Assembly: GCF_002864685.1 (NCBI RefSeq)
Contig: NZ_NMQZ01000017.1
Location: 1 to 64,000 of the forward strand
Length of the DNA stretch: 64,000 nucleotides
Direction of reading: 5' to 3'
Origin: Alloalcanivorax mobilis
GTDB taxonomy: Bacteria > Pseudomonadota > Gammaproteobacteria > Pseudomonadales > Alcanivoracaceae
Shown: one piece after another, positions 1-64,000 of the stretch
Position numbering within the stretch: the first letter of the stretch is position 1
How the letters are laid out: each line of letters begins with the position of its first letter
Program-made: the position numbers and the translations under genes
Notes under the pieces: model-generated
Database searches by the model: none
What the model was told of the DNA's origin: nothing
Seen by the model: only the letters and a program-made list of their open reading frames with translations

Positions 1-30
1 GGGTTTTTAGCCACAACAGGCGTAATGCAA

Positions 31-50
31 GTAGTGTGAACAGGCCCTAG
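31..50 (+). repeat. solo end of the terminal-inverted-repeat element
   Basis: The stretch ending GTGTGAACAGGCCCTAG matches the right end of the element found complete at 57797-57968, and the end at 16022-16057. Only the terminal 18-20 bases are recognisable; the rest lies outside the window or has decayed. It sits 44 bases upstream of the SDR start codon, in the same orientation. Confidence 0.5.
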
Positions 51-93
51 GCTGTTTTTCAGAGATTCCTGGCGTGATTTCAAGGAGTGAACC

Positions 94-948
94 ATGGCCG
101 ATCGTCATTTTCCCCCTCAGCACCAAGCCCACCAGCCCGGCGATGAGCATCGTATGGCGCCGCAGCCGGAATACATTCGTGAAGGCTACCGGGGCAGCGA
201 AAAGCTGGCCGGCAAAGTGGCACTGATTACCGGCGGCGACAGCGGTATCGGCCGGTCGGTGGCGTTGCACTTTGCCCGTGAAGGCGCCGATTGCGCTGTC
301 GCCTACCTGGATGAAGAGACCGATGCGCGGGAGACACAGCGATTGGTCGAGGCGGAGGGACGCCAATGCCGGCTGATCAAAGGCGATGTTGCTGAGGCGG
401 ACTTCTGCCGCCACGCGGTGCGGGAGACCGTGGCCGCGTTCGGTGCCCTTAATGTCCTGGTGCTCAACGCCGCCGAGCAGCACGACTGGGATGATCTTTC
501 CGAGCTGCCGGACGAGCAGATCGAACGCACCTTCAAGACCAATGTGTTCAGCCATTTCTACCTGGCCCGTGCGGCGCTGGCGCACCTGGGCGAGGGCGAC
601 AGCATCATCGCCACCTCATCGATTAATGCCTTTAAGGGCAATCCGACGCTACTGGACTACACCGCCACCAAGGGCGCGGTGCAGGCCTTGATGCGTTCGC
701 TGGCGATTTCCCTGATGGAGCGGGGTATCCGTGTCAACGCGGTGGCTCCGGGGCCAATCTGGACGCCTTTGATTCCGGCCAGCTTCGATAAAGACAAGGT
801 GGCCCGCTTCGGCGGCCAGGTGCCGATGGACCGGGCCGGCCAGCCCAGCGAAGTGGGGCCCGCTTACGTGTATCTGGCAAGCGCCGATGCCTCATACATC
901 AGCGGACAGACCATTCACCCCAACGGCGGCATGATTCTGAATACCTGA
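94..948 (+). CDS. SDR family oxidoreductase (YghA-like)
   Basis: This 284-residue protein is a short-chain dehydrogenase with the Rossmann glycine motif TGGDSGIG at residues 46-53, the NAG-type motif LNAAE near 125, a catalytic serine near 176 and YTATK at 189-193. The extended N-terminus of about 40 polar residues and the overall length match the YghA / general-stress-protein-39 group of NADP-dependent oxidoreductases. The start is supported by an AAGGAG ribosome site 7 bases upstream. The substrate is unknown. A solo end of a repeat element lies just upstream. Confidence 0.9.
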   Translation: MADRHFPPQHQAHQPGDEHRMAPQPEYIREGYRGSEKLAGKVALITGGDSGIGRSVALHFAREGADCAVAYLDEETDARETQRLVEAEGRQCRLIKGDVAEADFCRHAVRETVAAFGALNVLVLNAAEQHDWDDLSELPDEQIERTFKTNVFSHFYLARAALAHLGEGDSIIATSSINAFKGNPTLLDYTATKGAVQALMRSLAISLMERGIRVNAVAPGPIWTPLIPASFDKDKVARFGGQVPMDRAGQPSEVGPAYVYLASADASYISGQTIHPNGGMILNT

Positions 949-1004
949 GCGCGGCCCGACACGGTGCTGTAAAGATCCTCACCAGGCTCTTAGAATGCGC
1001 CGCT

Positions 1005-1946
1005 ATGACAGTAATCCTTGCCCCCATGGAGGGCCTGGCGGACTTTTGGGTGCGCCGGGCCCTGACCGATATCGGCCACTACGACTGGTGTGTCAGCGAA
1101 TTCGTGCGTGTTAGCGGCGAAGTACTGCCGGCGCGGGTGTTTCATCGTTTATGCCCGGAGTTGGCCGACGGCGCGCGCACCCGCTCGGGCACGCCGGTGC
1201 ATCTGCAATTGCTGGGGTCCGATCCGGCCTGCATGGCGGACAACGCGGCCATGGCCGTGACATTGGGCGCGCCGGCCATCGATTTGAACTTTGGCTGCCC
1301 GGCGAAAACCGTGAACCGGCATCGTGGCGGCGCGGTGTTATTGGACGAGCCACAACTGGTGCATGAGGTGACGCGGGCGGTGCGAGCGGCGGTGCCGGCT
1401 TCGGTACCGGTTTCGGTGAAGATGCGTTTAGGTAATGAAGATGGCGGGCGGGCTCTGGAGAACGCGGCCGCCGTGGAAGCTGCCGGGGCCGCCTGGCTGA
1501 CCGTGCATGGCCGCACCAAACGGCAAGGCTACCGACCGCCCGCGTATTGGGATCGCATCGGCGAGATTCGCGCGGCGGTGGCGATACCAGTGATCGCCAA
1601 TGGCGAGATCTGGACCCCGGAAGACGCCCACCGCTGCCGGCTGGAAAGCGGTTGTGACGCGTTGATGCTGGGGCGTGGCGCGGTGGCCAATCCGCTGTTG
1701 GTTCGTGAAGTGCGCGGTGGTGTCCCGGCCAACTGGCCGGAGGTGTTGGCGGTGTTGCGCACCTTCGGTGACGGCATTGTCGGCACCGGTAACGACGCGC
1801 AGCTGTGTGGCCGGGTCAAGCAATGGCTGAGTTACTCAAGGCGTCGCTGGCCACAGGCGGCGGAGCTGATGGAGGCGCTCAAGCGCGAGACCCGGTTGCC
1901 GGCCCTGCTGGCGATTCTTGGTGAAGAAAAGCGGCATTGCGCCTGA
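1005..1946 (+). CDS. dusC: tRNA-dihydrouridine(16) synthase DusC
   Basis: The 313-residue protein is an FMN-dependent Dus enzyme, which reduces uridine to dihydrouridine in tRNA with NADPH. It starts with the family-typical APMEGLADFWVRR stretch. It carries FGCPAKTVNRHRGG with the catalytic cysteine at residue 98, then VKMRLG, the VHGRT motif and IANGEIW. Length and the N-terminal MEG motif fit the DusC subgroup (U16) better than DusA or DusB. It stands alone, and a likely terminator follows at 1952-1980. Confidence 0.93.
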   Translation: MTVILAPMEGLADFWVRRALTDIGHYDWCVSEFVRVSGEVLPARVFHRLCPELADGARTRSGTPVHLQLLGSDPACMADNAAMAVTLGAPAIDLNFGCPAKTVNRHRGGAVLLDEPQLVHEVTRAVRAAVPASVPVSVKMRLGNEDGGRALENAAAVEAAGAAWLTVHGRTKRQGYRPPAYWDRIGEIRAAVAIPVIANGEIWTPEDAHRCRLESGCDALMLGRGAVANPLLVREVRGGVPANWPEVLAVLRTFGDGIVGTGNDAQLCGRVKQWLSYSRRRWPQAAELMEALKRETRLPALLAILGEEKRHCA

Positions 1947-1951
1947 GCGTT

Positions 1952-1980
1952 AAAAAAGGGAAACTCCATGGCCCTTTTTG
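1952..1980 (+). terminator. Rho-independent terminator of dusC
   Basis: An A-rich stretch with GGG, a short loop and CCCTTTTTG form an imperfect hairpin ending in a T-run, six bases after the dusC stop codon. Confidence 0.6.
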
Positions 1981-2242
1981 TTTATTTTTGTCGTACTTTG
2001 GGCCGTCTTTCCCTGCCAGTTTCCGGCTTCTCCACTCTCTCTCCACGAGCCTGCTGCGCCGGTGCTTCCGCGCACTGTCCTCGCAACCTTTTGTCAGCAT
2101 TGAATTCCCTTCAAAACCGCCGAAAAAGGGGACAGAGCCTCAGTTTTTGAAAAGCTGCTTTTCCTCTTTTTCCACTGCGACAAAGCACCTCGCATGATTC
2201 ACTGGCAGGCTGTTCATTGTTTTGAGTATAGGACGGTCTGCT

Positions 2243-2581
2243 ATGTATGAAGTGCACGCCTTTGTCGCCTATGGCGAAGCCCGCGAGGGCAATAAGCCGG
2301 ATTTTCCCATTGGTGAGCGACACGCGATCATTGTGTTTTGTCGCCACCCGATTAACAGCGGTCACGATTACAGCCGGCTCGAAGCCATCGCCCTCTACAA
2401 CGGATGGGGCGCATTGGAAGTCGCCCACGGCGGCGTGATCGTGCCTGAACGTCTTAACGGCGCGCTGGCGAATCTACAGGATTGTTTCATTCAGGCCATG
2501 GAGCAGGGCGGTGCGGTGATGCCGTTTCGTGATTGGGTGCGCGGAGAGGATTCCGGCTCCCCGGCCTCCTCGTTCGACTAA
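2243..2581 (+). CDS. conserved hypothetical protein, 112 aa
   Basis: A small soluble protein of about 112 residues with no recognised domain. It begins MYEVHAFVAY and contains a HAIIVFCRH segment and a DYSRLEAIALYNGWG segment. No signal peptide or membrane helix is visible. The ATG at 2243 is preferred over an in-frame TTG at 2222 because TAGGACGG precedes it at a suitable distance. Codon use resembles the neighbours, so it is probably a real gene. Function unknown. Confidence 0.6.
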   Translation: MYEVHAFVAYGEAREGNKPDFPIGERHAIIVFCRHPINSGHDYSRLEAIALYNGWGALEVAHGGVIVPERLNGALANLQDCFIQAMEQGGAVMPFRDWVRGEDSGSPASSFD

Positions 2582-2677
2582 AGTCATACTGTGGCGGCTG
2601 CGGCCTTTGTTTACTCTTGAGCGACATGGCCTTCATGGGAACGGCCAGTTCTTGTCCGTGCGCAAAGGGGTAAGTCA

Positions 2678-2935
2678 ATGAGAGAAGAAAACGCCCGTGC
2701 CTACTGGGCCGCCAATGTGCGATTGATCCTCACCTATCTGGTGATCTGGTTCGTGGTCTCCTACGGCTGCGGCATCCTGCTGGTGGATGCACTCAACAAC
2801 ATCCATTTCTTCGGTTTCAAGCTGGGTTTCTGGTTTGCCCAGCAGGGCTCTATCTACGTGTTCCTGGCGCTGATCATTATGTACGCGCGCTCGATGAACA
2901 AGCTGGATAGAAAATTCGACGTGCATGAAGAATAA
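2678..2935 (+). CDS. DUF4212 small subunit of sodium/solute symporter
   Basis: This 85-residue inner-membrane protein has two transmembrane helices (about residues 13-38 and 55-75) and ends with a charged tail. The pattern RLILTYLVIWF and the GFKLGFWFAQQGSIYVF segment are typical of DUF4212, which is regularly encoded immediately upstream of VC_2705-family sodium:solute symporters and is taken to be an accessory subunit. The symporter follows after 29 bases, so the two are almost certainly co-transcribed and act together, probably in acetate or other short-chain acid uptake. Confidence 0.9.
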   Translation: MREENARAYWAANVRLILTYLVIWFVVSYGCGILLVDALNNIHFFGFKLGFWFAQQGSIYVFLALIIMYARSMNKLDRKFDVHEE

Positions 2936-2964
2936 CGGCGCCCAATAACAACGAGGAAAAAGCC

Positions 2965-4761
2965 ATGGATGTTCAATTGTTAACGTATATCTTCGTGGGC
3001 GTGTCGTTCGCGCTCTATATCGGCATCGCGATCTGGTCGCGGGCCCGCTCCACCAAGGATTTCTATGTCGCCGGCGGTGGCGTATCGCCGCTCGCCAACG
3101 GCGCCGCCACGGCGGCCGATTGGATGTCGGCGGCATCGTTTATTTCGATGGCCGGCATCATCGCGTATTCCGGCTACGACGCTTCGGTATACCTGATGGG
3201 CTGGACCGGCGGCTATGTGCTGCTGGCGATGCTGTTGGCGCCATACCTGAGAAAATTCGGCAAGTTCACCGTGCCCGACTTCATCGGCGACCGTTACTAT
3301 TCAAACGTGGCCCGTACCGTAGCGGTGATCTGCGTGATTTTCGTTTCCTTTACCTATGTGGCCGGCCAGATGCGCGGCGTGGGTATCGTGTTCGCGCGTT
3401 TTCTGGAAGTGGACGTTAACACCGGTGTCGTGGTCGGCATGGCGATTGTGTTTTTCTACGCCGTGCTTGGCGGCATGAAAGGCATCACCTACACCCAGGT
3501 TGCCCAGTACTGCGTGTTGATTTTCGCGTTCCTGGTGCCGGCGGTGTTTCTTTCCATCATGATGACCGGTCACATCCTGCCGCAAACCGGGTTCGGCGCC
3601 ACCATGCTCGACGCCGCCGGTAACGACACCGGCGTGTATCTGCTGCAACGTCTGGACCAGGTGGTTCAGGATCTCGGTTTCGGCGCCTATACCGACGGTT
3701 CCAAATCCACCATTGATGTGTTCTTTATTACCGCCGCGCTGATGTGTGGCACGGCCGGCCTGCCGCACGTAATCGTGCGCTTCTTCACCGTGCCGACGGT
3801 TCGCGACGCTCGTGTCAGCGCCGGTTGGGCTCTGTTCTTTATCGCCCTTCTGTACACCGCCGCGCCGGCGATTGGCGCTTTCGCGCGCACCAATCTGATC
3901 GATACCGTCAACAACGCCGAATACGAGCAGCTGCCTGAGTGGTTCTATAACTGGGAAAATTCCGGTTTGATCGGCTGGATGGACAAGAACAACGACGGTC
4001 GCGTACAGATGTCCGCGGGCGACCCGTTCAAAGGCTCACCGACCTTCGCCGGCAGCCGTGCCGAAGCGAGTGGCGAATACGGGCAGCGCGTGGTCACCAA
4101 CCCGCCGGCCGACAACGCCTCCGAGGTTTATATCGACCGTGACATCATCGTGCTGGCGAACCCGGAGATAGGTAACCTGCCGGCCTGGGTGGTGGCGCTG
4201 GTGGCGGCGGGCGGTATTGCCGCGGCATTGTCCACGGCGGCCGGGCTGCTGCTGGTGATCTCCGCGGCGGTGTCCCACGATCTGCTCAAGAAGACCATGA
4301 TGCCAACCATCACCGAGAAGCAGGAGTTGCTGGCGGCGCGTCTCGCGGCGGTGGTGGCGATTCTGATCGCCGGCTACTTTGGCATCAATCCACCGGGGTT
4401 CGTGGCGCAGGTGGTGGCGTTTGCCTTCGGCCTGGCGGCGGCGAGCTTCTTCCCGGTGATCCTGATGGGTATCTTCTATAAGCGCATGAACAAGGAAGGC
4501 GCGATTGCCGGCATGCTGGTGGGGTTGATCTTCACCTTCTGCTACATCGTTTACTTCAAGTTCGTGTCGCCGGATCTCAACTCCGCGGAGCACTGGCTGT
4601 TCGGGGTGTCGCCGGAAGGTATCGGCACGGTGGGCATGGTGCTCAACTTCGTGGTGGCACTGGCGGTATCCCGCGTGACCGCGCCGCCGCCGGAGCATAT
4701 TCAGCATATTGTCGAGGACATCCGCGTTCCCCGTGGCTCGGGTGCCGCTCACCAACACTGA
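2965..4761 (+). CDS. VC_2705-family sodium:solute symporter (acetate-type)
   Basis: The 598-residue polytopic membrane protein belongs to the SSS/SLC5 family, close to the acetate permease ActP. About 13 hydrophobic segments are visible, with typical SSS motifs such as DFYVAGGG near residue 33, AADWMSAASF and the SxAAGLLLVISAA segment near 420. A hydrophilic insert (about residues 312-390) contains an EF-hand-like loop, DKNNDGRVQM. The ribosome site is GAGGAAAAAG. The DUF4212 partner lies upstream and DUF294, exonuclease and sensor-kinase genes follow, the arrangement seen around acetate-switch genes in Vibrio and Pseudomonas relatives. Confidence 0.92.
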   Translation: MDVQLLTYIFVGVSFALYIGIAIWSRARSTKDFYVAGGGVSPLANGAATAADWMSAASFISMAGIIAYSGYDASVYLMGWTGGYVLLAMLLAPYLRKFGKFTVPDFIGDRYYSNVARTVAVICVIFVSFTYVAGQMRGVGIVFARFLEVDVNTGVVVGMAIVFFYAVLGGMKGITYTQVAQYCVLIFAFLVPAVFLSIMMTGHILPQTGFGATMLDAAGNDTGVYLLQRLDQVVQDLGFGAYTDGSKSTIDVFFITAALMCGTAGLPHVIVRFFTVPTVRDARVSAGWALFFIALLYTAAPAIGAFARTNLIDTVNNAEYEQLPEWFYNWENSGLIGWMDKNNDGRVQMSAGDPFKGSPTFAGSRAEASGEYGQRVVTNPPADNASEVYIDRDIIVLANPEIGNLPAWVVALVAAGGIAAALSTAAGLLLVISAAVSHDLLKKTMMPTITEKQELLAARLAAVVAILIAGYFGINPPGFVAQVVAFAFGLAAASFFPVILMGIFYKRMNKEGAIAGMLVGLIFTFCYIVYFKFVSPDLNSAEHWLFGVSPEGIGTVGMVLNFVVALAVSRVTAPPPEHIQHIVEDIRVPRGSGAAHQH

Positions 4762-4859
4762 TCATCGGCAAACGAAGGTAAACATTGGGGTGGTGCCTTG
4801 GCGCCGCCCCGATGTGCGTTTCAGCGACCGGCTGCCGTGGCCGGTGGGAGGCTAACGCC

Positions 4860-6674
4860 ATGGTCGACGTGGATTTCTCGCAGCTGCCTTTCTCTCTGCT
4901 CGATGACAGTGCCCGGGAGCAGCTTGGCGCGGCCATGGAAATGGCCTGGTTCGACGGCGCCCAGGTGATCCTGGAGGCGGGTAAGGCGGCGGAGTTCGTG
5001 CATCTGGTGCACAAGGGCGCGGTACTTGAAATCGACCCGACCTTACCGCCGCAAGCGGGGCGCCTGGGGGTCTACGGCGCCGGTGCTTTGTTCGGCGCTT
5101 TGAGTGTGCTCAATGGCCGTAGCCGCTATCGGTTTGTCGCCGAGGAGGAGACGCTTTGCTATCTGATTCCGGCGGCGCTGTTTAAAAATCTGTGCCAGCA
5201 GCATGGCGAGTTCGACGAGTATTTCCGCCAGCGCCTGGTGGCCAAGAATCGCATGCTGGCCGAGCGCCGCGAGGGCGGCGTCACCATGGCCGGGTTCATG
5301 CTGGCGCGGGTGGATCAATGCATGCGCCAGCCGGTGCTGCTGCCTGAACAGGGCAGCATTCGTGAAGCGGTGAGCGCGCTGGACGCGCACAGCGGCGATA
5401 GCCTGATGGTGGTGCGCGGCTCACGGGTCGGCATGATTACCAAAACCGACCTGCTGCACGGCCTGGTGCACGACGGCATGAGCGTGGACTCTCCGGCGCT
5501 GGCATTGGCGAGCTTTGAGCTGGTGGCGGTGCCCCCGGGGGAGTATCTGTTTGCCGCCCTGGTGCGCATGACCCGGCATAAAGTGGCCCGGGTGGTGGTG
5601 ATGGAAGGCCCGGTGCCGGTGGGCGTGGTGGAGCTGACCGACGTGCTCAGTTTCTTTTCCAGCCGCTCTTACGTGGTCGGGCTGGAAGTGGAAAAGGCCG
5701 ACGACCTGCAGGCACTGGCGCTGGCCAGCGCCAGGTTGCCGGAGTTGGTCCAGGCGTTGATGGCCCAGGGCGTGAAAATGCGCTTCGCCATGGATCTGAT
5801 GGCGGCGCTGAACGGCCGCATTATCAGTAAGGCGTTCCAGTTCGTGATTGCCGAGGAGCGCCGTGACCGGGTTTGTCTGATGGTGCTGGGCAGCGAAGGG
5901 CGGGGCGAACAGATCTTGAAAACCGATCAGGACAACGGCCTGATCCTGGGTGACGATGGGGACTGGCCGGAGCGCGATCAGCTCCTGAACCGTTTCACCG
6001 AGACCTTGCTGGCATTGGGTTATCCGCTTTGCCCTGGCGGCATCATGGTCAACCAGCCGCGCTGGGTCGGATCGCTGGCGGATTGGCGCCGCCGTATCGG
6101 GCGCTGGGCGGAGCAGGGCGACGAGCAGGCGATGATGCGGTTGGCGATCCTGCTGGACGCCCACCCGGCGGCGGGGCGCGTGGAGCTGGTGGAACGGATG
6201 CGCGAGGCGCTGTTTCAACGGTGCAGTGGTGATCAGATTCTGCTGTCCCGGTTTGCCCGCCCGGTGCTGCAGTTCTCCACGCCATTGCGCTGGTTCGGTG
6301 CTCTGAAAAAGCCGCAACAGGGCATCGATATCAAGAAAGGTGGTTTGTTTCCGGTGGTGCATGGGGTGCGGGCTCTGAGCCTGGAGCAGCGCATCGGCGC
6401 CACCGGCACCTTCGCCAGGCTGGACCGGCTGGCCGCCGCCGGGGTGCTGGAAGCCGGCTTCGCGGAGGAGCTGGGCGAGTCGATGGCGTTGTTCGCCGAA
6501 TTGCGTCTGCGCCAGCAACTGGCCAGCCTGGATGCCAATCAGCCGGCGGCCGGGCACAATCAGATCCAGGTGGAGCAGTTGTCGGCCCTGGAGCGGGACC
6601 TGCTGCGTGAGTCGTTGCAGGTGGTCAATGAGTTCAAGAAACGGCTCTCGCGCCGCTTTCATCTGGAGTATTGA
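4860..6674 (+). CDS. cNMP-binding/CBS/DUF294 nucleotidyltransferase-like protein
   Basis: A 604-residue cytoplasmic protein with, in order, a cyclic-nucleotide-binding-like domain (about 10-130), a CBS pair (about 150-285), a DUF294 nucleotidyltransferase-like domain containing LGSEGRGEQILKTDQDNG (about 345-365) and a C-terminal DUF294_C region. The catalytic-type residues of the nucleotidyltransferase fold (GS and DxD-like) are kept. The ATG at 4860 with upstream GGGAGG is chosen over a longer in-frame ORF. Such proteins accompany VC_2705-type symporters and are thought to regulate them, but the reaction is not established. The stop is one base from the next gene's ATG. Confidence 0.88.
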   Translation: MVDVDFSQLPFSLLDDSAREQLGAAMEMAWFDGAQVILEAGKAAEFVHLVHKGAVLEIDPTLPPQAGRLGVYGAGALFGALSVLNGRSRYRFVAEEETLCYLIPAALFKNLCQQHGEFDEYFRQRLVAKNRMLAERREGGVTMAGFMLARVDQCMRQPVLLPEQGSIREAVSALDAHSGDSLMVVRGSRVGMITKTDLLHGLVHDGMSVDSPALALASFELVAVPPGEYLFAALVRMTRHKVARVVVMEGPVPVGVVELTDVLSFFSSRSYVVGLEVEKADDLQALALASARLPELVQALMAQGVKMRFAMDLMAALNGRIISKAFQFVIAEERRDRVCLMVLGSEGRGEQILKTDQDNGLILGDDGDWPERDQLLNRFTETLLALGYPLCPGGIMVNQPRWVGSLADWRRRIGRWAEQGDEQAMMRLAILLDAHPAAGRVELVERMREALFQRCSGDQILLSRFARPVLQFSTPLRWFGALKKPQQGIDIKKGGLFPVVHGVRALSLEQRIGATGTFARLDRLAAAGVLEAGFAEELGESMALFAELRLRQQLASLDANQPAAGHNQIQVEQLSALERDLLRESLQVVNEFKKRLSRRFHLEY

Positions 6675-6675
6675 G

Positions 6676-7269
6676 ATGTTGAAACGGATGATTCAGCGCC
6701 ACCGGCACGGCGCCGGCCCGTTCGGGCATTTGTTCCAGGCTCCCGACGGCCAGGAGCTGATGGCCCTGGACTGTGAAACCACCGGCCTGGACCCGCGGCG
6801 TTGCGAGCTGGTCTCGGTGGCGGCGGTGCCGATCCGTGCAGGTCGGGTGCAGGCGGGGGCCGCGCTTGATCTTCGCATTCGCACTCCGGCCAGCCTGGAT
6901 GCGCAATCGATTCGTGTTCATCGCCTGCGCGGGGTGGATCTGGAAGACGGCCTGGAGGCCGAACAGGCGCTGGAGCGGTTGCTGGATTTTATCGGCAACC
7001 GGCCTTTGGTGGGCTGGTGTCTGGATTTCGATCTTACGGTGCTCAATCGAGTGGCGCGGCGGCATACCGGCTTCGATCTGCCCAATCCCGTGATCGAGCT
7101 GTCTGACTTGTACCGCCGTCACCAGGCCCGCCGCCGGCCGGACGCGCTGCCCGACCTGCGTTTCGAGAGCGCGGCTCGCTGTCTCGGCGTGCCGGTGATC
7201 GGCCGCCACAGCGCCCGGGGAGACGCCACCACGGCGGCGCTGATGTATCTGCGCTTGAAAAAACCATGA
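6676..7269 (+). CDS. 3'-5' exonuclease, DEDDh family (DNA pol III epsilon-like)
   Basis: This 197-residue protein carries the DEDDh exonuclease motifs: Exo I ALDCETTGLD (about 35-44), Exo II GWCLDFDLTVLN (about 113-124) and Exo III HSARGDATTAALMY near the C-terminus, with the histidine five residues before the aspartate. It starts one base after the DUF294 stop codon, so the two are translationally linked. Its role beside a transporter is unclear, yet the pairing of DUF294 protein and exonuclease is recurrent in this neighbourhood. Confidence 0.88.
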   Translation: MLKRMIQRHRHGAGPFGHLFQAPDGQELMALDCETTGLDPRRCELVSVAAVPIRAGRVQAGAALDLRIRTPASLDAQSIRVHRLRGVDLEDGLEAEQALERLLDFIGNRPLVGWCLDFDLTVLNRVARRHTGFDLPNPVIELSDLYRRHQARRRPDALPDLRFESAARCLGVPVIGRHSARGDATTAALMYLRLKKP

Positions 7270-7321
7270 CCGGCGCCGCCGACGCGACGCCGCGAAAGAG
7301 ATTGGAAGAGGAATAACAACC

Positions 7322-7543
7322 ATGCAGTATCTGGAAGGTGTTCTGCTTGCCCTGGGCCTGGTGTTGGTGCTGACGGCTTATGGTCATTACCTTTGGCGCA
7401 CCGGTGATTTCGCTGGCGTGGTTCGTTTCTGGACTCGCGGCATGGTGCTGTCAGTGGCCGAGTTCAAGTTGCAGCGTGCCGGCATTGCCCTGCTGATCGT
7501 GGCGGTGGTGGTGCGCTTCTGCCGGGCCTTGTTTCTGATCTAG
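7322..7543 (+). CDS. small two-helix membrane protein, unknown
   Basis: A 73-residue hydrophobic protein with helices at about 5-25 and 50-72, separated by a basic/aromatic linker (WRTGDFAGVVRFWTRG). It has a GAGGAATAACAAC ribosome site. It lies between the exonuclease and sensor kinase genes and so may belong to the same transcript. No family recognised. Confidence 0.65.
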   Translation: MQYLEGVLLALGLVLVLTAYGHYLWRTGDFAGVVRFWTRGMVLSVAEFKLQRAGIALLIVAVVVRFCRALFLI

Positions 7544-7626
7544 GAGCCGGTGGGTTTGAGTGATCGTTACAGGAAGCCCGGGGTTGGCGGTCGATCCGTG
7601 TTAAGCCCGGCAGGCTGCTAGTCATC

Positions 7627-10600
7627 GTGGGAGTGAGTACGGTGTTTTCCCTGTGGCAGTTGGGTGGGTTGGCGCTGCTTTATGTGCTGGTGTTGTTCGT
7701 GATTGCCTGGTGGGGCGATCGCGCGGCGCGGCGCGGGCTGCCGGTGGTCAACAACGCCTGGACCTACAGCCTGGGGCTGGGCGTGTACTGCACGTCATGG
7801 ACCTTCTATGGCGCGGTTGGCGAGGCGGCTCAGAACGGCTGGACCTATCTGCCGATCTATCTGGGTCCGATTCTGACCATGCTGTTGGGCGGCGAACTGA
7901 TCTACAAAATGGTGTCGGTGGGCAAGCAGCACCACATTACCTCGATCGCCGATTTCCTCGCCGCCCGTTACGGCAAATCCCGGCAACTGGCGGTGCTGGT
8001 GACGGTGGTGGCGATTGTCGGCGTGCTGCCCTACATCGCGCTTCAGCTTAAAGCGGTGACGTTGTCGTTCGAGCATGTGGTCGGCACCCGCGTGGCGCAG
8101 CCGTTCGACATCGCCCTGGCGGTGTCGGCGCTGATGGCGATCTTTACGCTGTTGTTCGGCACCCGCCACATCGATGCCACCGAGCATCAGTCGGGCCTGA
8201 TGCTGGCGGTCAGTTTCGAATCGTTCATCAAGCTGGTGGCGTTCGTCATCATCGGTCTGTTTTGCCTGTTCGTGGTGTTCGATGGCCCGATGGATTTGTG
8301 GCGCCAGGCTTCGGTGCATCCACACATGCGCCAGGTGTTCGAACCGACTCTGTTTTCACAGAGTTTCGTGACCGCGATGCTGCTCTCGATGCTGGCGATC
8401 ATCTGCCTGCCACGGCAGTTCCACGCCGGCGTGGTGGAGAACAACGACCTGCGCCATCTGCGCACCGCGCGCCGGGTGATGCCCCTGTACCTGACCCTGT
8501 TCGCGGTGTTCGTGCTGCCGATCGTCGCCGCCGGCGTGATTACCCAGCCAGACAGCGCGCAGCCGGACATGTACATGCTCTCGCTGCCGATTGCCGCCGG
8601 CAACGAGGGCCTGATGCTGCTGGCGTTTATTGGTGGCATCGCCGCGGCCACCGGCATGGTGATCATGTCGACCATGGCGCTGGCTATCATGCTCACCAAT
8701 GAAGTGTTGATGCCGGCCTGGGTGCAATACCGCATTCAGGGCGAGGAAGAGCTCTCCGATCTGAGCAATCAGGTGCGTCTGTTCCGGCGCTTGAGCATCG
8801 TGGTGATGCTGATGTTGGCCTTTTTGTTCCACACCCTGATCGACCGCTTCGAGGGCCTGGCACGCATTGGTCTGATTTCATTCGCGGCGGTGGCGCAGCT
8901 GGCGCCGGCCCTATTGGGGGGGCTGTACTGGCGGCGGGGCCATCAAAGCGGCGCCTTCTCGGGTTTGATTCTGGGTTACCTCCTCTGGGCGTATTGCCTG
9001 CTGTTGCCGCTGGTGCTGCCGGTGGAGTGGGTGACCCATCTGGATCGCTACGGCTTGCTGGGCCTGGGCATCCTCCGCCCCCACGCCATGTTCGGCATCG
9101 AGGGTCTGGGCTCGCTGACCCACGGCGTGTTCTGGAGCCTGAGTCTGAATCTGCTCGCCTATGTGTATTTTTCCCGGCGGGCCGGGCAGCAACCGCTGGA
9201 TGACACCCAGGCGACGCGCTTCGTGGACATGCCCACCGACTGGTGGCGCGAGGGTCTGGGCCATCCGTTCATCACCACCGCTGAATTGCTGCAGGTGTGT
9301 GAGCGTGGGCTGGGCCACCCGCGCGCCCGGGCGCTGTTTTACGACTATCTGGCCCGGCGCCAGATCGCCGAGGATCTTGAACTGCCGGCGCCGCTGCATC
9401 TGGTGCGCTATGTGGAGCGCCTGCTGGCCGGCGCCATGGGGGCCTCCACCGCTCGCATCGTGATGGGTTCGCTGCTCAGCAAGCAGAGCGTGCGCCGCGA
9501 CGACATGGTGCGCATCATGGACGAAGCGTCGCAGCTTATTCAGTTCAATCATGAACTGCTGCGCACCACCATCGAGACCATCAGCCAGGGCATCTGCGTG
9601 GTGGATCGTGACCTGAATATCGTGGCTTGGAACCAGGCGTATGTGAATCTGTTCGGCTACCCGGAGGGTCTGATCCGGCTGGGCCGTTCCATCGAGGAGG
9701 TCTATCGCTACAACGCCGAGCGCGGCTTTTACGACGGCGAGGATCTGGAGCAGGACGTGCGCAAACGGGTGCGTCTGCTGCACAAGGGCAGCGCCCACCG
9801 GTTTGAGCGGCAATTGCCCAGCGGCGTGGTGGTGGAAGTGCGCGGCAGCCCGATGGAGGGTGGTGGCTTTGTCAGCACCTACATGGACATCACCGAACGC
9901 AAACGCGATGAACTGGCGCTGCGTCAGATTAACGAAAACCTGGAGCAGATGGTCAGCGAGCGTACCCGGCGATTATCGGAACTGAACAGCCAGCTGGAGC
10001 AGGCCAACGAGGGTAAGACCCGCTTTCTGGCCGCCGCCGGCCACGACTTGATGCAGCCGCTCAATGCCGCCCAATTGTTTGCCTCTTCGCTGTCTCAACG
10101 GCTGGCGCGCAGCGGCGCGCCGGACCCGGCGCCGGGGGGCGGCGAGGCGTTTGGCTATGAGCGGCAGGTGGTGGGACACATCGACAGCTCATTGCGTGCC
10201 GCCGAACAGATTATATCCGCCCTGCTGGAAATCAGCCGCCTGGACACCGGCACCATGCAAGCCCACCCCGATACCGTGGCGGTGCGCCCGTTGATGCAAC
10301 AGCTGGGGCGGGAGTTTGGCGTGCTGGCGCGTGCCGAGGGGCTGAGCTTGCGCACCGTTTATTGCGACTTGCAGGTGCGCACCGATGAGGCGTTGTTGCG
10401 CCGGGTGCTGCAAAATCTGCTCTCCAATGCGGTGCGCTACACCGAGCACGGTGGCGTTCTGTTCGGTTGCCGGCGCCGCGGTGACAGCCTGCGTATTGAA
10501 ATCTGGGACACCGGCACCGGCATCCCGAGGGATCAGCAGAGCCGCATCTTCCATGAGTTTCTGCGCCTGCCCCAGCAGGGCGGCCGGCAGGTGAAGGGGC

Positions 10601-11130
10601 TGGGGCTGGGGCTGGCGATCGCTGACCGTATTTGCCGTTTGCTGGAGCATCCGCTGACGGTGCACTCGCGCCCGGGGCACGGTACGGTGTTCTCCGTGTC
10701 GGTGCCGCTGGCCAGTGAGCAGTCACCTCCAGTGGCGGCGGCGCCGGCCAGCGGCGCCAACCAAAAGGACCTGGCCGGCATCCGGGTGTTCTGCGTGGAC
10801 AACGATCCGGCGCTGCTGGCCAGCCTGGAAGCGCTGCTGAGAGCGCTGGGGTGCGAGCCGCTGGTGGCCGGTTCCAGCCGGGAAGCGCTGGTTCGCGCCG
10901 AAGGCCAGCCTGCCCCGGATCTGTTGCTGGTGGATTACCAGCTTGATGAGGAAGAGGGCTTCCAGGTGATCGAGGCGCTGGATGGCTGCTGGGATGACGT
11001 GGTGCCGGCGGTGCTGATCACCGCCGACCGGCGCCCGGAAATACGCGAGCGCGCCCGCGAGTTGGGCGTGGGCTTTTTGCAGAAGCCGGTCAGCCAGGAA
11101 GCGTTGATGGAAGTGTTGAGGGCATTGTGA
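7627..11130 (+). CDS. symporter-fused hybrid sensor histidine kinase (CrbS/MxtR-like)
   Basis: A 1167-residue membrane sensor. Residues 1 to about 520 form a 13-helix sodium:solute-symporter-like module. A linker, a PAS domain (about 645-745) and a short coiled coil follow. The HisKA domain has the phospho-acceptor His806 in AAGHDLMQPLN. The ATPase domain shows LSNAVRY and DTGTGIP, and a C-terminal receiver carries Asp1103 in LLLVDYQ. This architecture is that of CrbS in Vibrio and MxtR in Pseudomonas, which control acetate use together with a LuxR-type regulator; such a regulator is convergent here. The start is GTG at 7627; a GTG at 7633 is also possible. The gene ends in a duplicated GGCATTGTGA. 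Confidence 0.9.
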   Translation: MGVSTVFSLWQLGGLALLYVLVLFVIAWWGDRAARRGLPVVNNAWTYSLGLGVYCTSWTFYGAVGEAAQNGWTYLPIYLGPILTMLLGGELIYKMVSVGKQHHITSIADFLAARYGKSRQLAVLVTVVAIVGVLPYIALQLKAVTLSFEHVVGTRVAQPFDIALAVSALMAIFTLLFGTRHIDATEHQSGLMLAVSFESFIKLVAFVIIGLFCLFVVFDGPMDLWRQASVHPHMRQVFEPTLFSQSFVTAMLLSMLAIICLPRQFHAGVVENNDLRHLRTARRVMPLYLTLFAVFVLPIVAAGVITQPDSAQPDMYMLSLPIAAGNEGLMLLAFIGGIAAATGMVIMSTMALAIMLTNEVLMPAWVQYRIQGEEELSDLSNQVRLFRRLSIVVMLMLAFLFHTLIDRFEGLARIGLISFAAVAQLAPALLGGLYWRRGHQSGAFSGLILGYLLWAYCLLLPLVLPVEWVTHLDRYGLLGLGILRPHAMFGIEGLGSLTHGVFWSLSLNLLAYVYFSRRAGQQPLDDTQATRFVDMPTDWWREGLGHPFITTAELLQVCERGLGHPRARALFYDYLARRQIAEDLELPAPLHLVRYVERLLAGAMGASTARIVMGSLLSKQSVRRDDMVRIMDEASQLIQFNHELLRTTIETISQGICVVDRDLNIVAWNQAYVNLFGYPEGLIRLGRSIEEVYRYNAERGFYDGEDLEQDVRKRVRLLHKGSAHRFERQLPSGVVVEVRGSPMEGGGFVSTYMDITERKRDELALRQINENLEQMVSERTRRLSELNSQLEQANEGKTRFLAAAGHDLMQPLNAAQLFASSLSQRLARSGAPDPAPGGGEAFGYERQVVGHIDSSLRAAEQIISALLEISRLDTGTMQAHPDTVAVRPLMQQLGREFGVLARAEGLSLRTVYCDLQVRTDEALLRRVLQNLLSNAVRYTEHGGVLFGCRRRGDSLRIEIWDTGTGIPRDQQSRIFHEFLRLPQQGGRQVKGLGLGLAIADRICRLLEHPLTVHSRPGHGTVFSVSVPLASEQSPPVAAAPASGANQKDLAGIRVFCVDNDPALLASLEALLRALGCEPLVAGSSREALVRAEGQPAPDLLLVDYQLDEEEGFQVIEALDGCWDDVVPAVLITADRRPEIRERARELGVGFLQKPVSQEALMEVLRAL

Positions 11131-11166
11131 GGGCATTGTGAGGTGGGTGCTCGGCGACTGGGTGTG

Positions 11167-11817
11167 CTACGCCAGGCCGGGGGCGTCGATGGCCAGATCC
11201 TTGAGGGCCAGCACCGCCTGGGTACGATTGCGCACGCCCAGTTTCCTGAAGATGGCGGTCATGTGGGCCTTAATGGTGGCCTCGGAAACATCCAGCTGAT
11301 GGGCGATCACCTTGTTTTGCATCCCCTCCATCAGCATACCCATGACCCGGAACTGCTGGGGCGTGAGGCTGGTGATCCGCTCGCGCATGGCGGTGAAATC
11401 CTGTATTTCCGGCGGCAACGGCCGACGTGCTTTTTCCGGTACCCAGCGTTCGCCGGCGATGATCCGGGTCATCGCCTGGGTCATCGCCTCCACCGAGGCG
11501 GATTTGGGGATAAAACCGTCGGCGCCGAAACGCAGCGAGCGCTGGATTACATCCACCTCTTCATTGGCGGAGATCACCACCAGGGGCACCTGCCGGTGAA
11601 GCTCCCGCAGATAGATCAGGCCGGAAAAGCCGTGCGTGCCGGGCATGTGCAGATCAAGCAGAATCAGATCGAAGGCGACGGCGTGCTCACCCAGTTTTTC
11701 CAGGGCGGCAAGGGAATCGGCCTCGATGATCTCGGCGGCGCTGAAACTGACCTCCACTGCCTGCCTCAGAGCGGCGCGAAAAAGCGGGTGGTCGTCGGCG
11801 ATTAGAATTCTTGTCAT
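11167..11817 (-). CDS. LuxR-family response regulator (CrbR/ErdR-like)
   Basis: The 216-residue protein has an N-terminal receiver (ADDHPLF at residues 7-13, phospho-acceptor Asp55 in LILLDLHMPG, lysine of the PKSAS motif near 105) and a C-terminal LuxR/GerE helix-turn-helix (about 150-210, LTPQQFRVMGMLMEGMQNKVIA). The ATG at 11817 gives the canonical receiver N-terminus; a longer reading frame upstream is not used. It converges on the hybrid kinase gene with 36 bases between the stops. By analogy with CrbR and ErdR it should activate acetyl-CoA synthetase and the symporter genes; this is inference from family and context. Confidence 0.9.
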   Translation of the reverse strand: MTRILIADDHPLFRAALRQAVEVSFSAAEIIEADSLAALEKLGEHAVAFDLILLDLHMPGTHGFSGLIYLRELHRQVPLVVISANEEVDVIQRSLRFGADGFIPKSASVEAMTQAMTRIIAGERWVPEKARRPLPPEIQDFTAMRERITSLTPQQFRVMGMLMEGMQNKVIAHQLDVSEATIKAHMTAIFRKLGVRNRTQAVLALKDLAIDAPGLA

Positions 11818-12004
11818 GGCTCGATTATACGCAACGGCAGTTCGCTGACTACGCCCGCCGCGGACAAAATCGCCGGTGCGGGCTTGCTGTCTTGCCAACG
11901 ATGCCCAAGTGGCCGCCAGGAATGGCGGGTCCCAAAAGGTTCTTCGCGGATTCGAGGGAATCTGGCTGCACCGAGACGTCGCCCATCACCGCTGACGCCC
12001 TGTT

Positions 12005-12198
12005 TGGGCGTCCTACTTTCTTGCTTGTCCAAGAAAGTAGGCAAAGAAGGACACCCCGTTGTGTCGCCCGTCGGGTACCCGAGTCGCGGGAAATTGATGG
12101 CCGGGTCGGCGAGGAGACGACATCCTGTCGTCCGCCGCCTCAGTTGGCCGTCCCTGGCCAACTGACCCTATCAATTTCCCGCGACTCGGCGACACAAC
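12005..12198. repeat. nested-hairpin intergenic repeat element
   Basis: This non-coding stretch folds into several perfect stems. A 12-bp stem (12012-12023 with 12030-12041) stands first. An outer stem pairs 12058-12068 with 12188-12198 (11 bp) and continues after a 12-base bulge with 12081-12098 pairing 12170-12187 (18 bp). Inside the outer stem are hairpins 12116-12122/12126-12132 and 12141-12149/12156-12164. The motif around the first stem resembles a dispersed repeat I recall from other gammaproteobacteria, usually mis-annotated as short ORFs. It could be a structured RNA gene or a non-autonomous mobile element. Confidence 0.7.
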
Positions 12199-12483
12199 AA
12201 GGGGGAGGCCCTCCAGAGTGGTACGGTAGGGCCGTGGCCGTCAGAGGTGGAATCGGGCTGAGGAATTTGACCCAAGAGCATTGATGGCCCTACTAGCAGC
12301 CTGTAAGTAAAGCTCTTTCCCGGTAATCCGACAGGTTAACCTTAAGCCCATCGTGGGGTCGTTTGCCTCTCAAGCGTAATTATCGACGCCAAACCTTACC
12401 GGCGCCGCCCTTGCCTCGCGTCCCCAATCGAGCTGACTAGCCACGACCCAGAAAACTCGCTTCCCGCTATTCCGCGATGAACC

Positions 12484-12510
12484 AAAAAAAGCGCTGCCCC
12501 GCCGGGCAGC
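12484..12510 (-). terminator. orphan Rho-independent terminator (minus strand)
   Basis: Read on the minus strand, GCTGCCC, a four-base loop, GGGCAGC and then GC plus seven T form a textbook terminator. The ectC terminator lies 240 bases upstream on the same strand, and no protein-coding gene is visible between them, so this may end a small RNA. Confidence 0.65.
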
Positions 12511-12751
12511 ATCAGGTAAGGACGTGGAAAATGGAAACAGCGCGGAGTGCCGATCCGTTCAAAACAAACGGAAATGCGTTTTATACACCCCGGTTGTGCA
12601 GCTCTCCCGAGCCGTATGGGGTATCACCGGAAAACCGGATTCTGTCATGTTGGCCGTGGGCCATTGTTGCGTGACCAGTATGCTGATCGCGCCGACCGTT
12701 CAAAATTAGACCTTGGTCGACATGTTTTCTGGCTCAAAGGCGCGGCAAAAA
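12511..12751 (-). other. non-coding interval, possible small RNA
   Basis: Between two minus-strand terminators there is no credible ORF on the minus strand. The sequence TTGAAC with a TACTGG-like block 17 bases downstream, near 12705-12678, could be a weak promoter. The identity of any transcript is unknown. Confidence 0.25.
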
Positions 12752-12775
12752 AAACGGAGCCGTGGGGCTCCGTTT
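12752..12775 (-). terminator. ectC terminator
   Basis: Ten-base perfect stem (12752-12761 with 12766-12775). On the minus strand the 3' arm runs into a T-run of eight, 35 bases after the ectC stop. It closes the ectoine operon. Confidence 0.85.
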
Positions 12776-12809
12776 GGTCACCGTTCGCCTGGCGCGAAAG
12801 GTTGGGGGG

Positions 12810-13208
12810 CTAGTCCAGATCGGCGGGGTAAACGCCGTTCTCGTCGTGCACTTCCTTACCGCTCAGGGGCGGGGTAAAGGCACAGGCCACGACCATGTCT
12901 TCGTTTTCGCCACCATAGAGATAGTGCTCGTCGTGCTCATTGAGCAGATAGATCATGCCAGGCTCCAACTCGATCACTTCACCGGTCTTAATCAGCTCGA
13001 CCTTGCCTTTGCCGGAAATCACGTACACGGACTCAAAATGATTGGCGTATTTGATGTGCGTCTTGGTGCCTTTAAAGATGGTGGTGATGTTGAAGGAGTG
13101 GCCCATGCCGTCTTCCTTCAATGACAGTCGCACGGACTGCCAGTTGCCGTTTTCAGCGACCACACGGCGCTCGGTTTTTTCGGCTTCGGCCAGATTACGG
13201 ACAATCAT
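12810..13208 (-). CDS. ectC: L-ectoine synthase EctC
   Basis: The 132-residue cupin enzyme performs the last step of ectoine synthesis, cyclising N-gamma-acetyl-diaminobutyrate. It begins MIVRNL and has the family segments GMGHSFNITT, the EPGMIYLLNEHDEHYL metal-site region and a C-terminal acidic tail. The ATG at 13208, six bases after TAGGAGG, is the proper start, although an in-frame GTG lies at 13214. It is the last gene of ectRABC; no ectD or aspartokinase gene follows. A terminator-like hairpin sits between ectB and ectC. Confidence 0.96.
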   Translation of the reverse strand: MIVRNLAEAEKTERRVVAENGNWQSVRLSLKEDGMGHSFNITTIFKGTKTHIKYANHFESVYVISGKGKVELIKTGEVIELEPGMIYLLNEHDEHYLYGGENEDMVVACAFTPPLSGKEVHDENGVYPADLD

Positions 13209-13225
13209 GTACACCTCCTAACACA

Positions 13226-13271
13226 GGAAAAAAGAAAAAAAGAAGGGGCGCTCCGGCCGGCGGGCCGGAGC
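13226..13271 (-). terminator. terminator-like hairpin between ectB and ectC
   Basis: A nine-base stem (13250-13258 with 13263-13271) is followed on the minus strand, after eight bases, by two long T-runs interrupted by one C. It lies between the ectB stop and the ectC ribosome site and may work as a partial terminator or as an mRNA-stabilising 3' end. Confidence 0.55.
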
Positions 13272-13287
13272 GGGGCAGGTCGGGCAA

Positions 13288-14622
<1,335 letters not shown>

Positions 14623-15168
14623 TTAGGCATCGTCGCGATTGAACGGACCGATGCGCAGCAAATGTTCGTCGTTGTGCTCGCCACTGAAGTGGATGCGGGA
14701 GTCGAAGAAGATGAATTCCTCGGTGGGCATCCGGCGCTGGTAGGCAAAGCTGCGGAACATGCCCCAGGACGCTTCGTTGTCCGGGGTGATGGTGGTTTCG
14801 ATAAACTGCACCTGTGCCGTTTCCTCGCGCCCGATCAATTCCGCCAGCATGCGCTTGGCGAGACCTTTGCCGCGCGCCTTCTGATGCACGGCCACCTGCC
14901 AGACAAAAAGGGTGTTCTGCTGCTTGGGCGGGATATAGCCGGAGATAAACCCGACCAGGTCTCCGTCCATTTCCGCGGCCACCGAGGTGTCGGCGAAGTG
15001 AGTGCACTGCAGCAGATTGCAATACACGGAGTTCTCGTCCAGCGGTTTGCACTCCGCGATCAGTTTATGAACCCGGGCACCGTCCTGGCTTTCCGGTTTG
15101 CGGAACAGGATCTCGTCTTTGGCGTCAGCGGAAGATGAATCCGCCTTCTTGTCATTGTCTGCAAGCAT
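14623..15168 (-). CDS. ectA: diaminobutyrate acetyltransferase EctA
   Basis: The 181-residue GNAT-fold enzyme transfers an acetyl group to the gamma-amino group of diaminobutyrate. Family features are LIAECKPLDENSVYCNLLQC, the acetyl-CoA loop with ARGKGLAKRML and TTITPDNEASWGMF. The ATG at 15168 is used; it follows the ectR stop by four bases, so the regulator and biosynthetic genes are co-transcribed and probably translationally coupled. About 25 N-terminal residues are low-complexity and charged. Confidence 0.95.
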   Translation of the reverse strand: MLADNDKKADSSSADAKDEILFRKPESQDGARVHKLIAECKPLDENSVYCNLLQCTHFADTSVAAEMDGDLVGFISGYIPPKQQNTLFVWQVAVHQKARGKGLAKRMLAELIGREETAQVQFIETTITPDNEASWGMFRSFAYQRRMPTEEFIFFDSRIHFSGEHNDEHLLRIGPFNRDDA

Positions 15169-15172
15169 GTGG

Positions 15173-15712
15173 TCACTTCTGGTCGGTTTGGGTTGAATGG
15201 TTGTTGCTGCCGTGGCGGCGCAGGCCCTCGGAGGCGGGCTGGGCACGGTCAATGGCGCCCAGATCCAGTACCGGCGAGGCATCGATGTCGCCGGCGTTCA
15301 TCATGGCCGCTACCCGTTGAAGGGAGCTGAGAATCAGGGACTGCTCCCAATCCTCAAGGTGGGAAAACCGGGCCATGAACTCCTCCTGCAAGGGCGTAGG
15401 GGCTCTTTCCATGATGTCGCGGCCGGCGTGCGTTAAAGAAGCATAAACCCGCCGTTTATCGCGTTCACCCCTTTTTCTCTCGATCAGGGCCCGTTTTTCG
15501 AGCCGATCAAGAATCACCGTCACCGTGGCCTGGCTGACGGACACTTCGGTGGCGATGTCGCCCATGGTCATTTCGCCATGGGCATCGATAGCCTGAAGGA
15601 TCAGCAACTGCGGTGCGGTGAGCCCGGCCACCTTGCTCAGCTTTCGCGAGTACAGGTCGGTGGCGCGGATAATCTGCCTGAGAGCGATCAACACTTCCTG
15701 ATGTCTGGCCAT
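15173..15712 (-). CDS. ectR: MarR-family regulator EctR
   Basis: A 179-residue winged-helix regulator of the MarR family, with LTAPQLLILQAI and a recognition region EVSVSQATVTVILDRLEKRALIERKR (about residues 35-80). EctR proteins repress or modulate ectABC in halophilic proteobacteria. Here ectR is the first gene of the operon rather than a divergent unit, suggesting autoregulation. The ATG at 15712 is preferred; a GTG at 15766 would add 18 residues. A strong promoter lies about 130 bases upstream. Confidence 0.88.
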   Translation of the reverse strand: MARHQEVLIALRQIIRATDLYSRKLSKVAGLTAPQLLILQAIDAHGEMTMGDIATEVSVSQATVTVILDRLEKRALIERKRGERDKRRVYASLTHAGRDIMERAPTPLQEEFMARFSHLEDWEQSLILSSLQRVAAMMNAGDIDASPVLDLGAIDRAQPASEGLRRHGSNNHSTQTDQK

Positions 15713-15840
15713 GTCCGTTAATTCTCTGGATAGCAAACTATTGTGACTGATTGAAGTCAGGGTCACTTTGAGCTGTAAGCAGCGGTTTCATTGAAAATCA
15801 ACGGCATTTCCAGAATATTCCTTGCTTAAAGAGGGAAGGT

Positions 15841-15869
15841 ATTTTAGAGGCTTAAAGTTTAGATGTCAA
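15841..15869 (-). promoter_or_regulatory. sigma70 promoter of ectRABC
   Basis: On the minus strand TTGACA (15864-15869) and TAAAAT (15841-15846) are separated by exactly 17 bases, a near-perfect housekeeping promoter. The heptamer TTTAAGC occurs in the spacer and again about 27 bases further downstream, a possible EctR contact. The leader to ectR is about 120 bases. Confidence 0.75.
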
Positions 15870-16021
15870 AATAGTTTACCTTCGCGGGCCCGGCCATGGC
15901 GCCGTGGGGCGTGCCCGCCCGGCTGGCGCGGCTCCGGTCTAAATGAGACCATGCGCGGATGTGGCCGGGCGCCGCGGGCGCCGGGCGGATACAGGTGATC
16001 GGCCGGTGGGCGGAGGTGTCC

Positions 16022-16057
16022 GGCGCGGCCATTAAATTCAGTGTGAACAGGTCTTAG
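16022..16057 (+). repeat. solo right end of the terminal-inverted-repeat element
   Basis: This stretch aligns over about 36 bases with the right end of the copy at 57797-57968 (GGCGCGGCCAT..., then GAACAGG...TAG). The left end is not recognisable in 15880-16020, which holds only G/C-rich unassigned sequence. The end stops four bases before an ATG. Confidence 0.55.
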
Positions 16058-16060
16058 GTG

Positions 16061-16993
16061 ATGCGAGTTTCGCCACTGCCGTGGTTGTTGTTGTTGTGCA
16101 CTCTGAGTGTGCCCTTGAGCGTTGCCGCCCAGAGTGGGGCCGGGGAGGGCTCGCAGGCGCCCGCCTCCCCGGTGGAAGCGCAAAGTGAGATCGAGAAAGG
16201 GCCGGTGATCTCCCAGTTCAGGGAGAACTGGATTCTCGGCGAGTTGCGCACGCTGCGTCAGGATATGATGGAGTACCGCAACGACATGAACCGGATCGTC
16301 ACCGACCGCGAGCTGGAGGTGGCTGACAAGGCGATGGGGTATGCCACCAACACGGTGACGTACTTTTTCTATCTGATCGCCGGCGCCGCCTCGATTCTGG
16401 CGTTGGTGGGCTGGTCCACGATCCGTGATCTGAAAGACAACATCCGGGTGTACGCCGAGAAAGAGATGTCGCGGCTGACCGTGGAGTACGAATCGCGCCT
16501 GGCGGATCTGGAGAACGAGCTGCGCCGTAAGTCGCGGATCATCGCCGAGAACCAGGAAGAGATCGAGCGCACCAACGAGATTCACAGCCTGTGGTTGAAG
16601 GCCTCCAAGGAATCCAGCTACAAGGACCGCATTGAGCTTTATGACCGTATTCTGGAGCTGCGCCCGGACGACCCGGAGGCGCTGGCCTGGAAAGCGGATT
16701 CGGCCCTGGAGCTGGGCGAGCAGCGTTGGGCGCTGAGCCTGTGTGACCGGGTATTGGAAGTGGACGAGGACAACGCCCACGCGCTTTACCAGCGCGCCTG
16801 CGCCTGGGCCGGGCTCGGCGAGACCGACAACGCCCTGCGTGACCTGGCCCAGGCGGTGTCCCGTTCCGAGGCGCTGCGCCAGCATGCCCGCGCCGAAGAG
16901 ATGTTCGTGCCGTTGCGTGATCTGGATCAATTCAAGGAGATCACCGGCCGGCTGCACGAGGAAGAGGCCGAGGCGGCCCGCCAGGGTCGCTGA
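16061..16993 (+). CDS. membrane-anchored TPR protein, unknown
   Basis: A 310-residue envelope protein. It has a signal peptide (MRVSPLPWLLLL to about residue 22) and a transmembrane segment near 100-122. A charged coiled coil (about 125-180) precedes at least two tetratricopeptide repeats (about 185-260; LELRPDDPEALAWKADSALELG and the following repeat). It probably scaffolds protein contacts in the cell envelope; no specific function can be given. The start codon directly abuts a repeat-element end, which provides the GGTG preceding it. The long reverse-strand ORF over it is a shadow. Confidence 0.8.
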   Translation: MRVSPLPWLLLLCTLSVPLSVAAQSGAGEGSQAPASPVEAQSEIEKGPVISQFRENWILGELRTLRQDMMEYRNDMNRIVTDRELEVADKAMGYATNTVTYFFYLIAGAASILALVGWSTIRDLKDNIRVYAEKEMSRLTVEYESRLADLENELRRKSRIIAENQEEIERTNEIHSLWLKASKESSYKDRIELYDRILELRPDDPEALAWKADSALELGEQRWALSLCDRVLEVDEDNAHALYQRACAWAGLGETDNALRDLAQAVSRSEALRQHARAEEMFVPLRDLDQFKEITGRLHEEEAEAARQGR

Positions 16994-17182
16994 GCGGCGG
17001 ACACCGATAGCGGGCCGCTTTCGGCGTGATTGCCAAACCCACACCATTCGAAGGTCTATTTGCCGGGGCCTTTCTGATAAACTCTCGTCCCCTTTGTGAT
17101 CCGGGCGACTCCAGGCGGACTGTTGTCGCGTTCGCCCTCCCGGCGCCGTTCAGCGGCGCGGGTCGCCCCTACGGAGATTTCC

Positions 17183-18142
17183 ATGAAGCGCGATAGCGGT
17201 GCGGAAACCACCCGGAACATGCCCGATGTGGCATCCAATTCGATGGTGGATCATATCCACAGCACGCTGGACTGGGTGGGCATGAGCGAGATCCACCTGC
17301 CGGCCCGCGTCAGCGATACCCTGGCCGGCGAGCGGCCGATCAGCACTTCGATTCAGGCTTATGTGAACCTCAGCAACCCGGATGCCAAGGGCATTCACAT
17401 GTCACGCCTGTATCTGATGCTGGAGGAGACCTTTGGCGATCACTCGGTGAGCGCGGAATCCATTGAGCTGTTGCTGAAGAACTTCCTGGAGACCCACGAT
17501 GGCCTGAGTGATCGGGGCTTCGTGCAGTTTGATTTCGAGTATTCCATGCGTCGTCCGGCCCTGAAGAGCAGTTATTCGGGCTGGAAGAGCTACCCGGTGA
17601 CGATCAAGGGCACCCTCAGTGACGAGGGCATGCGCATCGAACTGGCGGTGGAAGTGCCGTATTCCTCCACCTGCCCGTGCTCGGCGGCGCTGGCGCGGCA
17701 GTTGATTCAGGATCAGTTCCGTCGCGATTTCAAAGAGGGCAAGGTTGACGCCGACACGGTGTTCGAGTGGCTGGGCACCGAGCAGGGTGTGGTGGCGACG
17801 CCGCACAGCCAGCGTTCGGTGGCGCAGGTGCGCGTATTGCTGGGCGATTCCTGTGGCCAAGGGTTCCCGATCACGGCGTTGATCGATGCCATTGAAGGCG
17901 CGTTGAAAACCCCGGTTCAAACTGCCGTGAAGCGGGTCGACGAACAGGAATTCGCCCTGCTCAATGGCCAGAACCTGATGTTCTGCGAGGACGCCGCCCG
18001 GCGCCTCAAGCAGGCGCTGGACCCGCAAGAGTGTTACCGGGACTTCTGGCTGCGGGTGAACCACCTGGAGAGCCTGCACGCCCACAACGCGGTGGCGATC
18101 GTCACCAAGGAAGTGGACGGCGGTTACCTGCCTATTCCCTGA
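17183..18142 (+). CDS. folE2: GTP cyclohydrolase FolE2 (GCYH-IB)
   Basis: The 319-residue enzyme catalyses the first step of tetrahydrofolate synthesis from GTP. FolE2 does not require zinc, can use manganese, and replaces zinc-dependent FolE under zinc limitation; in many proteobacteria it is under Zur control. Recognisable segments are [13 protein letters not shown] with the metal-binding cysteine, TPHSQRS and the C-terminal [13 protein letters not shown]. The ATG at 17183 with ACGGAG is the start. It lies next to genes for a His-rich lipoprotein and a TonB receptor, which supports a zinc-limitation role here. Confidence 0.95.
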
Positions 18143-18213
18143 CCGGGATGATTAGACAGTGCCGCTCGGGAGAGCGGCCGTGCAGGTTGGCTCGCGCAAC
18201 ACAACAGTAGAAA

Positions 18214-18303
18214 GTTGAAAGTTAAAGGTTAAAACGCGGGCAAGCTGTTGCCGACTGGCACGGCCCTATCCGCGCTTTCAACTTTTAACCTTTAACTTTC
18301 AAC
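18214..18303. repeat. inverted heptamer arms (AGTTAAA type)
   Basis: Tandem 7-bp units of AGTTGAA/AGTTAAA/GGTTAAA (18213-18233) are mirrored by an exact 21-bp inverted copy at 18283-18303, leaving a 48-base loop. It lies between two convergent genes, so it may work as a bidirectional terminator. Confidence 0.85.
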
Positions 18304-18320
18304 GTTTCCCGTCTGTCTGC

Positions 18321-18833
18321 TCAGAACCGCCCGTTCAGACCGAGCGCCAGGTTGCTGACTTCACCGTCACCGCCGTCCACGGCGCGCAGGTATTCCAGGC
18401 TCACGAACACCACATCGGTGAGGCTGAAATCGGCGCCCAGGCCGAAAGAGATGTCCGAGTAGTTTTCGCCGCCCCGGTTGCCCGGGCCGCTTTCGGTGGT
18501 TTCCATGCGGGTCAGGCCGATCAGACCGTAAGGCCGGATGGGCAGGGTGTTGGGAAACTGGCCGCGAAAATAGGCGCCGTAGTAGCGGTCGATTTCCACG
18601 TCGGTGCCGCCGCCGAGGCTGTCATCGCCCACCCCCAGGCCCAGCCGTACTTCTCCACCCAGGGTTTCGTTGCGGTTGATCCAGGTGCCGAATTTGAACT
18701 GCAGGGCGCTGGGTTTGGCGCTGCCACCGTGATCCGGCTCGATCTTGCTGCTGACGTAGTCCAGCCCCGCGAAGCCACCAGCGCCGGCGCTCAAGGGGAG
18801 CGCCAGGCAAGCGGCCAACAGCCATCGTTTCAT
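18321..18833 (-). CDS. outer-membrane beta-barrel protein
   Basis: A 170-residue exported protein with a clear signal peptide (MKRWLLAACLALPLSAGA). Alternating hydrophobic strands follow, and the protein ends in ALGLNGRF, with a terminal aromatic residue typical of small outer-membrane barrels recognised by the BAM machinery. It resembles the OmpA/OmpW-like small beta-barrel group in length and pattern but has no assigned function. It precedes (on the minus strand) the inverted repeat at 18214-18303. Confidence 0.75.
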   Translation of the reverse strand: MKRWLLAACLALPLSAGAGGFAGLDYVSSKIEPDHGGSAKPSALQFKFGTWINRNETLGGEVRLGLGVGDDSLGGGTDVEIDRYYGAYFRGQFPNTLPIRPYGLIGLTRMETTESGPGNRGGENYSDISFGLGADFSLTDVVFVSLEYLRAVDGGDGEVSNLALGLNGRF

Positions 18834-18908
18834 CAGGATTCTCCCGCTACTGCTGTTTGAATGAAGAGCGCATTGTAGTGAAAAGCGTTGAGTAAGGCGA
18901 CGGGGGGC

Positions 18909-18930
18909 ACGGCCAGCTTGGGCTGGCCGT
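18909..18930. terminator. hairpin beyond the His-rich lipoprotein gene
   Basis: A nine-base perfect stem (18909-18917 with 18922-18930) and four-base loop. It lacks a T-run on either side, so it is a weak candidate terminator or an mRNA 3'-end stabiliser. Confidence 0.4.
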
Positions 18931-18932
18931 GG

Positions 18933-18974
18933 GTTTTCAGTTTTCAGTTTTCAGTTTTCAGTTTTCAGTGTTCA
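18933..18974. repeat. heptamer array GTTTTCA x5 plus one variant
   Basis: Five exact copies of GTTTTCA and one GTGTTCA run through the stop codon of the lipoprotein gene (stop at 18965-18967), so the array overlaps the end of the coding sequence. Confidence 0.9.
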
Positions 18975-20272
18975 TGGTCGTGGTCGTGGTCTTCTTCCTC
19001 TTCGTGGTCGTGGCCGTCTTCGCTGAAGCCGGTCCAGGCGAGGCCGGCGGGGGCGAAGTCCAGTTCGATGGTGTCTTCCACGGTCACGCTTTCCAGATCA
19101 ACGACGATGACCGACTGTCGTGCCGGGTCAGTGATAAACAGATGATCGTCGACGCCGCTGAACGCTAGCCGTGGCGCGCTGGCGCCGCTGCCCACGGTGT
19201 CCAGCACCGTCACCTGGCCCTTGCGGCTCCAGTCGGCGGCTTCCAACACATGCAGCGTACCGGTGTTGTCCAGCACCGCCAGATGTTCGCCGTGGGCGTC
19301 CAGATCGAACGCCGCCGGTGCCACCGGGTTGCCGTCGCCGTCAACAGCGCCGCCGGCCCAGTCGATGAGCGTGGTGGTGCCGGCGGCCGCATTCACCGCG
19401 TACAGGCTGGCGCCGGCGAAACCGGCGAATTGCGCCAGCTCATGATGGCCGACCAGTTGGGTGATGCGCTCACTCAGTGGCAGTTTGCTGTCCTCGAAAC
19501 CGTTCTCCGTGAAGGCCACCGAGAGCACGCCATCCTGGCAGCCGAACACGGCGTGGGTTTGATTGGCGGCGCCGCCATGCAGGCCCGGGCAGGCGGTGGC
19601 CAGCGGCGCGCTGGCATGGAAGTGATCGCCATGCAGTTGGTAGGGGGTGATGCCGCTGGCTGCGCCGCCGTTGCTGTCGCTGTGACTGGCCAGCACATAC
19701 CCTTCCCAGGGTTCAGCGATGCCGTGGTGGGCGGTGGCCAGGGTTTGGCTGGCCAGCAGTGGGCCGCTCTCCAGGGAGGCGTCGCTGAACAATTGAAAGC
19801 TGGCCATTCGCGCGTTGTCGGCGTCGCCGTCGAAGAACAGCGCGGCCTGGCCTTCGTGGCTTTGATAGTGGGTGGGTTTGACGCCGTTCAGAGTGGTGCT
19901 CAGCAATTGCGGCGGATCTTCATGCACATGATCATCGTGAACGGCCAGGCCGCTGTCGAGAAGCTGCGCCTGATCGTTGTCGCGCTGCACGATCACCGCG
20001 TAACGGTGCCCGGGGCTGCTGTACACGGCGCTGGGCGGGTAGGTCAGGGCGAAGTCGCCGGCCATGGCCGCGCTTTCCAGGTCATAGACATGGACCCGTG
20101 AATTGCTGCCGTTACTCTCGCCGATCACCAGGCGGCCCGGTTGGTCGGTGTGTTCATGCTCATGCTCTTCTTCCTGGCCGGGCAGCTCGGTGCTGCCGGT
20201 GTCATTGTTGCAGCCGGCGAACATCACGGCGGCGGTCAGGGCGGTGAATGAGGCAAGCAGAGGGTGTTGCAT
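18965..20272 (-). CDS. His-rich periplasmic lipoprotein (AztD-like zinc chaperone)
   Basis: A 435-residue lipoprotein. The signal sequence ends in a lipobox MFAGC near residue 20. A His/Glu stretch follows (EEEHEHEHTDQ) and the C-terminus carries another (DHEEEEDHDHDHEH). Between them the pattern of short repeats resembles a beta-propeller. This matches AztD-type zinc metallochaperones, which bind Zn in the periplasm and pass it to uptake proteins. It lies immediately downstream of a His-rich TonB receptor on the same strand. The start is supported by AGGAG. No aztABC-type ABC genes are adjacent. The exact assignment to AztD is inference. Confidence 0.75.
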   Translation of the reverse strand: MQHPLLASFTALTAAVMFAGCNNDTGSTELPGQEEEHEHEHTDQPGRLVIGESNGSNSRVHVYDLESAAMAGDFALTYPPSAVYSSPGHRYAVIVQRDNDQAQLLDSGLAVHDDHVHEDPPQLLSTTLNGVKPTHYQSHEGQAALFFDGDADNARMASFQLFSDASLESGPLLASQTLATAHHGIAEPWEGYVLASHSDSNGGAASGITPYQLHGDHFHASAPLATACPGLHGGAANQTHAVFGCQDGVLSVAFTENGFEDSKLPLSERITQLVGHHELAQFAGFAGASLYAVNAAAGTTTLIDWAGGAVDGDGNPVAPAAFDLDAHGEHLAVLDNTGTLHVLEAADWSRKGQVTVLDTVGSGASAPRLAFSGVDDHLFITDPARQSVIVVDLESVTVEDTIELDFAPAGLAWTGFSEDGHDHEEEEDHDHDHEH

Positions 20273-20287
20273 GGGGTTTCTCCTGTT

Positions 20288-20317
20288 GCACCCCGGCGCT
20301 GGCCGCGCCCGGGGTGC
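20288..20317 (-). terminator. intercistronic hairpin
   Basis: Nine-base perfect stem GCACCCCGG/CCGGGGTGC between the receptor and lipoprotein genes, just upstream of the lipoprotein ribosome site. It has no T-run, so it more likely tunes mRNA stability or translation than termination. Confidence 0.45.
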
Positions 20318-20372
20318 GTCATAAAGGGGGTGTCATAACGTTGGTATGAACGTGCTGTCGTTGTGGCGGCGC

Positions 20373-22466
20373 TTAAAAGTCCATGCGCAGGCCAACGGTG
20401 AGGTTGCGGCCCGGCTCCGGCACGGTGCGCGCCAGGAACGAGGCGTGGTTCCAGACCTTCTCGCCGAGCAGATTGTTGCCACGCAGATAAACGCTGTAGC
20501 GCTGGGCCCCGCCGAAGCGGTAGCCGAGGGTGGCGTTGAGCATGTCGTAGCCGGAGGTGCGGCTCTCGAAGCCGGCGATCTGGTCCTGGGCGAACACCCG
20601 GTAGAATTCCAGCTCACCATCGAAGGCGCGCCAGAAGGTGTTGACCCGCACGCCCAGGCGATCCGCGGGAATGCGCGGCAGCTCATCGCCGCCCCGGTCG
20701 AACTGGCCGCGCACGGTGTCGCCGAACAGGGTGGTGGAAAGGCGTTCGGTCCACTGGTAGCTCATCTCCGCTTCGGCGCCGACGAACTCGACGTCGTCCT
20801 GGGTGTATTTGATCAGGCGGAATTCCTCGATCTGATCCAGGGTGCGGGCATAGATGTAGTTGTCCACCCGGTTCTGGAACAGGCCCACGTCGAAGGTGAA
20901 GCGGCCGCTGACCTTGCGCAGGTTGAGGCCGATATTGTGTGAGGTTTCCTTTTCCACGTCGGCGTCGTTGCCGGTGCCGCCGCAGGTGTAGGCGTCCGAG
21001 AGCAGGCCGCACTCATAGGTGTTGGTGGCGATGTGCACGCCGCGGGCGTACATCTCCTGGGCCTGGGGCAGGCGTTGCGAGCGCGCCACCGACAGCGACA
21101 CGTTGTAGTCCGGCAGGAACGCCCAGGTCAGCGCCGCCGACAGCGAATTAGCGGATTCGCTGGAGGAGGGCAGATCGCGGCCATCGTCGTCGGGGCTCAG
21201 TTTTTGTTGCTCGTGGCGGGCCCCCAGTTCCAATTGCCAGTTGTCGGCGAACGGGTAGCGCTCCACCGCGAACACGCCCAGCACCCGGGTGTTGGTTTTC
21301 GGCACCAGGGCTTCTTCGCCTTCGCTGCTGAAATCGTTGTCGGCGTATTGAGTGCCGACCACGCCACTCCAGCCGGCCAGCGGCTCGTGTTCCACTTCCA
21401 CGCGCAGGTCGTAGCCCCGGTTGCGGAAAGTGGTGCCGATCTCGCCGTCCTCGATTTCGTAGTGGCGGTAGTCGGTGTAACCGGAGCGCAGCCGTACCGC
21501 TTTGATGCCGTCCAGGGGCTGGCGGTACTCGCCGCGCAGATCCACCCGGCTGCTGTCCAGATCCACATACGGCGGCGCCTCTTCTTCGCCGTGTTCGTGG
21601 TCGTGGCCGCCGTCGCCGCAGTCCAGCTGCGAGCCGTTGGCGCCGCAGCCCTCGAATTCGTGGTTGTGGCCGGGCAGGCCGTATTCGTCACTGCGGCGGG
21701 TAAAGGCCAGGCCCAGGTAGCCCTGATCGCCGATCCAGGAGGCGCCGACGCTGCCGTTGTCGCTTTCCGCGTAGCTGCCGTCGATCTCCTTTTGGGTAAA
21801 GCCGTTGACCTCGTAGTTGTCCGCGTCCCGGCGTGAGCCTTCCACATGCACCGCGAAATGGTCGCCGGCGCGGGCGGTGACGCTGGCGGCGCCGGCTTTC
21901 TCGTTGGCCACGCTGTTGCCGCGAGCTTCGATAAAGCCGTCCACGGCGCCATCGGGCATGCGCGTGGGGATGCGGTTATCCAGCACATTGACCACGCCGC
22001 CGATGGCGCCACCGCCGTACAGCAAAGTGGAGGGCCCGCGCAGCACTTCCACCTTGCGGATCAGCATGGGTTCAACGGTGGTGGCGTGGTCCGGAGAGAT
22101 TGAGGACGCATCGAACAGGGAGGCGCCATCGGAGAGCACGCTGACCCGCGGCGCGCTCTGGCCACGAATCACAGGCCGGCTGGCACCGCCGCCAAAGGTA
22201 TCCGCGTGCACCCCGGGCAGGCCGTCCAGGGTGTCGCCGAGGGTTGCTTCACTGCGCTGGAACAGCAGGTCTTCTTCGAGAAGATCGAAAGACGCCGGCG
22301 TCAGGTTGCTGTCCGAGCCCATCGGCAACGCCGACACCTGCACCGCTTCCAGGGTGTGGTTGTCGGAGTCGGTGGGCGCGTCGTCGGCGGCCACGGCGGG
22401 GGTGGATATCTGGCTGGCCAGCAACAGGCTGATCGCCCCGGCCAGGGGATGGAGATTGAACTTCAT
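20373..22466 (-). CDS. TonB-dependent receptor with His-rich loop (ZnuD-like)
   Basis: A 697-residue outer-membrane receptor. A signal peptide (about residues 1-27) is followed by a plug domain (TLGDTLDGLPGVHADTFGGG, PVIRGQSAPRV) and a 22-strand-type barrel ending in LTVGLRMDF. A plausible extracellular loop near residue 290 has two cysteines and GGHDHEHGEEE, the type of metal-gathering loop seen in ZnuD zinc receptors. The ATG at 22466 follows AGAGGTG. A near-consensus Zur box at 22522-22534 lies 56 bases upstream. With folE2 and the His-rich lipoprotein nearby, zinc import is the best prediction. Confidence 0.88.
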   Translation of the reverse strand: MKFNLHPLAGAISLLLASQISTPAVAADDAPTDSDNHTLEAVQVSALPMGSDSNLTPASFDLLEEDLLFQRSEATLGDTLDGLPGVHADTFGGGASRPVIRGQSAPRVSVLSDGASLFDASSISPDHATTVEPMLIRKVEVLRGPSTLLYGGGAIGGVVNVLDNRIPTRMPDGAVDGFIEARGNSVANEKAGAASVTARAGDHFAVHVEGSRRDADNYEVNGFTQKEIDGSYAESDNGSVGASWIGDQGYLGLAFTRRSDEYGLPGHNHEFEGCGANGSQLDCGDGGHDHEHGEEEAPPYVDLDSSRVDLRGEYRQPLDGIKAVRLRSGYTDYRHYEIEDGEIGTTFRNRGYDLRVEVEHEPLAGWSGVVGTQYADNDFSSEGEEALVPKTNTRVLGVFAVERYPFADNWQLELGARHEQQKLSPDDDGRDLPSSSESANSLSAALTWAFLPDYNVSLSVARSQRLPQAQEMYARGVHIATNTYECGLLSDAYTCGGTGNDADVEKETSHNIGLNLRKVSGRFTFDVGLFQNRVDNYIYARTLDQIEEFRLIKYTQDDVEFVGAEAEMSYQWTERLSTTLFGDTVRGQFDRGGDELPRIPADRLGVRVNTFWRAFDGELEFYRVFAQDQIAGFESRTSGYDMLNATLGYRFGGAQRYSVYLRGNNLLGEKVWNHASFLARTVPEPGRNLTVGLRMDF

Positions 22467-22521
22467 TGAAATACACCTCTGTTTGAGCGGCCCGGGGCCA
22501 CCCAATGGCAAGCAAGGTTTC

Positions 22522-22534
22522 GTTATAACATAAC
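22522..22534 (-). promoter_or_regulatory. candidate Zur box
   Basis: GTTATAACATAAC differs at one position from the core of the gammaproteobacterial Zur operator GTTATAWTATAAC, and is nearly palindromic. It sits just upstream of the TonB receptor, where a zinc-responsive repressor would be expected. Confidence 0.7.
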
Positions 22535-22598
22535 AAAACAAGAAAAAGCCATAAGCCCCTGCCATGCCCGGCGTTCGGGAGCGGGGCGGATTACGTTT

Positions 22599-22913
22599 TC
22601 AGAGGTGCGAGGGAGGGGCGCGGGCCGGGTGGGCCGGTGGGAACGTGGGGGCGGTGTCAACACTGATCGCCGCCAGAGCGGAGACCGCCGCGGCCGGTGG
22701 TGCCAGCAGCGGCGGCGTGCCGGGCAGGGCCACCAGCCCATGACCGTGCACGCAAAGCTCACAGTCCTGCTGTGCGGAAAGCGTGGAGCCGTTGTCGTGA
22801 CGATCAAGGATGTGCGAGGGCGCGTGCCAGGCCATCACGCTCTGGGCGAGCAGCAACAGGCCGGCGAACAGCAGCCGTTGCAGCAGGCGGTGGTGTGCCC
22901 GGCGTTTATTCAT
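22599..22913 (-). CDS. DUF2946-like small exported protein
   Basis: A 104-residue protein with an N-terminal signal or anchor ([16 protein letters not shown]), then a His/Cys motif, [12 protein letters not shown], and a proline/alanine-rich C-terminus. The Cys-Cys-His pattern and position upstream of a metal receptor suggest DUF2946, a group often found in metal-related loci. The start at 22913 overlaps the yidD stop by eight bases, so the two are coupled. Zinc binding is possible but not shown. Confidence 0.6.
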
Positions 22914-23148
22914 CGGCATCTCGCCGTGGCGGCACCGGATCAAAGCCGCCGGCGTGCCAGGGGTGGCATTTGCACAACCGTTGTACCGCCAGGGCGCTGC
23001 CGCGCAGGCTGCCATGGGTTTCCACCGCCTGCCGGGCGTATTCCGAGCAGGTCGGGTAGAAACGGCATTGATTGCCCACCCAGGGGCTCAACACGGCCTG
23101 ATAGAAACGCAGACCGGAGAGCAGAACGGTTTTCAACGGCACACCCAC
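22906..23148 (-). CDS. yidD: membrane protein insertion efficiency factor YidD
   Basis: About 80 residues with the family signature: [32 protein letters not shown], and [13 protein letters not shown] near the C-terminus. YidD normally lies between rnpA and yidC; here it is in a metal-linked cluster, so it is likely a second copy. The start is uncertain: GTG at 23148 gives the usual length, while the reading frame stays open upstream into the promoter of the divergent gene. It overlaps the following small gene. Confidence 0.75.
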
Positions 23149-23308
23149 GGTAAAAAGAAAGGCTGTTTGCAAGCTGTTTGCAACAAGACGCAGGAACGCG
23201 CTTGTAAAAATGGATGATAAAGCTAACCGGGGCCGGGACACCAGCGCGGAGAACAGGTCAAATCGGGTGACTATTTCAGGGACAGGTCCCACGGACCAAG
23301 GAGACACC

Positions 23309-24007
23309 ATGAAAAAAACAGCACGAGTATGGATCGGCACGCTGGCTTTGGCGGCGACGCTGGCCAGCGGCGTCGCCAGCGCCGCCGAGGCTCAATGGCA
23401 GCCGGTGGACAAAGGCGAAGCGCGCACCGACATCAGCACCTTCGAGCGCGGCGTGGACGGCAGTGATGTGAAAGCCTTCCGAGGCGTGACCGAAGTGCAG
23501 GCACCGATTGTCAGCGTGATGGCGGTGATGGCCGATGCCTCCGCCTGCGAGCAGTGGCTGTATCAATGCAAGGCCATGGAACTGCGTGATAACCACCGCG
23601 CCTACTTCCGCTTCAAAGGCATCTGGCCCGCCAAGGACCGCGACGCTCTGGTGCAAACCAAGGTGACGCAGGATAAAAGCTCCAAAGCGGTGACCCTGGC
23701 CTCCCACGCGGTGGAAGGTGAGCCGGAACACGAGGACGTGGTGCGGGTGGCGGCCCTGCGCGACCAGTTCGTGCTGACCCCGCTGGACGATGGCTGGACC
23801 CGGATCGAGTTCCAGACTTTTATCGACCCGGGCGGTAACGTCACCGGCATCGCCAACACCATTTCCAAAAACGCCCCCAAGGAAACTCTGCAAGGCCTGC
23901 GCAAACTCGCCACCGCCGCCCCCTACAAAGACGCCACCCTGGACGACGCCATGGTCCGTTATGACTCAGTGAAGGAGATGGATTTTCCGCAGAGCCATCA
24001 GCGGTAG
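23309..24007 (+). CDS. exported START-domain protein
   Basis: A 232-residue protein with a signal peptide (residues 1 to about 25, ending in ASAAEA) and a START-like lipid-binding fold. Visible START features are [28 protein letters not shown], the [14 protein letters not shown] segment and [14 protein letters not shown]. It probably binds a hydrophobic ligand in the periplasm. The start at 23309 follows AAGGAG. The coding end lies in an 18-bp tandem repeat. A terminator follows at 24092-24131. Confidence 0.85.
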
Positions 24008-24083
24008 AAGAGCCATCAGCGCTAGGAAAGCCATCAGCGCTAGGGCAGAGCCATCAGCGCTAGGAAAGCCTTCAGCGGTTCCC
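23993..24083. repeat. tandem copies of an 18-20 bp unit across a stop codon
   Basis: About five copies starting AGCCATCAGCG run from 23993. The first contains the last codons and stop of the START-domain gene; later copies are AGCCATCAGCGCTAGGAA-like. It appears to be a local amplification of the gene's own 3' end. Confidence 0.85.
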
Positions 24084-24091
24084 AAGCTGAG

Positions 24092-24131
24092 GAACAGGGA
24101 ACCCAGTTCAACCTGTTCCCTGTTCTTTTTT
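24092..24131 (+). terminator. Rho-independent terminator
   Basis: Perfect 11-bp stem GAACAGGGAAC/GTTCCCTGTTC (24092-24102 with 24115-24125) followed by six T. Ends the START-domain transcript. Confidence 0.9.
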
Positions 24132-24190
24132 CATCTTGCCTTGATGTGAAATTCATAGGATGATTGGGCAAATATTCATGGGATGACACG

Positions 24191-24868
24191 ATGACTATCT
24201 CCGCTTTGCCCCGTCGTTCACTGGTGGACCAGGCTCTGGACCAATTGCGCGCGACCGTGGAAAACGGCGAGTGGCCGGTGGGCGAGCGGATTCCCAACGA
24301 AACGGTATTGGCCGGCCGGCTGGGAGTGGGGCGCAATACCGTGCGCGAGGCGGTCAGGGTGCTGGTGCATGCCGGCTTGCTGGAGACCCGCCAGGGCGAT
24401 GGCACCTATGTGCGGGCCCGCCTGGACCCGGCGGAAGCGTTGCGGCGCGTTGAGCGGGCCGAACTGTTTGAGCAGCTGGAAACCCGCATCGCGCTGGAGT
24501 CGGAGGCGGCGCGGCTGGCGGCGTTGCGCTGGCAGCCGGCGGACCTGCGCGAATTGCGCGAGGCCCTGGCGGCGCGGGCCGCCGCCGGTGAGGATCTGAC
24601 GCGGCGCATTGATCATGACCAGCGTTTCCACGAGGCGGTGGCGCGCGCCGCCCACAACCGGGCGCTGTTGGCGCTGTACCGCTATTTCAGCAGTGCGGTG
24701 GCGCGCACCATTGAGCACACCGAACGCGATGCGGAATTGCCCGAACCGTCCCAGGCGGATCACGAAAAATTGCTCGATGCCATTGAGCTGCGCGATGCCG
24801 ATGCCGCCGCCCGGCTGGCCCGGGCGATGCTGGCGCCGTCGCTGCACGCATTGAGCCGGCCGCTATGA
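24191..24868 (+). CDS. GntR/FCD-family transcriptional regulator
   Basis: A 225-residue regulator with an N-terminal winged helix of the GntR type (GEWPVGERIPNETVLAGRLGVGRNTVREAVRVL, about residues 27-60). A C-terminal FCD ligand domain (about 85-215) contains the conserved His/Asp metal-binding pattern, DHDQRFHEAV. It overlaps the downstream transporter gene by four bases (ATGA), so it probably controls that exporter/importer and itself. The ligand is unknown. A TTG at 24164 would give nine more residues. Confidence 0.88.
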   Translation: MTISALPRRSLVDQALDQLRATVENGEWPVGERIPNETVLAGRLGVGRNTVREAVRVLVHAGLLETRQGDGTYVRARLDPAEALRRVERAELFEQLETRIALESEAARLAALRWQPADLRELREALAARAAAGEDLTRRIDHDQRFHEAVARAAHNRALLALYRYFSSAVARTIEHTERDAELPEPSQADHEKLLDAIELRDADAAARLARAMLAPSLHALSRPL

Positions 24869-25842
24869 AACATCTGGATCGTTTTACCCTGGTACTGATG
24901 GCGGCGATTGGGCTGGCCTCGCTGTGGCCGGCGCGTGGCACCCTGGCCGAAGTGCTGGCACCGGCTGCCAGTGTGGCGGTGGCGCTGCTGTTTTTCGTGC
25001 ATGGCGCGGCGTTGTCCCGGCAACAGGTGCGCGCCGGGGCGCTGCATTGGCGCCTTCATGTGCTGATCACCGCGCTGACTTTCGTGCTGTTTCCGTTGCT
25101 GGTCTTGCCCATCGGCCTGCTGGCGCCGCACTGGATTCCCGAGGATCTGGCGCTGGGGTTTCTTTATCTTGGCGCACTGCCCTCGGCGGTCTCATCCTCA
25201 ATCGCGTTTACCGCCCTGGCGCGGGGCAACGTGCCCGCGGCGGTGTGCAGCGCCGCCGCTTCCAATGTGTTTGGCATGATGCTGACGCCGTTTCTGTTGA
25301 TGTTGCTGGTGTCCAGTGGCGGCGCTGGCGGCTTCGATCTGGCCGCCGCATTCCGGGACATCGTGATTCAGTTGTTGCTGCCGTTTGCCCTTGGCCAGGT
25401 TCTGCGCCCCTGGCTGGCGGCCTGGCTGGACCGGCGCAAGACGCTGGCGACGCGCTTTGATCAGGCGGTGATTCTGCTGATCGTCTACGTGGCGTTTTCC
25501 GAATCGGTGGTGGAGGGCTTGTGGCGGCACTTGCCGGTCTCGGCGATCGCCGTGGCGCTGGTGCTGTGCGTGCTGCTGCTGGCGTTGGTGATGACCCTGA
25601 CCGTGCTGCTCACCCGGCGGCTTGGCTTTGCCCGGCAGGATGAAATCGCGGCGGTGTTTTGTGGTTCGAAAAAGAGCCTGGCCTCGGGGTTGCCCATGGC
25701 GAAGGTGCTGTTCGCGGGGCACCCCGGGTTCGGCATGATCGTGTTGCCGATCATGTGCTACAACCAGATCCAGATTCTGGTGGGGGCAATACTGGCCGGC
25801 CGCTACGCGCGCGCGGGCGCGGGCGCGAATAAATGCGAATAA
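24865..25842 (+). CDS. bile-acid:sodium symporter-like transporter (YfeH type)
   Basis: A 325-residue polytopic membrane protein with about ten hydrophobic segments. It resembles the SBF-like YfeH family, with FVHGAALSRQQV, LGALPSAVSSSIAFTALARGN and CGSKKSLASGLPMA. Relatives transport organic anions with sodium, but the substrates are mostly unknown. Its ATG overlaps the GntR stop. The C-terminus ends in an irregular Ala/Gly repeat coded by a GC-rich run, and a 10-bp tandem GCGAATAAAC-type run follows the last codons. Confidence 0.85.
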   Translation: MKHLDRFTLVLMAAIGLASLWPARGTLAEVLAPAASVAVALLFFVHGAALSRQQVRAGALHWRLHVLITALTFVLFPLLVLPIGLLAPHWIPEDLALGFLYLGALPSAVSSSIAFTALARGNVPAAVCSAAASNVFGMMLTPFLLMLLVSSGGAGGFDLAAAFRDIVIQLLLPFALGQVLRPWLAAWLDRRKTLATRFDQAVILLIVYVAFSESVVEGLWRHLPVSAIAVALVLCVLLLALVMTLTVLLTRRLGFARQDEIAAVFCGSKKSLASGLPMAKVLFAGHPGFGMIVLPIMCYNQIQILVGAILAGRYARAGAGANKCE

Positions 25843-25889
25843 ACGCGAATAGAATAATAGCGGCTGCCGTTACCGGTTAGAGACGCCGA

Positions 25890-27269
25890 TCAGGCACGGG
25901 TCCAGCGGGTGCCTTCGCGGGTGTCCTCCAGTTGCACGCCCGCGTCCTTGAGTTGATCACGAATCTGGTCGGCGCGAGCGAAGTCGCGGCTCTTCTTGGC
26001 CTGGTCGCGCTCCGCCACCAGGGCATCGATGTATGCCGCGTCCAGATCGTGGTCGCCGCCGGCGGCCTGGAACCAGCCGGTGGGGTCTTCGCCGAGCAGA
26101 CCCAGCAGCTCCGCCCCCGCCAGCAGTTCCGCTTTCAGCGCCGGTTTGTCGCCGGGCCCGGCTTTGTTCAGGCGGGCGGCGATGGCGTGTAAGGCGCTGA
26201 TTGCCTCGGCGCTGTTGAGATCGTCGCGCAGGGCGGCCAGCACCGGGTGGTCCTCGGGCAGACGATAGCCGCTGGCGGCAACGACGTTTTCACCCCGGCC
26301 CAGCAAGGCGTAGTAGAGGCTGTCCAGGCTTTTGCGCGCCTGATCGAGCACGTCGGCGGAGAAATTCAGCGGTGAGCGATAGTGGCTGGAAAGCAGCGCG
26401 AAGCGCAGCACCTCGCCGGGATAGTGGGTGAGCAGATCACGCACCAGCCGGAAGTTGCCCAGGGATTTGGACATCTTCTCGCCGTCGATATTGATGTAAC
26501 CGTTGTGCATCCAGTAACGCACGTACTCGGTGCCGTGGGCGCAGCAGCCCTGGGCAATCTCGTTCTCGTGGTGCGGGAAGATCAGATCCTGGCCGCCGCC
26601 GTGGATGTCGATCACGTCGCCCAGGTGCTTATGGATCATCGCCGAGCATTCGATGTGCCAGCCCGGGCGGCCGCGGCCCCAAGGGGAATCCCAGCCGGGC
26701 TGGTGGTCGCTGCTCGGTTTCCACAGCACGAAATCACCGGGGTGGCGTTTGTAGTCGGCCACTTCCACCCGCGCGCCGGCCAGCATGTCCTCCAGATTGC
26801 GCCCGGACAGCTTGCCGTAATCGGGCATCGATTCCACCGCGAACAGCACATGGCCGTCCGCGGCGTAAGCGTGGTCCTTGGCGACCAGCGTTTCGATCAT
26901 GGCGATCATGTCGCCGATGTGATCGGTGGCCTTCGGCACGATCACCGGCGGCAGCGCGTTCAGCGCCGCCATGTCCTCGGCGAAGGCGGCGCTGAAACGC
27001 TCGGTGAGTGCCGCCATCGGCTCGCCGGTTTGCGCGCAGGCGTTGATGATCTTGTCGTCGATGTCGGTGATGTTGCGGGCGTAGACGACTTGGGGATAAA
27101 GCCGGGACAGCAGCCGGTAGAGCACGTCGAACACCACCACCGGGCGCGCGTTGCCGATGTGGACGTAGTTGTACACCGTCGGGCCGCACACGTAGAGCGT
27201 GATGCGGTTCGGGTCCAGGGGAACGAACTCGTCCTTGGTGCCGGTCAGGGTGTTGTGCAGTTTCAGCAT
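25890..27269 (-). CDS. cysS: cysteinyl-tRNA synthetase (likely second copy)
   Basis: The 459-residue class I synthetase charges tRNA-Cys. HIGN (37-40) and KMSKS are present. The zinc ligands Cys28, the Cys in HIECSAM and the His in DIHGGGQDL are kept, so the protein is still a zinc enzyme. It follows hisI by six bases, and thrS is upstream. This thrS-hisI-cysS grouping, apart from the usual thrS-infC setting, is like the paralogs reported in Zur regulons. Whether another cysS exists elsewhere cannot be seen. Confidence 0.93.
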
Positions 27270-27275
27270 GCCGTA

Positions 27276-27704
27276 TCAGGCCTTATACAGGTCTTTGGGG
27301 TCGATCATCGGCGCCTGGTCGATCACCGCCCTTTGGTTGTCCAGTTTCCAGAAGAAACAATCGCGGCGGCCGGTGTGGCAGGCCGGCCCGGTCTGTTCCA
27401 CCCGGGCCAGCAGTACATCGCCGTCGCAATCGACGCGCAACTCCTTGAGCATTTGCACCTGGCCGGAGCGCTCGCCCTTGCGCCACAGGGTCTGGCGCGA
27501 ACGCGAGTAATAGCAGACGCGGCCGGTGGCCAGGGTTTCTTCAATCGCTTCCCGGTTCATCCAGGCGAACATCAGTACCTCGCCGGTGTCGTGCTGCTGG
27601 GCGATCACCGGAATCAGACCGGCGTCGTTGAATTGCAAATCATCCAGCGCCTCGCCGAGCGCGACGGCGAAGCCGGGGGGTTGGTGTTCGTTTTGTTTGA
27701 ACAT
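27276..27704 (-). CDS. hisI: phosphoribosyl-AMP cyclohydrolase HisI (likely second copy)
   Basis: The 142-residue enzyme opens the purine ring of phosphoribosyl-AMP in histidine synthesis. Metal ligands are present: VDCDGD and PACHTGRRDCFF supply the aspartates and cysteines for Mg and Zn. It is a stand-alone HisI without HisE and is not in a his operon, which suggests a paralog. The ATG at 27704 is chosen because the N-terminal extension of the longer frame is encoded by the GGACGCC repeat array upstream. Confidence 0.92.
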   Translation of the reverse strand: MFKQNEHQPPGFAVALGEALDDLQFNDAGLIPVIAQQHDTGEVLMFAWMNREAIEETLATGRVCYYSRSRQTLWRKGERSGQVQMLKELRVDCDGDVLLARVEQTGPACHTGRRDCFFWKLDNQRAVIDQAPMIDPKDLYKA

Positions 27705-27728
27705 GGGCGCAGCCTGATGTTTGGTGTT

Positions 27729-27898
27729 GGACGCCGGACGCCGGACGCCGGACGCCGGACGCCGGACGCCGGACGCTTTATCGGCTTTCTCTTCGTTCAA
27801 GCCGACCTGCATGGTGACGCCGTGCCAGGAAACACGCCAATCCTCTGCGTGCCGGGTTGAGCGTCCGGCGTCCGGCGTCCGGCGTCAGGCGTCCAGCG
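27729..27898. repeat. inverted heptamer arrays (GGACGCC / GCGTCCG)
   Basis: Six exact copies of GGACGCC and a seventh partial (27729-27776) face an inverted array of GCGTCCG x3 with two variants (27861-27898), leaving an 84-base centre. It fills the whole thrS-hisI gap, so any thrS-hisI transcript would carry a long stem. Confidence 0.95.
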
Positions 27899-27901
27899 TT
27901 A

Positions 27902-29818
27902 TTAAACCGGCGCCCGGGTGCTCTGAAACAGTTGCTCCACCGCTTGTTCCAGCGGCGCTTCGTCCATGTCCTTGGAGCCGAGGCTGCGGATCGCCACCTT
28001 GCGCTCCTCGGCCTCTTTTTCGCCGACCACCCAGATGCGCGGGGTTTTCGCTTTGGAATGCTCGCGCACCTTGAAGCCGATTTTTTCGTTGCGGGTGTCC
28101 AGCTCCGCCGGGATGCCCTTGGCTTTGAGCAGGGCCACCACTTCGGCGGCGTAGTCGTCCACCGCGTTGGTGATGGTGCACACCACCACCGGGGTGGGCG
28201 CCATCCACAGCGGCAAATGGCCGGCGGTGGATTCGATCAGAATGCCCAGGAACCGTTCCAGCGAACCGAGCACCGCGCGGTGCAGCATCACCGGGCGCTG
28301 GCGCGAGCCGTCCTCGGCCACGTATTCCGCGTCGAGCCGTTCGGGCAGCACGAAATCCACCTGCAGGGTGCCGCACTGCCAGTCCCGGCCGATGGCGTCG
28401 CGCAGCACGAATTCCAGTTTCGGGCCGTAGAAGGCGCCTTCGCCCGGATTCAGTTCGCATTCCAGGCCCAGGGATTGCACCGCCGCGCGCAGGGCGCCCT
28501 CGGCTTTGTCCCAGGTCTCATCCGAGCCAGCGCGATTGTCGGGCCGATCGGAGAATTTGATGCGGAACGATTCGAAGCCGAAATCCCGGTAGACCTCGCG
28601 CAGCATGCGAATAAAACCGGCGGTCTCTTCGTTGATCTGGTCCTCGGTACAGAAAATGTGCGCGTCGTCCTGGCTGAACGAGCGGGCGCGCATCAGCCCG
28701 TGCAGGGCGCCGTGGGCCTCGTTGCGAAACAGGGCGGTGAACTCGCCCAGGCGGATCGGCAGGTCCCGGTAGCTCTTGATGCCCTGCTTGAAGATCTGCA
28801 CGTGGCCCGGGCAGTTCATCGGCTTGATCGCCATTTCGCGGTGATCGTGGGTGCACACGGTGAACATGTCGTCGCCGTATTTGTCCCAGTGGCCGGATTT
28901 TTCCCACAGGATGCGGTCCATCATTTGCGGGGTGGACACTTCCTGGTAGCCGCCGTTTTCCATCTTGGCGCGAATGTAGTTTTCCAGGTTCTTGCGCATT
29001 CGCCAGCCCTTGGGGTGCCAGAACATGCTGCCCACCGCCTCCTGCTGGGTGTGGAACAGGCCCATCTCGCGGGCCAGTTTGCGGTGGTCGCGCTTCTCCG
29101 CCTCTTCCAGCTGCCTGAGGTAGACGTTCAGCTCTTTTTTGTCGCGCCAGGCGGTGCCATAAATGCGCTGCAACTGGGCGTTGTCGGCGTTGCCGCGCCA
29201 GTAGGCGCCGGCCACCTTCATCAGTTTGAAGCCGTCGCCGAGCTTGCTGGTGGCGGGCAGGTGCGGGCCCCGGCACAGATCGATGAAATCGCCCTGGCGG
29301 TACAGCGAGACCTCCTGGTCGGCGGGCAAATCGCCGATGATCTCGGCTTTGAAGTTCTCGCCCTTATCCAGGAAGAAGCGCACCGCTTCGTCGCGGTCCC
29401 AGACCTCGCGGCGGATCTCTTCATTGCGGCGCACGATTTCCTGCATGCGCTTTTCGATGGCGGTGAGATCTTCCGGGGTAAACGGCTGCTCGCGGTGAAA
29501 GTCGTAATAGAAGCCATTCTCGATGGTTGGCCCGATGGTCACCTGGATATCGGGAAACAGCTCCTGGGCGGCCTCGGCCATCACATGGGCGGCATCGTGG
29601 CGGATCAGCTCCAGGGCGTCTTCGTGTTCCCGGGTGATAATCTCCACCGCCGTGCCATCGGTGAGCGGCAGGTACACGTCGGTGAGACGGCCATCGGCCT
29701 TCACCGCCAGTGCCTGTTTGGCCAGTTTCTTGCTGATACGCTCGGCGATCTCCACGCCGGAAGCCGGCTGGTCGAACTCCAAGGTAGCCCCATCGGGCAG
29801 TCTGTAGCTCACGCTCAT
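27902..29818 (-). CDS. thrS: threonyl-tRNA synthetase (likely second copy)
   Basis: A 638-residue class II synthetase with a TGS domain (1 to about 60), an editing domain (about 65-225; HDAAHVMAEA and the RGPHLPAT region), the catalytic core and the anticodon domain. Zinc ligands are retained: Cys in MNCPGH, His in DDAHIF and His in MLHRAVLGS. It is not followed by infC-rpmI-rplT, the usual neighbours, but by hisI and cysS. This is the pattern of the zinc-stress paralog set. The ATG at 29818 gives the canonical N-terminus. Confidence 0.93.
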   Translation of the reverse strand: MSVSYRLPDGATLEFDQPASGVEIAERISKKLAKQALAVKADGRLTDVYLPLTDGTAVEIITREHEDALELIRHDAAHVMAEAAQELFPDIQVTIGPTIENGFYYDFHREQPFTPEDLTAIEKRMQEIVRRNEEIRREVWDRDEAVRFFLDKGENFKAEIIGDLPADQEVSLYRQGDFIDLCRGPHLPATSKLGDGFKLMKVAGAYWRGNADNAQLQRIYGTAWRDKKELNVYLRQLEEAEKRDHRKLAREMGLFHTQQEAVGSMFWHPKGWRMRKNLENYIRAKMENGGYQEVSTPQMMDRILWEKSGHWDKYGDDMFTVCTHDHREMAIKPMNCPGHVQIFKQGIKSYRDLPIRLGEFTALFRNEAHGALHGLMRARSFSQDDAHIFCTEDQINEETAGFIRMLREVYRDFGFESFRIKFSDRPDNRAGSDETWDKAEGALRAAVQSLGLECELNPGEGAFYGPKLEFVLRDAIGRDWQCGTLQVDFVLPERLDAEYVAEDGSRQRPVMLHRAVLGSLERFLGILIESTAGHLPLWMAPTPVVVCTITNAVDDYAAEVVALLKAKGIPAELDTRNEKIGFKVREHSKAKTPRIWVVGEKEAEERKVAIRSLGSKDMDEAPLEQAVEQLFQSTRAPV

Positions 29819-29976
29819 GGGTGACACGGGTTCCAAATATTGGTTGCAGAACCGGCGAATGGTAGGCAATAGCCGGATGGGCTTCAAGGAAATAGGCGGT
29901 CTGGGTTGCTTTACGGTGATCGCGAGCCATGCCTATGCTTGGGCTTCCCGGGTACCACGGGGCAGAAGGAAGGTGA

Positions 29977-31530
29977 ATGAGCAAACTGGAACAGCTTGCC
30001 GAGGGCCGCTTGCCGCCGTTGTTGCGGGTCGCCGGGCGCATCAGCGCCCAGCGTGATCTGGCGCCGCTGATCGAGACCGTGCTGGAGCAGGCGCAGGCGC
30101 TCGCGGGCGCCCGCGCTGGCGTGTTGTGGTTGTACCGTGACGACGCCGAGCGGGAATGGCTGGAGTGCGTGCTTCACGGCGCGCGCGACGGCCCGGCCGC
30201 CGGCCGCCACGAGGGCCCCCGGCTGATACTGGACGAGGCCAGCGCCGACCGCCCGGCGGTGCGGGTGGTACGCTCCGGTGAGCCACTGTGCCTGAGCGAC
30301 GGCGAGCCGTTGAATGAGGCGGACCAGGCCCTGCTGGTGCCGCGGCTGGTGGCGCGGATAGAGAACCGCTTCCTGGTGCCGCTGCGCAATCACGAGGGCA
30401 CGGTGGTGGGCGTGCTGGAGCTGGTCAACGGCGCTGGCGCCGACCCGTTTCCGGTGGCGACCCGCAACCTGCTGGAAGCGCTCGCCGGCTTCGCCGGTAT
30501 AGCGGTCAACAATCTGCTGCTGGTCGAGGAGCTCAAGGGGCTGCTGGATGCTTTCGTCAAGGTGATTGCCCAGGCCATCGATGCCAAGAGCTCGGCGACC
30601 AGCGCCCATTGCCAGCGGGTGCCGTTGCTGACCGAGCTGCTGGCCCGGGCGGCCTGCGAGGATCGGCGCCATTTCGCCGATTTCCAGCTCGACGACGACG
30701 GCTGGTATGAGCTGCGGGTGGCGGCCTGGCTGCACGATTGCGGCAAGCTGGCGACGCCGGATTCGGTGCTGGAGAAATCCACCAAGCTGCACACCCTTCA
30801 TGACCGCATTGAACAGGTCGCCGCCCGCTTCGCGGTGTTGCGTTGCGAGAGCGAGCGCCGCTACGAACGGGAATCCCTGGCCAATCCACGTCGTGAGCCG
30901 GAGTTGCGGCGGCGACTGGAGGCGGAAATCGCCGGGCTCACCGACGACCTGGCCCTGCTTGAGCGCATCAATAAGGGCGGCGAGACCATGGCCGAGCGGG
31001 ACAAACTGCGCGTGCGGGCGCTGGCGGCGCGCACCTGGACCGACGCCCATGGCCAGCAACGGCCGCTGCTCAGCGACGATGAGGTGCACAATCTGTGCAT
31101 CACGCGCGGGACGCTGACCGAGCAGGAGCGGCGCATCATCAACGGGCATATGGATGTCACTCTCGACATGCTGGAGTCGCTGCCCTTTCCACGTAAGCTG
31201 CGGCGCGTGCCGGAGTACGCCGGCGGCCACCACGAGCGCATGGACGGCAGCGGCTTCCCGCGCGGGCTGACCCGGGAACAGATGTCGATTCCCGCGCGCA
31301 TCATGGCGATCGCCGACGTGTTCGAGGCGCTGACCGCGCGTGAGCGCCCTTACAAGACGCCGCTGAAGCTCTCCGAGGCGCTTGGCATCATGCAGCGAAT
31401 GCGCGATGAACAGCACCTGGACCCGGATCTCTATCGGTTGTTTCTGGACGCTGGCGTATGGCGTGACTACGGCCGCGAGGCGCTTGATGCGGAGCAGCTC
31501 GATGTGGACGACGCCACGCCGTATTACTGA
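29977..31530 (+). CDS. GAF/HD-GYP-type phosphodiesterase-like protein
   Basis: A 517-residue cytoplasmic protein with a GAF domain (about 15-180) and an HD-GYP-type domain. The HD motif is LHDCGKLATPD (near 253), and an unusually long charged helical insert of about 130 residues follows. The second half has HHERMDGSGFP at about 419, so the GYP triplet reads GFP. Most metal-binding residues are present. It may degrade cyclic-di-GMP, but the altered motif leaves activity open. It faces a GGDEF gene convergently. AGAAGGAAGG is the ribosome site. Confidence 0.85.
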   Translation: MSKLEQLAEGRLPPLLRVAGRISAQRDLAPLIETVLEQAQALAGARAGVLWLYRDDAEREWLECVLHGARDGPAAGRHEGPRLILDEASADRPAVRVVRSGEPLCLSDGEPLNEADQALLVPRLVARIENRFLVPLRNHEGTVVGVLELVNGAGADPFPVATRNLLEALAGFAGIAVNNLLLVEELKGLLDAFVKVIAQAIDAKSSATSAHCQRVPLLTELLARAACEDRRHFADFQLDDDGWYELRVAAWLHDCGKLATPDSVLEKSTKLHTLHDRIEQVAARFAVLRCESERRYERESLANPRREPELRRRLEAEIAGLTDDLALLERINKGGETMAERDKLRVRALAARTWTDAHGQQRPLLSDDEVHNLCITRGTLTEQERRIINGHMDVTLDMLESLPFPRKLRRVPEYAGGHHERMDGSGFPRGLTREQMSIPARIMAIADVFEALTARERPYKTPLKLSEALGIMQRMRDEQHLDPDLYRLFLDAGVWRDYGREALDAEQLDVDDATPYY

Positions 31531-31549
31531 CGCCGGCCGCTGGCAGGAT

Positions 31550-32752
31550 CTACAGGGTAACGACGCGGCCTTCCGGGTTCATGTAGGCGGCGCGATTGCG
31601 GCCGGCGCCCTTGGCCTGGTAAAGCGCCTCGTCGGCGCATTTGATCAGTGACAGGGTGTCGCGGGTGCCGCCGCCCACGCAGGCGACGCCGACGCTGATG
31701 GTGACCACCTGGCTGATGCGCGAGCCAGTGTGCGGCAGGCCCAGTTGCTCGATGCGGGTGCGCATGCGCTCGGCGAACACCAGGGCGTCCTTGAGGCTGG
31801 TGTCCGCCAACACCACCACGAACTCCTCGCCGCCGTAGCGGGCCACGAAATCCTTGTTGCCCTGGGCCATGGAGCGAGGAATCGAGGCGACCGTCTTAAG
31901 GCATTCATCACCGGCCAGATGGCCGTAGGTGTCGTTGTACTGCTTGAAAAAATCGATGTCGAACAGCAGCAGCGTGACCCGCTCCTCACCGCCACCGCGC
32001 ACGAAACCGTGCAGCACCTCGTTCAGACGCGCTTCCATGCCTCGCCGGTTGAGGCAACCGGTAAGGCCATCCACGGTGGCCTGACTTTCCAGCATGCGGT
32101 TGGCCGAGTGCAGTTCATCGCGGTGCTGAAACAGCACGTGCTCGGACAAAAAGTGCTGGCGCAGCAGCCGTTCATAAATGTACTGACCGAACAGGCTCAT
32201 GCTGGCGCTGGCCAGCGACAACAGCAGCAACACCAGGGCCTGATCGGGATCGACACGGTCGGTGGCGAAGAAGCACAGCGCCAGCACCGCGATCATGATG
32301 ACGCTGGAGGCCGACGCCCAATAGAACGGCACCCGCAGCAGCACGCACATCATCAGAATCGCCAGCGGGGTTTGCAGGAACAGGCTGGAGGCCAGAGGGT
32401 GCCGCACGGTCAGGCCCATCCAGTCGCCGGTCAGGGCGATGGCGAACGACAGCGCCAGGCAGGCCGGCATCAGAAAACGTCGCCATTCCTCGCGGCGGGC
32501 GGCAACGGCGGTGGCCACCGCGAGCATGATGCACAGCAGGCGCGGGCGCCAGGTGTGCGCGGCATCCTGGGGGGAAATGTGGAATTCGGTGGCCAGCGCC
32601 AGCACCAGAAGAACCACCAGCACGCCCGCCGCCCAGGGCGCCACGGAGGCGACACTATTGCGGAAATACTCCGAGAAATCGCGCTCCAGTGAGCCGGGCA
32701 ATCGCAAATGCCACGGCAGGTGAATATCGCTGCCGCTGGGTAAAGTACTCAT
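31550..32752 (-). CDS. membrane-bound diguanylate cyclase (GGDEF)
   Basis: A 400-residue protein with five to six N-terminal membrane helices (about residues 30-205) and a C-terminal GGDEF domain. DGLTGCLNRRGMEARL begins the domain, and the active-site loop is RYGGEEFVVV. No RxxD inhibitory site is visible five residues before GGEEF. It is predicted to make cyclic-di-GMP. The ATG at 32752 is used; an in-frame TTG at 32773 is an alternative. It is convergent with the HD-GYP-type gene, and the two could form an opposing pair. Confidence 0.9.
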   Translation of the reverse strand: MSTLPSGSDIHLPWHLRLPGSLERDFSEYFRNSVASVAPWAAGVLVVLLVLALATEFHISPQDAAHTWRPRLLCIMLAVATAVAARREEWRRFLMPACLALSFAIALTGDWMGLTVRHPLASSLFLQTPLAILMMCVLLRVPFYWASASSVIMIAVLALCFFATDRVDPDQALVLLLLSLASASMSLFGQYIYERLLRQHFLSEHVLFQHRDELHSANRMLESQATVDGLTGCLNRRGMEARLNEVLHGFVRGGGEERVTLLLFDIDFFKQYNDTYGHLAGDECLKTVASIPRSMAQGNKDFVARYGGEEFVVVLADTSLKDALVFAERMRTRIEQLGLPHTGSRISQVVTISVGVACVGGGTRDTLSLIKCADEALYQAKGAGRNRAAYMNPEGRVVTL

Positions 32753-32926
32753 CCGTTGAGGCTTGTCCTTCAAGGCTGTTGTTTCCCGATAAAAACGGCG
32801 AAATACGGGTCGGCGCCACCGCGCGGGTCCGCTTATTCGCGCAGCGCTTCCAGGGTCAATGACTAAGGTAACAGGGGGTGGGATTAAAATCCCGTGATCC
32901 GCGCCCGGGCGTTATTCGGCCGCTTG

Positions 32927-33199
32927 CTAATCCAGCACACGCAGCAGGGCCTGACGCTTCACCGCCGGCAGGCGGCGGAACCGCTCCAATAGAAATTGTT
33001 CTTCGTCGCCAGCGGCGACGGCCGGCTGGCCTAGCGGCAGGGTCGAGGGCCAGTTGTCCATGCTGTGTTGAAGCCGGGCAATGATTTCCGCATTCATGCT
33101 GCGGTGGGCGCCCAGCGATGCGTCGGCGATCCAGTTCCTCATGCCGGGCGGGAAGCGGACCACGAACTTCTCCGCCTTCGCACTCTCCTCGTGCTTCAT
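32927..33199 (-). CDS. Arc-family ribbon-helix-helix DNA-binding protein
   Basis: A 90-residue protein with the Arc-like motif VVRFPPGMRNWIADASLGAH and SMNAEIIARLQ (residues 12-45), a ribbon-helix-helix that binds DNA as a dimer. The C-terminus (about 50-90) is not conserved in Arc. There is no toxin or partner gene alongside, so a toxin-antitoxin role is unlikely. ATG 33199 follows AGTACGATG-type sequence and is chosen over a longer frame. Confidence 0.75.
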   Translation of the reverse strand: MKHEESAKAEKFVVRFPPGMRNWIADASLGAHRSMNAEIIARLQHSMDNWPSTLPLGQPAVAAGDEEQFLLERFRRLPAVKRQALLRVLD

Positions 33200-33329
33200 C
33201 GTACTGCCTGACCTTGAAATCAAAACGCCACAATACGCATTTTTTTTCTATGAAGCGACAGGTGAAGGCAGTGGTGAATCGCTACAGTGACGGAGTTAAC
33301 ATTTGCTCTTGCGGTGCCACTGCTGAGCC

Positions 33330-33352
33330 GCAACACGCAACAGGCAACACGC
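33330..33352. repeat. heptamer array GCAACAC/GCAACAG
   Basis: Three 7-bp units (GCAACAC, GCAACAG, GCAACAC) in the gap between the Arc-like gene and mrp. The surrounding 33200-33402 has no gene. Confidence 0.75.
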
Positions 33353-33402
33353 TGGCGCGCCAGGCACCTGGTCCGGCATCCGGCGTGGTCCCTATGCCGC
33401 CT

Positions 33403-34494
33403 TTATTGGTTCTGCACCACGATTCTTGGGAAGCGCTCGCGGTGGTCCAGCGAGCGGCGAGCGAGCCGCGCGGCGGTGCGGCGGGCAAGATCGCGGTAAA
33501 GCCGCGCGGCCGGCCCCTCGGGCGCCGCCACCACCGTCGGTCGGCCGCTGTCGGCCTGGGCGCGGATCGCCATCTCCAGGGGCAGTTGGCCGAGCAGTTC
33601 CACCTGGCAGTCTTCGGCCATGCGCTGCCCGCCGCCCTCGCCAAAGATCGGCTCCATATGGCCGCACTGGCTGCACACGTGGGTGCTCATGTTCTCGATC
33701 ACGCCGAGCACCGGAATCTCCACCTTTTCGAACATGCGCAGCGCCTTGCGCGCGTCCAGCAGCGCCAGATCCTGTGGCGTGGTGACAATCACCGCGCCGC
33801 TAACCGGAATCTGCTGGGCCAGGGTCAGTTGAATATCGCCGGTACCCGGTGGCAGATCGACAATCAGATAGTCCAGATCCCGCCAGCGGGTCTCGCGCAG
33901 CAGTTGGGTCAACGCCTTGGTGACCATGGAGCCACGCCAGATCACCGGCGTGTCCTCGTCGACCAGAAAGCCCACCGACATGATCTGAATGCCATGGCCC
34001 TGCAGCGGCTCCATCTTCTTGCCGTCGTCGCTGTGCGGGCGCCCGGTCACGCCCATCATGCGCGGTTGGCTGGGGCCGTAAATGTCGGCGTCGAGAATCC
34101 CGACCCGCGCGCCTTCGGCGCTTAGCGCCAGGGCCAGATTGGCGCTGGTGGTGGATTTGCCCACCCCTCCCTTACCGGACGCCACCGCGATGATGTTGCG
34201 AATTCCCGGCAGTGGCTCAAGCGTGCCCTGCACACCGTGGGCCCGGACTTTCCAGTCCAGCGCGATGTCCACTCCGGTGGCGCCGCTGTGCGTCATCAGG
34301 TAATCACGCAATGCCCGCGAGCACTCACGCAAATACCCATCGGCGGGAAACCCCAGGGTGATGTTCAAACCGATGCGGCCGTTGTCGACGCTCACCGATT
34401 TGAGCGCGCGGCTGGCGACCAGGTCCTGCTGCTGATAAGGCTCGCGCCAAAGACGAAGAAGATGCTGAACGTGCTCGCGAGAGAGAGAGATCAT
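33403..34494 (-). CDS. apbC: iron-sulfur cluster carrier ATPase Mrp/ApbC
   Basis: A 363-residue P-loop protein that carries and delivers Fe-S clusters. An N-terminal MIP18-like (DUF59) region (1 to about 85) is followed by the deviant Walker A ASGKGGVGKSTTSANLALAL (about 107-126), LDADIYGPSQP, the DYLIVDLPPGTGD motif and a CxxC (CSQC) cluster-binding motif near 280. The ATG at 34494 follows GGAGCTCC. It may serve the iron-sulfur proteins encoded from 42975 onward, but it is a general housekeeping gene. Confidence 0.93.
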   Translation of the reverse strand: MISLSREHVQHLLRLWREPYQQQDLVASRALKSVSVDNGRIGLNITLGFPADGYLRECSRALRDYLMTHSGATGVDIALDWKVRAHGVQGTLEPLPGIRNIIAVASGKGGVGKSTTSANLALALSAEGARVGILDADIYGPSQPRMMGVTGRPHSDDGKKMEPLQGHGIQIMSVGFLVDEDTPVIWRGSMVTKALTQLLRETRWRDLDYLIVDLPPGTGDIQLTLAQQIPVSGAVIVTTPQDLALLDARKALRMFEKVEIPVLGVIENMSTHVCSQCGHMEPIFGEGGGQRMAEDCQVELLGQLPLEMAIRAQADSGRPTVVAAPEGPAARLYRDLARRTAARLARRSLDHRERFPRIVVQNQ

Positions 34495-34801
34495 TGTGGA
34501 GCTCCATACGGCGATAACAAAGCGACCCATCACTTTTATGCCCGGCAGACGCTTGAGGCAATGGGACAAGTTATCTGGAGTGGCAAAAAAGCAAAAAAAA
34601 AATAGATAAAAGGCCGTCGGGTCGTGTCGCGGGCAGCCGGCGTCTTATAGGGAAAAAAGATGTTTTTATCAGAATGAAATCGTTCCGGCCGCATCATTTC
34701 TGAATCTACACTGGTAACCATTGCGGACATTGATGGCCAGGGACGCCTGTTTCGGAAAAACCGGATTGCCATACAAGGCGCTCTGCGTGCCGGGGCGCTC
34801 A
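34495..34801. other. intergenic region, nothing clear
   Basis: It contains A-rich runs (near 34588-34615) and no credible ORF. The mrp promoter probably lies at its left end, and the regulatory region of the next gene begins at 34802. Confidence 0.5.
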
Positions 34802-34815
34802 CTTGTTCTAGTTGT
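34802..34815 (+). promoter_or_regulatory. upstream activator motif 1 (CTTGTTCTAGTTGT)
   Basis: One of three exact copies of this 14-mer in the window. It starts 171 bases before the -24 element of the sigma54-like promoter at 34973, the same distance as at the other two copies. Confidence 0.75.
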
Positions 34816-34972
34816 CTTATCGTCGGTCGCCACGGCGCACGCGGATCGGGCGCCGCTGTCGCGCGGGCGCTCCAATGCGGGGCGGTTGGCGATGACTCGC
34901 TTGGCTGACGACAACCAGTGTTTAAAAAAATACCCATTAAAAACATGAAGATAGTGCTGCGGCTCGAAAAGC

Positions 34973-34988
34973 TGGCACGTGAAATGCG
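34973..34988 (+). promoter_or_regulatory. sigma54-like promoter, transporter 1
   Basis: TGGCACGTGAAATGCG has GG and GC separated by ten bases, as required for RpoN promoters (consensus TGGCACGN4TTGCW). An A/T-rich block with ACCC-TT-AAAAACATG precedes it by about 40 bases, as in the second copy. Confidence 0.75.
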
Positions 34989-35009
34989 TTTTAAAGTTGG
35001 TGGTGATGC

Positions 35010-35023
35010 CTTGTTAGTACAAG
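35010..35023 (+). promoter_or_regulatory. GntR/HutC-type operator CTTGTTAGTACAAG
   Basis: Half sites CTTGT and ACAAG around four bases, a typical HutC/UTRA operator shape. It starts 37 bases after the sigma54 -24 element, just downstream of the expected transcription start, where a repressor would block. Confidence 0.7.
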
Positions 35024-35194
35024 TGAGGTTGCCAACCAGGACGCCGGGTATGAATCAGAACCGATATGGCGCCGCGAACTGTCCCAGCGTTTCCCAGGGC
35101 CTGGATTTAGAGAAGCGGCTCTCTCGTATCCCGTGAGCGGGGCACGAAGCAGACGTCGTGTCACGATTTTTTGTTCGCCTCAAGGAGTTTCCGA

Positions 35195-36199
35195 ATGCCG
35201 ATCCAGAGTTTGCCTCGCCGTTTGCTAACGGCTCTGATCGCGGCGGGCATGTATGCCTCCTGCCTGTTTGCCCCGGCTTTTGCCGAGCCTGCGATGACGA
35301 CCGTGCGCCTGGCACAGAATCTGTCACCGATCTCCGGCATCACGATTGTTGCCAAGGAGCGGGGCATTTTCGAGAAACACGGCTTAAACGTTGTGGTATC
35401 CAATTTCACGTCCGGCCGGTTGGCGCTGGAAGCGACCATCGGTGGCGGCGCCGACATCGCCACCACGGCTGAGGCGCCGGTCACCGCCGCCGCCATGGCG
35501 GGCCAGGAGATCGCGTTCCTGACCAGGATGGAGTACTCGGATCTGAAGACACTGGTAACCACCGCCTCCGGCATTGAAACGATCCAGGATCTTGAGGGCA
35601 AACGCCTTGGTCTGGCCACTGGAACCGGCAGTGAGGTGTATGTGTCGGCACTGCTGAAGGCAGCCGGCCTGACCAAGGGCGACGTTCGCCTGGTCAGCCT
35701 CAAGCCGCAAACCATGGTGTCCGCGTTGGCGGCCGGCGGAGTGGACGCCATTAATATCTGGGAGCCGCATATCACCAATGCCCGCAAAGCGCTGGGTGAT
35801 CAGGTGCGGCAGATCGATACCGCTGGAATTTACTCCGAGACTTTCAATATCGTCACCATGCAACCCTACCTTGAAAAGAACCGTGACACGGTGACACGCT
35901 TTCTCGAAGCGATGATCGAGGCGGAAGGCTGGATCAAGGCTCACCCCGACGAGGCGCCGGTGATTATCGCCAGGGCGGTGGGGATGAACGTCGACGATCT
36001 TGTCTCGGTGTGGCAGGACTACATTTTTAACGTGGTCATCGATCAGCGCACCCTGGACGTACTGCACGCGCACGCGCGCTGGCGTCTGGAGACCGGTAAC
36101 GCGCCGACCGGGGCGACCATGCCTGACTTCTCCACGGTGATTTTCCCGGACGTTCTGGGCGAAATCGATTCATCCCGTGTGAAGATCGCGATTCGCTGA
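35195..36199 (+). CDS. ABC transporter substrate-binding protein (NitT/TauT family)
   Basis: A 334-residue periplasmic binding protein with a signal peptide (residues 1 to about 29). Its TauA/SsuA-like fold shows VRLAQNLSPISGITIVAKERGIFEKHGL, GGADIATTAEAPV, and LEGKRLGLATGTGSE. These proteins feed sulfonates, nitrate-like or other small oxyanions to ABC permeases; the ligand cannot be read. The ATG at 35195 follows CAAGGAG. It is transcribed from a sigma54-like promoter and followed by a permease gene, but no ATPase gene is next to it. Confidence 0.9.
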   Translation: MPIQSLPRRLLTALIAAGMYASCLFAPAFAEPAMTTVRLAQNLSPISGITIVAKERGIFEKHGLNVVVSNFTSGRLALEATIGGGADIATTAEAPVTAAAMAGQEIAFLTRMEYSDLKTLVTTASGIETIQDLEGKRLGLATGTGSEVYVSALLKAAGLTKGDVRLVSLKPQTMVSALAAGGVDAINIWEPHITNARKALGDQVRQIDTAGIYSETFNIVTMQPYLEKNRDTVTRFLEAMIEAEGWIKAHPDEAPVIIARAVGMNVDDLVSVWQDYIFNVVIDQRTLDVLHAHARWRLETGNAPTGATMPDFSTVIFPDVLGEIDSSRVKIAIR

Positions 36200-36212
36200 G
36201 GGAGAATCTGAA

Positions 36213-36968
36213 TTGAATGTGCGCACCCTGGAAGTCGCCCTGCGCTGGTCGTCGATACCGCTGTTGCTGATGATCTGGGAGGTGACCTCCCGTTCTGGCG
36301 TGGTCAACGCCGTATTATTTCCGCCGCCGTCTCTGGTGGCGCTTGCCGGGCTTGAATATCTGCGTTCCGGTTTGATGGTTCAGGACCTGATGTGGAGCCT
36401 TTCCCGCGTGGCGGTCGGTTTCGTGGTGGGCGGCGTGGCGGGAAGCCTGGTCGGCGTGCTGACAGGCAGCAGCCAGCTTGTTTCCGCCGCGTTGTCGCCG
36501 ATTTTTCAGATGCTGCGTCCGATTCCTCCGATCGCCTTCGTGCCGATCGTGATCGTCTGGTTCGGCCTGAGTGAGACCGGCAAATGGTTTCTGGTGTTCT
36601 GGGGCGTATTTTTCACCGTCTGGCTATCGGCACACCTGGGTGTGCAGCGGGTTGACGAGACGCTGCTGCGAGCCGCGCGTTGCCTTGGCACGCCGCGCCG
36701 GCGGATGCTCTTCGACGTGCTGATGCCCGCCTCTCTGCCTTATATCTTCATGGGTTTGCGCACCGCCATCAGCGTTTCGTTCTACACCCTGGTGGCCGCT
36801 GAATTGGCCGGTGCCTTCGCCGGCATCGCTTATCGCCTGGACGTTACCCAGCAGAACATGCAGATCGATCGCATGATGTTCGGTTTGATTCTATTGGGTC
36901 TGATCTCGGCTATCACCGACCGAATCTTCGGCTGGCTCACGCAGCGGGTAGTGCGTTGGAACCACTGA
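36213..36968 (+). CDS. ABC transporter permease (TauC/SsuC type)
   Basis: A 251-residue inner-membrane permease with about six helices and the EAA-type loop AARCLGTPRRRMLFDVLMPASLPYIFMG (near 150-180) that contacts the ATPase. The start is TTG at 36213 behind GAGGGAGAA; GTG at 36219 is possible. It follows the binding protein by 13 bases. The missing ATPase is probably the gene at 41282. Confidence 0.88.
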   Translation: MNVRTLEVALRWSSIPLLLMIWEVTSRSGVVNAVLFPPPSLVALAGLEYLRSGLMVQDLMWSLSRVAVGFVVGGVAGSLVGVLTGSSQLVSAALSPIFQMLRPIPPIAFVPIVIVWFGLSETGKWFLVFWGVFFTVWLSAHLGVQRVDETLLRAARCLGTPRRRMLFDVLMPASLPYIFMGLRTAISVSFYTLVAAELAGAFAGIAYRLDVTQQNMQIDRMMFGLILLGLISAITDRIFGWLTQRVVRWNH

Positions 36969-37002
36969 CCGCCGCTCCTCCACCAACCCATGGAAGCACG
37001 CC

Positions 37003-38397
37003 ATGAATCCGCTTCATCGACAATCGCTGGCCATCGCCGCGTTGGCGCGGGCCTATCGCCGCGAAACCTTCACTCCCGCCGACATCATTGGCGAAATCCA
37101 CCGCCGTATTCAGGCGCGCGGCCGCGATGGCGTATGGACCGCCCTGGTGCCGGAACAAGCGCTGATGCAACGCGCCCACGAGTTGGCTGATCAAAGCCCC
37201 GAGGCGTTACCGCTTTACGGTATTCCTTTCTCGCTCAAGGACAACATCGATGCCGCCGGGCTGGATACCACCGCGAGTTGTCCGGCGTACGCCTATCGTC
37301 CGGCGCGTTCCGCGCGCACGGTCGCATTGTTGGAAGCGGCCGGGGCGATTCTGATTGGCAAGAACACCATGGATCAGTTCGCCACTGGTCTGGTCGGTAT
37401 TCGCGCACCGCAACATCCGGTCAACAGTTTCAACGCCGAGTATATTCCCGGTGGGTCGAGTTCCGGTTCAGCGGTGGCGGTCGCCACCGGGCTGGTCAGC
37501 TTCGCGTTGGGCAGCGACACCGGCGGCTCAGGGCGCATTCCCGCCGCGCTTAACAACATCGTGGGGCTCAAGCCGACGCCGGGTCTGATCAGCACCGCCG
37601 GCATGGTATACGCGAATCGGTCGTTTGATTGTGTGCCTATCTTCGCGCTGGATTGCGCGGACGCGCAGAGCGTGTTCGACGTGCTGGCGGTGGATGATCC
37701 TGATGATCCGTACCAACGGCGCCAGGCGGCGCCGTCGCGGCCGCCGCTCGCGGAGCGCGACTTTATAGTCGGAGTGCCCACCGGCGAGCAGCGCACTTTT
37801 TTTGACGACGACGATGCCGAGCGTTGCTTTGAGCGCGCCATCGAACAGATGGTGGGGCTTGGCGCGCGCATCGTGGATGTCGACTACGCTCCGTTCAAGG
37901 AAGCCGGCGATCTGTTGTTCGAGGGGCCGCCGCTCGCCGAGCGGCTCGCCTCGGTCGGCGATTTCGTACGTTCCCATGCGCGGCAATGCGACCCGGTGGT
38001 CGCCGCGATTATCGAGAAGGCGTCCGGCTACACCGCGGTGGACTTCGTGCGTTATCAATATCGCCTGCGTGAGCTTGAGGTCGAGGTGGACCGTGCGTTC
38101 TCCAGCATCGACTTGTTGATGGTGCCGACGGCGGCGACCGCCTACCGCATCGATGCGGTGCGTGCCGATCCGGTCCGGCTTAACCGGCACATGGGGCATT
38201 ACACTTATTTCGCCAATCTATTGGATCTATGCGCCCTGGCCGTGCCGGCGGGGTTGCGGGGCAATGGCCTGCCGTTTGGCGTGTGCCTGCTGGCGCCCGC
38301 CGGGCGGGATCGCGCCCTGATCCCACTCGGCAGCCGCTTCCAGGCTCTGCAAGGGCTCGCCCCGGGTGCGCCTGTTTTACAGCCAGAGCCTGTTTGA
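37003..38397 (+). CDS. allophanate-hydrolase-like amidase (AtzF N-domain type)
   Basis: A 464-residue amidase-signature enzyme with the catalytic triad Lys79 (in GIPFSLKDNID), cis-Ser near 152 (PGGSSSGSA) and Ser176 (in DTGGSGRIP). The segments SFDCVPIFALDCADA and DLCALAVPAGLRGNGLPFGVCLLAP are close to allophanate hydrolase (AtzF/DUR1 type), but the C-terminal domain of the full-length enzyme is absent. It would hydrolyse an amide or ureido bond, releasing ammonia. It lies 34 bases after the permease, so it probably acts on the imported compound. The true substrate is unknown. Confidence 0.85.
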   Translation: MNPLHRQSLAIAALARAYRRETFTPADIIGEIHRRIQARGRDGVWTALVPEQALMQRAHELADQSPEALPLYGIPFSLKDNIDAAGLDTTASCPAYAYRPARSARTVALLEAAGAILIGKNTMDQFATGLVGIRAPQHPVNSFNAEYIPGGSSSGSAVAVATGLVSFALGSDTGGSGRIPAALNNIVGLKPTPGLISTAGMVYANRSFDCVPIFALDCADAQSVFDVLAVDDPDDPYQRRQAAPSRPPLAERDFIVGVPTGEQRTFFDDDDAERCFERAIEQMVGLGARIVDVDYAPFKEAGDLLFEGPPLAERLASVGDFVRSHARQCDPVVAAIIEKASGYTAVDFVRYQYRLRELEVEVDRAFSSIDLLMVPTAATAYRIDAVRADPVRLNRHMGHYTYFANLLDLCALAVPAGLRGNGLPFGVCLLAPAGRDRALIPLGSRFQALQGLAPGAPVLQPEPV

Positions 38398-38659
38398 CAC
38401 GCTGCTGATGGCGATAACCGTGCCGCCGCCATCTGGGCGGCGCCGAGGCGCTGCCGTGTGCTCCCTGCCGCGGCCCAGGACCGGTCCGTGCCACCGTGCT
38501 TTCCCGGATTGTTAATAAGCAAATCGAAAAAATGAGTTCTTGTCATAACCACCTGTATTTAGAGTGGCCTTCCTGCATTTCTTGATAAAACCCACGCCTA
38601 CCCGTCATCGGGCGGCTTCCGCCTGGATCAAAACGCGGTCGCCGCAACCCTGCCCCGCA
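38398..38659. other. intergenic region after the amidase
   Basis: No gene is visible. A CTTGTCATAACCAC half-match to the GntR-type operator lies at 38539-38552. Confidence 0.5.
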
Positions 38660-38673
38660 CTTGTTCTAGTTGT
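38660..38673 (+). promoter_or_regulatory. upstream activator motif 2 (CTTGTTCTAGTTGT)
   Basis: Exact copy of the 14-mer, 171 bases before the -24 element at 38831. Confidence 0.75.
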
Positions 38674-38830
38674 TGTAGCCCAGGGCACGGCAGCGCCCGT
38701 TGAGCGGGCGCGGGCACGGTGCGTTTGCCCCAGCGGGGGGCAAACCGCGCGGTTTTACTCAACCAGCTTTTTCTACCGTAAAAAAATAACCCTTTTAAAA
38801 ACATGGAGATAGCTTGTTGCCCGAAAAAGC

Positions 38831-38846
38831 TGGCACGGCAAATGCG
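38831..38846 (+). promoter_or_regulatory. sigma54-like promoter, transporter 2
   Basis: TGGCACGGCAAATGCG keeps GG and GC ten bases apart. The flanks AAAAGCTGGCACG and AAATGCGTTTTA are shared with the promoter at 34973, which shows a common origin of both control regions. Confidence 0.78.
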
Positions 38847-38867
38847 TTTTATAGGCAGTGGTGATGT

Positions 38868-38881
38868 CTTGTTAGTACAAG
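38868..38881 (+). promoter_or_regulatory. GntR/HutC-type operator CTTGTTAGTACAAG
   Basis: Identical to the site at 35010-35023 and again 37 bases after the -24 element. Confidence 0.7.
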
Positions 38882-38907
38882 TGAAATCCACAACGAGGAA
38901 GCCGGAC

Positions 38908-40308
38908 ATGAATCACGGTAAATACGGATTGGCGGTCTGCCTGAGTGCCGCTTTAAGCCTGATCACCGCTCCCGCTTGGGCGGAGAATATTCGCATTGGC
39001 ATTGGCCACCAGAGCATGGTGACCAACACCGTCTCTGGTGGTGTGGTGCTGGAAAAACTGGGTTTGATCGAGAAATACCTGCCGAAGGATGGCAAGTACG
39101 CCGACGCGGACTACGACATTGTGTTCAAGGATTACGATTCCGGGCCGCCGATCACCAACCAGATGATGGCCGGCAAGCTGGACTTCGGTGTGATGGGAGA
39201 TTATCCGCTGATCGTCAACGGCGCCAAGTTTCAGCAGAGCGGCCGGGCGCAATCACGCTTTATCGCGATTACCGGTTACAACCGTGAAGGCACTGGCAAC
39301 GGCATCGTGGTACCGGTGGATTCCGATGCGCAGAGCCTGCAGGACCTGGCCGGAAAATCCATCTCCACGCCGGTGGGCAGCGCCGCCTGGGGCATGACCC
39401 TTAAAGCCCTGCGCGACGAAGGTCTGTTCGACAAAATCACCATCGTCAACCAATCGCCGCCGGTGGGTGCCGCCAACATCGCCGCTGGAAAAATCGATGC
39501 GCACGCGGATTTCTGCCCCTGGTCCGAGATCATGGAATTCCGTGGTACCGGCCGGAAAATCTACGACGGTCGCCAGGCCGGCGTGCCGACGTTCCACGGC
39601 ATCGTGGTGCGCGAGGACTACGCGAAGAAATACCCGGAAGTGGTTCAAGCCGTGCTTGAGGCCACCCTGGAAGCGCAGAAATGGATTCGTGACGACCCGA
39701 TGCGCGCGGCGGTCAAGGTGGCCGAGTGGACCGGTGTCGATAGGGAAGTGTTGTATCTGTACTTCAGCAACGGCGGCATCACCGCCACGGACGCCAGCGT
39801 CAAGCCCGAGTGGGTGGAGGCCATGAAGTACGACCACCAACTGCTGCAGAAAGAAAAGCAGATCCCGGATCTCGATTTCGACGCCTGGGTGGACGACAGC
39901 TACATCAAAAAGGCCTATGCCGCCGCCGGCCTGGATTATCAGAAAGCGGTGGACAGCATGGTCGAGCCGACGCCGGATAATCCGCACCTCGAAGCGGCGC
40001 AGATCTGGTTCGCCGACGAAGGCATCAAGAGCTACGACAGCATTGCCGCCATGCTCAAAGCGGTGGGCACCCACGATGCCGATGACATCAATGTCAGCTA
40101 CGTCTACGACAAGTCCAGCGGCTTGAAACTGTTTGGCAAAACCGCCTTTTACGTGGCCGACGGCACCGGATACGCCGCCTTTATGCGTCGCGATGATGCC
40201 CGTGAGTTCGCTGGTGAAGGCAGCGTTTACAGCTATCAGCAGGTCCTGAAAGCGTCCGCCACCGCGCAGTCCGCCGTGGTCGTGAAAGGGGCGGTCGCGG
40301 CTTTATAG
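38908..40308 (+). CDS. ABC transporter substrate-binding protein, large NitT/TauT type
   Basis: A 466-residue periplasmic protein with a signal peptide (to about residue 25, PAWA cleavage). It is longer than TauA/SsuA (usually about 320), with an extra C-terminal lobe (about 330-466). Family patterns include ENIRIGIGHQSMVTNTVSGG, KLDFGVMGDYPLIV and GKSISTPVGSAAWGM. Its ligand is unknown. The ATG at 38908 follows ACGAGGAAG. It is transcribed from the second sigma54-like promoter and heads a long gene series to 48509. Confidence 0.88.
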   Translation: MNHGKYGLAVCLSAALSLITAPAWAENIRIGIGHQSMVTNTVSGGVVLEKLGLIEKYLPKDGKYADADYDIVFKDYDSGPPITNQMMAGKLDFGVMGDYPLIVNGAKFQQSGRAQSRFIAITGYNREGTGNGIVVPVDSDAQSLQDLAGKSISTPVGSAAWGMTLKALRDEGLFDKITIVNQSPPVGAANIAAGKIDAHADFCPWSEIMEFRGTGRKIYDGRQAGVPTFHGIVVREDYAKKYPEVVQAVLEATLEAQKWIRDDPMRAAVKVAEWTGVDREVLYLYFSNGGITATDASVKPEWVEAMKYDHQLLQKEKQIPDLDFDAWVDDSYIKKAYAAAGLDYQKAVDSMVEPTPDNPHLEAAQIWFADEGIKSYDSIAAMLKAVGTHDADDINVSYVYDKSSGLKLFGKTAFYVADGTGYAAFMRRDDAREFAGEGSVYSYQQVLKASATAQSAVVVKGAVAAL

Positions 40309-40333
40309 CGGCCATCCCGGAAGGAGAAAGAGC

Positions 40334-41224
40334 ATGAGTCTGGAAAAGAGCGAGATCGGCAGCCCGGTGATCGACCCGGTCGACACCCCAGCCACCGACA
40401 CCGCGGTGGCTGGGCCGGCGCCGGTGAAGCGTCGCGCGCGCCGCCTGCCGGAGGCGGTGAACCGATACCTGGTGCGCGCCACCGCGCTGATCGTGGCGAT
40501 TCTGATCTGGCACTGGGCATCGACCAGCGGCTTTAACCTGTTCATCAATTTCGAAAACGTGCCCGGGCCACTGGTGGTGTGGAACGCGCTGATGCAGGAG
40601 ATCGTCAGCAAGACTTTTTACGTGCACATTCTGTACAGCCTGCAGCGTATCGGCATCGCCTACCTCATCGCCGTGGTGTTGGGCGTGGCGCTGGGTGTGC
40701 TGATGGGCCGCTGGCGGCTGGCCGAGGACATCATCGCGCCGTACATCGAACTGTTGCGCCCGATTCCGGCGGTGGCGTGGATTCCGCTGGCGATTCTGAT
40801 GATGCCCAGCGAGGAGTCGAGCATCATCTTCATCACTTTTCTGGGCGCGTTGTTTCCGATCGTGATCAATACCGTCCACGGCGTCGAGCAGACCCCCAAG
40901 GTGTTGGTGCGCGCGGCGCGCAGTCTGGGCGCCAGCAACGCCGCGATCCTGCGCCATGTGGTATTGCCCGGTGCCTTGCCCAGCATCGTCGCCGGGTTGG
41001 CCATCGGCATGGGGGTGGCCTGGTTTTCCCTGCTGGCCGGGGAAATCATCAGTGGCCAGTACGGCATCGGTTACTTCACCTGGTCCGCCTACACCCTGAT
41101 CGAGTACCCGAAGATCATCATCGGCATGTTGATGATCGGCGGTCTGGGGACCTTGTGCACCCTGATGATCAAGATGGCGTGCCGGCCGTTGTTGCGCTGG
41201 CAGGCGCAGGGGAAGAACGCATGA
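40334..41224 (+). CDS. ABC transporter permease (SsuC/TauC type)
   Basis: A 296-residue permease with a polar N-terminal tail of about 40 residues and six membrane helices. The EAA loop is ARSLGASNAAILRHVVLPGALPSIVAGLAIG. The ribosome site is GGAAGGAG. It is co-transcribed with the preceding binding protein. Confidence 0.9.
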   Translation: MSLEKSEIGSPVIDPVDTPATDTAVAGPAPVKRRARRLPEAVNRYLVRATALIVAILIWHWASTSGFNLFINFENVPGPLVVWNALMQEIVSKTFYVHILYSLQRIGIAYLIAVVLGVALGVLMGRWRLAEDIIAPYIELLRPIPAVAWIPLAILMMPSEESSIIFITFLGALFPIVINTVHGVEQTPKVLVRAARSLGASNAAILRHVVLPGALPSIVAGLAIGMGVAWFSLLAGEIISGQYGIGYFTWSAYTLIEYPKIIIGMLMIGGLGTLCTLMIKMACRPLLRWQAQGKNA

Positions 41225-41281
41225 AGAACGCATCTTTGAGCACCCCTTTTAATCCCAGCATCGTATCGCCAGGAGCATCAC

Positions 41282-42151
41282 ATGACTTCCGCGCTTGATA
41301 TTTCGAGAACCTCGCCAGCACACCCGCAACGGGGCGGCACTCGCAAAGCCCGTGACCGGGGGCACATCCAGATCCGCGATGTGTCGGTGGAATTTGAACG
41401 CAACGGCGATTGGATGGCGGCCGTGAAGCGGGCCAATCTGGAGATCAAGCCCGGTGAGTTCGTCTGTTTGCTGGGCCCCTCCGGCTGCGGCAAATCGACC
41501 CTGCTGAACACCGTGGCCGGGTTCGTCAACGCCACCCGTGGCGAGCTGCTGGTGGACGGTCAGCCGGTCACCGCGCCGGGGCCGGATCGCGGCATGGTGT
41601 TCCAGCAGCACTCCCTGTTTCCCTGGAAAACGGTGCGCGACAACGTTGCCTTTGGGCCGCTGATGGCGGGCATGGGCCGCACCGAGGCACTCAGCCTGGC
41701 GCGCACCTTTCTTTCCCTGGTGGGGTTGTCCGCCCACGCCAGCGCTTACCCGGCCACGTTATCTGGCGGCATGCAGCAGCGCGTCGGTATTGCCCGGGCG
41801 CTGGCCAATTATCCCAGTGTGCTGTTGATGGACGAGCCGTTCGGCGCGCTCGACGCGCAGACGCGCATCATGATGCAAGAGAGCCTGCTGGAGATCTGGA
41901 GTGAGTTTGGCAACACCGTGTTGTTCGTGACCCACGACATCGACGAAGCGGTGTTTCTGTCCGATCGCATCGTGATCATGAGCGCCAGCCCGGGGCGCAT
42001 CATCGCCGACATCCAGGTGTCGTTGCCGCGCCCGCGTACCCAGGACCTGCTGACCAGCCCGGACTTTATCGAACTCAAGCGCGAATGCCTGGACCTGATT
42101 CGCCGGGAAACGTTGCGCGCGTTCGAACAGCAAAACAGCGGCGGGCGCTGA
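41282..42151 (+). CDS. ABC transporter ATP-binding protein (SsuB/TauB type)
   Basis: A 289-residue ATPase with Walker A GPSGCGKSTL, the signature LSGGMQQRVGIARAL, Walker B VLLMDEPFGALD and the switch histidine in VTHDIDEA. It is the only ATPase for two permeases (36213 and 40334), so it probably energises both. The ATG at 41282 is preceded by GCCAGGAGCA. Confidence 0.93.
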   Translation: MTSALDISRTSPAHPQRGGTRKARDRGHIQIRDVSVEFERNGDWMAAVKRANLEIKPGEFVCLLGPSGCGKSTLLNTVAGFVNATRGELLVDGQPVTAPGPDRGMVFQQHSLFPWKTVRDNVAFGPLMAGMGRTEALSLARTFLSLVGLSAHASAYPATLSGGMQQRVGIARALANYPSVLLMDEPFGALDAQTRIMMQESLLEIWSEFGNTVLFVTHDIDEAVFLSDRIVIMSASPGRIIADIQVSLPRPRTQDLLTSPDFIELKRECLDLIRRETLRAFEQQNSGGR

Positions 42152-42194
42152 ACCGTGGAGGCGCCGCGCACACACAGGTTCCCACATGCCATGA

Positions 42195-42208
42195 CGTGTC
42201 ATAACAAG
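42195..42208 (+). promoter_or_regulatory. partial GntR-type operator at its own gene
   Basis: CGTGTCATAACAAG has one complete half site (ACAAG) and one with a mismatch. It lies 11 bases before the GntR start codon and could serve autoregulation. Confidence 0.4.
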
Positions 42209-42219
42209 GGGGCAACACC

Positions 42220-42978
42220 GTGACCAAGACCATTACCCAGCCGCTGTCCAACCGGTCGCCGCAGCCGCTTTACGTGCAGATCAAGGACCAGTTGCGGCGC
42301 CGCATTCTGGAGGGTGATTACCGGCCCCATGAGCGGTTGCCCTCGGAGAACGAGCTGATGAATGCGTTTGGCGTCAGCCGCATCACCATCCGCCAGGCGC
42401 TGCGCGATCTGCACAACGAAGGTCTGGTGTTCAGCGCCCAGGGCAAGGGCACTTTCGTCAGCAAGCCCAAGGCGGTGCAGAGCGTGCGCAACCTGCAGGG
42501 TTTTGGCGAGGCGATGAGTGCCCAGGGTTACGAGGCATCGGCGCGGCTGCTCAGCATTCAGCAATTGAAAGCGCCCAAGGCGGTGGCCGCGGCTTTGCGT
42601 CTGGAAAGCGGTGAAGAGACGGTGGAGGTGACGCGAATCCGCTTTCTGAATCGCGAGGCGTTGTCTCTGGAACACAGCTATTTTCCGCTCGACATCGGCC
42701 GGCGCATGTTCGGCATGGATCTCAGTGGCGACATTTTTCCGATGCTGGAGAACCTGTTCGCCACGCCGTTGGGCGAAGCCAGCATCCGCATTGAAGCGGC
42801 GCTCTCCGACAAGGAGACCCAACACCATCTCAATCTTCAACCCGGCGAGCCGGTGCTGCGCGTCGAACGGCTGACCCACGACAGAATGGGGCGGCCAATC
42901 GATTTCGAGTACCTGAGTTTCCGGGGCGATTCTTTCAAATATCACTTCCGAGTGGATCGGAAACAGGAGGCGTTATGA
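42220..42978 (+). CDS. GntR/HutC-family regulator with UTRA domain
   Basis: A 252-residue repressor-type protein. The winged helix is at about 15-80 (YVQIKDQLRRRILEGDY, LPSENELMNAFGVSRITIRQALRDL), and a C-terminal UTRA effector domain follows (about 95-245). HutC-type proteins bind palindromes with TTGT/ACAA half sites, and such sites occur at 35010, 38868 and 46303. The start is GTG at 42220 with GGGGGCAAC in front. It overlaps the following flavoprotein gene by four bases, so it is embedded in the operon it probably controls. Confidence 0.9.
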   Translation: MTKTITQPLSNRSPQPLYVQIKDQLRRRILEGDYRPHERLPSENELMNAFGVSRITIRQALRDLHNEGLVFSAQGKGTFVSKPKAVQSVRNLQGFGEAMSAQGYEASARLLSIQQLKAPKAVAAALRLESGEETVEVTRIRFLNREALSLEHSYFPLDIGRRMFGMDLSGDIFPMLENLFATPLGEASIRIEAALSDKETQHHLNLQPGEPVLRVERLTHDRMGRPIDFEYLSFRGDSFKYHFRVDRKQEAL

Positions 42979-44708
42979 ACATCGAGGACCTGACCATCAT
43001 CGACACCGATGTGCTGGTTATCGGCGGCGGCACCGCCGGGCCGATGGCGGCGGTAACGGTTAAGGAAAACAACCCCAAGCTGGATGTGATCCTGCTTGAG
43101 AAAGCCAATGTGAAGCGCTCGGGCGCGATTTCCATGGGCATGGACGGCCTCAACAACGCCATCGTTCCCGGCCACGCCACGCCGGAACAGTACGTGCGTG
43201 AAATCACCATCGCCAACGATGGCATCGTCGACCAGCCGGCGCTGATGGCCTACGCCCAGCGTTCCTTTCCGATGATCGAGAAACTGGATGCCTGGGGCGT
43301 GCATTTTCAGAAGGATGAAACCGGCGACTACGACATGAAGAAGGTTCACCACCTGGGTACCTATGTGCTGCCCATGCCGGAGGGCCACAACGTCAAGAAA
43401 ATTCTTTATCGGCGGTTGCGCCGGCATCGGGTAAAAGTGGAAAACCGCTATCAGGCCACCCGGTTGCTCAAGGATACCGAGGGCAACATCGCCGGCATGA
43501 TCGGCGTCAACACCCGCACCGGTGAGCCGATCATTATTCGCGCCAAGGCGGTGATCATGGCCACCGGGGCGGCCGGGCGCATCGGCCTGCCGCATTCGGG
43601 CTACTTGTTCGGCACCTACGAGAACCCGGCCAACTCCGGTGATGGCCACGCCATGGCGTATCACGCCGGCGCCGACCTGGCCAACCTGGAGTGTTATCAG
43701 GTCAATCCGCTGCTTAAGGATTACAACGGCCCGGCCTGCGCCTATGTGACCGGGCCACTGGGTGGCTTCACCTCCAACGCGTTCGGCGAACGCTTTATCG
43801 AATGCGATTACTGGTCCGGCCAGATGATGCTCGAGTTTTTCAAGGAACTGGAATCCGGCAAAGGGCCGGTGTTCTTGAAACTCGATCACCTGGCGGAAGA
43901 AACCATCCAGGAAATCGAAACCGTTTTGCACACCAACGAGCGGCCCAGCCGTGGCCGCTTCCACGACGGCCGGCACACCAACTACCGCCAGCAGATGGTG
44001 GAGATGCACATCTCCGAGATCGGCTTTTGCAGCGGCCACTCCGCGTCTGGTGTGTGGGTGGATGAAACCGGCGCGACCACGGTGCCAGGGCTGTACGGCG
44101 CCGGCGACATGGCTTCGGTGCCCCACAACTACATGCTCGGTGCGTTCGTGTACGGCCAGATTTGCGGCGAAAGCGCGGCCGCGTTCGCCAGCGAACGCGG
44201 CGAGATCAATCTGGATCGTCACCTCATCGATCAGGAACTGGTGCGCCTGCGCGCGCCGCTGGAACGTCAAGACGGCATCCCCCCGGAACAGATGGAGTAC
44301 AAGGTGCGCCGGCTGGTCAACGACTACCTGCAACCGCCCAAGGTCACCCGGCGCATGGAGATCGGCCTGGAACGGATTCTGGCGGTGCGCGAAGACCTCA
44401 AGCTGCTGAAAGCCAACGACGCCCATGAGTTGATGCGTGCCATGGAAGTGCACTCCATCGTCGACTGCGCGGAGATGGCGGCGCGCGCGTCGCTGTATCG
44501 CACCGAATCGCGCTGGGGGCTGTATCACTACCGAGTCGATCACCCCGACACCGACGAACAGCGCTGGTTTTGCCACAGCCGGCTGTACAAGGACGATAAC
44601 GGCAACATGGCCCACGGCACCCGCCCGGTAGCGCCGTACATCGTCTCCCTGGGCGAAGAGAAAGACGCCTACAACCAGTTGCGCGTCAAGCAAGCCGCCA
44701 ACGCCTGA
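42975..44708 (+). CDS. AprA-like FAD-dependent oxidoreductase
   Basis: A 577-residue flavoprotein of the fumarate reductase/succinate dehydrogenase superfamily, closest in motif to the alpha subunit of adenylylsulfate reductase. It has FAD-binding GGGTAGPMAAV (about 14-24), RSGAISMGMDGLNNA, NSGDGHAMAYHAGA, and LYGAGDMASVPHNYMLGAFVYG, where a histidine sits at the place of the AprA active-site histidine. No membrane anchor is visible. A two-cluster ferredoxin gene follows, as aprA and aprB pair. The substrate is unknown; it need not be APS. Related genes are annotated only as flavoprotein subunits. Confidence 0.85.
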   Translation: MNIEDLTIIDTDVLVIGGGTAGPMAAVTVKENNPKLDVILLEKANVKRSGAISMGMDGLNNAIVPGHATPEQYVREITIANDGIVDQPALMAYAQRSFPMIEKLDAWGVHFQKDETGDYDMKKVHHLGTYVLPMPEGHNVKKILYRRLRRHRVKVENRYQATRLLKDTEGNIAGMIGVNTRTGEPIIIRAKAVIMATGAAGRIGLPHSGYLFGTYENPANSGDGHAMAYHAGADLANLECYQVNPLLKDYNGPACAYVTGPLGGFTSNAFGERFIECDYWSGQMMLEFFKELESGKGPVFLKLDHLAEETIQEIETVLHTNERPSRGRFHDGRHTNYRQQMVEMHISEIGFCSGHSASGVWVDETGATTVPGLYGAGDMASVPHNYMLGAFVYGQICGESAAAFASERGEINLDRHLIDQELVRLRAPLERQDGIPPEQMEYKVRRLVNDYLQPPKVTRRMEIGLERILAVREDLKLLKANDAHELMRAMEVHSIVDCAEMAARASLYRTESRWGLYHYRVDHPDTDEQRWFCHSRLYKDDNGNMAHGTRPVAPYIVSLGEEKDAYNQLRVKQAANA

Positions 44709-44731
44709 ACCCGATAGCGAGGAGAATTCCC

Positions 44732-44965
44732 ATGCCCCTAGCCAACCATCACACCTCCGTTCCGGTGCTGGTCGACGAAGAGAAATGCATCGCCGACAAG
44801 GGTTGCACCGTGTGCATCGACGTCTGCCCTCTGGACGTGCTGTGGATCGACGAGACCACCGGCAAAGCGCACATGAAATACGACGAGTGCTGGTACTGCA
44901 TGCCCTGCGAGGCGGACTGCCCGACCGACGCGGTAACCGTCAACATCCCCTATCTGCTGCGCTGA
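44732..44965 (+). CDS. AprB-like 2[4Fe-4S] ferredoxin
   Basis: A 77-residue ferredoxin with two cluster motifs: CIADKGCTVCIDVCP, with a five-residue first gap like AprB, and CWYCMPCEADCP, like the CWECYSC motif of AprB. It lacks the C-terminal extension of dissimilatory AprB. It lies 23 bases after the flavoprotein and is the likely electron-transfer partner. Ribosome site AGGAG. Confidence 0.88.
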   Translation: MPLANHHTSVPVLVDEEKCIADKGCTVCIDVCPLDVLWIDETTGKAHMKYDECWYCMPCEADCPTDAVTVNIPYLLR

Positions 44966-44972
44966 GGTGACC

Positions 44973-45929
44973 ATGAAGCAATATCAGGACCCCGAACTTC
45001 AGGAGCTCGCCGAACGGCTCGCCTCCGACGACGCAGGCCTGCGCCGGGTGGCGGTGCTCGACCTGGTGGATTGCCCGGAGCCGGAAGCGGTGGAGTTGTT
45101 GATCCAGGCGCTCAATGACGCGGACCCGCTGGTGCGCCAGGAAGCCGCCAAGGTGGTCGACGAATTCGAATCCGCGCAGATGGCCGACGCGCTGATCGCC
45201 GCGCTCAATGACAGCGACGAAGTGGTGCGCAATGCCGCCGCCCACGCGCTCTCCGATCTTAAGGACCCGGCCGCCGCCGCGCCGCTGCTGGCGGCGCTGC
45301 AGGAAAGCCGTGACCCGTTCGTGGTGGCCGGCATTCTGCGCGCGCTCAAGCCGCTGCGTGATGCCGACGCCCGTGAGCCGGCCCGGGCGCGACTGGACCA
45401 CGCCGACCCGCGCGTGCGCCGCGAAGCGGTGGCGGTGCTCGGCTGGCTGAAGGAAGACGCCAACCTGCCGATGCTGATCGAGCGCGCCCGCGACGACGTC
45501 GACCCGGAAGTGCGCCGCGCCGCGGTGGGCGCTTTGGTGTACGCCGACGCCGCCGCGGTGGCCGAGGCGCTCAACGGCATTGTCACCGACGAGCACTGGC
45601 AGGTGCGCGCCGAGGCGATCAACAGCATCGGCAAACTGGACCATCAACAGGGGCTGGATCTGCTGATCACCGCCAGCCGGGACACCACCTGGCAGGTGCG
45701 CGAAAAGGCGGCCGACGCGATCGGCAAGCTGCGGCGCGTGGAAGGGGTGCCCGCCCTGGGCGAGTGTTGCCGCGATCCGATGAGCAATGTGCGCAAGGCC
45801 ACCATCGGCGCGCTTGGCGCGATCGCCGATGAGCAGTGCCGGCCTTATATCGAAACGGCCCTCGACGATCCGGACCCGGACGTGCGCAAGCTGGCGCGCT
45901 GGGCGCAATCCCGTTTGAGCGCCGCCTGA
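44973..45929 (+). CDS. HEAT-repeat protein
   Basis: A 318-residue soluble protein built from about nine HEAT-like (PBS-lyase type) repeats of roughly 31 residues. The repeating pattern is DPxVRxxAAxALxxL, for example [15 protein letters not shown] and [15 protein letters not shown]. Such proteins act as scaffolds or help insert cofactors; in phycobilin lyases the same repeats carry a chromophore. ATG 44973 follows GAGGTG; a GTG at 44967 is also in frame. Its place between two ferredoxins suggests assembly or docking of the redox complex. Confidence 0.88.
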
Positions 45930-45966
45930 GCGGCGCCGAACGGCCAACCGGAATAAGGAGACCAAC

Positions 45967-46290
45967 ATGACCTTTGTGGTGACTGAAAACTGTATTCGCT
46001 GCAAATACACCGATTGCGTGGAAGTGTGCCCGGTGGATTGTTTTCACGAAGGGGACAACTTCCTGGTGATCGATCCGGAAGTCTGCATCGACTGTGCCCT
46101 GTGCGTGCCGGAGTGTCCGGCCGGGGCGATCTACGCGGACAACGACGTGCCCGAGGGCCAGCAAGCGTTCGTGGCCCTGAACGCGGAGTTGTCGCGAGTG
46201 TGGCCGGTGCTCGCCGAAGCCGGCGAGCCGTTGCCCGACGCGGAACAGTGGGAAGGTCAGGAGGACAAGCTGCAGTACCTGCAGCGCTGA
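45967..46290 (+). CDS. FdxA-type ferredoxin
   Basis: A 107-residue seven-iron-type ferredoxin. The N-terminus ([25 protein letters not shown]) and the second motif [12 protein letters not shown] match FdxA with 3Fe-4S and 4Fe-4S clusters, and the C-terminal tail is also of FdxA length. It could carry electrons from the ferredoxin-NADP reductase at 47733 to the AprA/AprB-like pair. The ribosome site is AAGGAG. Confidence 0.93.
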
Positions 46291-46302
46291 CCCGTCGATG
46301 AA

Positions 46303-46316
46303 CTTGTCATAACAAG
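46303..46316 (+). promoter_or_regulatory. GntR/HutC-type operator CTTGTCATAACAAG
   Basis: Same half sites CTTGT and ACAAG with a different four-base centre. It lies 50 bases upstream of the DUF971 gene, inside the series, which hints at a second promoter. Confidence 0.6.
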
Positions 46317-46365
46317 CTGCGCCGCGCCCGGCCACTGGCCCTGGCGCGGCGCCGGGGAGATCACC

Positions 46366-46680
46366 ATGAGCGATCCGATGGCGGCACCGGAAGAAGTGCA
46401 TCTGCTGAGCGGTGGCGCCGCGCTGGAACTGCATTGGCAACACGGCCAGCGCAGCCGCATCGACAGCGATGTGCTGCGCGGCGCCTGTGGTTGCGCCGCC
46501 TGCCAGGCGTTGCGCCAGCGCGGCGAAACGGTGGCCGGCACCGGTGTCACCCTGACCGGCGCGGAGCTGGCCGGCGTCGGCGCGTTGCAGTTGTTTTTCT
46601 CCGATGGTCACAACCGGGGCCGCTATCCATGGCGGTATTTGCGCGATCTGGCCGAGCCGTCCGGAGCCGGCGGTGACTGA
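46366..46680 (+). CDS. DUF971 protein
   Basis: A 104-residue protein of the DUF971 (gamma-butyrobetaine hydroxylase N-terminal-like) family. It has LRGACGCAACQALRQ, with a CxCxxC-like metal-binding motif, and FSDGHNRGRYPWRYLRDL. DUF971 proteins are often beside Fe-S-related genes. A role in cluster handling or metal binding is possible. It overlaps the following transporter gene by eight bases. Confidence 0.85.
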   Translation: MSDPMAAPEEVHLLSGGAALELHWQHGQRSRIDSDVLRGACGCAACQALRQRGETVAGTGVTLTGAELAGVGALQLFFSDGHNRGRYPWRYLRDLAEPSGAGGD

Positions 46681-47677
46681 CGCCGGCGCGCACTCGCTGG
46701 CGCGGCGCCTGGGCGCACTGGGCCCGGGAGTGACGCTGTGTTTGCTGACCGCGCTGGCCGGCCAGTTTCTCGCCGAGCACTACGGTGGCCCGGCGCTGTT
46801 GATCGTGCTGTTACTGGGCTTTGTGTTTATTCCCCATCACGGCGAGCGCCGCGCCGAACCGGGCATCGCCTTTTGCTGCGGCCCGCTGTTGCGAATCGGT
46901 GTGGCGCTGCTGGGCGCGCGCATCAGCCTCGGCGAATTCCAGAACGTGTGGATACAGCCGGTAACGGTGGTCGCGGTGACGGTGCCCCTGGTGTTGGCGC
47001 TGGCGATCATCGTCGGTCGGGCGCTGGGTTTGCCGGCCGCCCAGAGTCTGGTGGTGGGCGCCTCGGTGGCGATCTGCGGCGTGGCCGCGGCGATGGCGGT
47101 GGCGGCGGCGCTGCCGCGTGAACGGCTGGAGGCGCGCGGCCTGATCAGCGTGGTGGTCAGTGTGCCGGCGCTGGGCACGGTGGCGCTGCTGGTCTACCCG
47201 GCGCTGGCCGGCGCGCTCGGCTTCGCCGATGGGCAGATCGGCGTGTTGCTGGGCGCCACCATCCACGATGTCGGGCAGGCGGCGGCGTCGGGGTATCTGA
47301 TTTCCGAGAACGCCGGCCACCTGAGCACGCTGACCAAGCTGCTACGGGTCAGCCTGCTGGTGCCACTGGTGATGGCGGTGGGCTGGGCGTTCCGGCGTGG
47401 TGACGGCGAGCGCATGCCGGCACCGCTGTTCTTGCTCGGCTTTGCCGCGTTGATGATGGCCAACAGCGCCGGCCTGCTGCCGGCGGCGCTCGGCGCGCTG
47501 ATTGCCCAGGCTTCGTTCTGGTGCCTGTTACTGACCATGGCGGCGCTCGGTTCGCGCACCTCGTTGCGTGAGCTGGCCGCCCAAGGGTGGCGCCCGGTGG
47601 CGTTGCTGGTGGGGTTGAGCCTGGCGCTTCTGGCCAGCGCCATGGCGCTGGTGGCGGCCCTGCCGGTGATCGCCTGA
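46673..47677 (+). CDS. YeiH-family transporter (putative sulfate exporter type)
   Basis: A 334-residue membrane protein with about nine to eleven helices. Family segments include LRIGVALLGARISLGEF, VVGASVAICGVAAAMAVAAAL and GATIHDVGQAAASGYLISE. YeiH proteins are named putative sulfate exporters, but their substrate is little tested. The start is GTG at 46673 behind GGAGCCGGC. Its presence suggests that the pathway makes an anion that must leave the cell; this is inference. Confidence 0.88.
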   Translation: MTDAGAHSLARRLGALGPGVTLCLLTALAGQFLAEHYGGPALLIVLLLGFVFIPHHGERRAEPGIAFCCGPLLRIGVALLGARISLGEFQNVWIQPVTVVAVTVPLVLALAIIVGRALGLPAAQSLVVGASVAICGVAAAMAVAAALPRERLEARGLISVVVSVPALGTVALLVYPALAGALGFADGQIGVLLGATIHDVGQAAASGYLISENAGHLSTLTKLLRVSLLVPLVMAVGWAFRRGDGERMPAPLFLLGFAALMMANSAGLLPAALGALIAQASFWCLLLTMAALGSRTSLRELAAQGWRPVALLVGLSLALLASAMALVAALPVIA

Positions 47678-47732
47678 GCGGCGCCGCCAAACCAACTGAT
47701 TTTTTTGCGTTGATAGACTGGAGGTAATACCG

Positions 47733-48509
47733 ATGGCAGCCCTAGGAAAGGAAAACGTACTGAGCGTGCACCACTGGAACGACACTCTGTTCAGCTTCCG
47801 CACCACCCGTGATCAGGCCCTGCGTTTCGAGAACGGCCACTTTGTGATGATCGGGCTGGAGCTGGAAGGCAAACCGCTGATGCGCGCCTACAGCATCGCC
47901 AGCGCCAATCACGAAGAGCATTTGGAATTTCTCAGCATCAAGGTGCCGGATGGTCCGCTCACGTCGCGCTTGCAACATCTTAAAGAAGGCGATGCGCTGA
48001 TCGTCAGCCGCAAGCCGGTGGGCACGCTGGTGGTGCACGATCTGAACGCGGGCCGGAACCTGTTCCTGCTCGGCACCGGCACCGGCCTGGCGCCGTTCAT
48101 GAGCATCATCAAGGACCCGGAAATCTACGAGCGCTTTGACAAGGTCGTGTTGGTGCACGGCGTGCGCTATGTCAGTGAGCTGGCTTACCACGACTACATC
48201 AGTGAAGCGCTGCACGAGCACGAATTTCTCGGTGATCTGATTCGCGACAAGCTGATTTACTACCCCACCGTGACCCGCGAACCGTTCCGCAATCAAGGCC
48301 GCATCACCACCCTGATCGAAAGCAACCGGCTCACCGATGACCTGGGCCTGGCGCCCCTTAACCCGGACACCGACCGGGTCATGCTCTGCGGCAGCCCGGC
48401 GATGCTCGACGAACTCACCACCATGCTCGACGCGCGTGGCTTCCAGGCCTCACCACATCAGGGCGAGACCGGTGATTATGTGATTGAGCGGGCGTTTGTG
48501 GAGCAGTAG
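47733..48509 (+). CDS. fpr: ferredoxin--NADP reductase
   Basis: A 258-residue FAD enzyme of the bacterial Fpr type with the FAD motif RAYSIASAN (about 51-59), GTGTGLAPFMSII for NADP binding (about 113-125) and LCGSPAMLDE. The C-terminus ends in VIERAFVEQ. It can pass electrons between NADPH and ferredoxin. Its position after two ferredoxin genes supports a chain NADPH - Fpr - ferredoxin - AprA/AprB-like enzyme. A housekeeping copy may exist elsewhere. Confidence 0.93.
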   Translation: MAALGKENVLSVHHWNDTLFSFRTTRDQALRFENGHFVMIGLELEGKPLMRAYSIASANHEEHLEFLSIKVPDGPLTSRLQHLKEGDALIVSRKPVGTLVVHDLNAGRNLFLLGTGTGLAPFMSIIKDPEIYERFDKVVLVHGVRYVSELAYHDYISEALHEHEFLGDLIRDKLIYYPTVTREPFRNQGRITTLIESNRLTDDLGLAPLNPDTDRVMLCGSPAMLDELTTMLDARGFQASPHQGETGDYVIERAFVEQ

Positions 48510-48513
48510 GGGA

Positions 48514-48664
48514 GGCCGCCGGACGCCGGACGCTAAACCCGAGACGGCGGAATATGGAGTGTTTCCTGTCGGTATGCCGGGAGCCCGCAGGAAACACTCC
48601 GATCATCTCAGCACAGGGTTAAGCGTCTGGCGTCTGGCGTCCGGCGTCTAGCATCTAGCATCAA
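48514..48664. repeat. inverted heptamer arms with central hairpin
   Basis: GGCCGCC/GGACGCC/GGACGCT units (48514-48534) face GCGTCTG x2, GCGTCCG, GCGTCTA, GCATCTA and GCATCAA (48623-48664). The centre holds a perfect 13-bp hairpin (48556-48568 with 48588-48600). It separates two convergent genes and overlaps the end of the porin gene. Confidence 0.9.
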
Positions 48665-49887
48665 AACACATACTGCATCTGTGGGCGGATTTCGGTGAAG
48701 CGGGCGTCGGCCTGTTCGGCGCCGATCACGCCGATCCTGAGGCGGAAACTCAGGCCTTTCAAATTGCCGGCGAAAGCGTAGGTAATGTCCAGATCGGTTT
48801 CGTCGGTGTCCACGGCGCCCAGGCGCTGGTATTGAGCGTAGCTGATCTGCGTGCTCCATTGGCTGCCGAAGCGGCGTTGCAGAGTGACTTTGTAGGCGTC
48901 GCCGGGGGCGCTGTTTTCCAGGGTCTGCGTCATCGAGTTGGTGAACAGCGGTCCGGAGGAATAGTTGAAGGGAGCGGGCAGGGCGCCACCGCCGTAGCTG
49001 TCCCGGTCTTCCAGGAAATGGTTCCAGGCCAGGGCCAGGGTGAATGGACCGCGAGCGGCGGACAGTTTCACGCCGGCGCCGCGGGCGTTGACGTCGTCGA
49101 GCAGATTGTCGCCATTGTCTTCGGCGTACAGCAGTTGCGCGGCCAGGGTGGGCGCGAAGCCGAGCAGCTCGCCGATCGGCCGATCCGCCTGAGCGTAATA
49201 GAGGTTGAACAGATCCGGCATGGAAAACGCCCAGCCCTGCCAGGCAGTACGCCCGGGCTGGTAGCGGGCGCCGGCGATCCAGGCGCCCTGGTCGCTGTCG
49301 GCGGCAACGCCGAAGCGGTCCAGGGCAAACTGGCTGACACGCTGGAAATCGTCGTCCGGCCGGCTTTTGATGCGCCGCAGGTAGTAACCGGAGAGCGTCA
49401 GACCCTCGACGCTGGTGTTGGTGAACGCCAGTGCTTCGAAAGTGACCGGGATCAAAAAGCCATCCGAGGGGTTGGCGAACGGCGTGTCCAGTTGCTGGCG
49501 CCCGAAGCGCAGGCGGTTGTCGCGGTTGGCGTATTGCAGCCAGGCCTCGCCAAGCACATCGGCGTTCTCCGGCAGGTTGGCGTTGCGCTTGGCGGGGTCG
49601 TCGTTCTGTAGTCCCAGGCCGTTGGACGCATAGAAAGTGCCGCCGGCGGAGACGCCCGCCCAGGGCGCGGTTTCGGCGTGCAGGCTGGCGCCCACGGCGA
49701 AGGTGTTCAGGGTATCGCCCTGTTCCGGCGCTTTGACGTTGTGGTAGGCGCGCAGGGTGCCGCTGACGCTGCCGTTCTCGAACGCGTCCCGCAGGTTATC
49801 CACCTGTTCGGCGGGCGCGGCGGCGGCGATGCCGTTCAGTGCCGTCAGGCCGGCGAGCAGGCCGGGTAAAAAAACAGGGTGTTTCAT
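48661..49887 (-). CDS. OprD-like outer-membrane porin
   Basis: A 408-residue porin with a signal peptide (about residues 1-24). The OprD/OprE-like start EQVDNLRDAFENGSVSGTLRAYHN is followed by RFGRQQLDTPFANPSDGFLIP and a terminal phenylalanine (MQYVF). Such porins let small anions or aromatic acids cross the outer membrane. Its promoter region has the same sigma54 and upstream-motif architecture as the two binding-protein genes, so it is probably the outer-membrane entry for the same compound. It is divergent from a LysR gene. Confidence 0.88.
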   Translation of the reverse strand: MKHPVFLPGLLAGLTALNGIAAAAPAEQVDNLRDAFENGSVSGTLRAYHNVKAPEQGDTLNTFAVGASLHAETAPWAGVSAGGTFYASNGLGLQNDDPAKRNANLPENADVLGEAWLQYANRDNRLRFGRQQLDTPFANPSDGFLIPVTFEALAFTNTSVEGLTLSGYYLRRIKSRPDDDFQRVSQFALDRFGVAADSDQGAWIAGARYQPGRTAWQGWAFSMPDLFNLYYAQADRPIGELLGFAPTLAAQLLYAEDNGDNLLDDVNARGAGVKLSAARGPFTLALAWNHFLEDRDSYGGGALPAPFNYSSGPLFTNSMTQTLENSAPGDAYKVTLQRRFGSQWSTQISYAQYQRLGAVDTDETDLDITYAFAGNLKGLSFRLRIGVIGAEQADARFTEIRPQMQYVF

Positions 49888-49943
49888 GGTCGCTTCCTCG
49901 TCACGAAGTTGTCTTAATCGGCGAATAAATCGGGGAAGACAGA

Positions 49944-49959
49944 CGCAGGCGCCGTACCA
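49944..49959 (-). promoter_or_regulatory. sigma54-like promoter of the porin
   Basis: On the minus strand TGGTACGGCGCCTGCG has GG and GC ten bases apart. The flanking GCTGG is shared with the other two promoters. No CTTGT-N4-ACAAG palindrome follows. Confidence 0.65.
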
Positions 49960-50116
49960 GCGATGGGGAGAATCCCGCCGGCGCTTGTTTTAAAGGGGTG
50001 GCAACACATCAGTGGAGGATCGTCTGAAATCGGCCGGCGGCGCGGTATGCCTCGTGCTGGGGCACGCGCCGCCGCATCGGCCTGAAATCGGCGCAGCGTC
50101 GGCGACGGTGTTCAGG

Positions 50117-50130
50117 ACAACTAGAACAAG
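50117..50130 (-). promoter_or_regulatory. upstream activator motif 3 (CTTGTTCTAGTTGT)
   Basis: Exact minus-strand copy of the 14-mer, 171 bases upstream of the porin -24 element. It is also upstream of the LysR gene in the other direction. Confidence 0.75.
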
Positions 50131-50142
50131 CGGGGGGGCGTT

Positions 50143-50170
50143 TTCACGCGGCACGCAGCACGCGGCACGC
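50143..50170. repeat. heptamer array GGCACGC/AGCACGC
   Basis: Three 7-bp units (GGCACGC, AGCACGC, GGCACGC) with a partial unit in front. Confidence 0.75.
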
Positions 50171-50322
50171 AAAACCCACGGCGGGTTCGCTGCTCTTGAA
50201 GACATGACCGGATGGGCGGGGCCGGGCGACCGGCAGCCGCGGCGATCAGGGTGTTTTCCTGCGGTTTCCCAAGCGCTGCTATACTGCCGGCATTCATGGA
50301 CCCTGTGACCGGCGACGATGCG

Positions 50323-51276
50323 ATGAACAACCTGGCCAGCGCGGATCTCAACCTGCTTAAGTATCTGGACGTTCTGCTGCGCGAGAAGAACGTCACCCGG
50401 GCCGCCGAGCAGCTCGGCATTACCCAGCCGGCGATGAGCAACAGCCTGAAGCGGCTGCGGCATTTATTCGGCGACCCGTTGCTGATCCGCACCAGCGAAG
50501 GCATGACCGCCACCGATCGCGCCATGGAGTTGCAGCCCCTGGTGCGTCAGTTGATGGCGCAGGCGGAATCCTTGTTCACCCCGGAAGACGAATTCCGCCC
50601 GGCGGAGAGCCGCCGGGTGTTTCGCATCATGACCAGCGATTACGCCGAGGGCACGCTGGTGCCGCACATCGTGCGCCGGTTGCGCGAGGAAGCGCCGGAC
50701 GTGGTGCTGGATTTCGTGACTCCCTCGGACGTCAGCTACCCGGACATGGAGCAGGGCCGGGTGGACATGGCGGTGAACCGCTTCAACGAAATTCCCGGCT
50801 CGTTCCACCAGGTGACGTTGTGGCGCGACGCGTTCTCTTGCCTGCTCAATCGCGACAACCCCATCGCCATCAACTTCGACCTGGACAGCTATTTGTCCGC
50901 CCAACACATCTGGGTGTCGAAGACCGGTTTCGGTGTCGGCTTTGGCATGAACCCGGAGAAACTGGGCGGGCTGGGCTGGATCGACCACGCCCTTCAGCAA
51001 CTTGGGCGCACCCGGAAAATCAGCATTTTTACCCGCCACTATCAAATGCCGGCGTTGCTGGCAATGAACAACGACCTGGTCGCCACCCTGCCCAGCCGGG
51101 TGGCGCGCATGCAAGCGCAAAACCCGCGCCTGGTGATCAAATCGCCGCCGTTCGAGATTCCCGAGTTTGAATTGAAAATGGCCTGGTCACCGCTGCTGCA
51201 CCACAACGCCGCCCACCGCTGGCTGCGCCGTCTGATACAAGAGGAAGCGGAACGGATACTGGCGGAAGATCCTTGA
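50323..51276 (+). CDS. LysR-family regulator (NodD/NahR-like)
   Basis: A 317-residue regulator with an N-terminal helix-turn-helix (NVTRAAEQLGITQPAMSNSLKRLRHLFGDPLLIR, about 23-56). Its ligand domain resembles the NodD/NahR/LeuO branch (RVFRIMTSDYAEGTLVPHIV). An ATG at 50296 is also in frame. It is divergent from the sigma54-controlled porin and may regulate it, or the neighbouring operon. Its inducer is unknown. Confidence 0.88.
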   Translation: MNNLASADLNLLKYLDVLLREKNVTRAAEQLGITQPAMSNSLKRLRHLFGDPLLIRTSEGMTATDRAMELQPLVRQLMAQAESLFTPEDEFRPAESRRVFRIMTSDYAEGTLVPHIVRRLREEAPDVVLDFVTPSDVSYPDMEQGRVDMAVNRFNEIPGSFHQVTLWRDAFSCLLNRDNPIAINFDLDSYLSAQHIWVSKTGFGVGFGMNPEKLGGLGWIDHALQQLGRTRKISIFTRHYQMPALLAMNNDLVATLPSRVARMQAQNPRLVIKSPPFEIPEFELKMAWSPLLHHNAAHRWLRRLIQEEAERILAEDP

Positions 51277-51281
51277 AAAAG

Positions 51282-51406
51282 AGTTAAAAGTTAAAAGTTA
51301 AAAGTTAAAAACACGGCGCACACCACGGTTCCTGTCAACGCGGGCAGGGCTTCGCACCGCGCGAGGCGACCGGTCGCGTTTCAACTTTTAACCTGTAACT
51401 TTCAAC
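51282..51406. repeat. inverted heptamer arms (AGTTAAA x4)
   Basis: Four exact AGTTAAA units (51282-51309) face TTTCAACTTTTAACCTGTAAC-type units (51379-51406). The arrangement is the same as at 18214-18303 and again lies between two convergent genes. Confidence 0.9.
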
Positions 51407-51410
51407 GCTT

Positions 51411-52328
51411 TTATAAATTCAACACCGAATTTCCCGTTAACCAGCCACCCTGGCTGCGGCCTGGGTTGTTTTCGCCGGCGTTGGCGATGGCGCCTTTGCC
51501 GACGCCTTCGAAGGCGCGCACGCGAAATTGTTTGCCGGGGGCTTCTCGGGCCAATTGCTCGGCGATGTGTTCGGCGAGCCGTTCCACGGTGGTGTCGGTG
51601 TCCACCAGGTAGCAGTGATCCTCGGGGATCACCAGTTCGAAGTGGCCCTGCGGCGCGTCGTAACGGAAGCGGTGATGGGGCACTTCATCCACGTAGTAGG
51701 TGCCTTCCAGGTCGTCCCGGGAACCGATGTAGATGTCTTCCCAGCGGTCCGCCCAGAGCTTTTCCCAGTAGCGGCTGCGGCGGTCGTTCTCGAAAATCTG
51801 AATGCCGGAGCGGTGGCCGTGGGCGATGCGCTGGCAGTTGCCGTCGTGTTTTTTCAGGCCATGGGAGTAGTGATAGAACGGCGCGGTGCCGGTGGCCTCT
51901 TCACGCAGGCGCACCTGAATGTCGGTGACGTTGTCCGGCAGCAAGGCGCGGATCTTCTCGATCAGATAACGGGTGACCCCGGCCTTGGAAATCTCCAGGC
52001 CCGGCAGGGCGAGCAGGCTGCTGGCCGGGGCCAGCAGACGGATTTCGCCGCCCGGATAACGCCACTCCAGGCTGTGCTGATCGTTGTCGCGCTGGCGCAG
52101 TGTCAGCACCTCGCTGTCCGCCGGGATCAGCAGGCGGTGATCGACCTCGTCGTCGACGGTGCGCTTCACGCCTTTCTTGATATGACCGAAATCGAACACC
52201 ATGCCCTGGGCGTCGAGGTCGCCGGAGAGTTCAAGATCCACAATCCAGGATTCGCCCACCATGCCGCGTTTGGCGTGCAGGTAGGAAAAATCCACCACGG
52301 TCAGGTTTTCAACAAAGAGGGTGGCCAT
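51411..52328 (-). CDS. 6-carboxytetrahydropterin synthase-like protein, double-length
   Basis: A 305-residue protein with two 6-pyruvoyl-tetrahydropterin-synthase-like halves. The C-terminal half has the zinc-type pattern HYSHGL, CQRIAHGHR and an HCYLVDTDTTVERL segment, while the N-terminal half (VENLTVVDFSYLH, MVFDFGHIKKG) keeps fewer ligands. Standard QueD is about 120-150 residues, so this looks like a fusion or duplication with one active half. Reaction and pathway (queuosine or another pterin) remain open. It stands alone. Confidence 0.75.
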   Translation of the reverse strand: MATLFVENLTVVDFSYLHAKRGMVGESWIVDLELSGDLDAQGMVFDFGHIKKGVKRTVDDEVDHRLLIPADSEVLTLRQRDNDQHSLEWRYPGGEIRLLAPASSLLALPGLEISKAGVTRYLIEKIRALLPDNVTDIQVRLREEATGTAPFYHYSHGLKKHDGNCQRIAHGHRSGIQIFENDRRSRYWEKLWADRWEDIYIGSRDDLEGTYYVDEVPHHRFRYDAPQGHFELVIPEDHCYLVDTDTTVERLAEHIAEQLAREAPGKQFRVRAFEGVGKGAIANAGENNPGRSQGGWLTGNSVLNL

Positions 52329-52977
<649 letters not shown>

Positions 52978-53113
52978 GTGGCGTGACACCCGGCTGGCGC
53001 CGTCAGCGGCACCGCCGGTTGACGGGCGGGGAACTCCCGCCGATTCCATGACTCTCTACATCAGCCGGTCGGTTCCCGCCACCGGCCCCATGACAATAAA
53101 AAAGGAGAACACC

Positions 53114-53512
53114 ATGAAGCGGATTGTGTTTGCTCTGCCCCTGCTCGCATTCGCCGGCCTGGCCCTGGCGGTGCCGCCCAAGGACCCGAAAGTGATTCAC
53201 GGCATGATGGATGAGCTGCGTGAGTTGCACGACGCCGGGATCGCGTTGCATAAGGACCTGGACCCGGCAAAAAAAGCCGAGCTGAAAACCTGCCAGGAGA
53301 AACACGCCGACCTGCCGGAGCAGGCGCGCACCCTGCGTGAACGTGCCGCCAAACTGCCGGTGCTGGCGTACCGGGTCAATTTGACCATGGCCGCCAACGA
53401 CGCTGTCGCCTGCGTGGCCTGCGACACCGACGGCAGTGCCTGCGATTCGATTCCCGGCGCTTTGCAGCGGGTGCAGAAACAATTGGATGCCCCGCAAACA
53501 CCCAAACAATAG
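53114..53512 (+). CDS. small exported protein, unknown
   Basis: A 132-residue protein with a signal peptide (MKRIVFALPLLAFAGLALA). The mature part is charged, and a Cys motif (AVACVACDTDGSACDSI) near the C-terminus could form disulfides or bind metal. The ribosome site AAAGGAGAAC is strong. No family recognised. Confidence 0.75.
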   Translation: MKRIVFALPLLAFAGLALAVPPKDPKVIHGMMDELRELHDAGIALHKDLDPAKKAELKTCQEKHADLPEQARTLRERAAKLPVLAYRVNLTMAANDAVACVACDTDGSACDSIPGALQRVQKQLDAPQTPKQ

Positions 53513-53549
53513 CGCGCGCGGATAACCCCACGGCAGGCGGCGGTCGCGT

Positions 53550-54176
53550 CTATCGTGGGTGGGGTTGCAGCAACAGCGCCTCGAGCATCACGGAGATCCG
53601 AGCCACCTCCTCATCGCTGGGCGCGTCCCGTTCCAGCAGCACGGCGTAGCGCCGCGCCCCCCATACCGTCCACACCAGCGTCGGCACCACTTGCGCGTTC
53701 CTCGCCGGTAAATCCGGCCAGGCCGCCAGCCGTTGTGTCCACGCTTCGCACAGCAATTGGAACGCTCGACGGTGATGGCCGGTGTTGGCGATCTGGCCTT
53801 CCATGGCCAGCATGGTGGCGTCGAAATAGGGCGCCTGGCCGTCCTGATCCAGGGTGATCGCCACCAGCCGTCGTAGCCGTTCGCGCCAGGCCCCGGGCGC
53901 GCTGTCCGCTTCGTGCAGTCGTTGGCACAAGTCTTCCAGGCAATGGCGCACGTAGCCGGCCAGCAGGGCGTCCCGATTGGGGAAATAATCGTACAGAGTG
54001 CCCACGGCGTAGCCGCTCTCTTCGGCGATGGCGCGGGTGGTCGCCGCCGCCGGGCCGTCGCGGCGCCAAATCCGAACAAAACCGTCGTAAAGCGCCTGCA
54101 CGGTGAACAGGGCCCGCGCCTGGGAGGGGCGCTTATGGGGGCGCGGCAGGGGTTTGCGGGAAGCGGGTGTGCGCAT
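53550..54176 (-). CDS. TetR-family regulator
   Basis: A 208-residue regulator. The TetR helix-turn-helix is near residues 40-65 (ATTRAIAEESGYAVGTLYDYFPNRDALLAGYV). The C-terminal ligand domain is not assignable. The ATG at 54176 gives the common basic N-terminus. It is divergent from the DUF2855 gene 82 bases away, which it probably represses. Confidence 0.88.
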   Translation of the reverse strand: MRTPASRKPLPRPHKRPSQARALFTVQALYDGFVRIWRRDGPAAATTRAIAEESGYAVGTLYDYFPNRDALLAGYVRHCLEDLCQRLHEADSAPGAWRERLRRLVAITLDQDGQAPYFDATMLAMEGQIANTGHHRRAFQLLCEAWTQRLAAWPDLPARNAQVVPTLVWTVWGARRYAVLLERDAPSDEEVARISVMLEALLLQPHPR

Positions 54177-54258
54177 GGCGGAATCCGAACCCGGACAGCC
54201 GCCCGGGTTGTTAACTTGTGGGGACGATAACGAATCCACTCGAACCTTGGAGTTTAGC

Positions 54259-55368
54259 ATGTCCCAGTCCGTCTCTCTGACCCGCTTGCTTACCGACAAG
54301 AACGACCTTGGCCATACTCGCGTCGAGCAGTGTGAACTGCCCGCCGCGCCGGCGCGCGGCGAAGCCATTCTCCGTGTCGACACCTTCGCACTGACCACCA
54401 ACAACATTACCTACGCGGCATTCGGTGACGCCATGCGCTATTGGGATTTCTTTCCCACCGGCCAGCCGGGCTGGGGGCAGATGCCGGTGTGGGGGTTCGC
54501 CACGGTGAGCACCTCCACGGTGGCCGGCATCGAGCCGGGCGAGCGGTTTTACGGTTATTTCCCGATCGCCAGCCAGTTGCGGGTGCGGCCCGGCCGGCTC
54601 AGCGAACGCGGCTTCTACGACATGTCCGAGCACCGCCGCGAGCTGCCTTCGCCCTACAATCAATACACCCGTTGCGCCACCGACGGCGCCTACGTGCCGG
54701 AACTGGCGGATTTCCAGATGCTGCTGCGCCCGCTGTTCTTTACCTCCTACATGCTGGCCGACTTTCTTGCCGACAACGCCTTTTTCGGCGCCGCTCAGAT
54801 CGTCATTTCCAGTGCCTCCAGCAAAACCGCCTACGGCACCGCCTTCGCCCTGCGGGAGCACGGCGCGGCGCCCACCGTGATCGCGCTCACCTCCGGGCAT
54901 CACCGCGATTACGTGAGCGGGCTGGGCCTGTACGACCGGATCGCCGACTACCATGAGCTGGATACGCTGGCCGCCGATATCCCCACCTTGTACGTGGATT
55001 TTTCCGGCAACGACGCCCTGCGCCGCCAGATCCACGCGCATTTCGCCAGCGCCCTGACCTACGACTGCTACGCTGGCTCCGCCACCAACACCGATTTTCT
55101 CACCACCGGTTACCGTTACCAGCCGGAACCGAAGCTGTATTTCGCGCCGGTACAGATTCGTAAGCGCAACATCGATTGGGGGCCGGCGGTACTGGCGGAG
55201 CGCTTTGGCGCGGCCCAGCGGCGTTTTCTCGCCGCCGTGGCGGACTCTCGAAACGGCTGGATGACGCTGATCGAACACCACGGCTACTCGGCGGCGGGGC
55301 AGGTGATCCGCGCCTTGCATGACGATGGCGGGGCACCCCGGGAGGGCCATGTGGTGCGCCTGCGCTGA
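54259..55368 (+). CDS. DUF2855-family protein
   Basis: A 369-residue protein of the DUF2855 family, distantly related to medium-chain dehydrogenases. It has TNNITYAAFGDAMRYWDFFP, WGFATV and a Rossmann-like IVISSASSKTAYGTAFAL segment. The catalytic zinc site of alcohol dehydrogenases is not seen. Its reaction is unknown. A divergent TetR gene suggests induction by a small, perhaps toxic, molecule. Ribosome site TTGGAG. Confidence 0.88.
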   Translation: MSQSVSLTRLLTDKNDLGHTRVEQCELPAAPARGEAILRVDTFALTTNNITYAAFGDAMRYWDFFPTGQPGWGQMPVWGFATVSTSTVAGIEPGERFYGYFPIASQLRVRPGRLSERGFYDMSEHRRELPSPYNQYTRCATDGAYVPELADFQMLLRPLFFTSYMLADFLADNAFFGAAQIVISSASSKTAYGTAFALREHGAAPTVIALTSGHHRDYVSGLGLYDRIADYHELDTLAADIPTLYVDFSGNDALRRQIHAHFASALTYDCYAGSATNTDFLTTGYRYQPEPKLYFAPVQIRKRNIDWGPAVLAERFGAAQRRFLAAVADSRNGWMTLIEHHGYSAAGQVIRALHDDGGAPREGHVVRLR

Positions 55369-55426
55369 CGTTACGGGGCCTCTTTCCGGTATGCTCAAGA
55401 ACCGGCATTGGCGAGCAGGAGCAAGC

Positions 55427-56026
55427 ATGGCCCGTTGGATCGAACCCGTCACCCTGGGCGGCGACACCGTCACTCTGGAGCCGCTCGGCGCGCAGCACCG
55501 CGAGGCCCTGGCCGAGGCCTGCGTCGACGGCGACCTGCATCAGCTCTGGTACACCTTCGTGCCAGGCCCGGAGACCGTGGGCGACTACATCGACACCGCG
55601 CTGCACGGCCGCGAGCACGGCGGCGAAATGCCGTTCGCGGTGCGTGACAACGCCAGTGGCACGGTGATCGGCGCGACCCGTTACTGCCACGTGGATGAGC
55701 CTAACCGGCGCCTGGAGATCGGCTACACCTGGTACGCTGAACGTTTTCAACGCAGCGCCGTGAATACCGAGTGCAAGCGGCTGTTGCTCGGCCACGCCTT
55801 TGAAACGCTGGATGCGATTGCCGTGGAGTTCCGCACCCATTGGCACAACCGCGCCTCGCGGGCGGCGATTGCCCGCCTCGGCGCCAAGCAGGACGGCGTG
55901 CTGCGCAATCATCAGGTGAGCGCGGACGGCCTGTATCGGGACACGGTGGTGTTTTCGATCATCAACCTGGAGTGGCCGGCGGTGCGCCAGAATCTGGATT
56001 TCCGGCTGCGGCGCGGCGTGCGCTGA
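55427..56026 (+). CDS. GNAT-family N-acetyltransferase (RimJ/RimL type)
   Basis: A 199-residue acetyltransferase of the ribosomal-protein-type GNAT group. It has VTLEPLGAQHREAL at the start, GATRYCHVDEPNRRLEIGYTWY (core strand) and VEFRTHWHNRASRAAIARLGAKQDGVLRNH, the typical acceptor region. The start follows GCAGGAGC. Its substrate is not known. The AcpH gene follows closely. Confidence 0.88.
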   Translation: MARWIEPVTLGGDTVTLEPLGAQHREALAEACVDGDLHQLWYTFVPGPETVGDYIDTALHGREHGGEMPFAVRDNASGTVIGATRYCHVDEPNRRLEIGYTWYAERFQRSAVNTECKRLLLGHAFETLDAIAVEFRTHWHNRASRAAIARLGAKQDGVLRNHQVSADGLYRDTVVFSIINLEWPAVRQNLDFRLRRGVR

Positions 56027-56033
56027 GACGGCG

Positions 56034-56642
56034 ATGAACTACTTCGCCCATCTCGCTCTTGCCCAGCCCACGGTCGCCTCCAAGGTCGGCAATCTGATGG
56101 GGGATTTCATGCGCGGGGTGCAGCCGGAGGCGTTGCCGGAGCCGGTGCGGCAAGGCTTGCACAACCACCGCCTGGTGGACCGCTTTACCGACCACCATCC
56201 GCTGGTGATCGACAGCCGGCGGCGCTTCTCCGACCAGCGCCGGCGGTTCGCCGGCGTCGCTCTGGATGTGCTGTTCGACCATTTTCTGATCCGCCACTGG
56301 TCGCGCTTCCACGAGCGGCCGTTGCAGGAGGCGATCGACGAGAACTACCGCTTATTACTAACAGGCGCGCCGCTGATGCCGGAAGCCATGCGCGCCACCA
56401 CCCGGCACATGGTCGAGCACGACTGGTTCAACCGCTACGCCGAGTTGGAAGGCATTGGCCGGGCGCTGGACCGGATTGCCGCGCGCATCCGCTTCACCAA
56501 CCGTTTCCAGGGCATGCTGGAGGAAATTCACGCGCACCACGATGAACTGGAAGCGGTGTTTCTGACCCTCTATCCGCAACTGCGTCAGGTGGTCCGCGCC
56601 GAGGCTCTGGAAACGCCCGGGCAGGCCACACAGAGCCTGTAA
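56034..56642 (+). CDS. acpH: acyl carrier protein phosphodiesterase AcpH
   Basis: The 202-residue enzyme removes the phosphopantetheine arm from ACP. It is an HD-like fold protein with MNYFAHLALA, GNLMGDFMRG, HRLVDRFTDHHP and the FDHFLIRHW region typical of AcpH. It lies seven bases after the GNAT stop and is therefore probably co-transcribed. Confidence 0.9.
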   Translation: MNYFAHLALAQPTVASKVGNLMGDFMRGVQPEALPEPVRQGLHNHRLVDRFTDHHPLVIDSRRRFSDQRRRFAGVALDVLFDHFLIRHWSRFHERPLQEAIDENYRLLLTGAPLMPEAMRATTRHMVEHDWFNRYAELEGIGRALDRIAARIRFTNRFQGMLEEIHAHHDELEAVFLTLYPQLRQVVRAEALETPGQATQSL

Positions 56643-56655
56643 GGGGTGGTGCCCG

Positions 56656-57489
56656 CTAAAGCGGATTGAGCTCAAGGGCGGCCAGGGTCTGTTCATAAAG
56701 GCGCGCGGCGCTTTTTTTATCGCGTGCCCGTGGCGAGCGGGAAGCCGCGCCCTTGGCGTCGAAGTAACCGCCGGTGACGTCGTTGAAGGTGTCGTCCAGG
56801 GCCATGCGCACCGGCAGGCGGGCGGCGTTTTCCGCGGTGGTCAGGGTGGGGCGGATCAGCTTCATGGCCAGCCCCGGCACGTGGCGGAAAATGCCGGTGT
56901 CGACGCCCCCCGGGTGCAGTGCGTTGCTGGTAATGCCCTGGCCGGCCAGTTTCTGCGCCAACACATCGCTGAACAGAATATTGCCCAGCTTGGATTGCCC
57001 GTAGGCGTCCATCACCAGGTACGGCCGCCGGCCCCGCCAGGTGTTCGGATTGATGCGCCCCAGCCAATGCGCCACCGACGCCACATGGAGCACGCGCGCG
57101 TTGGGGCGGCTTTGCAGCAGCGGCAGCAGCAGATGGGTCAGCAGCACCGGCGCCAGGTAATTGACGCCGAACTGCATTTCGTAGCCGTCGGCGGTGAACT
57201 GCTGCCGGGTGGGCACCACGCCAGCGTTGTTGATCAACACATCCAGGCCGTCCAGCTCGTCGGTGAGGCGCCGGGCGCAGCCATGCACCGCCGCCAGATC
57301 GGCGAGATCGAGGCTGAACAGGCGCACCCGCGCTTCCGGATAACGGTTCTTGATGCGCGCCACCGCCGCCTGGCCCTTGGTCTGGTCGCGGCAGGCCAGC
57401 AGCACCTCGGCGCCGCGCCCGGCCAGTTGTTCGGCGGTGCACAGCCCGATGCCGGAATTGCCGCCGGTGATAAGAACCCGTTTCGCCAT
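56656..57489 (-). CDS. SDR family oxidoreductase (retinol-dehydrogenase-like)
   Basis: A 277-residue short-chain dehydrogenase with TGGNSGIG (about 8-15), NNAGV (about 88-92), a catalytic Ser near 135 and YGQSK near 163. The C-terminal region fits the retinol-dehydrogenase/WW-domain-oxidoreductase-like group. Substrate unknown. It is convergent with acpH. AGGAG precedes the ATG. Confidence 0.9.
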   Translation of the reverse strand: MAKRVLITGGNSGIGLCTAEQLAGRGAEVLLACRDQTKGQAAVARIKNRYPEARVRLFSLDLADLAAVHGCARRLTDELDGLDVLINNAGVVPTRQQFTADGYEMQFGVNYLAPVLLTHLLLPLLQSRPNARVLHVASVAHWLGRINPNTWRGRRPYLVMDAYGQSKLGNILFSDVLAQKLAGQGITSNALHPGGVDTGIFRHVPGLAMKLIRPTLTTAENAARLPVRMALDDTFNDVTGGYFDAKGAASRSPRARDKKSAARLYEQTLAALELNPL

Positions 57490-57518
57490 GAGTCACTCCT
57501 GAGTCGATGGCGGAAAGC

Positions 57519-58579
57519 CTAGCACGGCGGGCCGGAACGGCCATTACAGCGACGACCACGCTCATCGGCCTGCCGGTCAAGCCAGTCGCCAATGGTGTCG
57601 GTGAGGTTCGGCCAGTGGCGGCTTTGCAGCAGCAGATGGGGGGCATCCGGGTAAAAGTGGTATTCGCCGTGATCGCCCAGGTGCCCACGCAAGCGGTCAA
57701 TGCTGACCGCTGGTACCGAGGTGTCGCGGCCGCCGTACAACAGCAGGGTGGGCAGGGACAGCGCCGGCGCTTCGTCGCTGGCGCTGTCGGCCAGAGGGGC
57801 CTGTTCGCACTCAGTTCGATGGCCGCGTTGCCGCCCCAAAGCGGGCCAGGCAAGGCGCGAGGAGAGAGGTTTAGTACGCTAAATGAACGACGAGCAACGC
57901 TGTTTGGCCCGCTTTGGGGCGCAACCCGAAGGGCCGGCGCGGCCATCGAACTGAGTACGAACAGGCCCTAGCCCCAGTAGCTGTCCATTCGCACCCGGCG
58001 CATTACCCGCGGATCGTCGGCGAGGCGCCGGGCCGCTTCGGGGGCCAGGAGCGGGTCGTCCGGGGCGCGGTTCACGGTGAGTCGGTAACCGGGAGCCAGG
58101 ATGGCGGCGCTGGCGATCAGAACGTTCCAGCCGTAGCGCAGTCGAATGCCTTCGCGCACCGCCGGCGCCGCCAGGATCAAGCCACGGATCGGCAATTCCG
58201 GATGGCGATGTGCGACCAGAATGGCGACCGCGCCGCCCAGACTTTCGCCCAGCAGATACAGGGGTTGGCCGGGGTGCTGGCGGGCCGCGTCGGCGACCGC
58301 GCGGGCGGCGTCGTCCACCAGCCGCTCTTCCCCGGCCCAGCGGTCATTGAGGTTGCGGGTGCCAAAGCCGGCCTGGTCGAAGGCGTACACTCGATAGCCG
58401 CGTCGTGCCAGGGCCGGTGCCGCCAGGTTGAAGGCGGCCCGATAGTCGCCGAAGCTGTGCAGGGCAACGATTACACCGCGCATGTCACCGGGCGGCGTCC
58501 ACTGTTGCATGGCCATTGGCGGCGGCGCTGGCTGGCTGGCGCAACCGGCAACACTGAACATCATCACCAGGAGATTCAT
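57519..58579 (-). pseudogene. alpha/beta-hydrolase lipoprotein gene split by a repeat element
   Basis: The 5' part (58579 to 57971) codes for a lipoprotein signal with lipobox VAGC, VALHSFGDY, the nucleophile motif LLGESLGG and ends in DSYWG, at which a TAG inside the element stops it. The 3' part (57796 to 57519, another frame) continues with SLPTLLLYGGRDTSVP and YPDAPHLLL, which carry the catalytic Asp and His. Both parts together match an intact monoglyceride-lipase-like hydrolase. The inserted element is at 57797-57968. The truncated product lacks Asp and His, so it should be inactive. Confidence 0.85.
57797..57968 (+). mobile_element. 172-bp terminal-inverted-repeat element, copy 1
   Basis: Both ends read inwards GGGCCTGTTCG-(C/T)-ACTCAGTTCGATGGCCGCG, a terminal inverted repeat of about 30 bp. 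A second, perfect 16-bp inverted pair (57833-57848 with 57905-57920) lies inside, and TTTAGTACGCTAAA is near the centre. No transposase is encoded, so it is MITE-like. It interrupts a hydrolase gene. A target duplication could not be defined. Confidence 0.85.
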
Positions 58580-58584
58580 TGTCC

Positions 58585-59055
58585 ATGTACGCATCCGGCC
58601 AGATTAAAGGCCCTCGGGTGAAGAGCGGGTTGAGAACGCCGCTGAGCACACTGTGTGCCGTTGCTCTGGCGGCTTTGTTGACGATGCTGGCGACGCCGGT
58701 GCTGGCCGAGCGCTTCGAAGGGCGCTTCTCGGAACGGCTGACGGTCACCGCCACCGCCTTTAATTCCCTGCACGGCCAGGGCGCCGGCGACGACCACACG
58801 GTGGCTGCCTGGGGCGATGTTCTGAAGCCGGGTATGCATGTGATCGCCGTGTCCCGGGATCTGATTGAGCGGGGCATGGTGTACGGCACCGCGGTGCGCA
58901 TCGAAGGGCTGGAGGGTGTCTGGTACGTACGCGACAAAATGCACGACCGCTGGCGCAACAAAATCGACATCTATATGGGCACGGACCTGCGCGGCGCGCT
59001 CAACTGGGGGCGCCGCAAAGTGACCATTCATTGGGCGCCGGAAGTGGCGGAATAG
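58585..59055 (+). CDS. exported 3D-domain protein
   Basis: A 156-residue protein with a signal peptide or anchor (about 17-42) and a C-terminal 3D domain: TATAFNS, AWGDVLKPGMHVIAVSRDLI, and DKMHDRWRNKIDIYMGTD with the three conserved aspartates. 3D domains resemble the double-psi barrel of MltA/RlpA-type peptidoglycan lytic enzymes. The start is ATG at 58585 or TTG at 58579 behind AGGAG. It is divergent from, and touches, the start of the split hydrolase gene. Confidence 0.85.
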   Translation: MYASGQIKGPRVKSGLRTPLSTLCAVALAALLTMLATPVLAERFEGRFSERLTVTATAFNSLHGQGAGDDHTVAAWGDVLKPGMHVIAVSRDLIERGMVYGTAVRIEGLEGVWYVRDKMHDRWRNKIDIYMGTDLRGALNWGRRKVTIHWAPEVAE

Positions 59056-59205
59056 GATGCAGGATGCAGGGAAAGACCGTGCCATTGGTGGCGCCGTGCT
59101 TCGTGGAGAGCGCCGCAAGCCTCAGGCTTCAAGCCGCAAAAAGAAGCTCTACGCAGTCGCTCTGTCGCTTGTAGCTTGAAGCCGTTCTCCACGAAGCACG
59201 GCGCC
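59055..59205. repeat. 20-bp inverted repeat with inner arms
   Basis: GGCGCCGTGCTTCGTGGAGA (59090-59109) is exactly inverted at 59186-59205, with a second pair 59125-59134/59174-59183. Two GGATGCA heptamers (59055-59068) precede it, and inside are seven-base-like units of AGCTTGT/AGCTTGA type. It lies between two convergent genes. Confidence 0.9.
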
Positions 59206-59223
59206 ATCACTTGAGCCGGTCCG

Positions 59224-59982
59224 TTATTCCCGGCTCAGCCAGCGCATCATGCCGCGGGTGACGCCGCTTGGCGCCAGTTTCTCGACCAGGGTGGTGAGGC
59301 GGAACGACAGGCCCACCGGGGTGTGTACCCGTTCGGTCCGCAGCGCCTGCTCAGCGGCGCGGGCGATGTCCCCGGCGCTCAGCCGCACGCCCATGCGCCG
59401 CACCACCGGTGCTTGAAACGTCTGCGCGCTGACCATGGCGGTGTTGACGAACGGTGGCATCAGGTCCTGCACCACGATGCCGTGGCGCCGCCATTCCAGG
59501 TTGAGTGCTTCGGTGAGGCCGCGCACCGCGAATTTCGAGGCCGAGTAGCTGGCCAGGTGGGGCACGCCGTAAAGCGCCGAAGCGGAGCTCATGTTCAGCA
59601 CTCGTGGCGCGGGCGCCTTCTTGAGATGGGGCAGCGCGGCCAGGCTCATTTGCAGGGTGCCGATCACATTGACCTGAAACGTCAGGCGGTGCGCTTCCAG
59701 GCTCAGGTCTTCCGCGTGCCCCATGCGCAAAATGCCGGCGCAATTGAATAGGACGTCGAGGCCGCCGGTGGCGGCGAAGTCGTCCACCGCCCGTTGGCAG
59801 GCATCGGCGTCGGTGATGTCCAGGTGTCGGTGCCAGGCCGGTTCACCGAGCTCGGCCTGGAGCGTTCGCAAGGCGTCGTCGTTGCTGTCCAACAGGCCGA
59901 CCCGCCAGCCCTGGCGGTGAAAGCGGCGGGCGGTGGCCAGACCAATGCCGGCGGCGGCGCCGGTGATCAGAATGCTTTTCAT
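59224..59982 (-). CDS. SDR family oxidoreductase
   Basis: A 252-residue short-chain dehydrogenase with TGAAAGIG (about 7-14), NCAGI (about 83-87), catalytic Ser near 133 and YSASK near 146-150. The ATG overlaps the esterase stop by one base (TGATG). With the upstream esterase and monooxygenase it forms a three-gene series that could oxidise alcohols or ketones. The substrate is unknown. Confidence 0.9.
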   Translation of the reverse strand: MKSILITGAAAGIGLATARRFHRQGWRVGLLDSNDDALRTLQAELGEPAWHRHLDITDADACQRAVDDFAATGGLDVLFNCAGILRMGHAEDLSLEAHRLTFQVNVIGTLQMSLAALPHLKKAPAPRVLNMSSASALYGVPHLASYSASKFAVRGLTEALNLEWRRHGIVVQDLMPPFVNTAMVSAQTFQAPVVRRMGVRLSAGDIARAAEQALRTERVHTPVGLSFRLTTLVEKLAPSGVTRGMMRWLSRE

Positions 59983-60908
59983 CAGGCTTGCCAGTGGTGG
60001 TTAAGAAAGTCGCGCATCTCATCGATGGCGTGGTCGGCGTCGGCGAGCACCCCCGCGTGCAACTGAAACACGTGCCAGCGATCCGGGTAGAGCTGGTAGC
60101 GCGCCCGGGTGCGGGTGCCCGCCAGGGCATCGGCGAGCCGCTCGCTGTCGCCACGCAGAATCTCATCGCCGCCGCTCTGGATCAGCAGCGGCGGCAGGTT
60201 GTCGCAATCACCGAACAGCGGTGACGCGCCGGCCTGGTCCCGCTGGCCACTGGCGTAGGCCTCGGCGGCTTTTTCCAGCCAGTGCAGGTTGAGCATCGCC
60301 TCCCCGGGCACCCACGCGGGGGTCTGCCGCAGGCTCAGATCCAGCCAGGGCGAAATCAGGATGGCGCTGGCCGGCGCCGGCAGGCCTTCGTTGTTGATCC
60401 GTTGCAGCAACGCCAGGGCCAGGCCGCCGCCGGCGGAGTCGCCGGCCAGCGCCAACCGGCCGGGGGCATGATCGTTGTCCAGCAGGCGTCGGTACACCGC
60501 CAGGGCGTCGTCCAGGGCGGCCGGGCAGGGGTGCTCCGGGGCGCGGCGATAATCCGCCACCACCACGGTGGTGTCGGAGCGGCGTGCCAGATGCGTGGTC
60601 AGCGCACGGTGGGTGGCGGGCGAGCCACTCAGATAGCCGCCACCATGCAGATACAGCACGCAGCCGGCGCGGCCGTCGCCGACCATTTCCACCGGCACGC
60701 CGGCGAAATGGGCACGCCGCCGGGGCACGCCCCGGGCCGGCAGGGCGACCCGCGCCGCGGCGCTCAGCCAGCGCCGCTGAAACACCACCCCGCGGCGCGG
60801 ATTGAAGGCGGGTTTGACCAGCGCGGTGAGAGCACCGCGCAGCAGCGCGGCGACCAGGGTCTGGCTGGGGCTGGGGGCGGCGCCGCTCAACTCACGGCTA
60901 CAGCTCAC
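59982..60908 (-). CDS. HSL-family alpha/beta hydrolase (esterase)
   Basis: A 308-residue esterase of the hormone-sensitive-lipase family with oxyanion motif YLHGGGYLSG (about 85-94), nucleophile ALAGDSAGGGLALALL (about 153-168), the ISPWLD segment, a late Asp in SGGDEILRGDSE and the His in DRWHVFQL. It overlaps the monooxygenase stop by four bases, so the monooxygenase product (an ester) may be its substrate. Confidence 0.92.
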   Translation of the reverse strand: MSCSRELSGAAPSPSQTLVAALLRGALTALVKPAFNPRRGVVFQRRWLSAAARVALPARGVPRRRAHFAGVPVEMVGDGRAGCVLYLHGGGYLSGSPATHRALTTHLARRSDTTVVVADYRRAPEHPCPAALDDALAVYRRLLDNDHAPGRLALAGDSAGGGLALALLQRINNEGLPAPASAILISPWLDLSLRQTPAWVPGEAMLNLHWLEKAAEAYASGQRDQAGASPLFGDCDNLPPLLIQSGGDEILRGDSERLADALAGTRTRARYQLYPDRWHVFQLHAGVLADADHAIDEMRDFLNHHWQA

Positions 60909-62395
60909 GGCGACATCTCATAATCGGCGGGCTCCAGGCGCCGGGTCAGGCGCCGGTAGGTGAAGGTAAACCCGGGCCAGTTGTTGGTGTTCAGGCCATT
61001 CTCGGTTTTGTACCAGCTGTGGCAGCCACTGTCCCACACCGTGGCGCGCATGCGCTGCTGCAGGCGCTGATTAAAATCGCTCTGCACCCGCTCGCGCACT
61101 TCCAGGCTGCGTTGGCCGTGGCGCTCAAGCGTATCCAGAGCGCTGATCACATAGGCGATCTGCGATTCCAACATATAGACGATGGAGTTGTGGCCCAGGT
61201 TGGTGTTGGGGCCGTAGAGCATGAACAGGTTGGGAAAGCCGCGCACGCTGATGCCCAGGTAGGCCTCGGCGCCGTTGCGCCAGGCGTCGTTGAGGTCGCG
61301 GCCGGCGCGCCCGGTGATGCGCATCGGTGCCAGGAAGTCGGTGGCCTGGAAGCCGGTGCCGAAAATCAGCACGTCGGCCGGGTGGTGTTGCCCGTGGGCG
61401 TCCTCGACACCGCTTTCGGTGACGGCGCTGACGCCGCCGCTAATGACCCGCACGCCGTGGCGTTGGATGGCCTGGAAATAGTCGTTGGAGATCAGGATGC
61501 GCTTGCAGCCCATGGGATAATCCGGGGTCAGCGTTTCGCGCAGGCCGGGGTCGGAGATGCACTGTTTGAGATAGCGTTTGAACAGCCGCTGGTAGATTTT
61601 CATCGCGCCCTGCAACGCGGTGAAGCCGAGCACCCGGGTTTCGTTCTGCAGGTAAATCTTGCCGCGGTCCAATTGCTGCAGCAGCGGCCAGCGTTGCATG
61701 CGCTGTTGCTCGGCGGCGGTATAGGGGCGGTCCGGTTTGGGAATCACGTAGGCGGCGGAGCGTTGGAATAACAGCACCTGGCTGGCCTTTTTCGCCACTT
61801 CGGGCACGAACTGGATGGCGCTGGCACCGGTGCCCACCACCGCAACGGTCTTGCCGCTCAGATCCACGTCATGGTCCCAGCGGGCGCTGTGAAACGCCGG
61901 GCCGTGGAAGCGCTCAAGGCCCGGCAGGTTGGGATAAGCGGGACGGTTGAGCTGGCCGGTGGCGGTGATCAGTACCCGCGCGGTCAGTACCCCGGCGCTG
62001 GTCTCCAGGTGCCACAGGGCCTGCTCTTCGTCGAAGCGGGCGGCGCCTACTTCGGTGTTGAGGCGCAGGTGCGGCTCTAAACCGTATTGGTGGGCGCAAT
62101 GGCTCAGGTAATCGAAGATTTCCGCCTGCGGGGCGAAGCGCCGCGACCAGTCGAATTTTTTCGCGAACGAGAAAGAATAGAGATGCGAGGGCACGTCACA
62201 GGCGGCGCCCGGGTAGGTGTTGTCTCGCCAGGCGCCGCCGATCCGCGCCGCTTTCTCCAGAATCACCAGCGAGTGCTGGCCGCGTTCCTTGAGGGCGATG
62301 GCCATGCCCAGGCCGCCGAAGCCGGCGCCGATGATGGCCACTTGAAAGTCCGGTTGCTGTTCCACATGTCTCACCGCTTGATCCGATTGCCTCAC
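60905..62395 (-). CDS. flavin monooxygenase, Baeyer-Villiger type
   Basis: A 496-residue FAD/NADPH enzyme with GAGFGGLG (about 23-30), GGAWRDNTYPGAACD, the Baeyer-Villiger-type fingerprint FHGPAFHSARW, the second nucleotide site VVGTGASA, and the GTGF motif. It converts ketones to esters, or hydroxylates long alkanes in the AlmA-related branch; the exact reaction is not known. An esterase and an SDR follow in an overlapping operon. Start GTG at 62395 is likely, with GTG at 62374 as alternative. Confidence 0.88.
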   Translation of the reverse strand: MRQSDQAVRHVEQQPDFQVAIIGAGFGGLGMAIALKERGQHSLVILEKAARIGGAWRDNTYPGAACDVPSHLYSFSFAKKFDWSRRFAPQAEIFDYLSHCAHQYGLEPHLRLNTEVGAARFDEEQALWHLETSAGVLTARVLITATGQLNRPAYPNLPGLERFHGPAFHSARWDHDVDLSGKTVAVVGTGASAIQFVPEVAKKASQVLLFQRSAAYVIPKPDRPYTAAEQQRMQRWPLLQQLDRGKIYLQNETRVLGFTALQGAMKIYQRLFKRYLKQCISDPGLRETLTPDYPMGCKRILISNDYFQAIQRHGVRVISGGVSAVTESGVEDAHGQHHPADVLIFGTGFQATDFLAPMRITGRAGRDLNDAWRNGAEAYLGISVRGFPNLFMLYGPNTNLGHNSIVYMLESQIAYVISALDTLERHGQRSLEVRERVQSDFNQRLQQRMRATVWDSGCHSWYKTENGLNTNNWPGFTFTYRRLTRRLEPADYEMSP

Positions 62396-62455
62396 TGTAA
62401 CGCGGTGGCGCCGGTCTGTTGATGACCATCGGGCTCAGCGCCATCGCGCCGCCGG

Positions 62456-62926
62456 TCAGCGTACCGGTATCGACGTCGGCAGTTGGAACCGACCCTGGTG
62501 GTCAAAATGCAAAGGGAACGCCACGCCGGCCACCCGGGCGCTGCCTTTGAGCCGGTAATCGAGCGGCGCGCCGGGATGCTCCTGCAACGATTGCAGGCGC
62601 CCCAGGGTGCTCAGCAAACTGGTGGTGATGCGGGTGCTCACCAGAGCATCGCCCATCGCCGGCAGCACCGTCGCCTCGCCGGTCAGGCCACGGGCGAAGC
62701 GCTCGCCGTTGATGAAGATCTCGTAATCCAGGCTTTTCAGCGTCAGGTCGCGGTCGTTGGGATTGCGCGCGCGCAGCACCACCCGCCACTGTTGTTCGAA
62801 CACCCCGACCTGCTCCAGACTGAGGGTCGAGAGGTTGACCTCCGGGGCTTCCAGCCCCGACAGGGTCTGGCAGGCGCTGTTGAGCAGCAACAGGCCGAGC
62901 AGGCACAAACGGGCCGCGATTCGCAT
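62456..62926 (-). CDS. LEA14/WHy-domain lipoprotein
   Basis: A 156-residue lipoprotein with a signal ending in lipobox LNSAC (Cys18). A water-stress/hypersensitive (WHy) LEA type 2 domain follows (about 35-150), including VVLRARNPNDRDLTLKSLDYEIFING. Such proteins are linked to desiccation and stress. Its ATG is four bases from the end of a repeat-element copy. The long upstream open frame through that element is not coding. Confidence 0.85.
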   Translation of the reverse strand: MRIAARLCLLGLLLLNSACQTLSGLEAPEVNLSTLSLEQVGVFEQQWRVVLRARNPNDRDLTLKSLDYEIFINGERFARGLTGEATVLPAMGDALVSTRITTSLLSTLGRLQSLQEHPGAPLDYRLKGSARVAGVAFPLHFDHQGRFQLPTSIPVR

Positions 62927-62929
62927 TCT

Positions 62930-63121
62930 GGGCCGGTTCCCATCCAGTTTGATGGCCGCGCCGGAGGAGGCCCTGCGGGTTGCGCCCCAAAGCGGGCGAA
63001 GCGGTGTTGCTGGTCGTTCATTGAGCATGCTAAACCTCTCTCTTCGCGCTTGGCCTGGCCCGCTTTGGGAAGGCCGGTACAGGACGGCAACGCGGTCATC
63101 AAACTGAGTGGGAAGCGGCCC
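62930..63121 (-). mobile_element. 192-bp terminal-inverted-repeat element, copy 2
   Basis: It is the same element as at 57797-57968 in the opposite orientation, with more divergence. The left end reads GGGCCGGTTCCCATCCAGTT, and the right end mirrors it. The core shares CGCCCCAAAGCGGG, CCTCTC and GGCCCGCTTTGGG. Its end stops just before the LEA-type gene. Divergence suggests an old insertion. Confidence 0.8.
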
Positions 63122-63197
63122 CGCGCACTCCCTGGTGACGAAAGATCGATACCGGGTCGATGATAGCGCACCGGCCAGGCAACGGCAGGAGGCCGTG

Positions 63198-63719
63198 ATG
63201 AAGCAATTGCGTATCGAGTGCCGGGTTGGCGATATCGCCAACCAGGGCGACATGGACGCGGTGGTCAATGCCGCCAATGCCGGGCTTGGGCCTGGAGGCG
63301 GCGTGGCCGGCGCGCTGCACCGCGCCGCGGGCCCCGGGCTGGCTCGCGAGTGCGCGCCGCTGGCGCCGATCCGGCCCGGCCAGGCGGTGATCACCGGCGG
63401 CCACGACCTGCCCAATCGATTTGTCATTCACTGCCTGGGGCCGGTCCACGGCCGCGACCAACCCGCCGACCGGCTGCTTGCCCAGTGTTACCACAACGCG
63501 CTCGATCTGGCCGACCGCCATCGGTTGCGCACGGTGGCGATGCCGGCGCTTTCCACCGGTGCCTTCGGCTATCCGATGGCCGAGGCGGCGGCGGTGGCGA
63601 TGGCCGCGGTGCTCGAGTGGGCGCCTCGTTTGCAGCATGTGCGCGAGCTGCGCTGGGTGCTGGCCAATGAGGCCGACCGGGCACTGCACCAGGCGGTGCT
63701 GGACGCCGCCCGCGCTTGA
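63198..63719 (+). CDS. macro-domain protein (O-acetyl-ADP-ribose deacetylase type)
   Basis: A 173-residue macro domain with GDIANQGDMDAVVNAANAGLGPGGGVAGALHRAAG (about 13-47), the ADP-ribose binding core, and PALSTGAFGYP near 122-132. These proteins remove ADP-ribose or acetyl groups from ADP-ribose derivatives. ATG 63198 follows CAGGAGG. It may be co-transcribed with the following phosphoribosyltransferase, which would fit NAD turnover. Confidence 0.93.
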   Translation: MKQLRIECRVGDIANQGDMDAVVNAANAGLGPGGGVAGALHRAAGPGLARECAPLAPIRPGQAVITGGHDLPNRFVIHCLGPVHGRDQPADRLLAQCYHNALDLADRHRLRTVAMPALSTGAFGYPMAEAAAVAMAAVLEWAPRLQHVRELRWVLANEADRALHQAVLDAARA

Positions 63720-63797
63720 ATAACGGAGCCGCGCAACCATTCTCTAGGGAGCCTCCACTTTTTCGGACCTTCCATTCTCGTCACACAAGGAGTGTCG

Positions 63798-64000
63798 ATG
63801 ACCGCCCCATGGCCCGCCGCCGACCAGCTCGGCCTGCTCACCGATCTCTATGAACTGACCATGACCCAAGCGTATTACGCCGAGGGCGCCCGGGACCCGG
63901 CGGTGTTCAGCCTGTTTTTTCGGGCACTGCCCGGCGAGCGCAATTTCGCCGTCGCCTGCGGCCAGGAGCACGTCGCCCGGTTGATCACCGAACTGCGCTT
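63798..64000 (+). CDS. pncB: nicotinate phosphoribosyltransferase, 5' part
   Basis: The first 67 residues only; the gene leaves the window. LGLLTDLYELTMTQAYYAEG, FSLFFRALPGERNFAVACG and the following residues match the N-terminus of nicotinate phosphoribosyltransferases, which make nicotinate mononucleotide in NAD salvage. The start is ATG at 63798 behind AAGGAG. A macro-domain gene lies upstream. Confidence 0.85.
   Translation, partial: MTAPWPAADQLGLLTDLYELTMTQAYYAEGARDPAVFSLFFRALPGERNFAVACGQEHVARLITELR

Follow-up and report, generated by a model that had tools for sequence, protein, structure and literature searches.

In this work, three neighbouring nutrient-uptake promoters with a common multi-part control region were characterised in the window, i.e. 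the whole analysed stretch of 64,000 nucleotides from Alloalcanivorax mobilis, to which all coordinates refer. Operon 1, on the forward strand, encodes an SsuA/NMT1-like substrate-binding protein (35195..36199) and an ABC permease (36213..36968), and is followed on that strand by an AtzF-type allophanate hydrolase (37003..38397), whose scores of 515 and 555 bits exceed two NCBIfam cut-offs. Operon 2, also on the forward strand, encodes a second SsuA/NMT1-like binding protein (38908..40308) and an ABC permease with its ATPase (40334..42151). A HutC-like regulator with GntR and UTRA domains lies next (42220..42978, forward), and an FAD oxidoreductase (PRK08275), a ferredoxin (read from the sequence) and a HEAT-repeat protein (42975..45929, forward) are the downstream genes of the conserved cluster. 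The assignment of the GntR/UTRA protein as a HutC ortholog was rejected at 143 bits, below the TIGR02018 cut-off of 220. The third promoter precedes the gene of an OprD-family porin on the reverse strand (48661..49887).

The −24/−12 elements are TGGCACGTGAAATGCG at site 1 (34973..34988, forward), TGGCACGGCAAATGCG at site 2 (38831..38846, forward) and TGGTACGGCGCCTGCG at site 3, the porin (49944..49959, reverse). The spacing TGG-N9/10-TGC is found at these promoters and conserved in their orthologs. Both strands of the window contain four matches to TGGYAC-N6-TGC against a Markov-1 expectation of 1.9, and three of the four are these promoters. The genome encodes rpoN, and the assignment of the promoters to the sigma54 type by an earlier sequence-only reading was thus supported; from their sequence, all three are very probably RpoN-dependent.

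The same reading had described a 14-mer, CTTGTTCTAGTTGT, occurring three times with the TGG exactly 171 bp downstream, and both statements are exact: the copies lie at 34802-34815 (+), 38660-38673 (+) and 50117-50130 (−), and the TGG begins at 34973, 38831 and 49959. A genome-wide search showed that these are the only exact copies in 4.1 Mb. The 14-mer is composed of one or two CTTGTNNTA units. At site 1 the upstream motif (34802..34819, forward) holds two units of this type (CTTGTTCTA and GTTGTCTTA), and its counterparts are CTTGTTCTAGTTGTTGTA at site 2 (38660..38677, forward) and CTTGTTCTAGTTGTCCTG at site 3 (50113..50130, reverse). It takes the form of an asymmetric half-site or of a direct repeat of 9 bp, and no dyad symmetry was visible by eye in the 14-mer. 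Allowing up to three mismatches, eight matches were obtained in the window (shuffle mean 1.41, maximum 4). None of the eight two-mismatch copies genome-wide had a −24/−12 match 120-240 bp downstream. With at most one mismatch, the 14-mer was found in 24 of 46 genomes of the family, which is no enrichment, as the reversed control gave more matches; among 28 further loci inspected, three (L030, L036, L045) had TGGCAC at 172 bp. The geometry pattern alone was also rejected as a class-wide marker (12/369 genomes, own genome included, vs 20/369 for the reversed control); site 3 escapes this pattern, which requires TGGCAY. An A/T block reported between motif and promoter is present at all three sites and only loosely conserved in relatives, as aAAaCA....g.T; a clear IHF site was not found in it by eye.

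In 3/3 window promoters, the −24 TGG is preceded at a distance of exactly 105 bp by an NtrC-like dyad: CGCTCCAATGCGGGGCG at site 1 (34868..34884, forward; 8/12 consensus positions), TGCCCCAGCGGGGGGCA at site 2 (38726..38742, forward; 10/12) and TGCCCCAGCACGAGGCA at site 3 (50048..50064, reverse; 9/12), the last being 57 bp from the proximal unit. Site 3 also has a weak box, TGCGCCGATTTCAGGCC (50079..50095, reverse; 7/12), 26 bp from that unit. Genome-wide, TGCNCC-N5-GGNGCA occurs at nine places including the site 2 dyad, vs three for the reversed control. Dyads with at least 8/12 positions were found in 52/54 promoters (44% of shuffles) and with at least 9/12 in 25/54 (8% of shuffles); the 54 comprise 51 loci and the three window sites, all having a TGGCA-type element preceded by at least 210 bp of sequence, and the shuffles here, as in the spacing and GntR co-occurrence tests below, preserve base composition only. 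The dyads deviate from consensus and the weaker boxes are poor matches. The variant right half GGGGCA is also found in the own genome upstream of a putative ntrB, directly before ntrC.

Just downstream of each promoter there is an inverted CTTGTNNTA unit, at +42..+50 from the TGG at sites 1 and 2 and at +43..+51 at the porin. The sequence-only reading had seen little similarity in the porin spacer, a description that was incomplete, since the dyad at −105 and the inverted unit past the promoter are present there as at sites 1 and 2. At sites 1 and 2 this leader unit is part of an operator-like palindrome, CTTGTTAGTACAAG (35010..35023 and 38868..38881, both forward); at site 3 the inverted copy is the reverse complement of GTTGTCTTA (49908..49916, reverse). 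By eye, a palindrome of the GT-N4-AC operator type is present in the first two leaders and absent from the 14-mer and the porin leader. The leader sequence fits 7/8 positions by eye of the HutC operator TGTA-N2-TACA, as given in the accessible part of PMC12977541. No riboswitch was matched in the leaders at Rfam gathering scores.

Relatives' loci were analysed as the best 80 of 96. The −24/−12 element, motif and leader copy are kept in front of the orthologous binding-protein gene in Alloalcanivorax, Pseudomonas and Stutzerimonas, as well as in Billgrantia, Halomonas and Marinobacter; the elements were aligned from the three window sites and 35 loci (L049-L081, L088, L126). The orientation of the motif unit is fixed in gamma-, alpha- and beta-proteobacterial relatives, with 66 forward and one reversed, a count in which two-unit promoters may appear twice and from which edge artefacts at the left edge of L091 (two forward, three control) were dropped. 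The motif-to-TGG distance spans 151-184 bp across relatives, so 171 bp was rejected as a universal rule; helical phasing of the motif against the −24/−12 element was rejected as well, since 159, 169 and 177 bp are off phase as judged by hand. The expectation of a regulon whose promoters have an upstream motif in common, at conserved spacing, was otherwise supported. In a same-genus porin ortholog the motif is retained at 173 bp, as are the boxes (26 and 57 bp), and the leader has TTAGTACAAGT. Among ten further homologs (42-46% identity, phylum-wide draw), the motif with a sigma54 element was absent in 9/10. The FAD-gene promoter of alpha-type loci had no motif with a −24/−12 element at such spacing, and plasmid copies of promoter 1 gave no match.

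The unit and the first NtrC-like box are mainly separated by 26-27 bp, in some cases by roughly 10 bp more. In 14/25 representatives a box stood 26-27 bp away from the proximal unit, a result reached by 0/1000 shuffles; the 25 were hand-chosen (13 from the gamma group and 12 other) and the 26-bp spacing had been noticed before testing. Left out were near relatives (e.g. L087, L093, L098, L105, L112, L125, L128 and most Stutzerimonas and Marinobacter loci), L100, in which no motif was recognised, L119, and sites 1 and 2. Outside the main gamma group, the box was found in 6/12 (0/1000 shuffles), with motif-to-TGG distances of 151-174 bp. Box alignment on the TGG also exceeded chance, more weakly (8/25; 0/1000 shuffles). 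By averaging scores at single distances in the 13 promoters outside the gamma group, with a slightly different unit definition and L093 included, the result was non-significant on the motif (4.23 vs a null maximum of 4.46) and significant on the TGG (4.69 vs 4.62). L121 and L127 deviate from 26+10n spacing. The fixed geometry is better explained if the motif is coupled to the NtrC boxes rather than to the promoter, and this arrangement in distant bacteria suggests that the motif's regulator and NtrC may act together.

Of the best 80 of 96 loci, 49 encode a relative of the cluster's GntR-UTRA protein. The motif was present in 45 of these 49 against 4.7 expected from shuffles, and the motif with its inverted copy in 36 against 0.4. 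The motif was also found in 8 of the 31 GntR-negative loci, three of which stop soon past the permease gene (L052, L083, L125) and one within or just past the HEAT gene (L095); L092, L117 and L124 match the motif only with the first T, and L119 is the remaining exception. Conversely, L100 has a GntR gene, a sigma54 element and an 11/12 NtrC box, yet no clear motif. Because GntR genes and sigma54 elements go together in the loci analysed, co-occurrence gives no means of telling GntR from other partners of the promoter. It is likely, as judged from sequence, that the GntR/UTRA protein binds the 14-mer. Proteins of the GntR family usually bind palindromes, unlike the upstream motif. It is conceivable, if rather doubtful, that another regulator (e.g. 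of the AraC type, or a response regulator reading direct repeats) binds the motif and GntR only the leader palindrome. The 9-bp direct repeat with its strict orientation would fit this, as would a motif kept nearly constant although the GntR proteins are only 33-44% alike to that of the window. On the other hand, upstream and leader copies contain one common word, and among ten further ORFs scanned in L079 and L086 the sole other transcription factor was of the Crp type, in L086 only.

The sequence-only reading had taken the 14-mer as the site of a dedicated enhancer-binding protein looping to the sigma54 promoter, which is unlikely. Its constant distance to the −24/−12 element within the window and the fact that it precedes sigma54 promoters in many relatives agree with such a role; however, it lacks a dyad, its spacing is tied more closely to the NtrC boxes than to the promoter, and the place where enhancers usually lie is taken by NtrC-like dyads. 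A search for the RpoN activator brought up NtrC as the candidate and none on the window's contig. The own genome has eight activator matches above cut-off, of which the four strong domains were inspected; three carry a GAFTGA-type loop, namely NtrC, a NifA-like and a PilR-like protein (GSFTGA). A relative of the NifA-like protein was found at one locus only (L069, 40%; tblastn, best 80 of 96 loci). NtrC was above cut-off in 21/21 tested genomes with the promoter and, among the activators inspected, was the only one common to three activator-poor genomes (in those of L118 and L127, with five PF00158 matches each, two and three were inspected among the matches listed). Sites 1 and 2 are alike from −24 through the leader, so their shared spacing may partly be common descent, but copying of the promoter twice in the cluster, with spacing of no functional meaning, is a still less likely account of the whole, as site 3 resembles the other two mainly in the elements, which its ortholog retains at a shifted spacing (173 bp), and the set recurs in alpha-, beta- and gamma-proteobacteria.

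We hypothesize, with a probability of roughly 0.55, that NtrC and GntR act on a composite enhancer at the three sigma54 promoters of a nitrogen-scavenging regulon. What the sequence shows directly is which elements are present, how they are spaced and oriented, and that they are conserved; we infer that RpoN is used, that NtrC activates, that GntR binds, that a ligand exerts control and in which sense the regulation runs. Under nitrogen starvation, NtrC would switch on the promoters from its dyads, which precede the −24 element by about 105 bp, with weaker ones at about 136 bp. The promoters would also be gated by a local regulator, for which the GntR/UTRA protein (42220-42978) is the most likely candidate, acting from the CTTGTNNTA units beyond the NtrC sites and the inverted unit at the transcript start. 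The distance between the upstream unit and the first NtrC box would be fixed and probably helically phased, and therefore the two proteins probably touch. Without ligand, the regulator may hold NtrC or occlude the start region, perhaps through a loop joining its two sites; with ligand, it would release or help NtrC. More tentatively, a ligand-sensing GntR protein bound as half-site units might directly contact NtrC on an adjacent, helically phased site and be needed for NtrC action or veto it, in a design conserved across alpha-, beta- and gamma-proteobacteria, with a loop closed by the inverted site past the transcription start.

Classical NtrC enhancers, e.g. that of E. coli glnAp2, have two NtrC-type sites upstream of the sigma54 promoter. 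Two such sites, about 20 or 30 bp apart, are likewise seen here, but with an extra, probably phased site for a second protein and box right halves off consensus. To our knowledge, there are few cases in which it is understood how a general starvation signal (NtrC) and a specific substrate signal are joined at one sigma54 promoter. Among natural variants, the spacing of the two sites appears to shift in steps of about 10 bp, so that direct contact of a GntR-type regulator with NtrC can be tested. The porin and the allophanate-hydrolase operon are moreover placed in one putative regulon. Searches of an open-access library showed nothing specific on the cluster, on NtrC with GntR at such promoters or on composite NtrC enhancers; a P. 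stutzeri NtrC paper did not mention the terms tried, the accessible part of a B. cenocepacia NtrC paper contained nothing specific, and for SfnR sulfur regulation, a possibility considered, the paper search gave no lead. For atzF in Rhizobiales, NtrC control was predicted in the part of PMC5343134 available to us. At the Pseudomonas hutU and hutF promoters, HutC of the GntR family is reported with sigma54, NtrC and the sites Phut and Pntr, and the likeness lies in a sigma54 promoter (hutU), HutC as local repressor, NtrC-type sites and nitrogen catabolism (PMC12977541, accessible part). According to the same part, HutC protects a region that overlaps with the sigma54 site at hutU, or else the NtrC-like Pntr is itself bound by HutC, whereas here a separate half-site array precedes the first NtrC-like box by 26-27 bp and is accompanied by an inverted leader copy.

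The 14-mer upstream of the three sigma54-type promoters and its distance of 171 bp to the TGG of the -24/-12 element were as the sequence-only reading stated, and a genome-wide search returned no exact copies of the 14-mer except the three of sites 1–3. The pattern TGGYAC-N6-TGC has four matches on both strands of the window, three of which are sites 1–3, and all three promoters carry an NtrC-like dyad (box) at -105. An A/T block with AAAACA lies about 40 bp before the -24 element (34930–34950, 38787–38806, and 49985–50005); it is loosely conserved among the aligned gamma relatives.

Operon 1 comprises the genes for an SsuA/NMT1-like binding protein, a permease, and an allophanate hydrolase, and operon 2 those for another binding protein (the second), a permease, an ATPase, a GntR/UTRA regulator (GntR), a PRK08275-family FAD oxidoreductase, a ferredoxin (read from sequence), and a HEAT-repeat protein. 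Next come the genes for a YeiH-type exporter, whose score was under the cut-off, and for an FNR-like reductase. The gene under site 3 is an OprD-family porin. The best named matches were Alcanivorax sp. 24 and Alloalcanivorax (77–78%, among the best 80 of 96 loci). Because it encodes allophanate hydrolase and carries NtrC-like boxes, we infer that the cluster serves nitrogen scavenging. In Rhizobiales, comparative work predicts that atzF is controlled by NtrC (PMC5343134).

Relatives were defined as loci encoding homologs of the second binding protein (best 80 of 96). When the upstream regions of 35 loci were aligned with sites 1–3, the common elements were the upstream motif, TGCGCC-N5-GG, GCACCA..G.GC, the A/T block with AAAACA, the -24/-12 element, and TTAGTACAAGT in the leader. 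Most gamma relatives carry the motif as a 9-bp direct repeat (ACTTGNNNNACTTGTNNTA), and loci of the alpha, beta, and deeper gamma groups mostly have one ACTTGTATTA. The 80 loci, one further locus (L165), and the window were scanned for units 145–190 bp before a -24/-12 match; 66 hits were forward and 1 was reversed, with edge artefacts removed and two-unit promoters possibly counted twice, and 56 of the 66 forward hits belong to the binding-protein promoter. The leader copy, past the promoter, is inverted; the porin leader also has it, in the form GTTGTCTTA. One of three same-genus stretches encodes an ortholog of the porin (65% identity), with the same elements and the canonical leader. Among ten further homologs (398 genomes of the phylum), one (63%) has both motif and sigma54 element, 177 bp apart, and nine (42–46% identity) lack the combination, which counts against generality. 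The motif with its spacing is real and, by its conservation, functional.

In 14 of 25 representatives, a box stands 26–27 bp away from the unit nearer the promoter; the shuffle maximum is 7/25. Outside the main gamma group this spacing is kept in 6/12, while the motif–TGG distance spans 151 to 174 bp; the same 12 aligned on TGG reach at best 4/12, matched by 8 of 1000 shuffles, and TGG alignment over all 25 representatives gives 8, which, like the motif result for the 25, is beyond the shuffles. Both the motif–box and the TGG–box spacings are conserved, the former more so. Other boxes were found at 35, 36, 36, and 37 bp, and also at 56–57 and 67 bp, so that the steps measure roughly a turn of the helix, with the loci L121 and L127 outside this pattern. 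Single-distance averaging on the motif was significant for all 26 representatives (5.04 vs. a null maximum of 4.08), and for the 13 non-gamma-group representatives it was significant on TGG only. Since the windowed test was done after the spacing had been noticed, helical phasing of the motif to the boxes is likely but not proven.

The dyads are enriched (at least 8 of 12 in 52/54 promoters vs. 44% of shuffles), and the box upstream of the gene preceding ntrC, TGCACCATAATGGGGCA, has the same variant right half. The Pseudomonas NtrC consensus is quoted as GCACCA-N3-TGGTGC in the available text of PMC12977541. NtrC was over its cut-off in all 21 genomes tested, with 739 bits in the own genome, where sigma54-activator domains gave four strong and four weak matches and the strong four were inspected. 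The other three strong ones are a NifA-like protein (452 bits vs. a cut-off of 529), a response regulator here called PilR-like, which has the loop GSFTGA and reached no cut-off, and a second response regulator (L015 1057–2382, G000:C11) that is unlikely to act on sigma54 because a GAFTGA-type loop is missing. In the two relatives with the fewest activator matches (five each), the two inspected in one were NtrC and LuxO-like, and the three inspected in the other were NtrC, FlbD, and LuxO-like.

Presence of the motif tracks the GntR gene: the motif is present in 45 of 49 loci with GntR and in 8 of 31 without it. Four of these eight are cut loci, and of the four GntR loci that lack the motif, three have the variant ACTTGTATC. 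Among the GntR-less loci, a TGGCA-type -24/-12 match was found only in L052, L083, and L125, all of them cut, and the data therefore do not distinguish GntR from some other partner. At sites 1 and 2, the leaders fit by eye 7/8 positions of the GntR/HutC operator TGTA-N2-TACA (PMC12977541), and ten further ORFs scanned in two distant loci included no other shared regulator. An enhancer-binding protein that occupies the 14-mer and loops to the promoter is probably the wrong partner; a local regulator that is coupled to NtrC is the more likely owner of the motif.

The nearest known case found is the Pseudomonas hut system, in which HutC, a protein of the GntR family, acts as the repressor of a sigma54 promoter and has an NtrC-like site as a further target (PMC12977541); the present system may work alike. 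Unlike in hut, the window regulator is not HutC (143 bits vs. 220 required), and a separate, apparently phased half-site lies upstream of the NtrC-like boxes. No publication on the present system was found in the search listings of an open-access library without most subscription journals.

In Halomonadaceae, a further promoter with this layout is located inside the operon, between the binding-protein and permease genes (L059 11502–11700, L061 4122–4320, L069 11507–11700); its motif–TGG distance is 182–183 bp, and its motif is farther from the NtrC-like boxes by one helical turn. Cytochrome c genes adjoin distant versions of the cluster (L079 14575–15213, L086 13918–15738), and the L086 neighbourhood additionally holds a SCO1/SenC gene. 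The cluster also occurs in a record titled Bordetella parapertussis MAG (L113), a label that may be wrong. A TwoAYGGAY RNA element lies at 12072–12196 on the minus strand of the window (51.3 bits vs. a gathering score of 43). In another genome (L022 1501–1686, G005), the palindrome TGGCACAATCGTGCCA lies 168 bp after a copy of the 14-mer with one mismatch, perhaps by chance.
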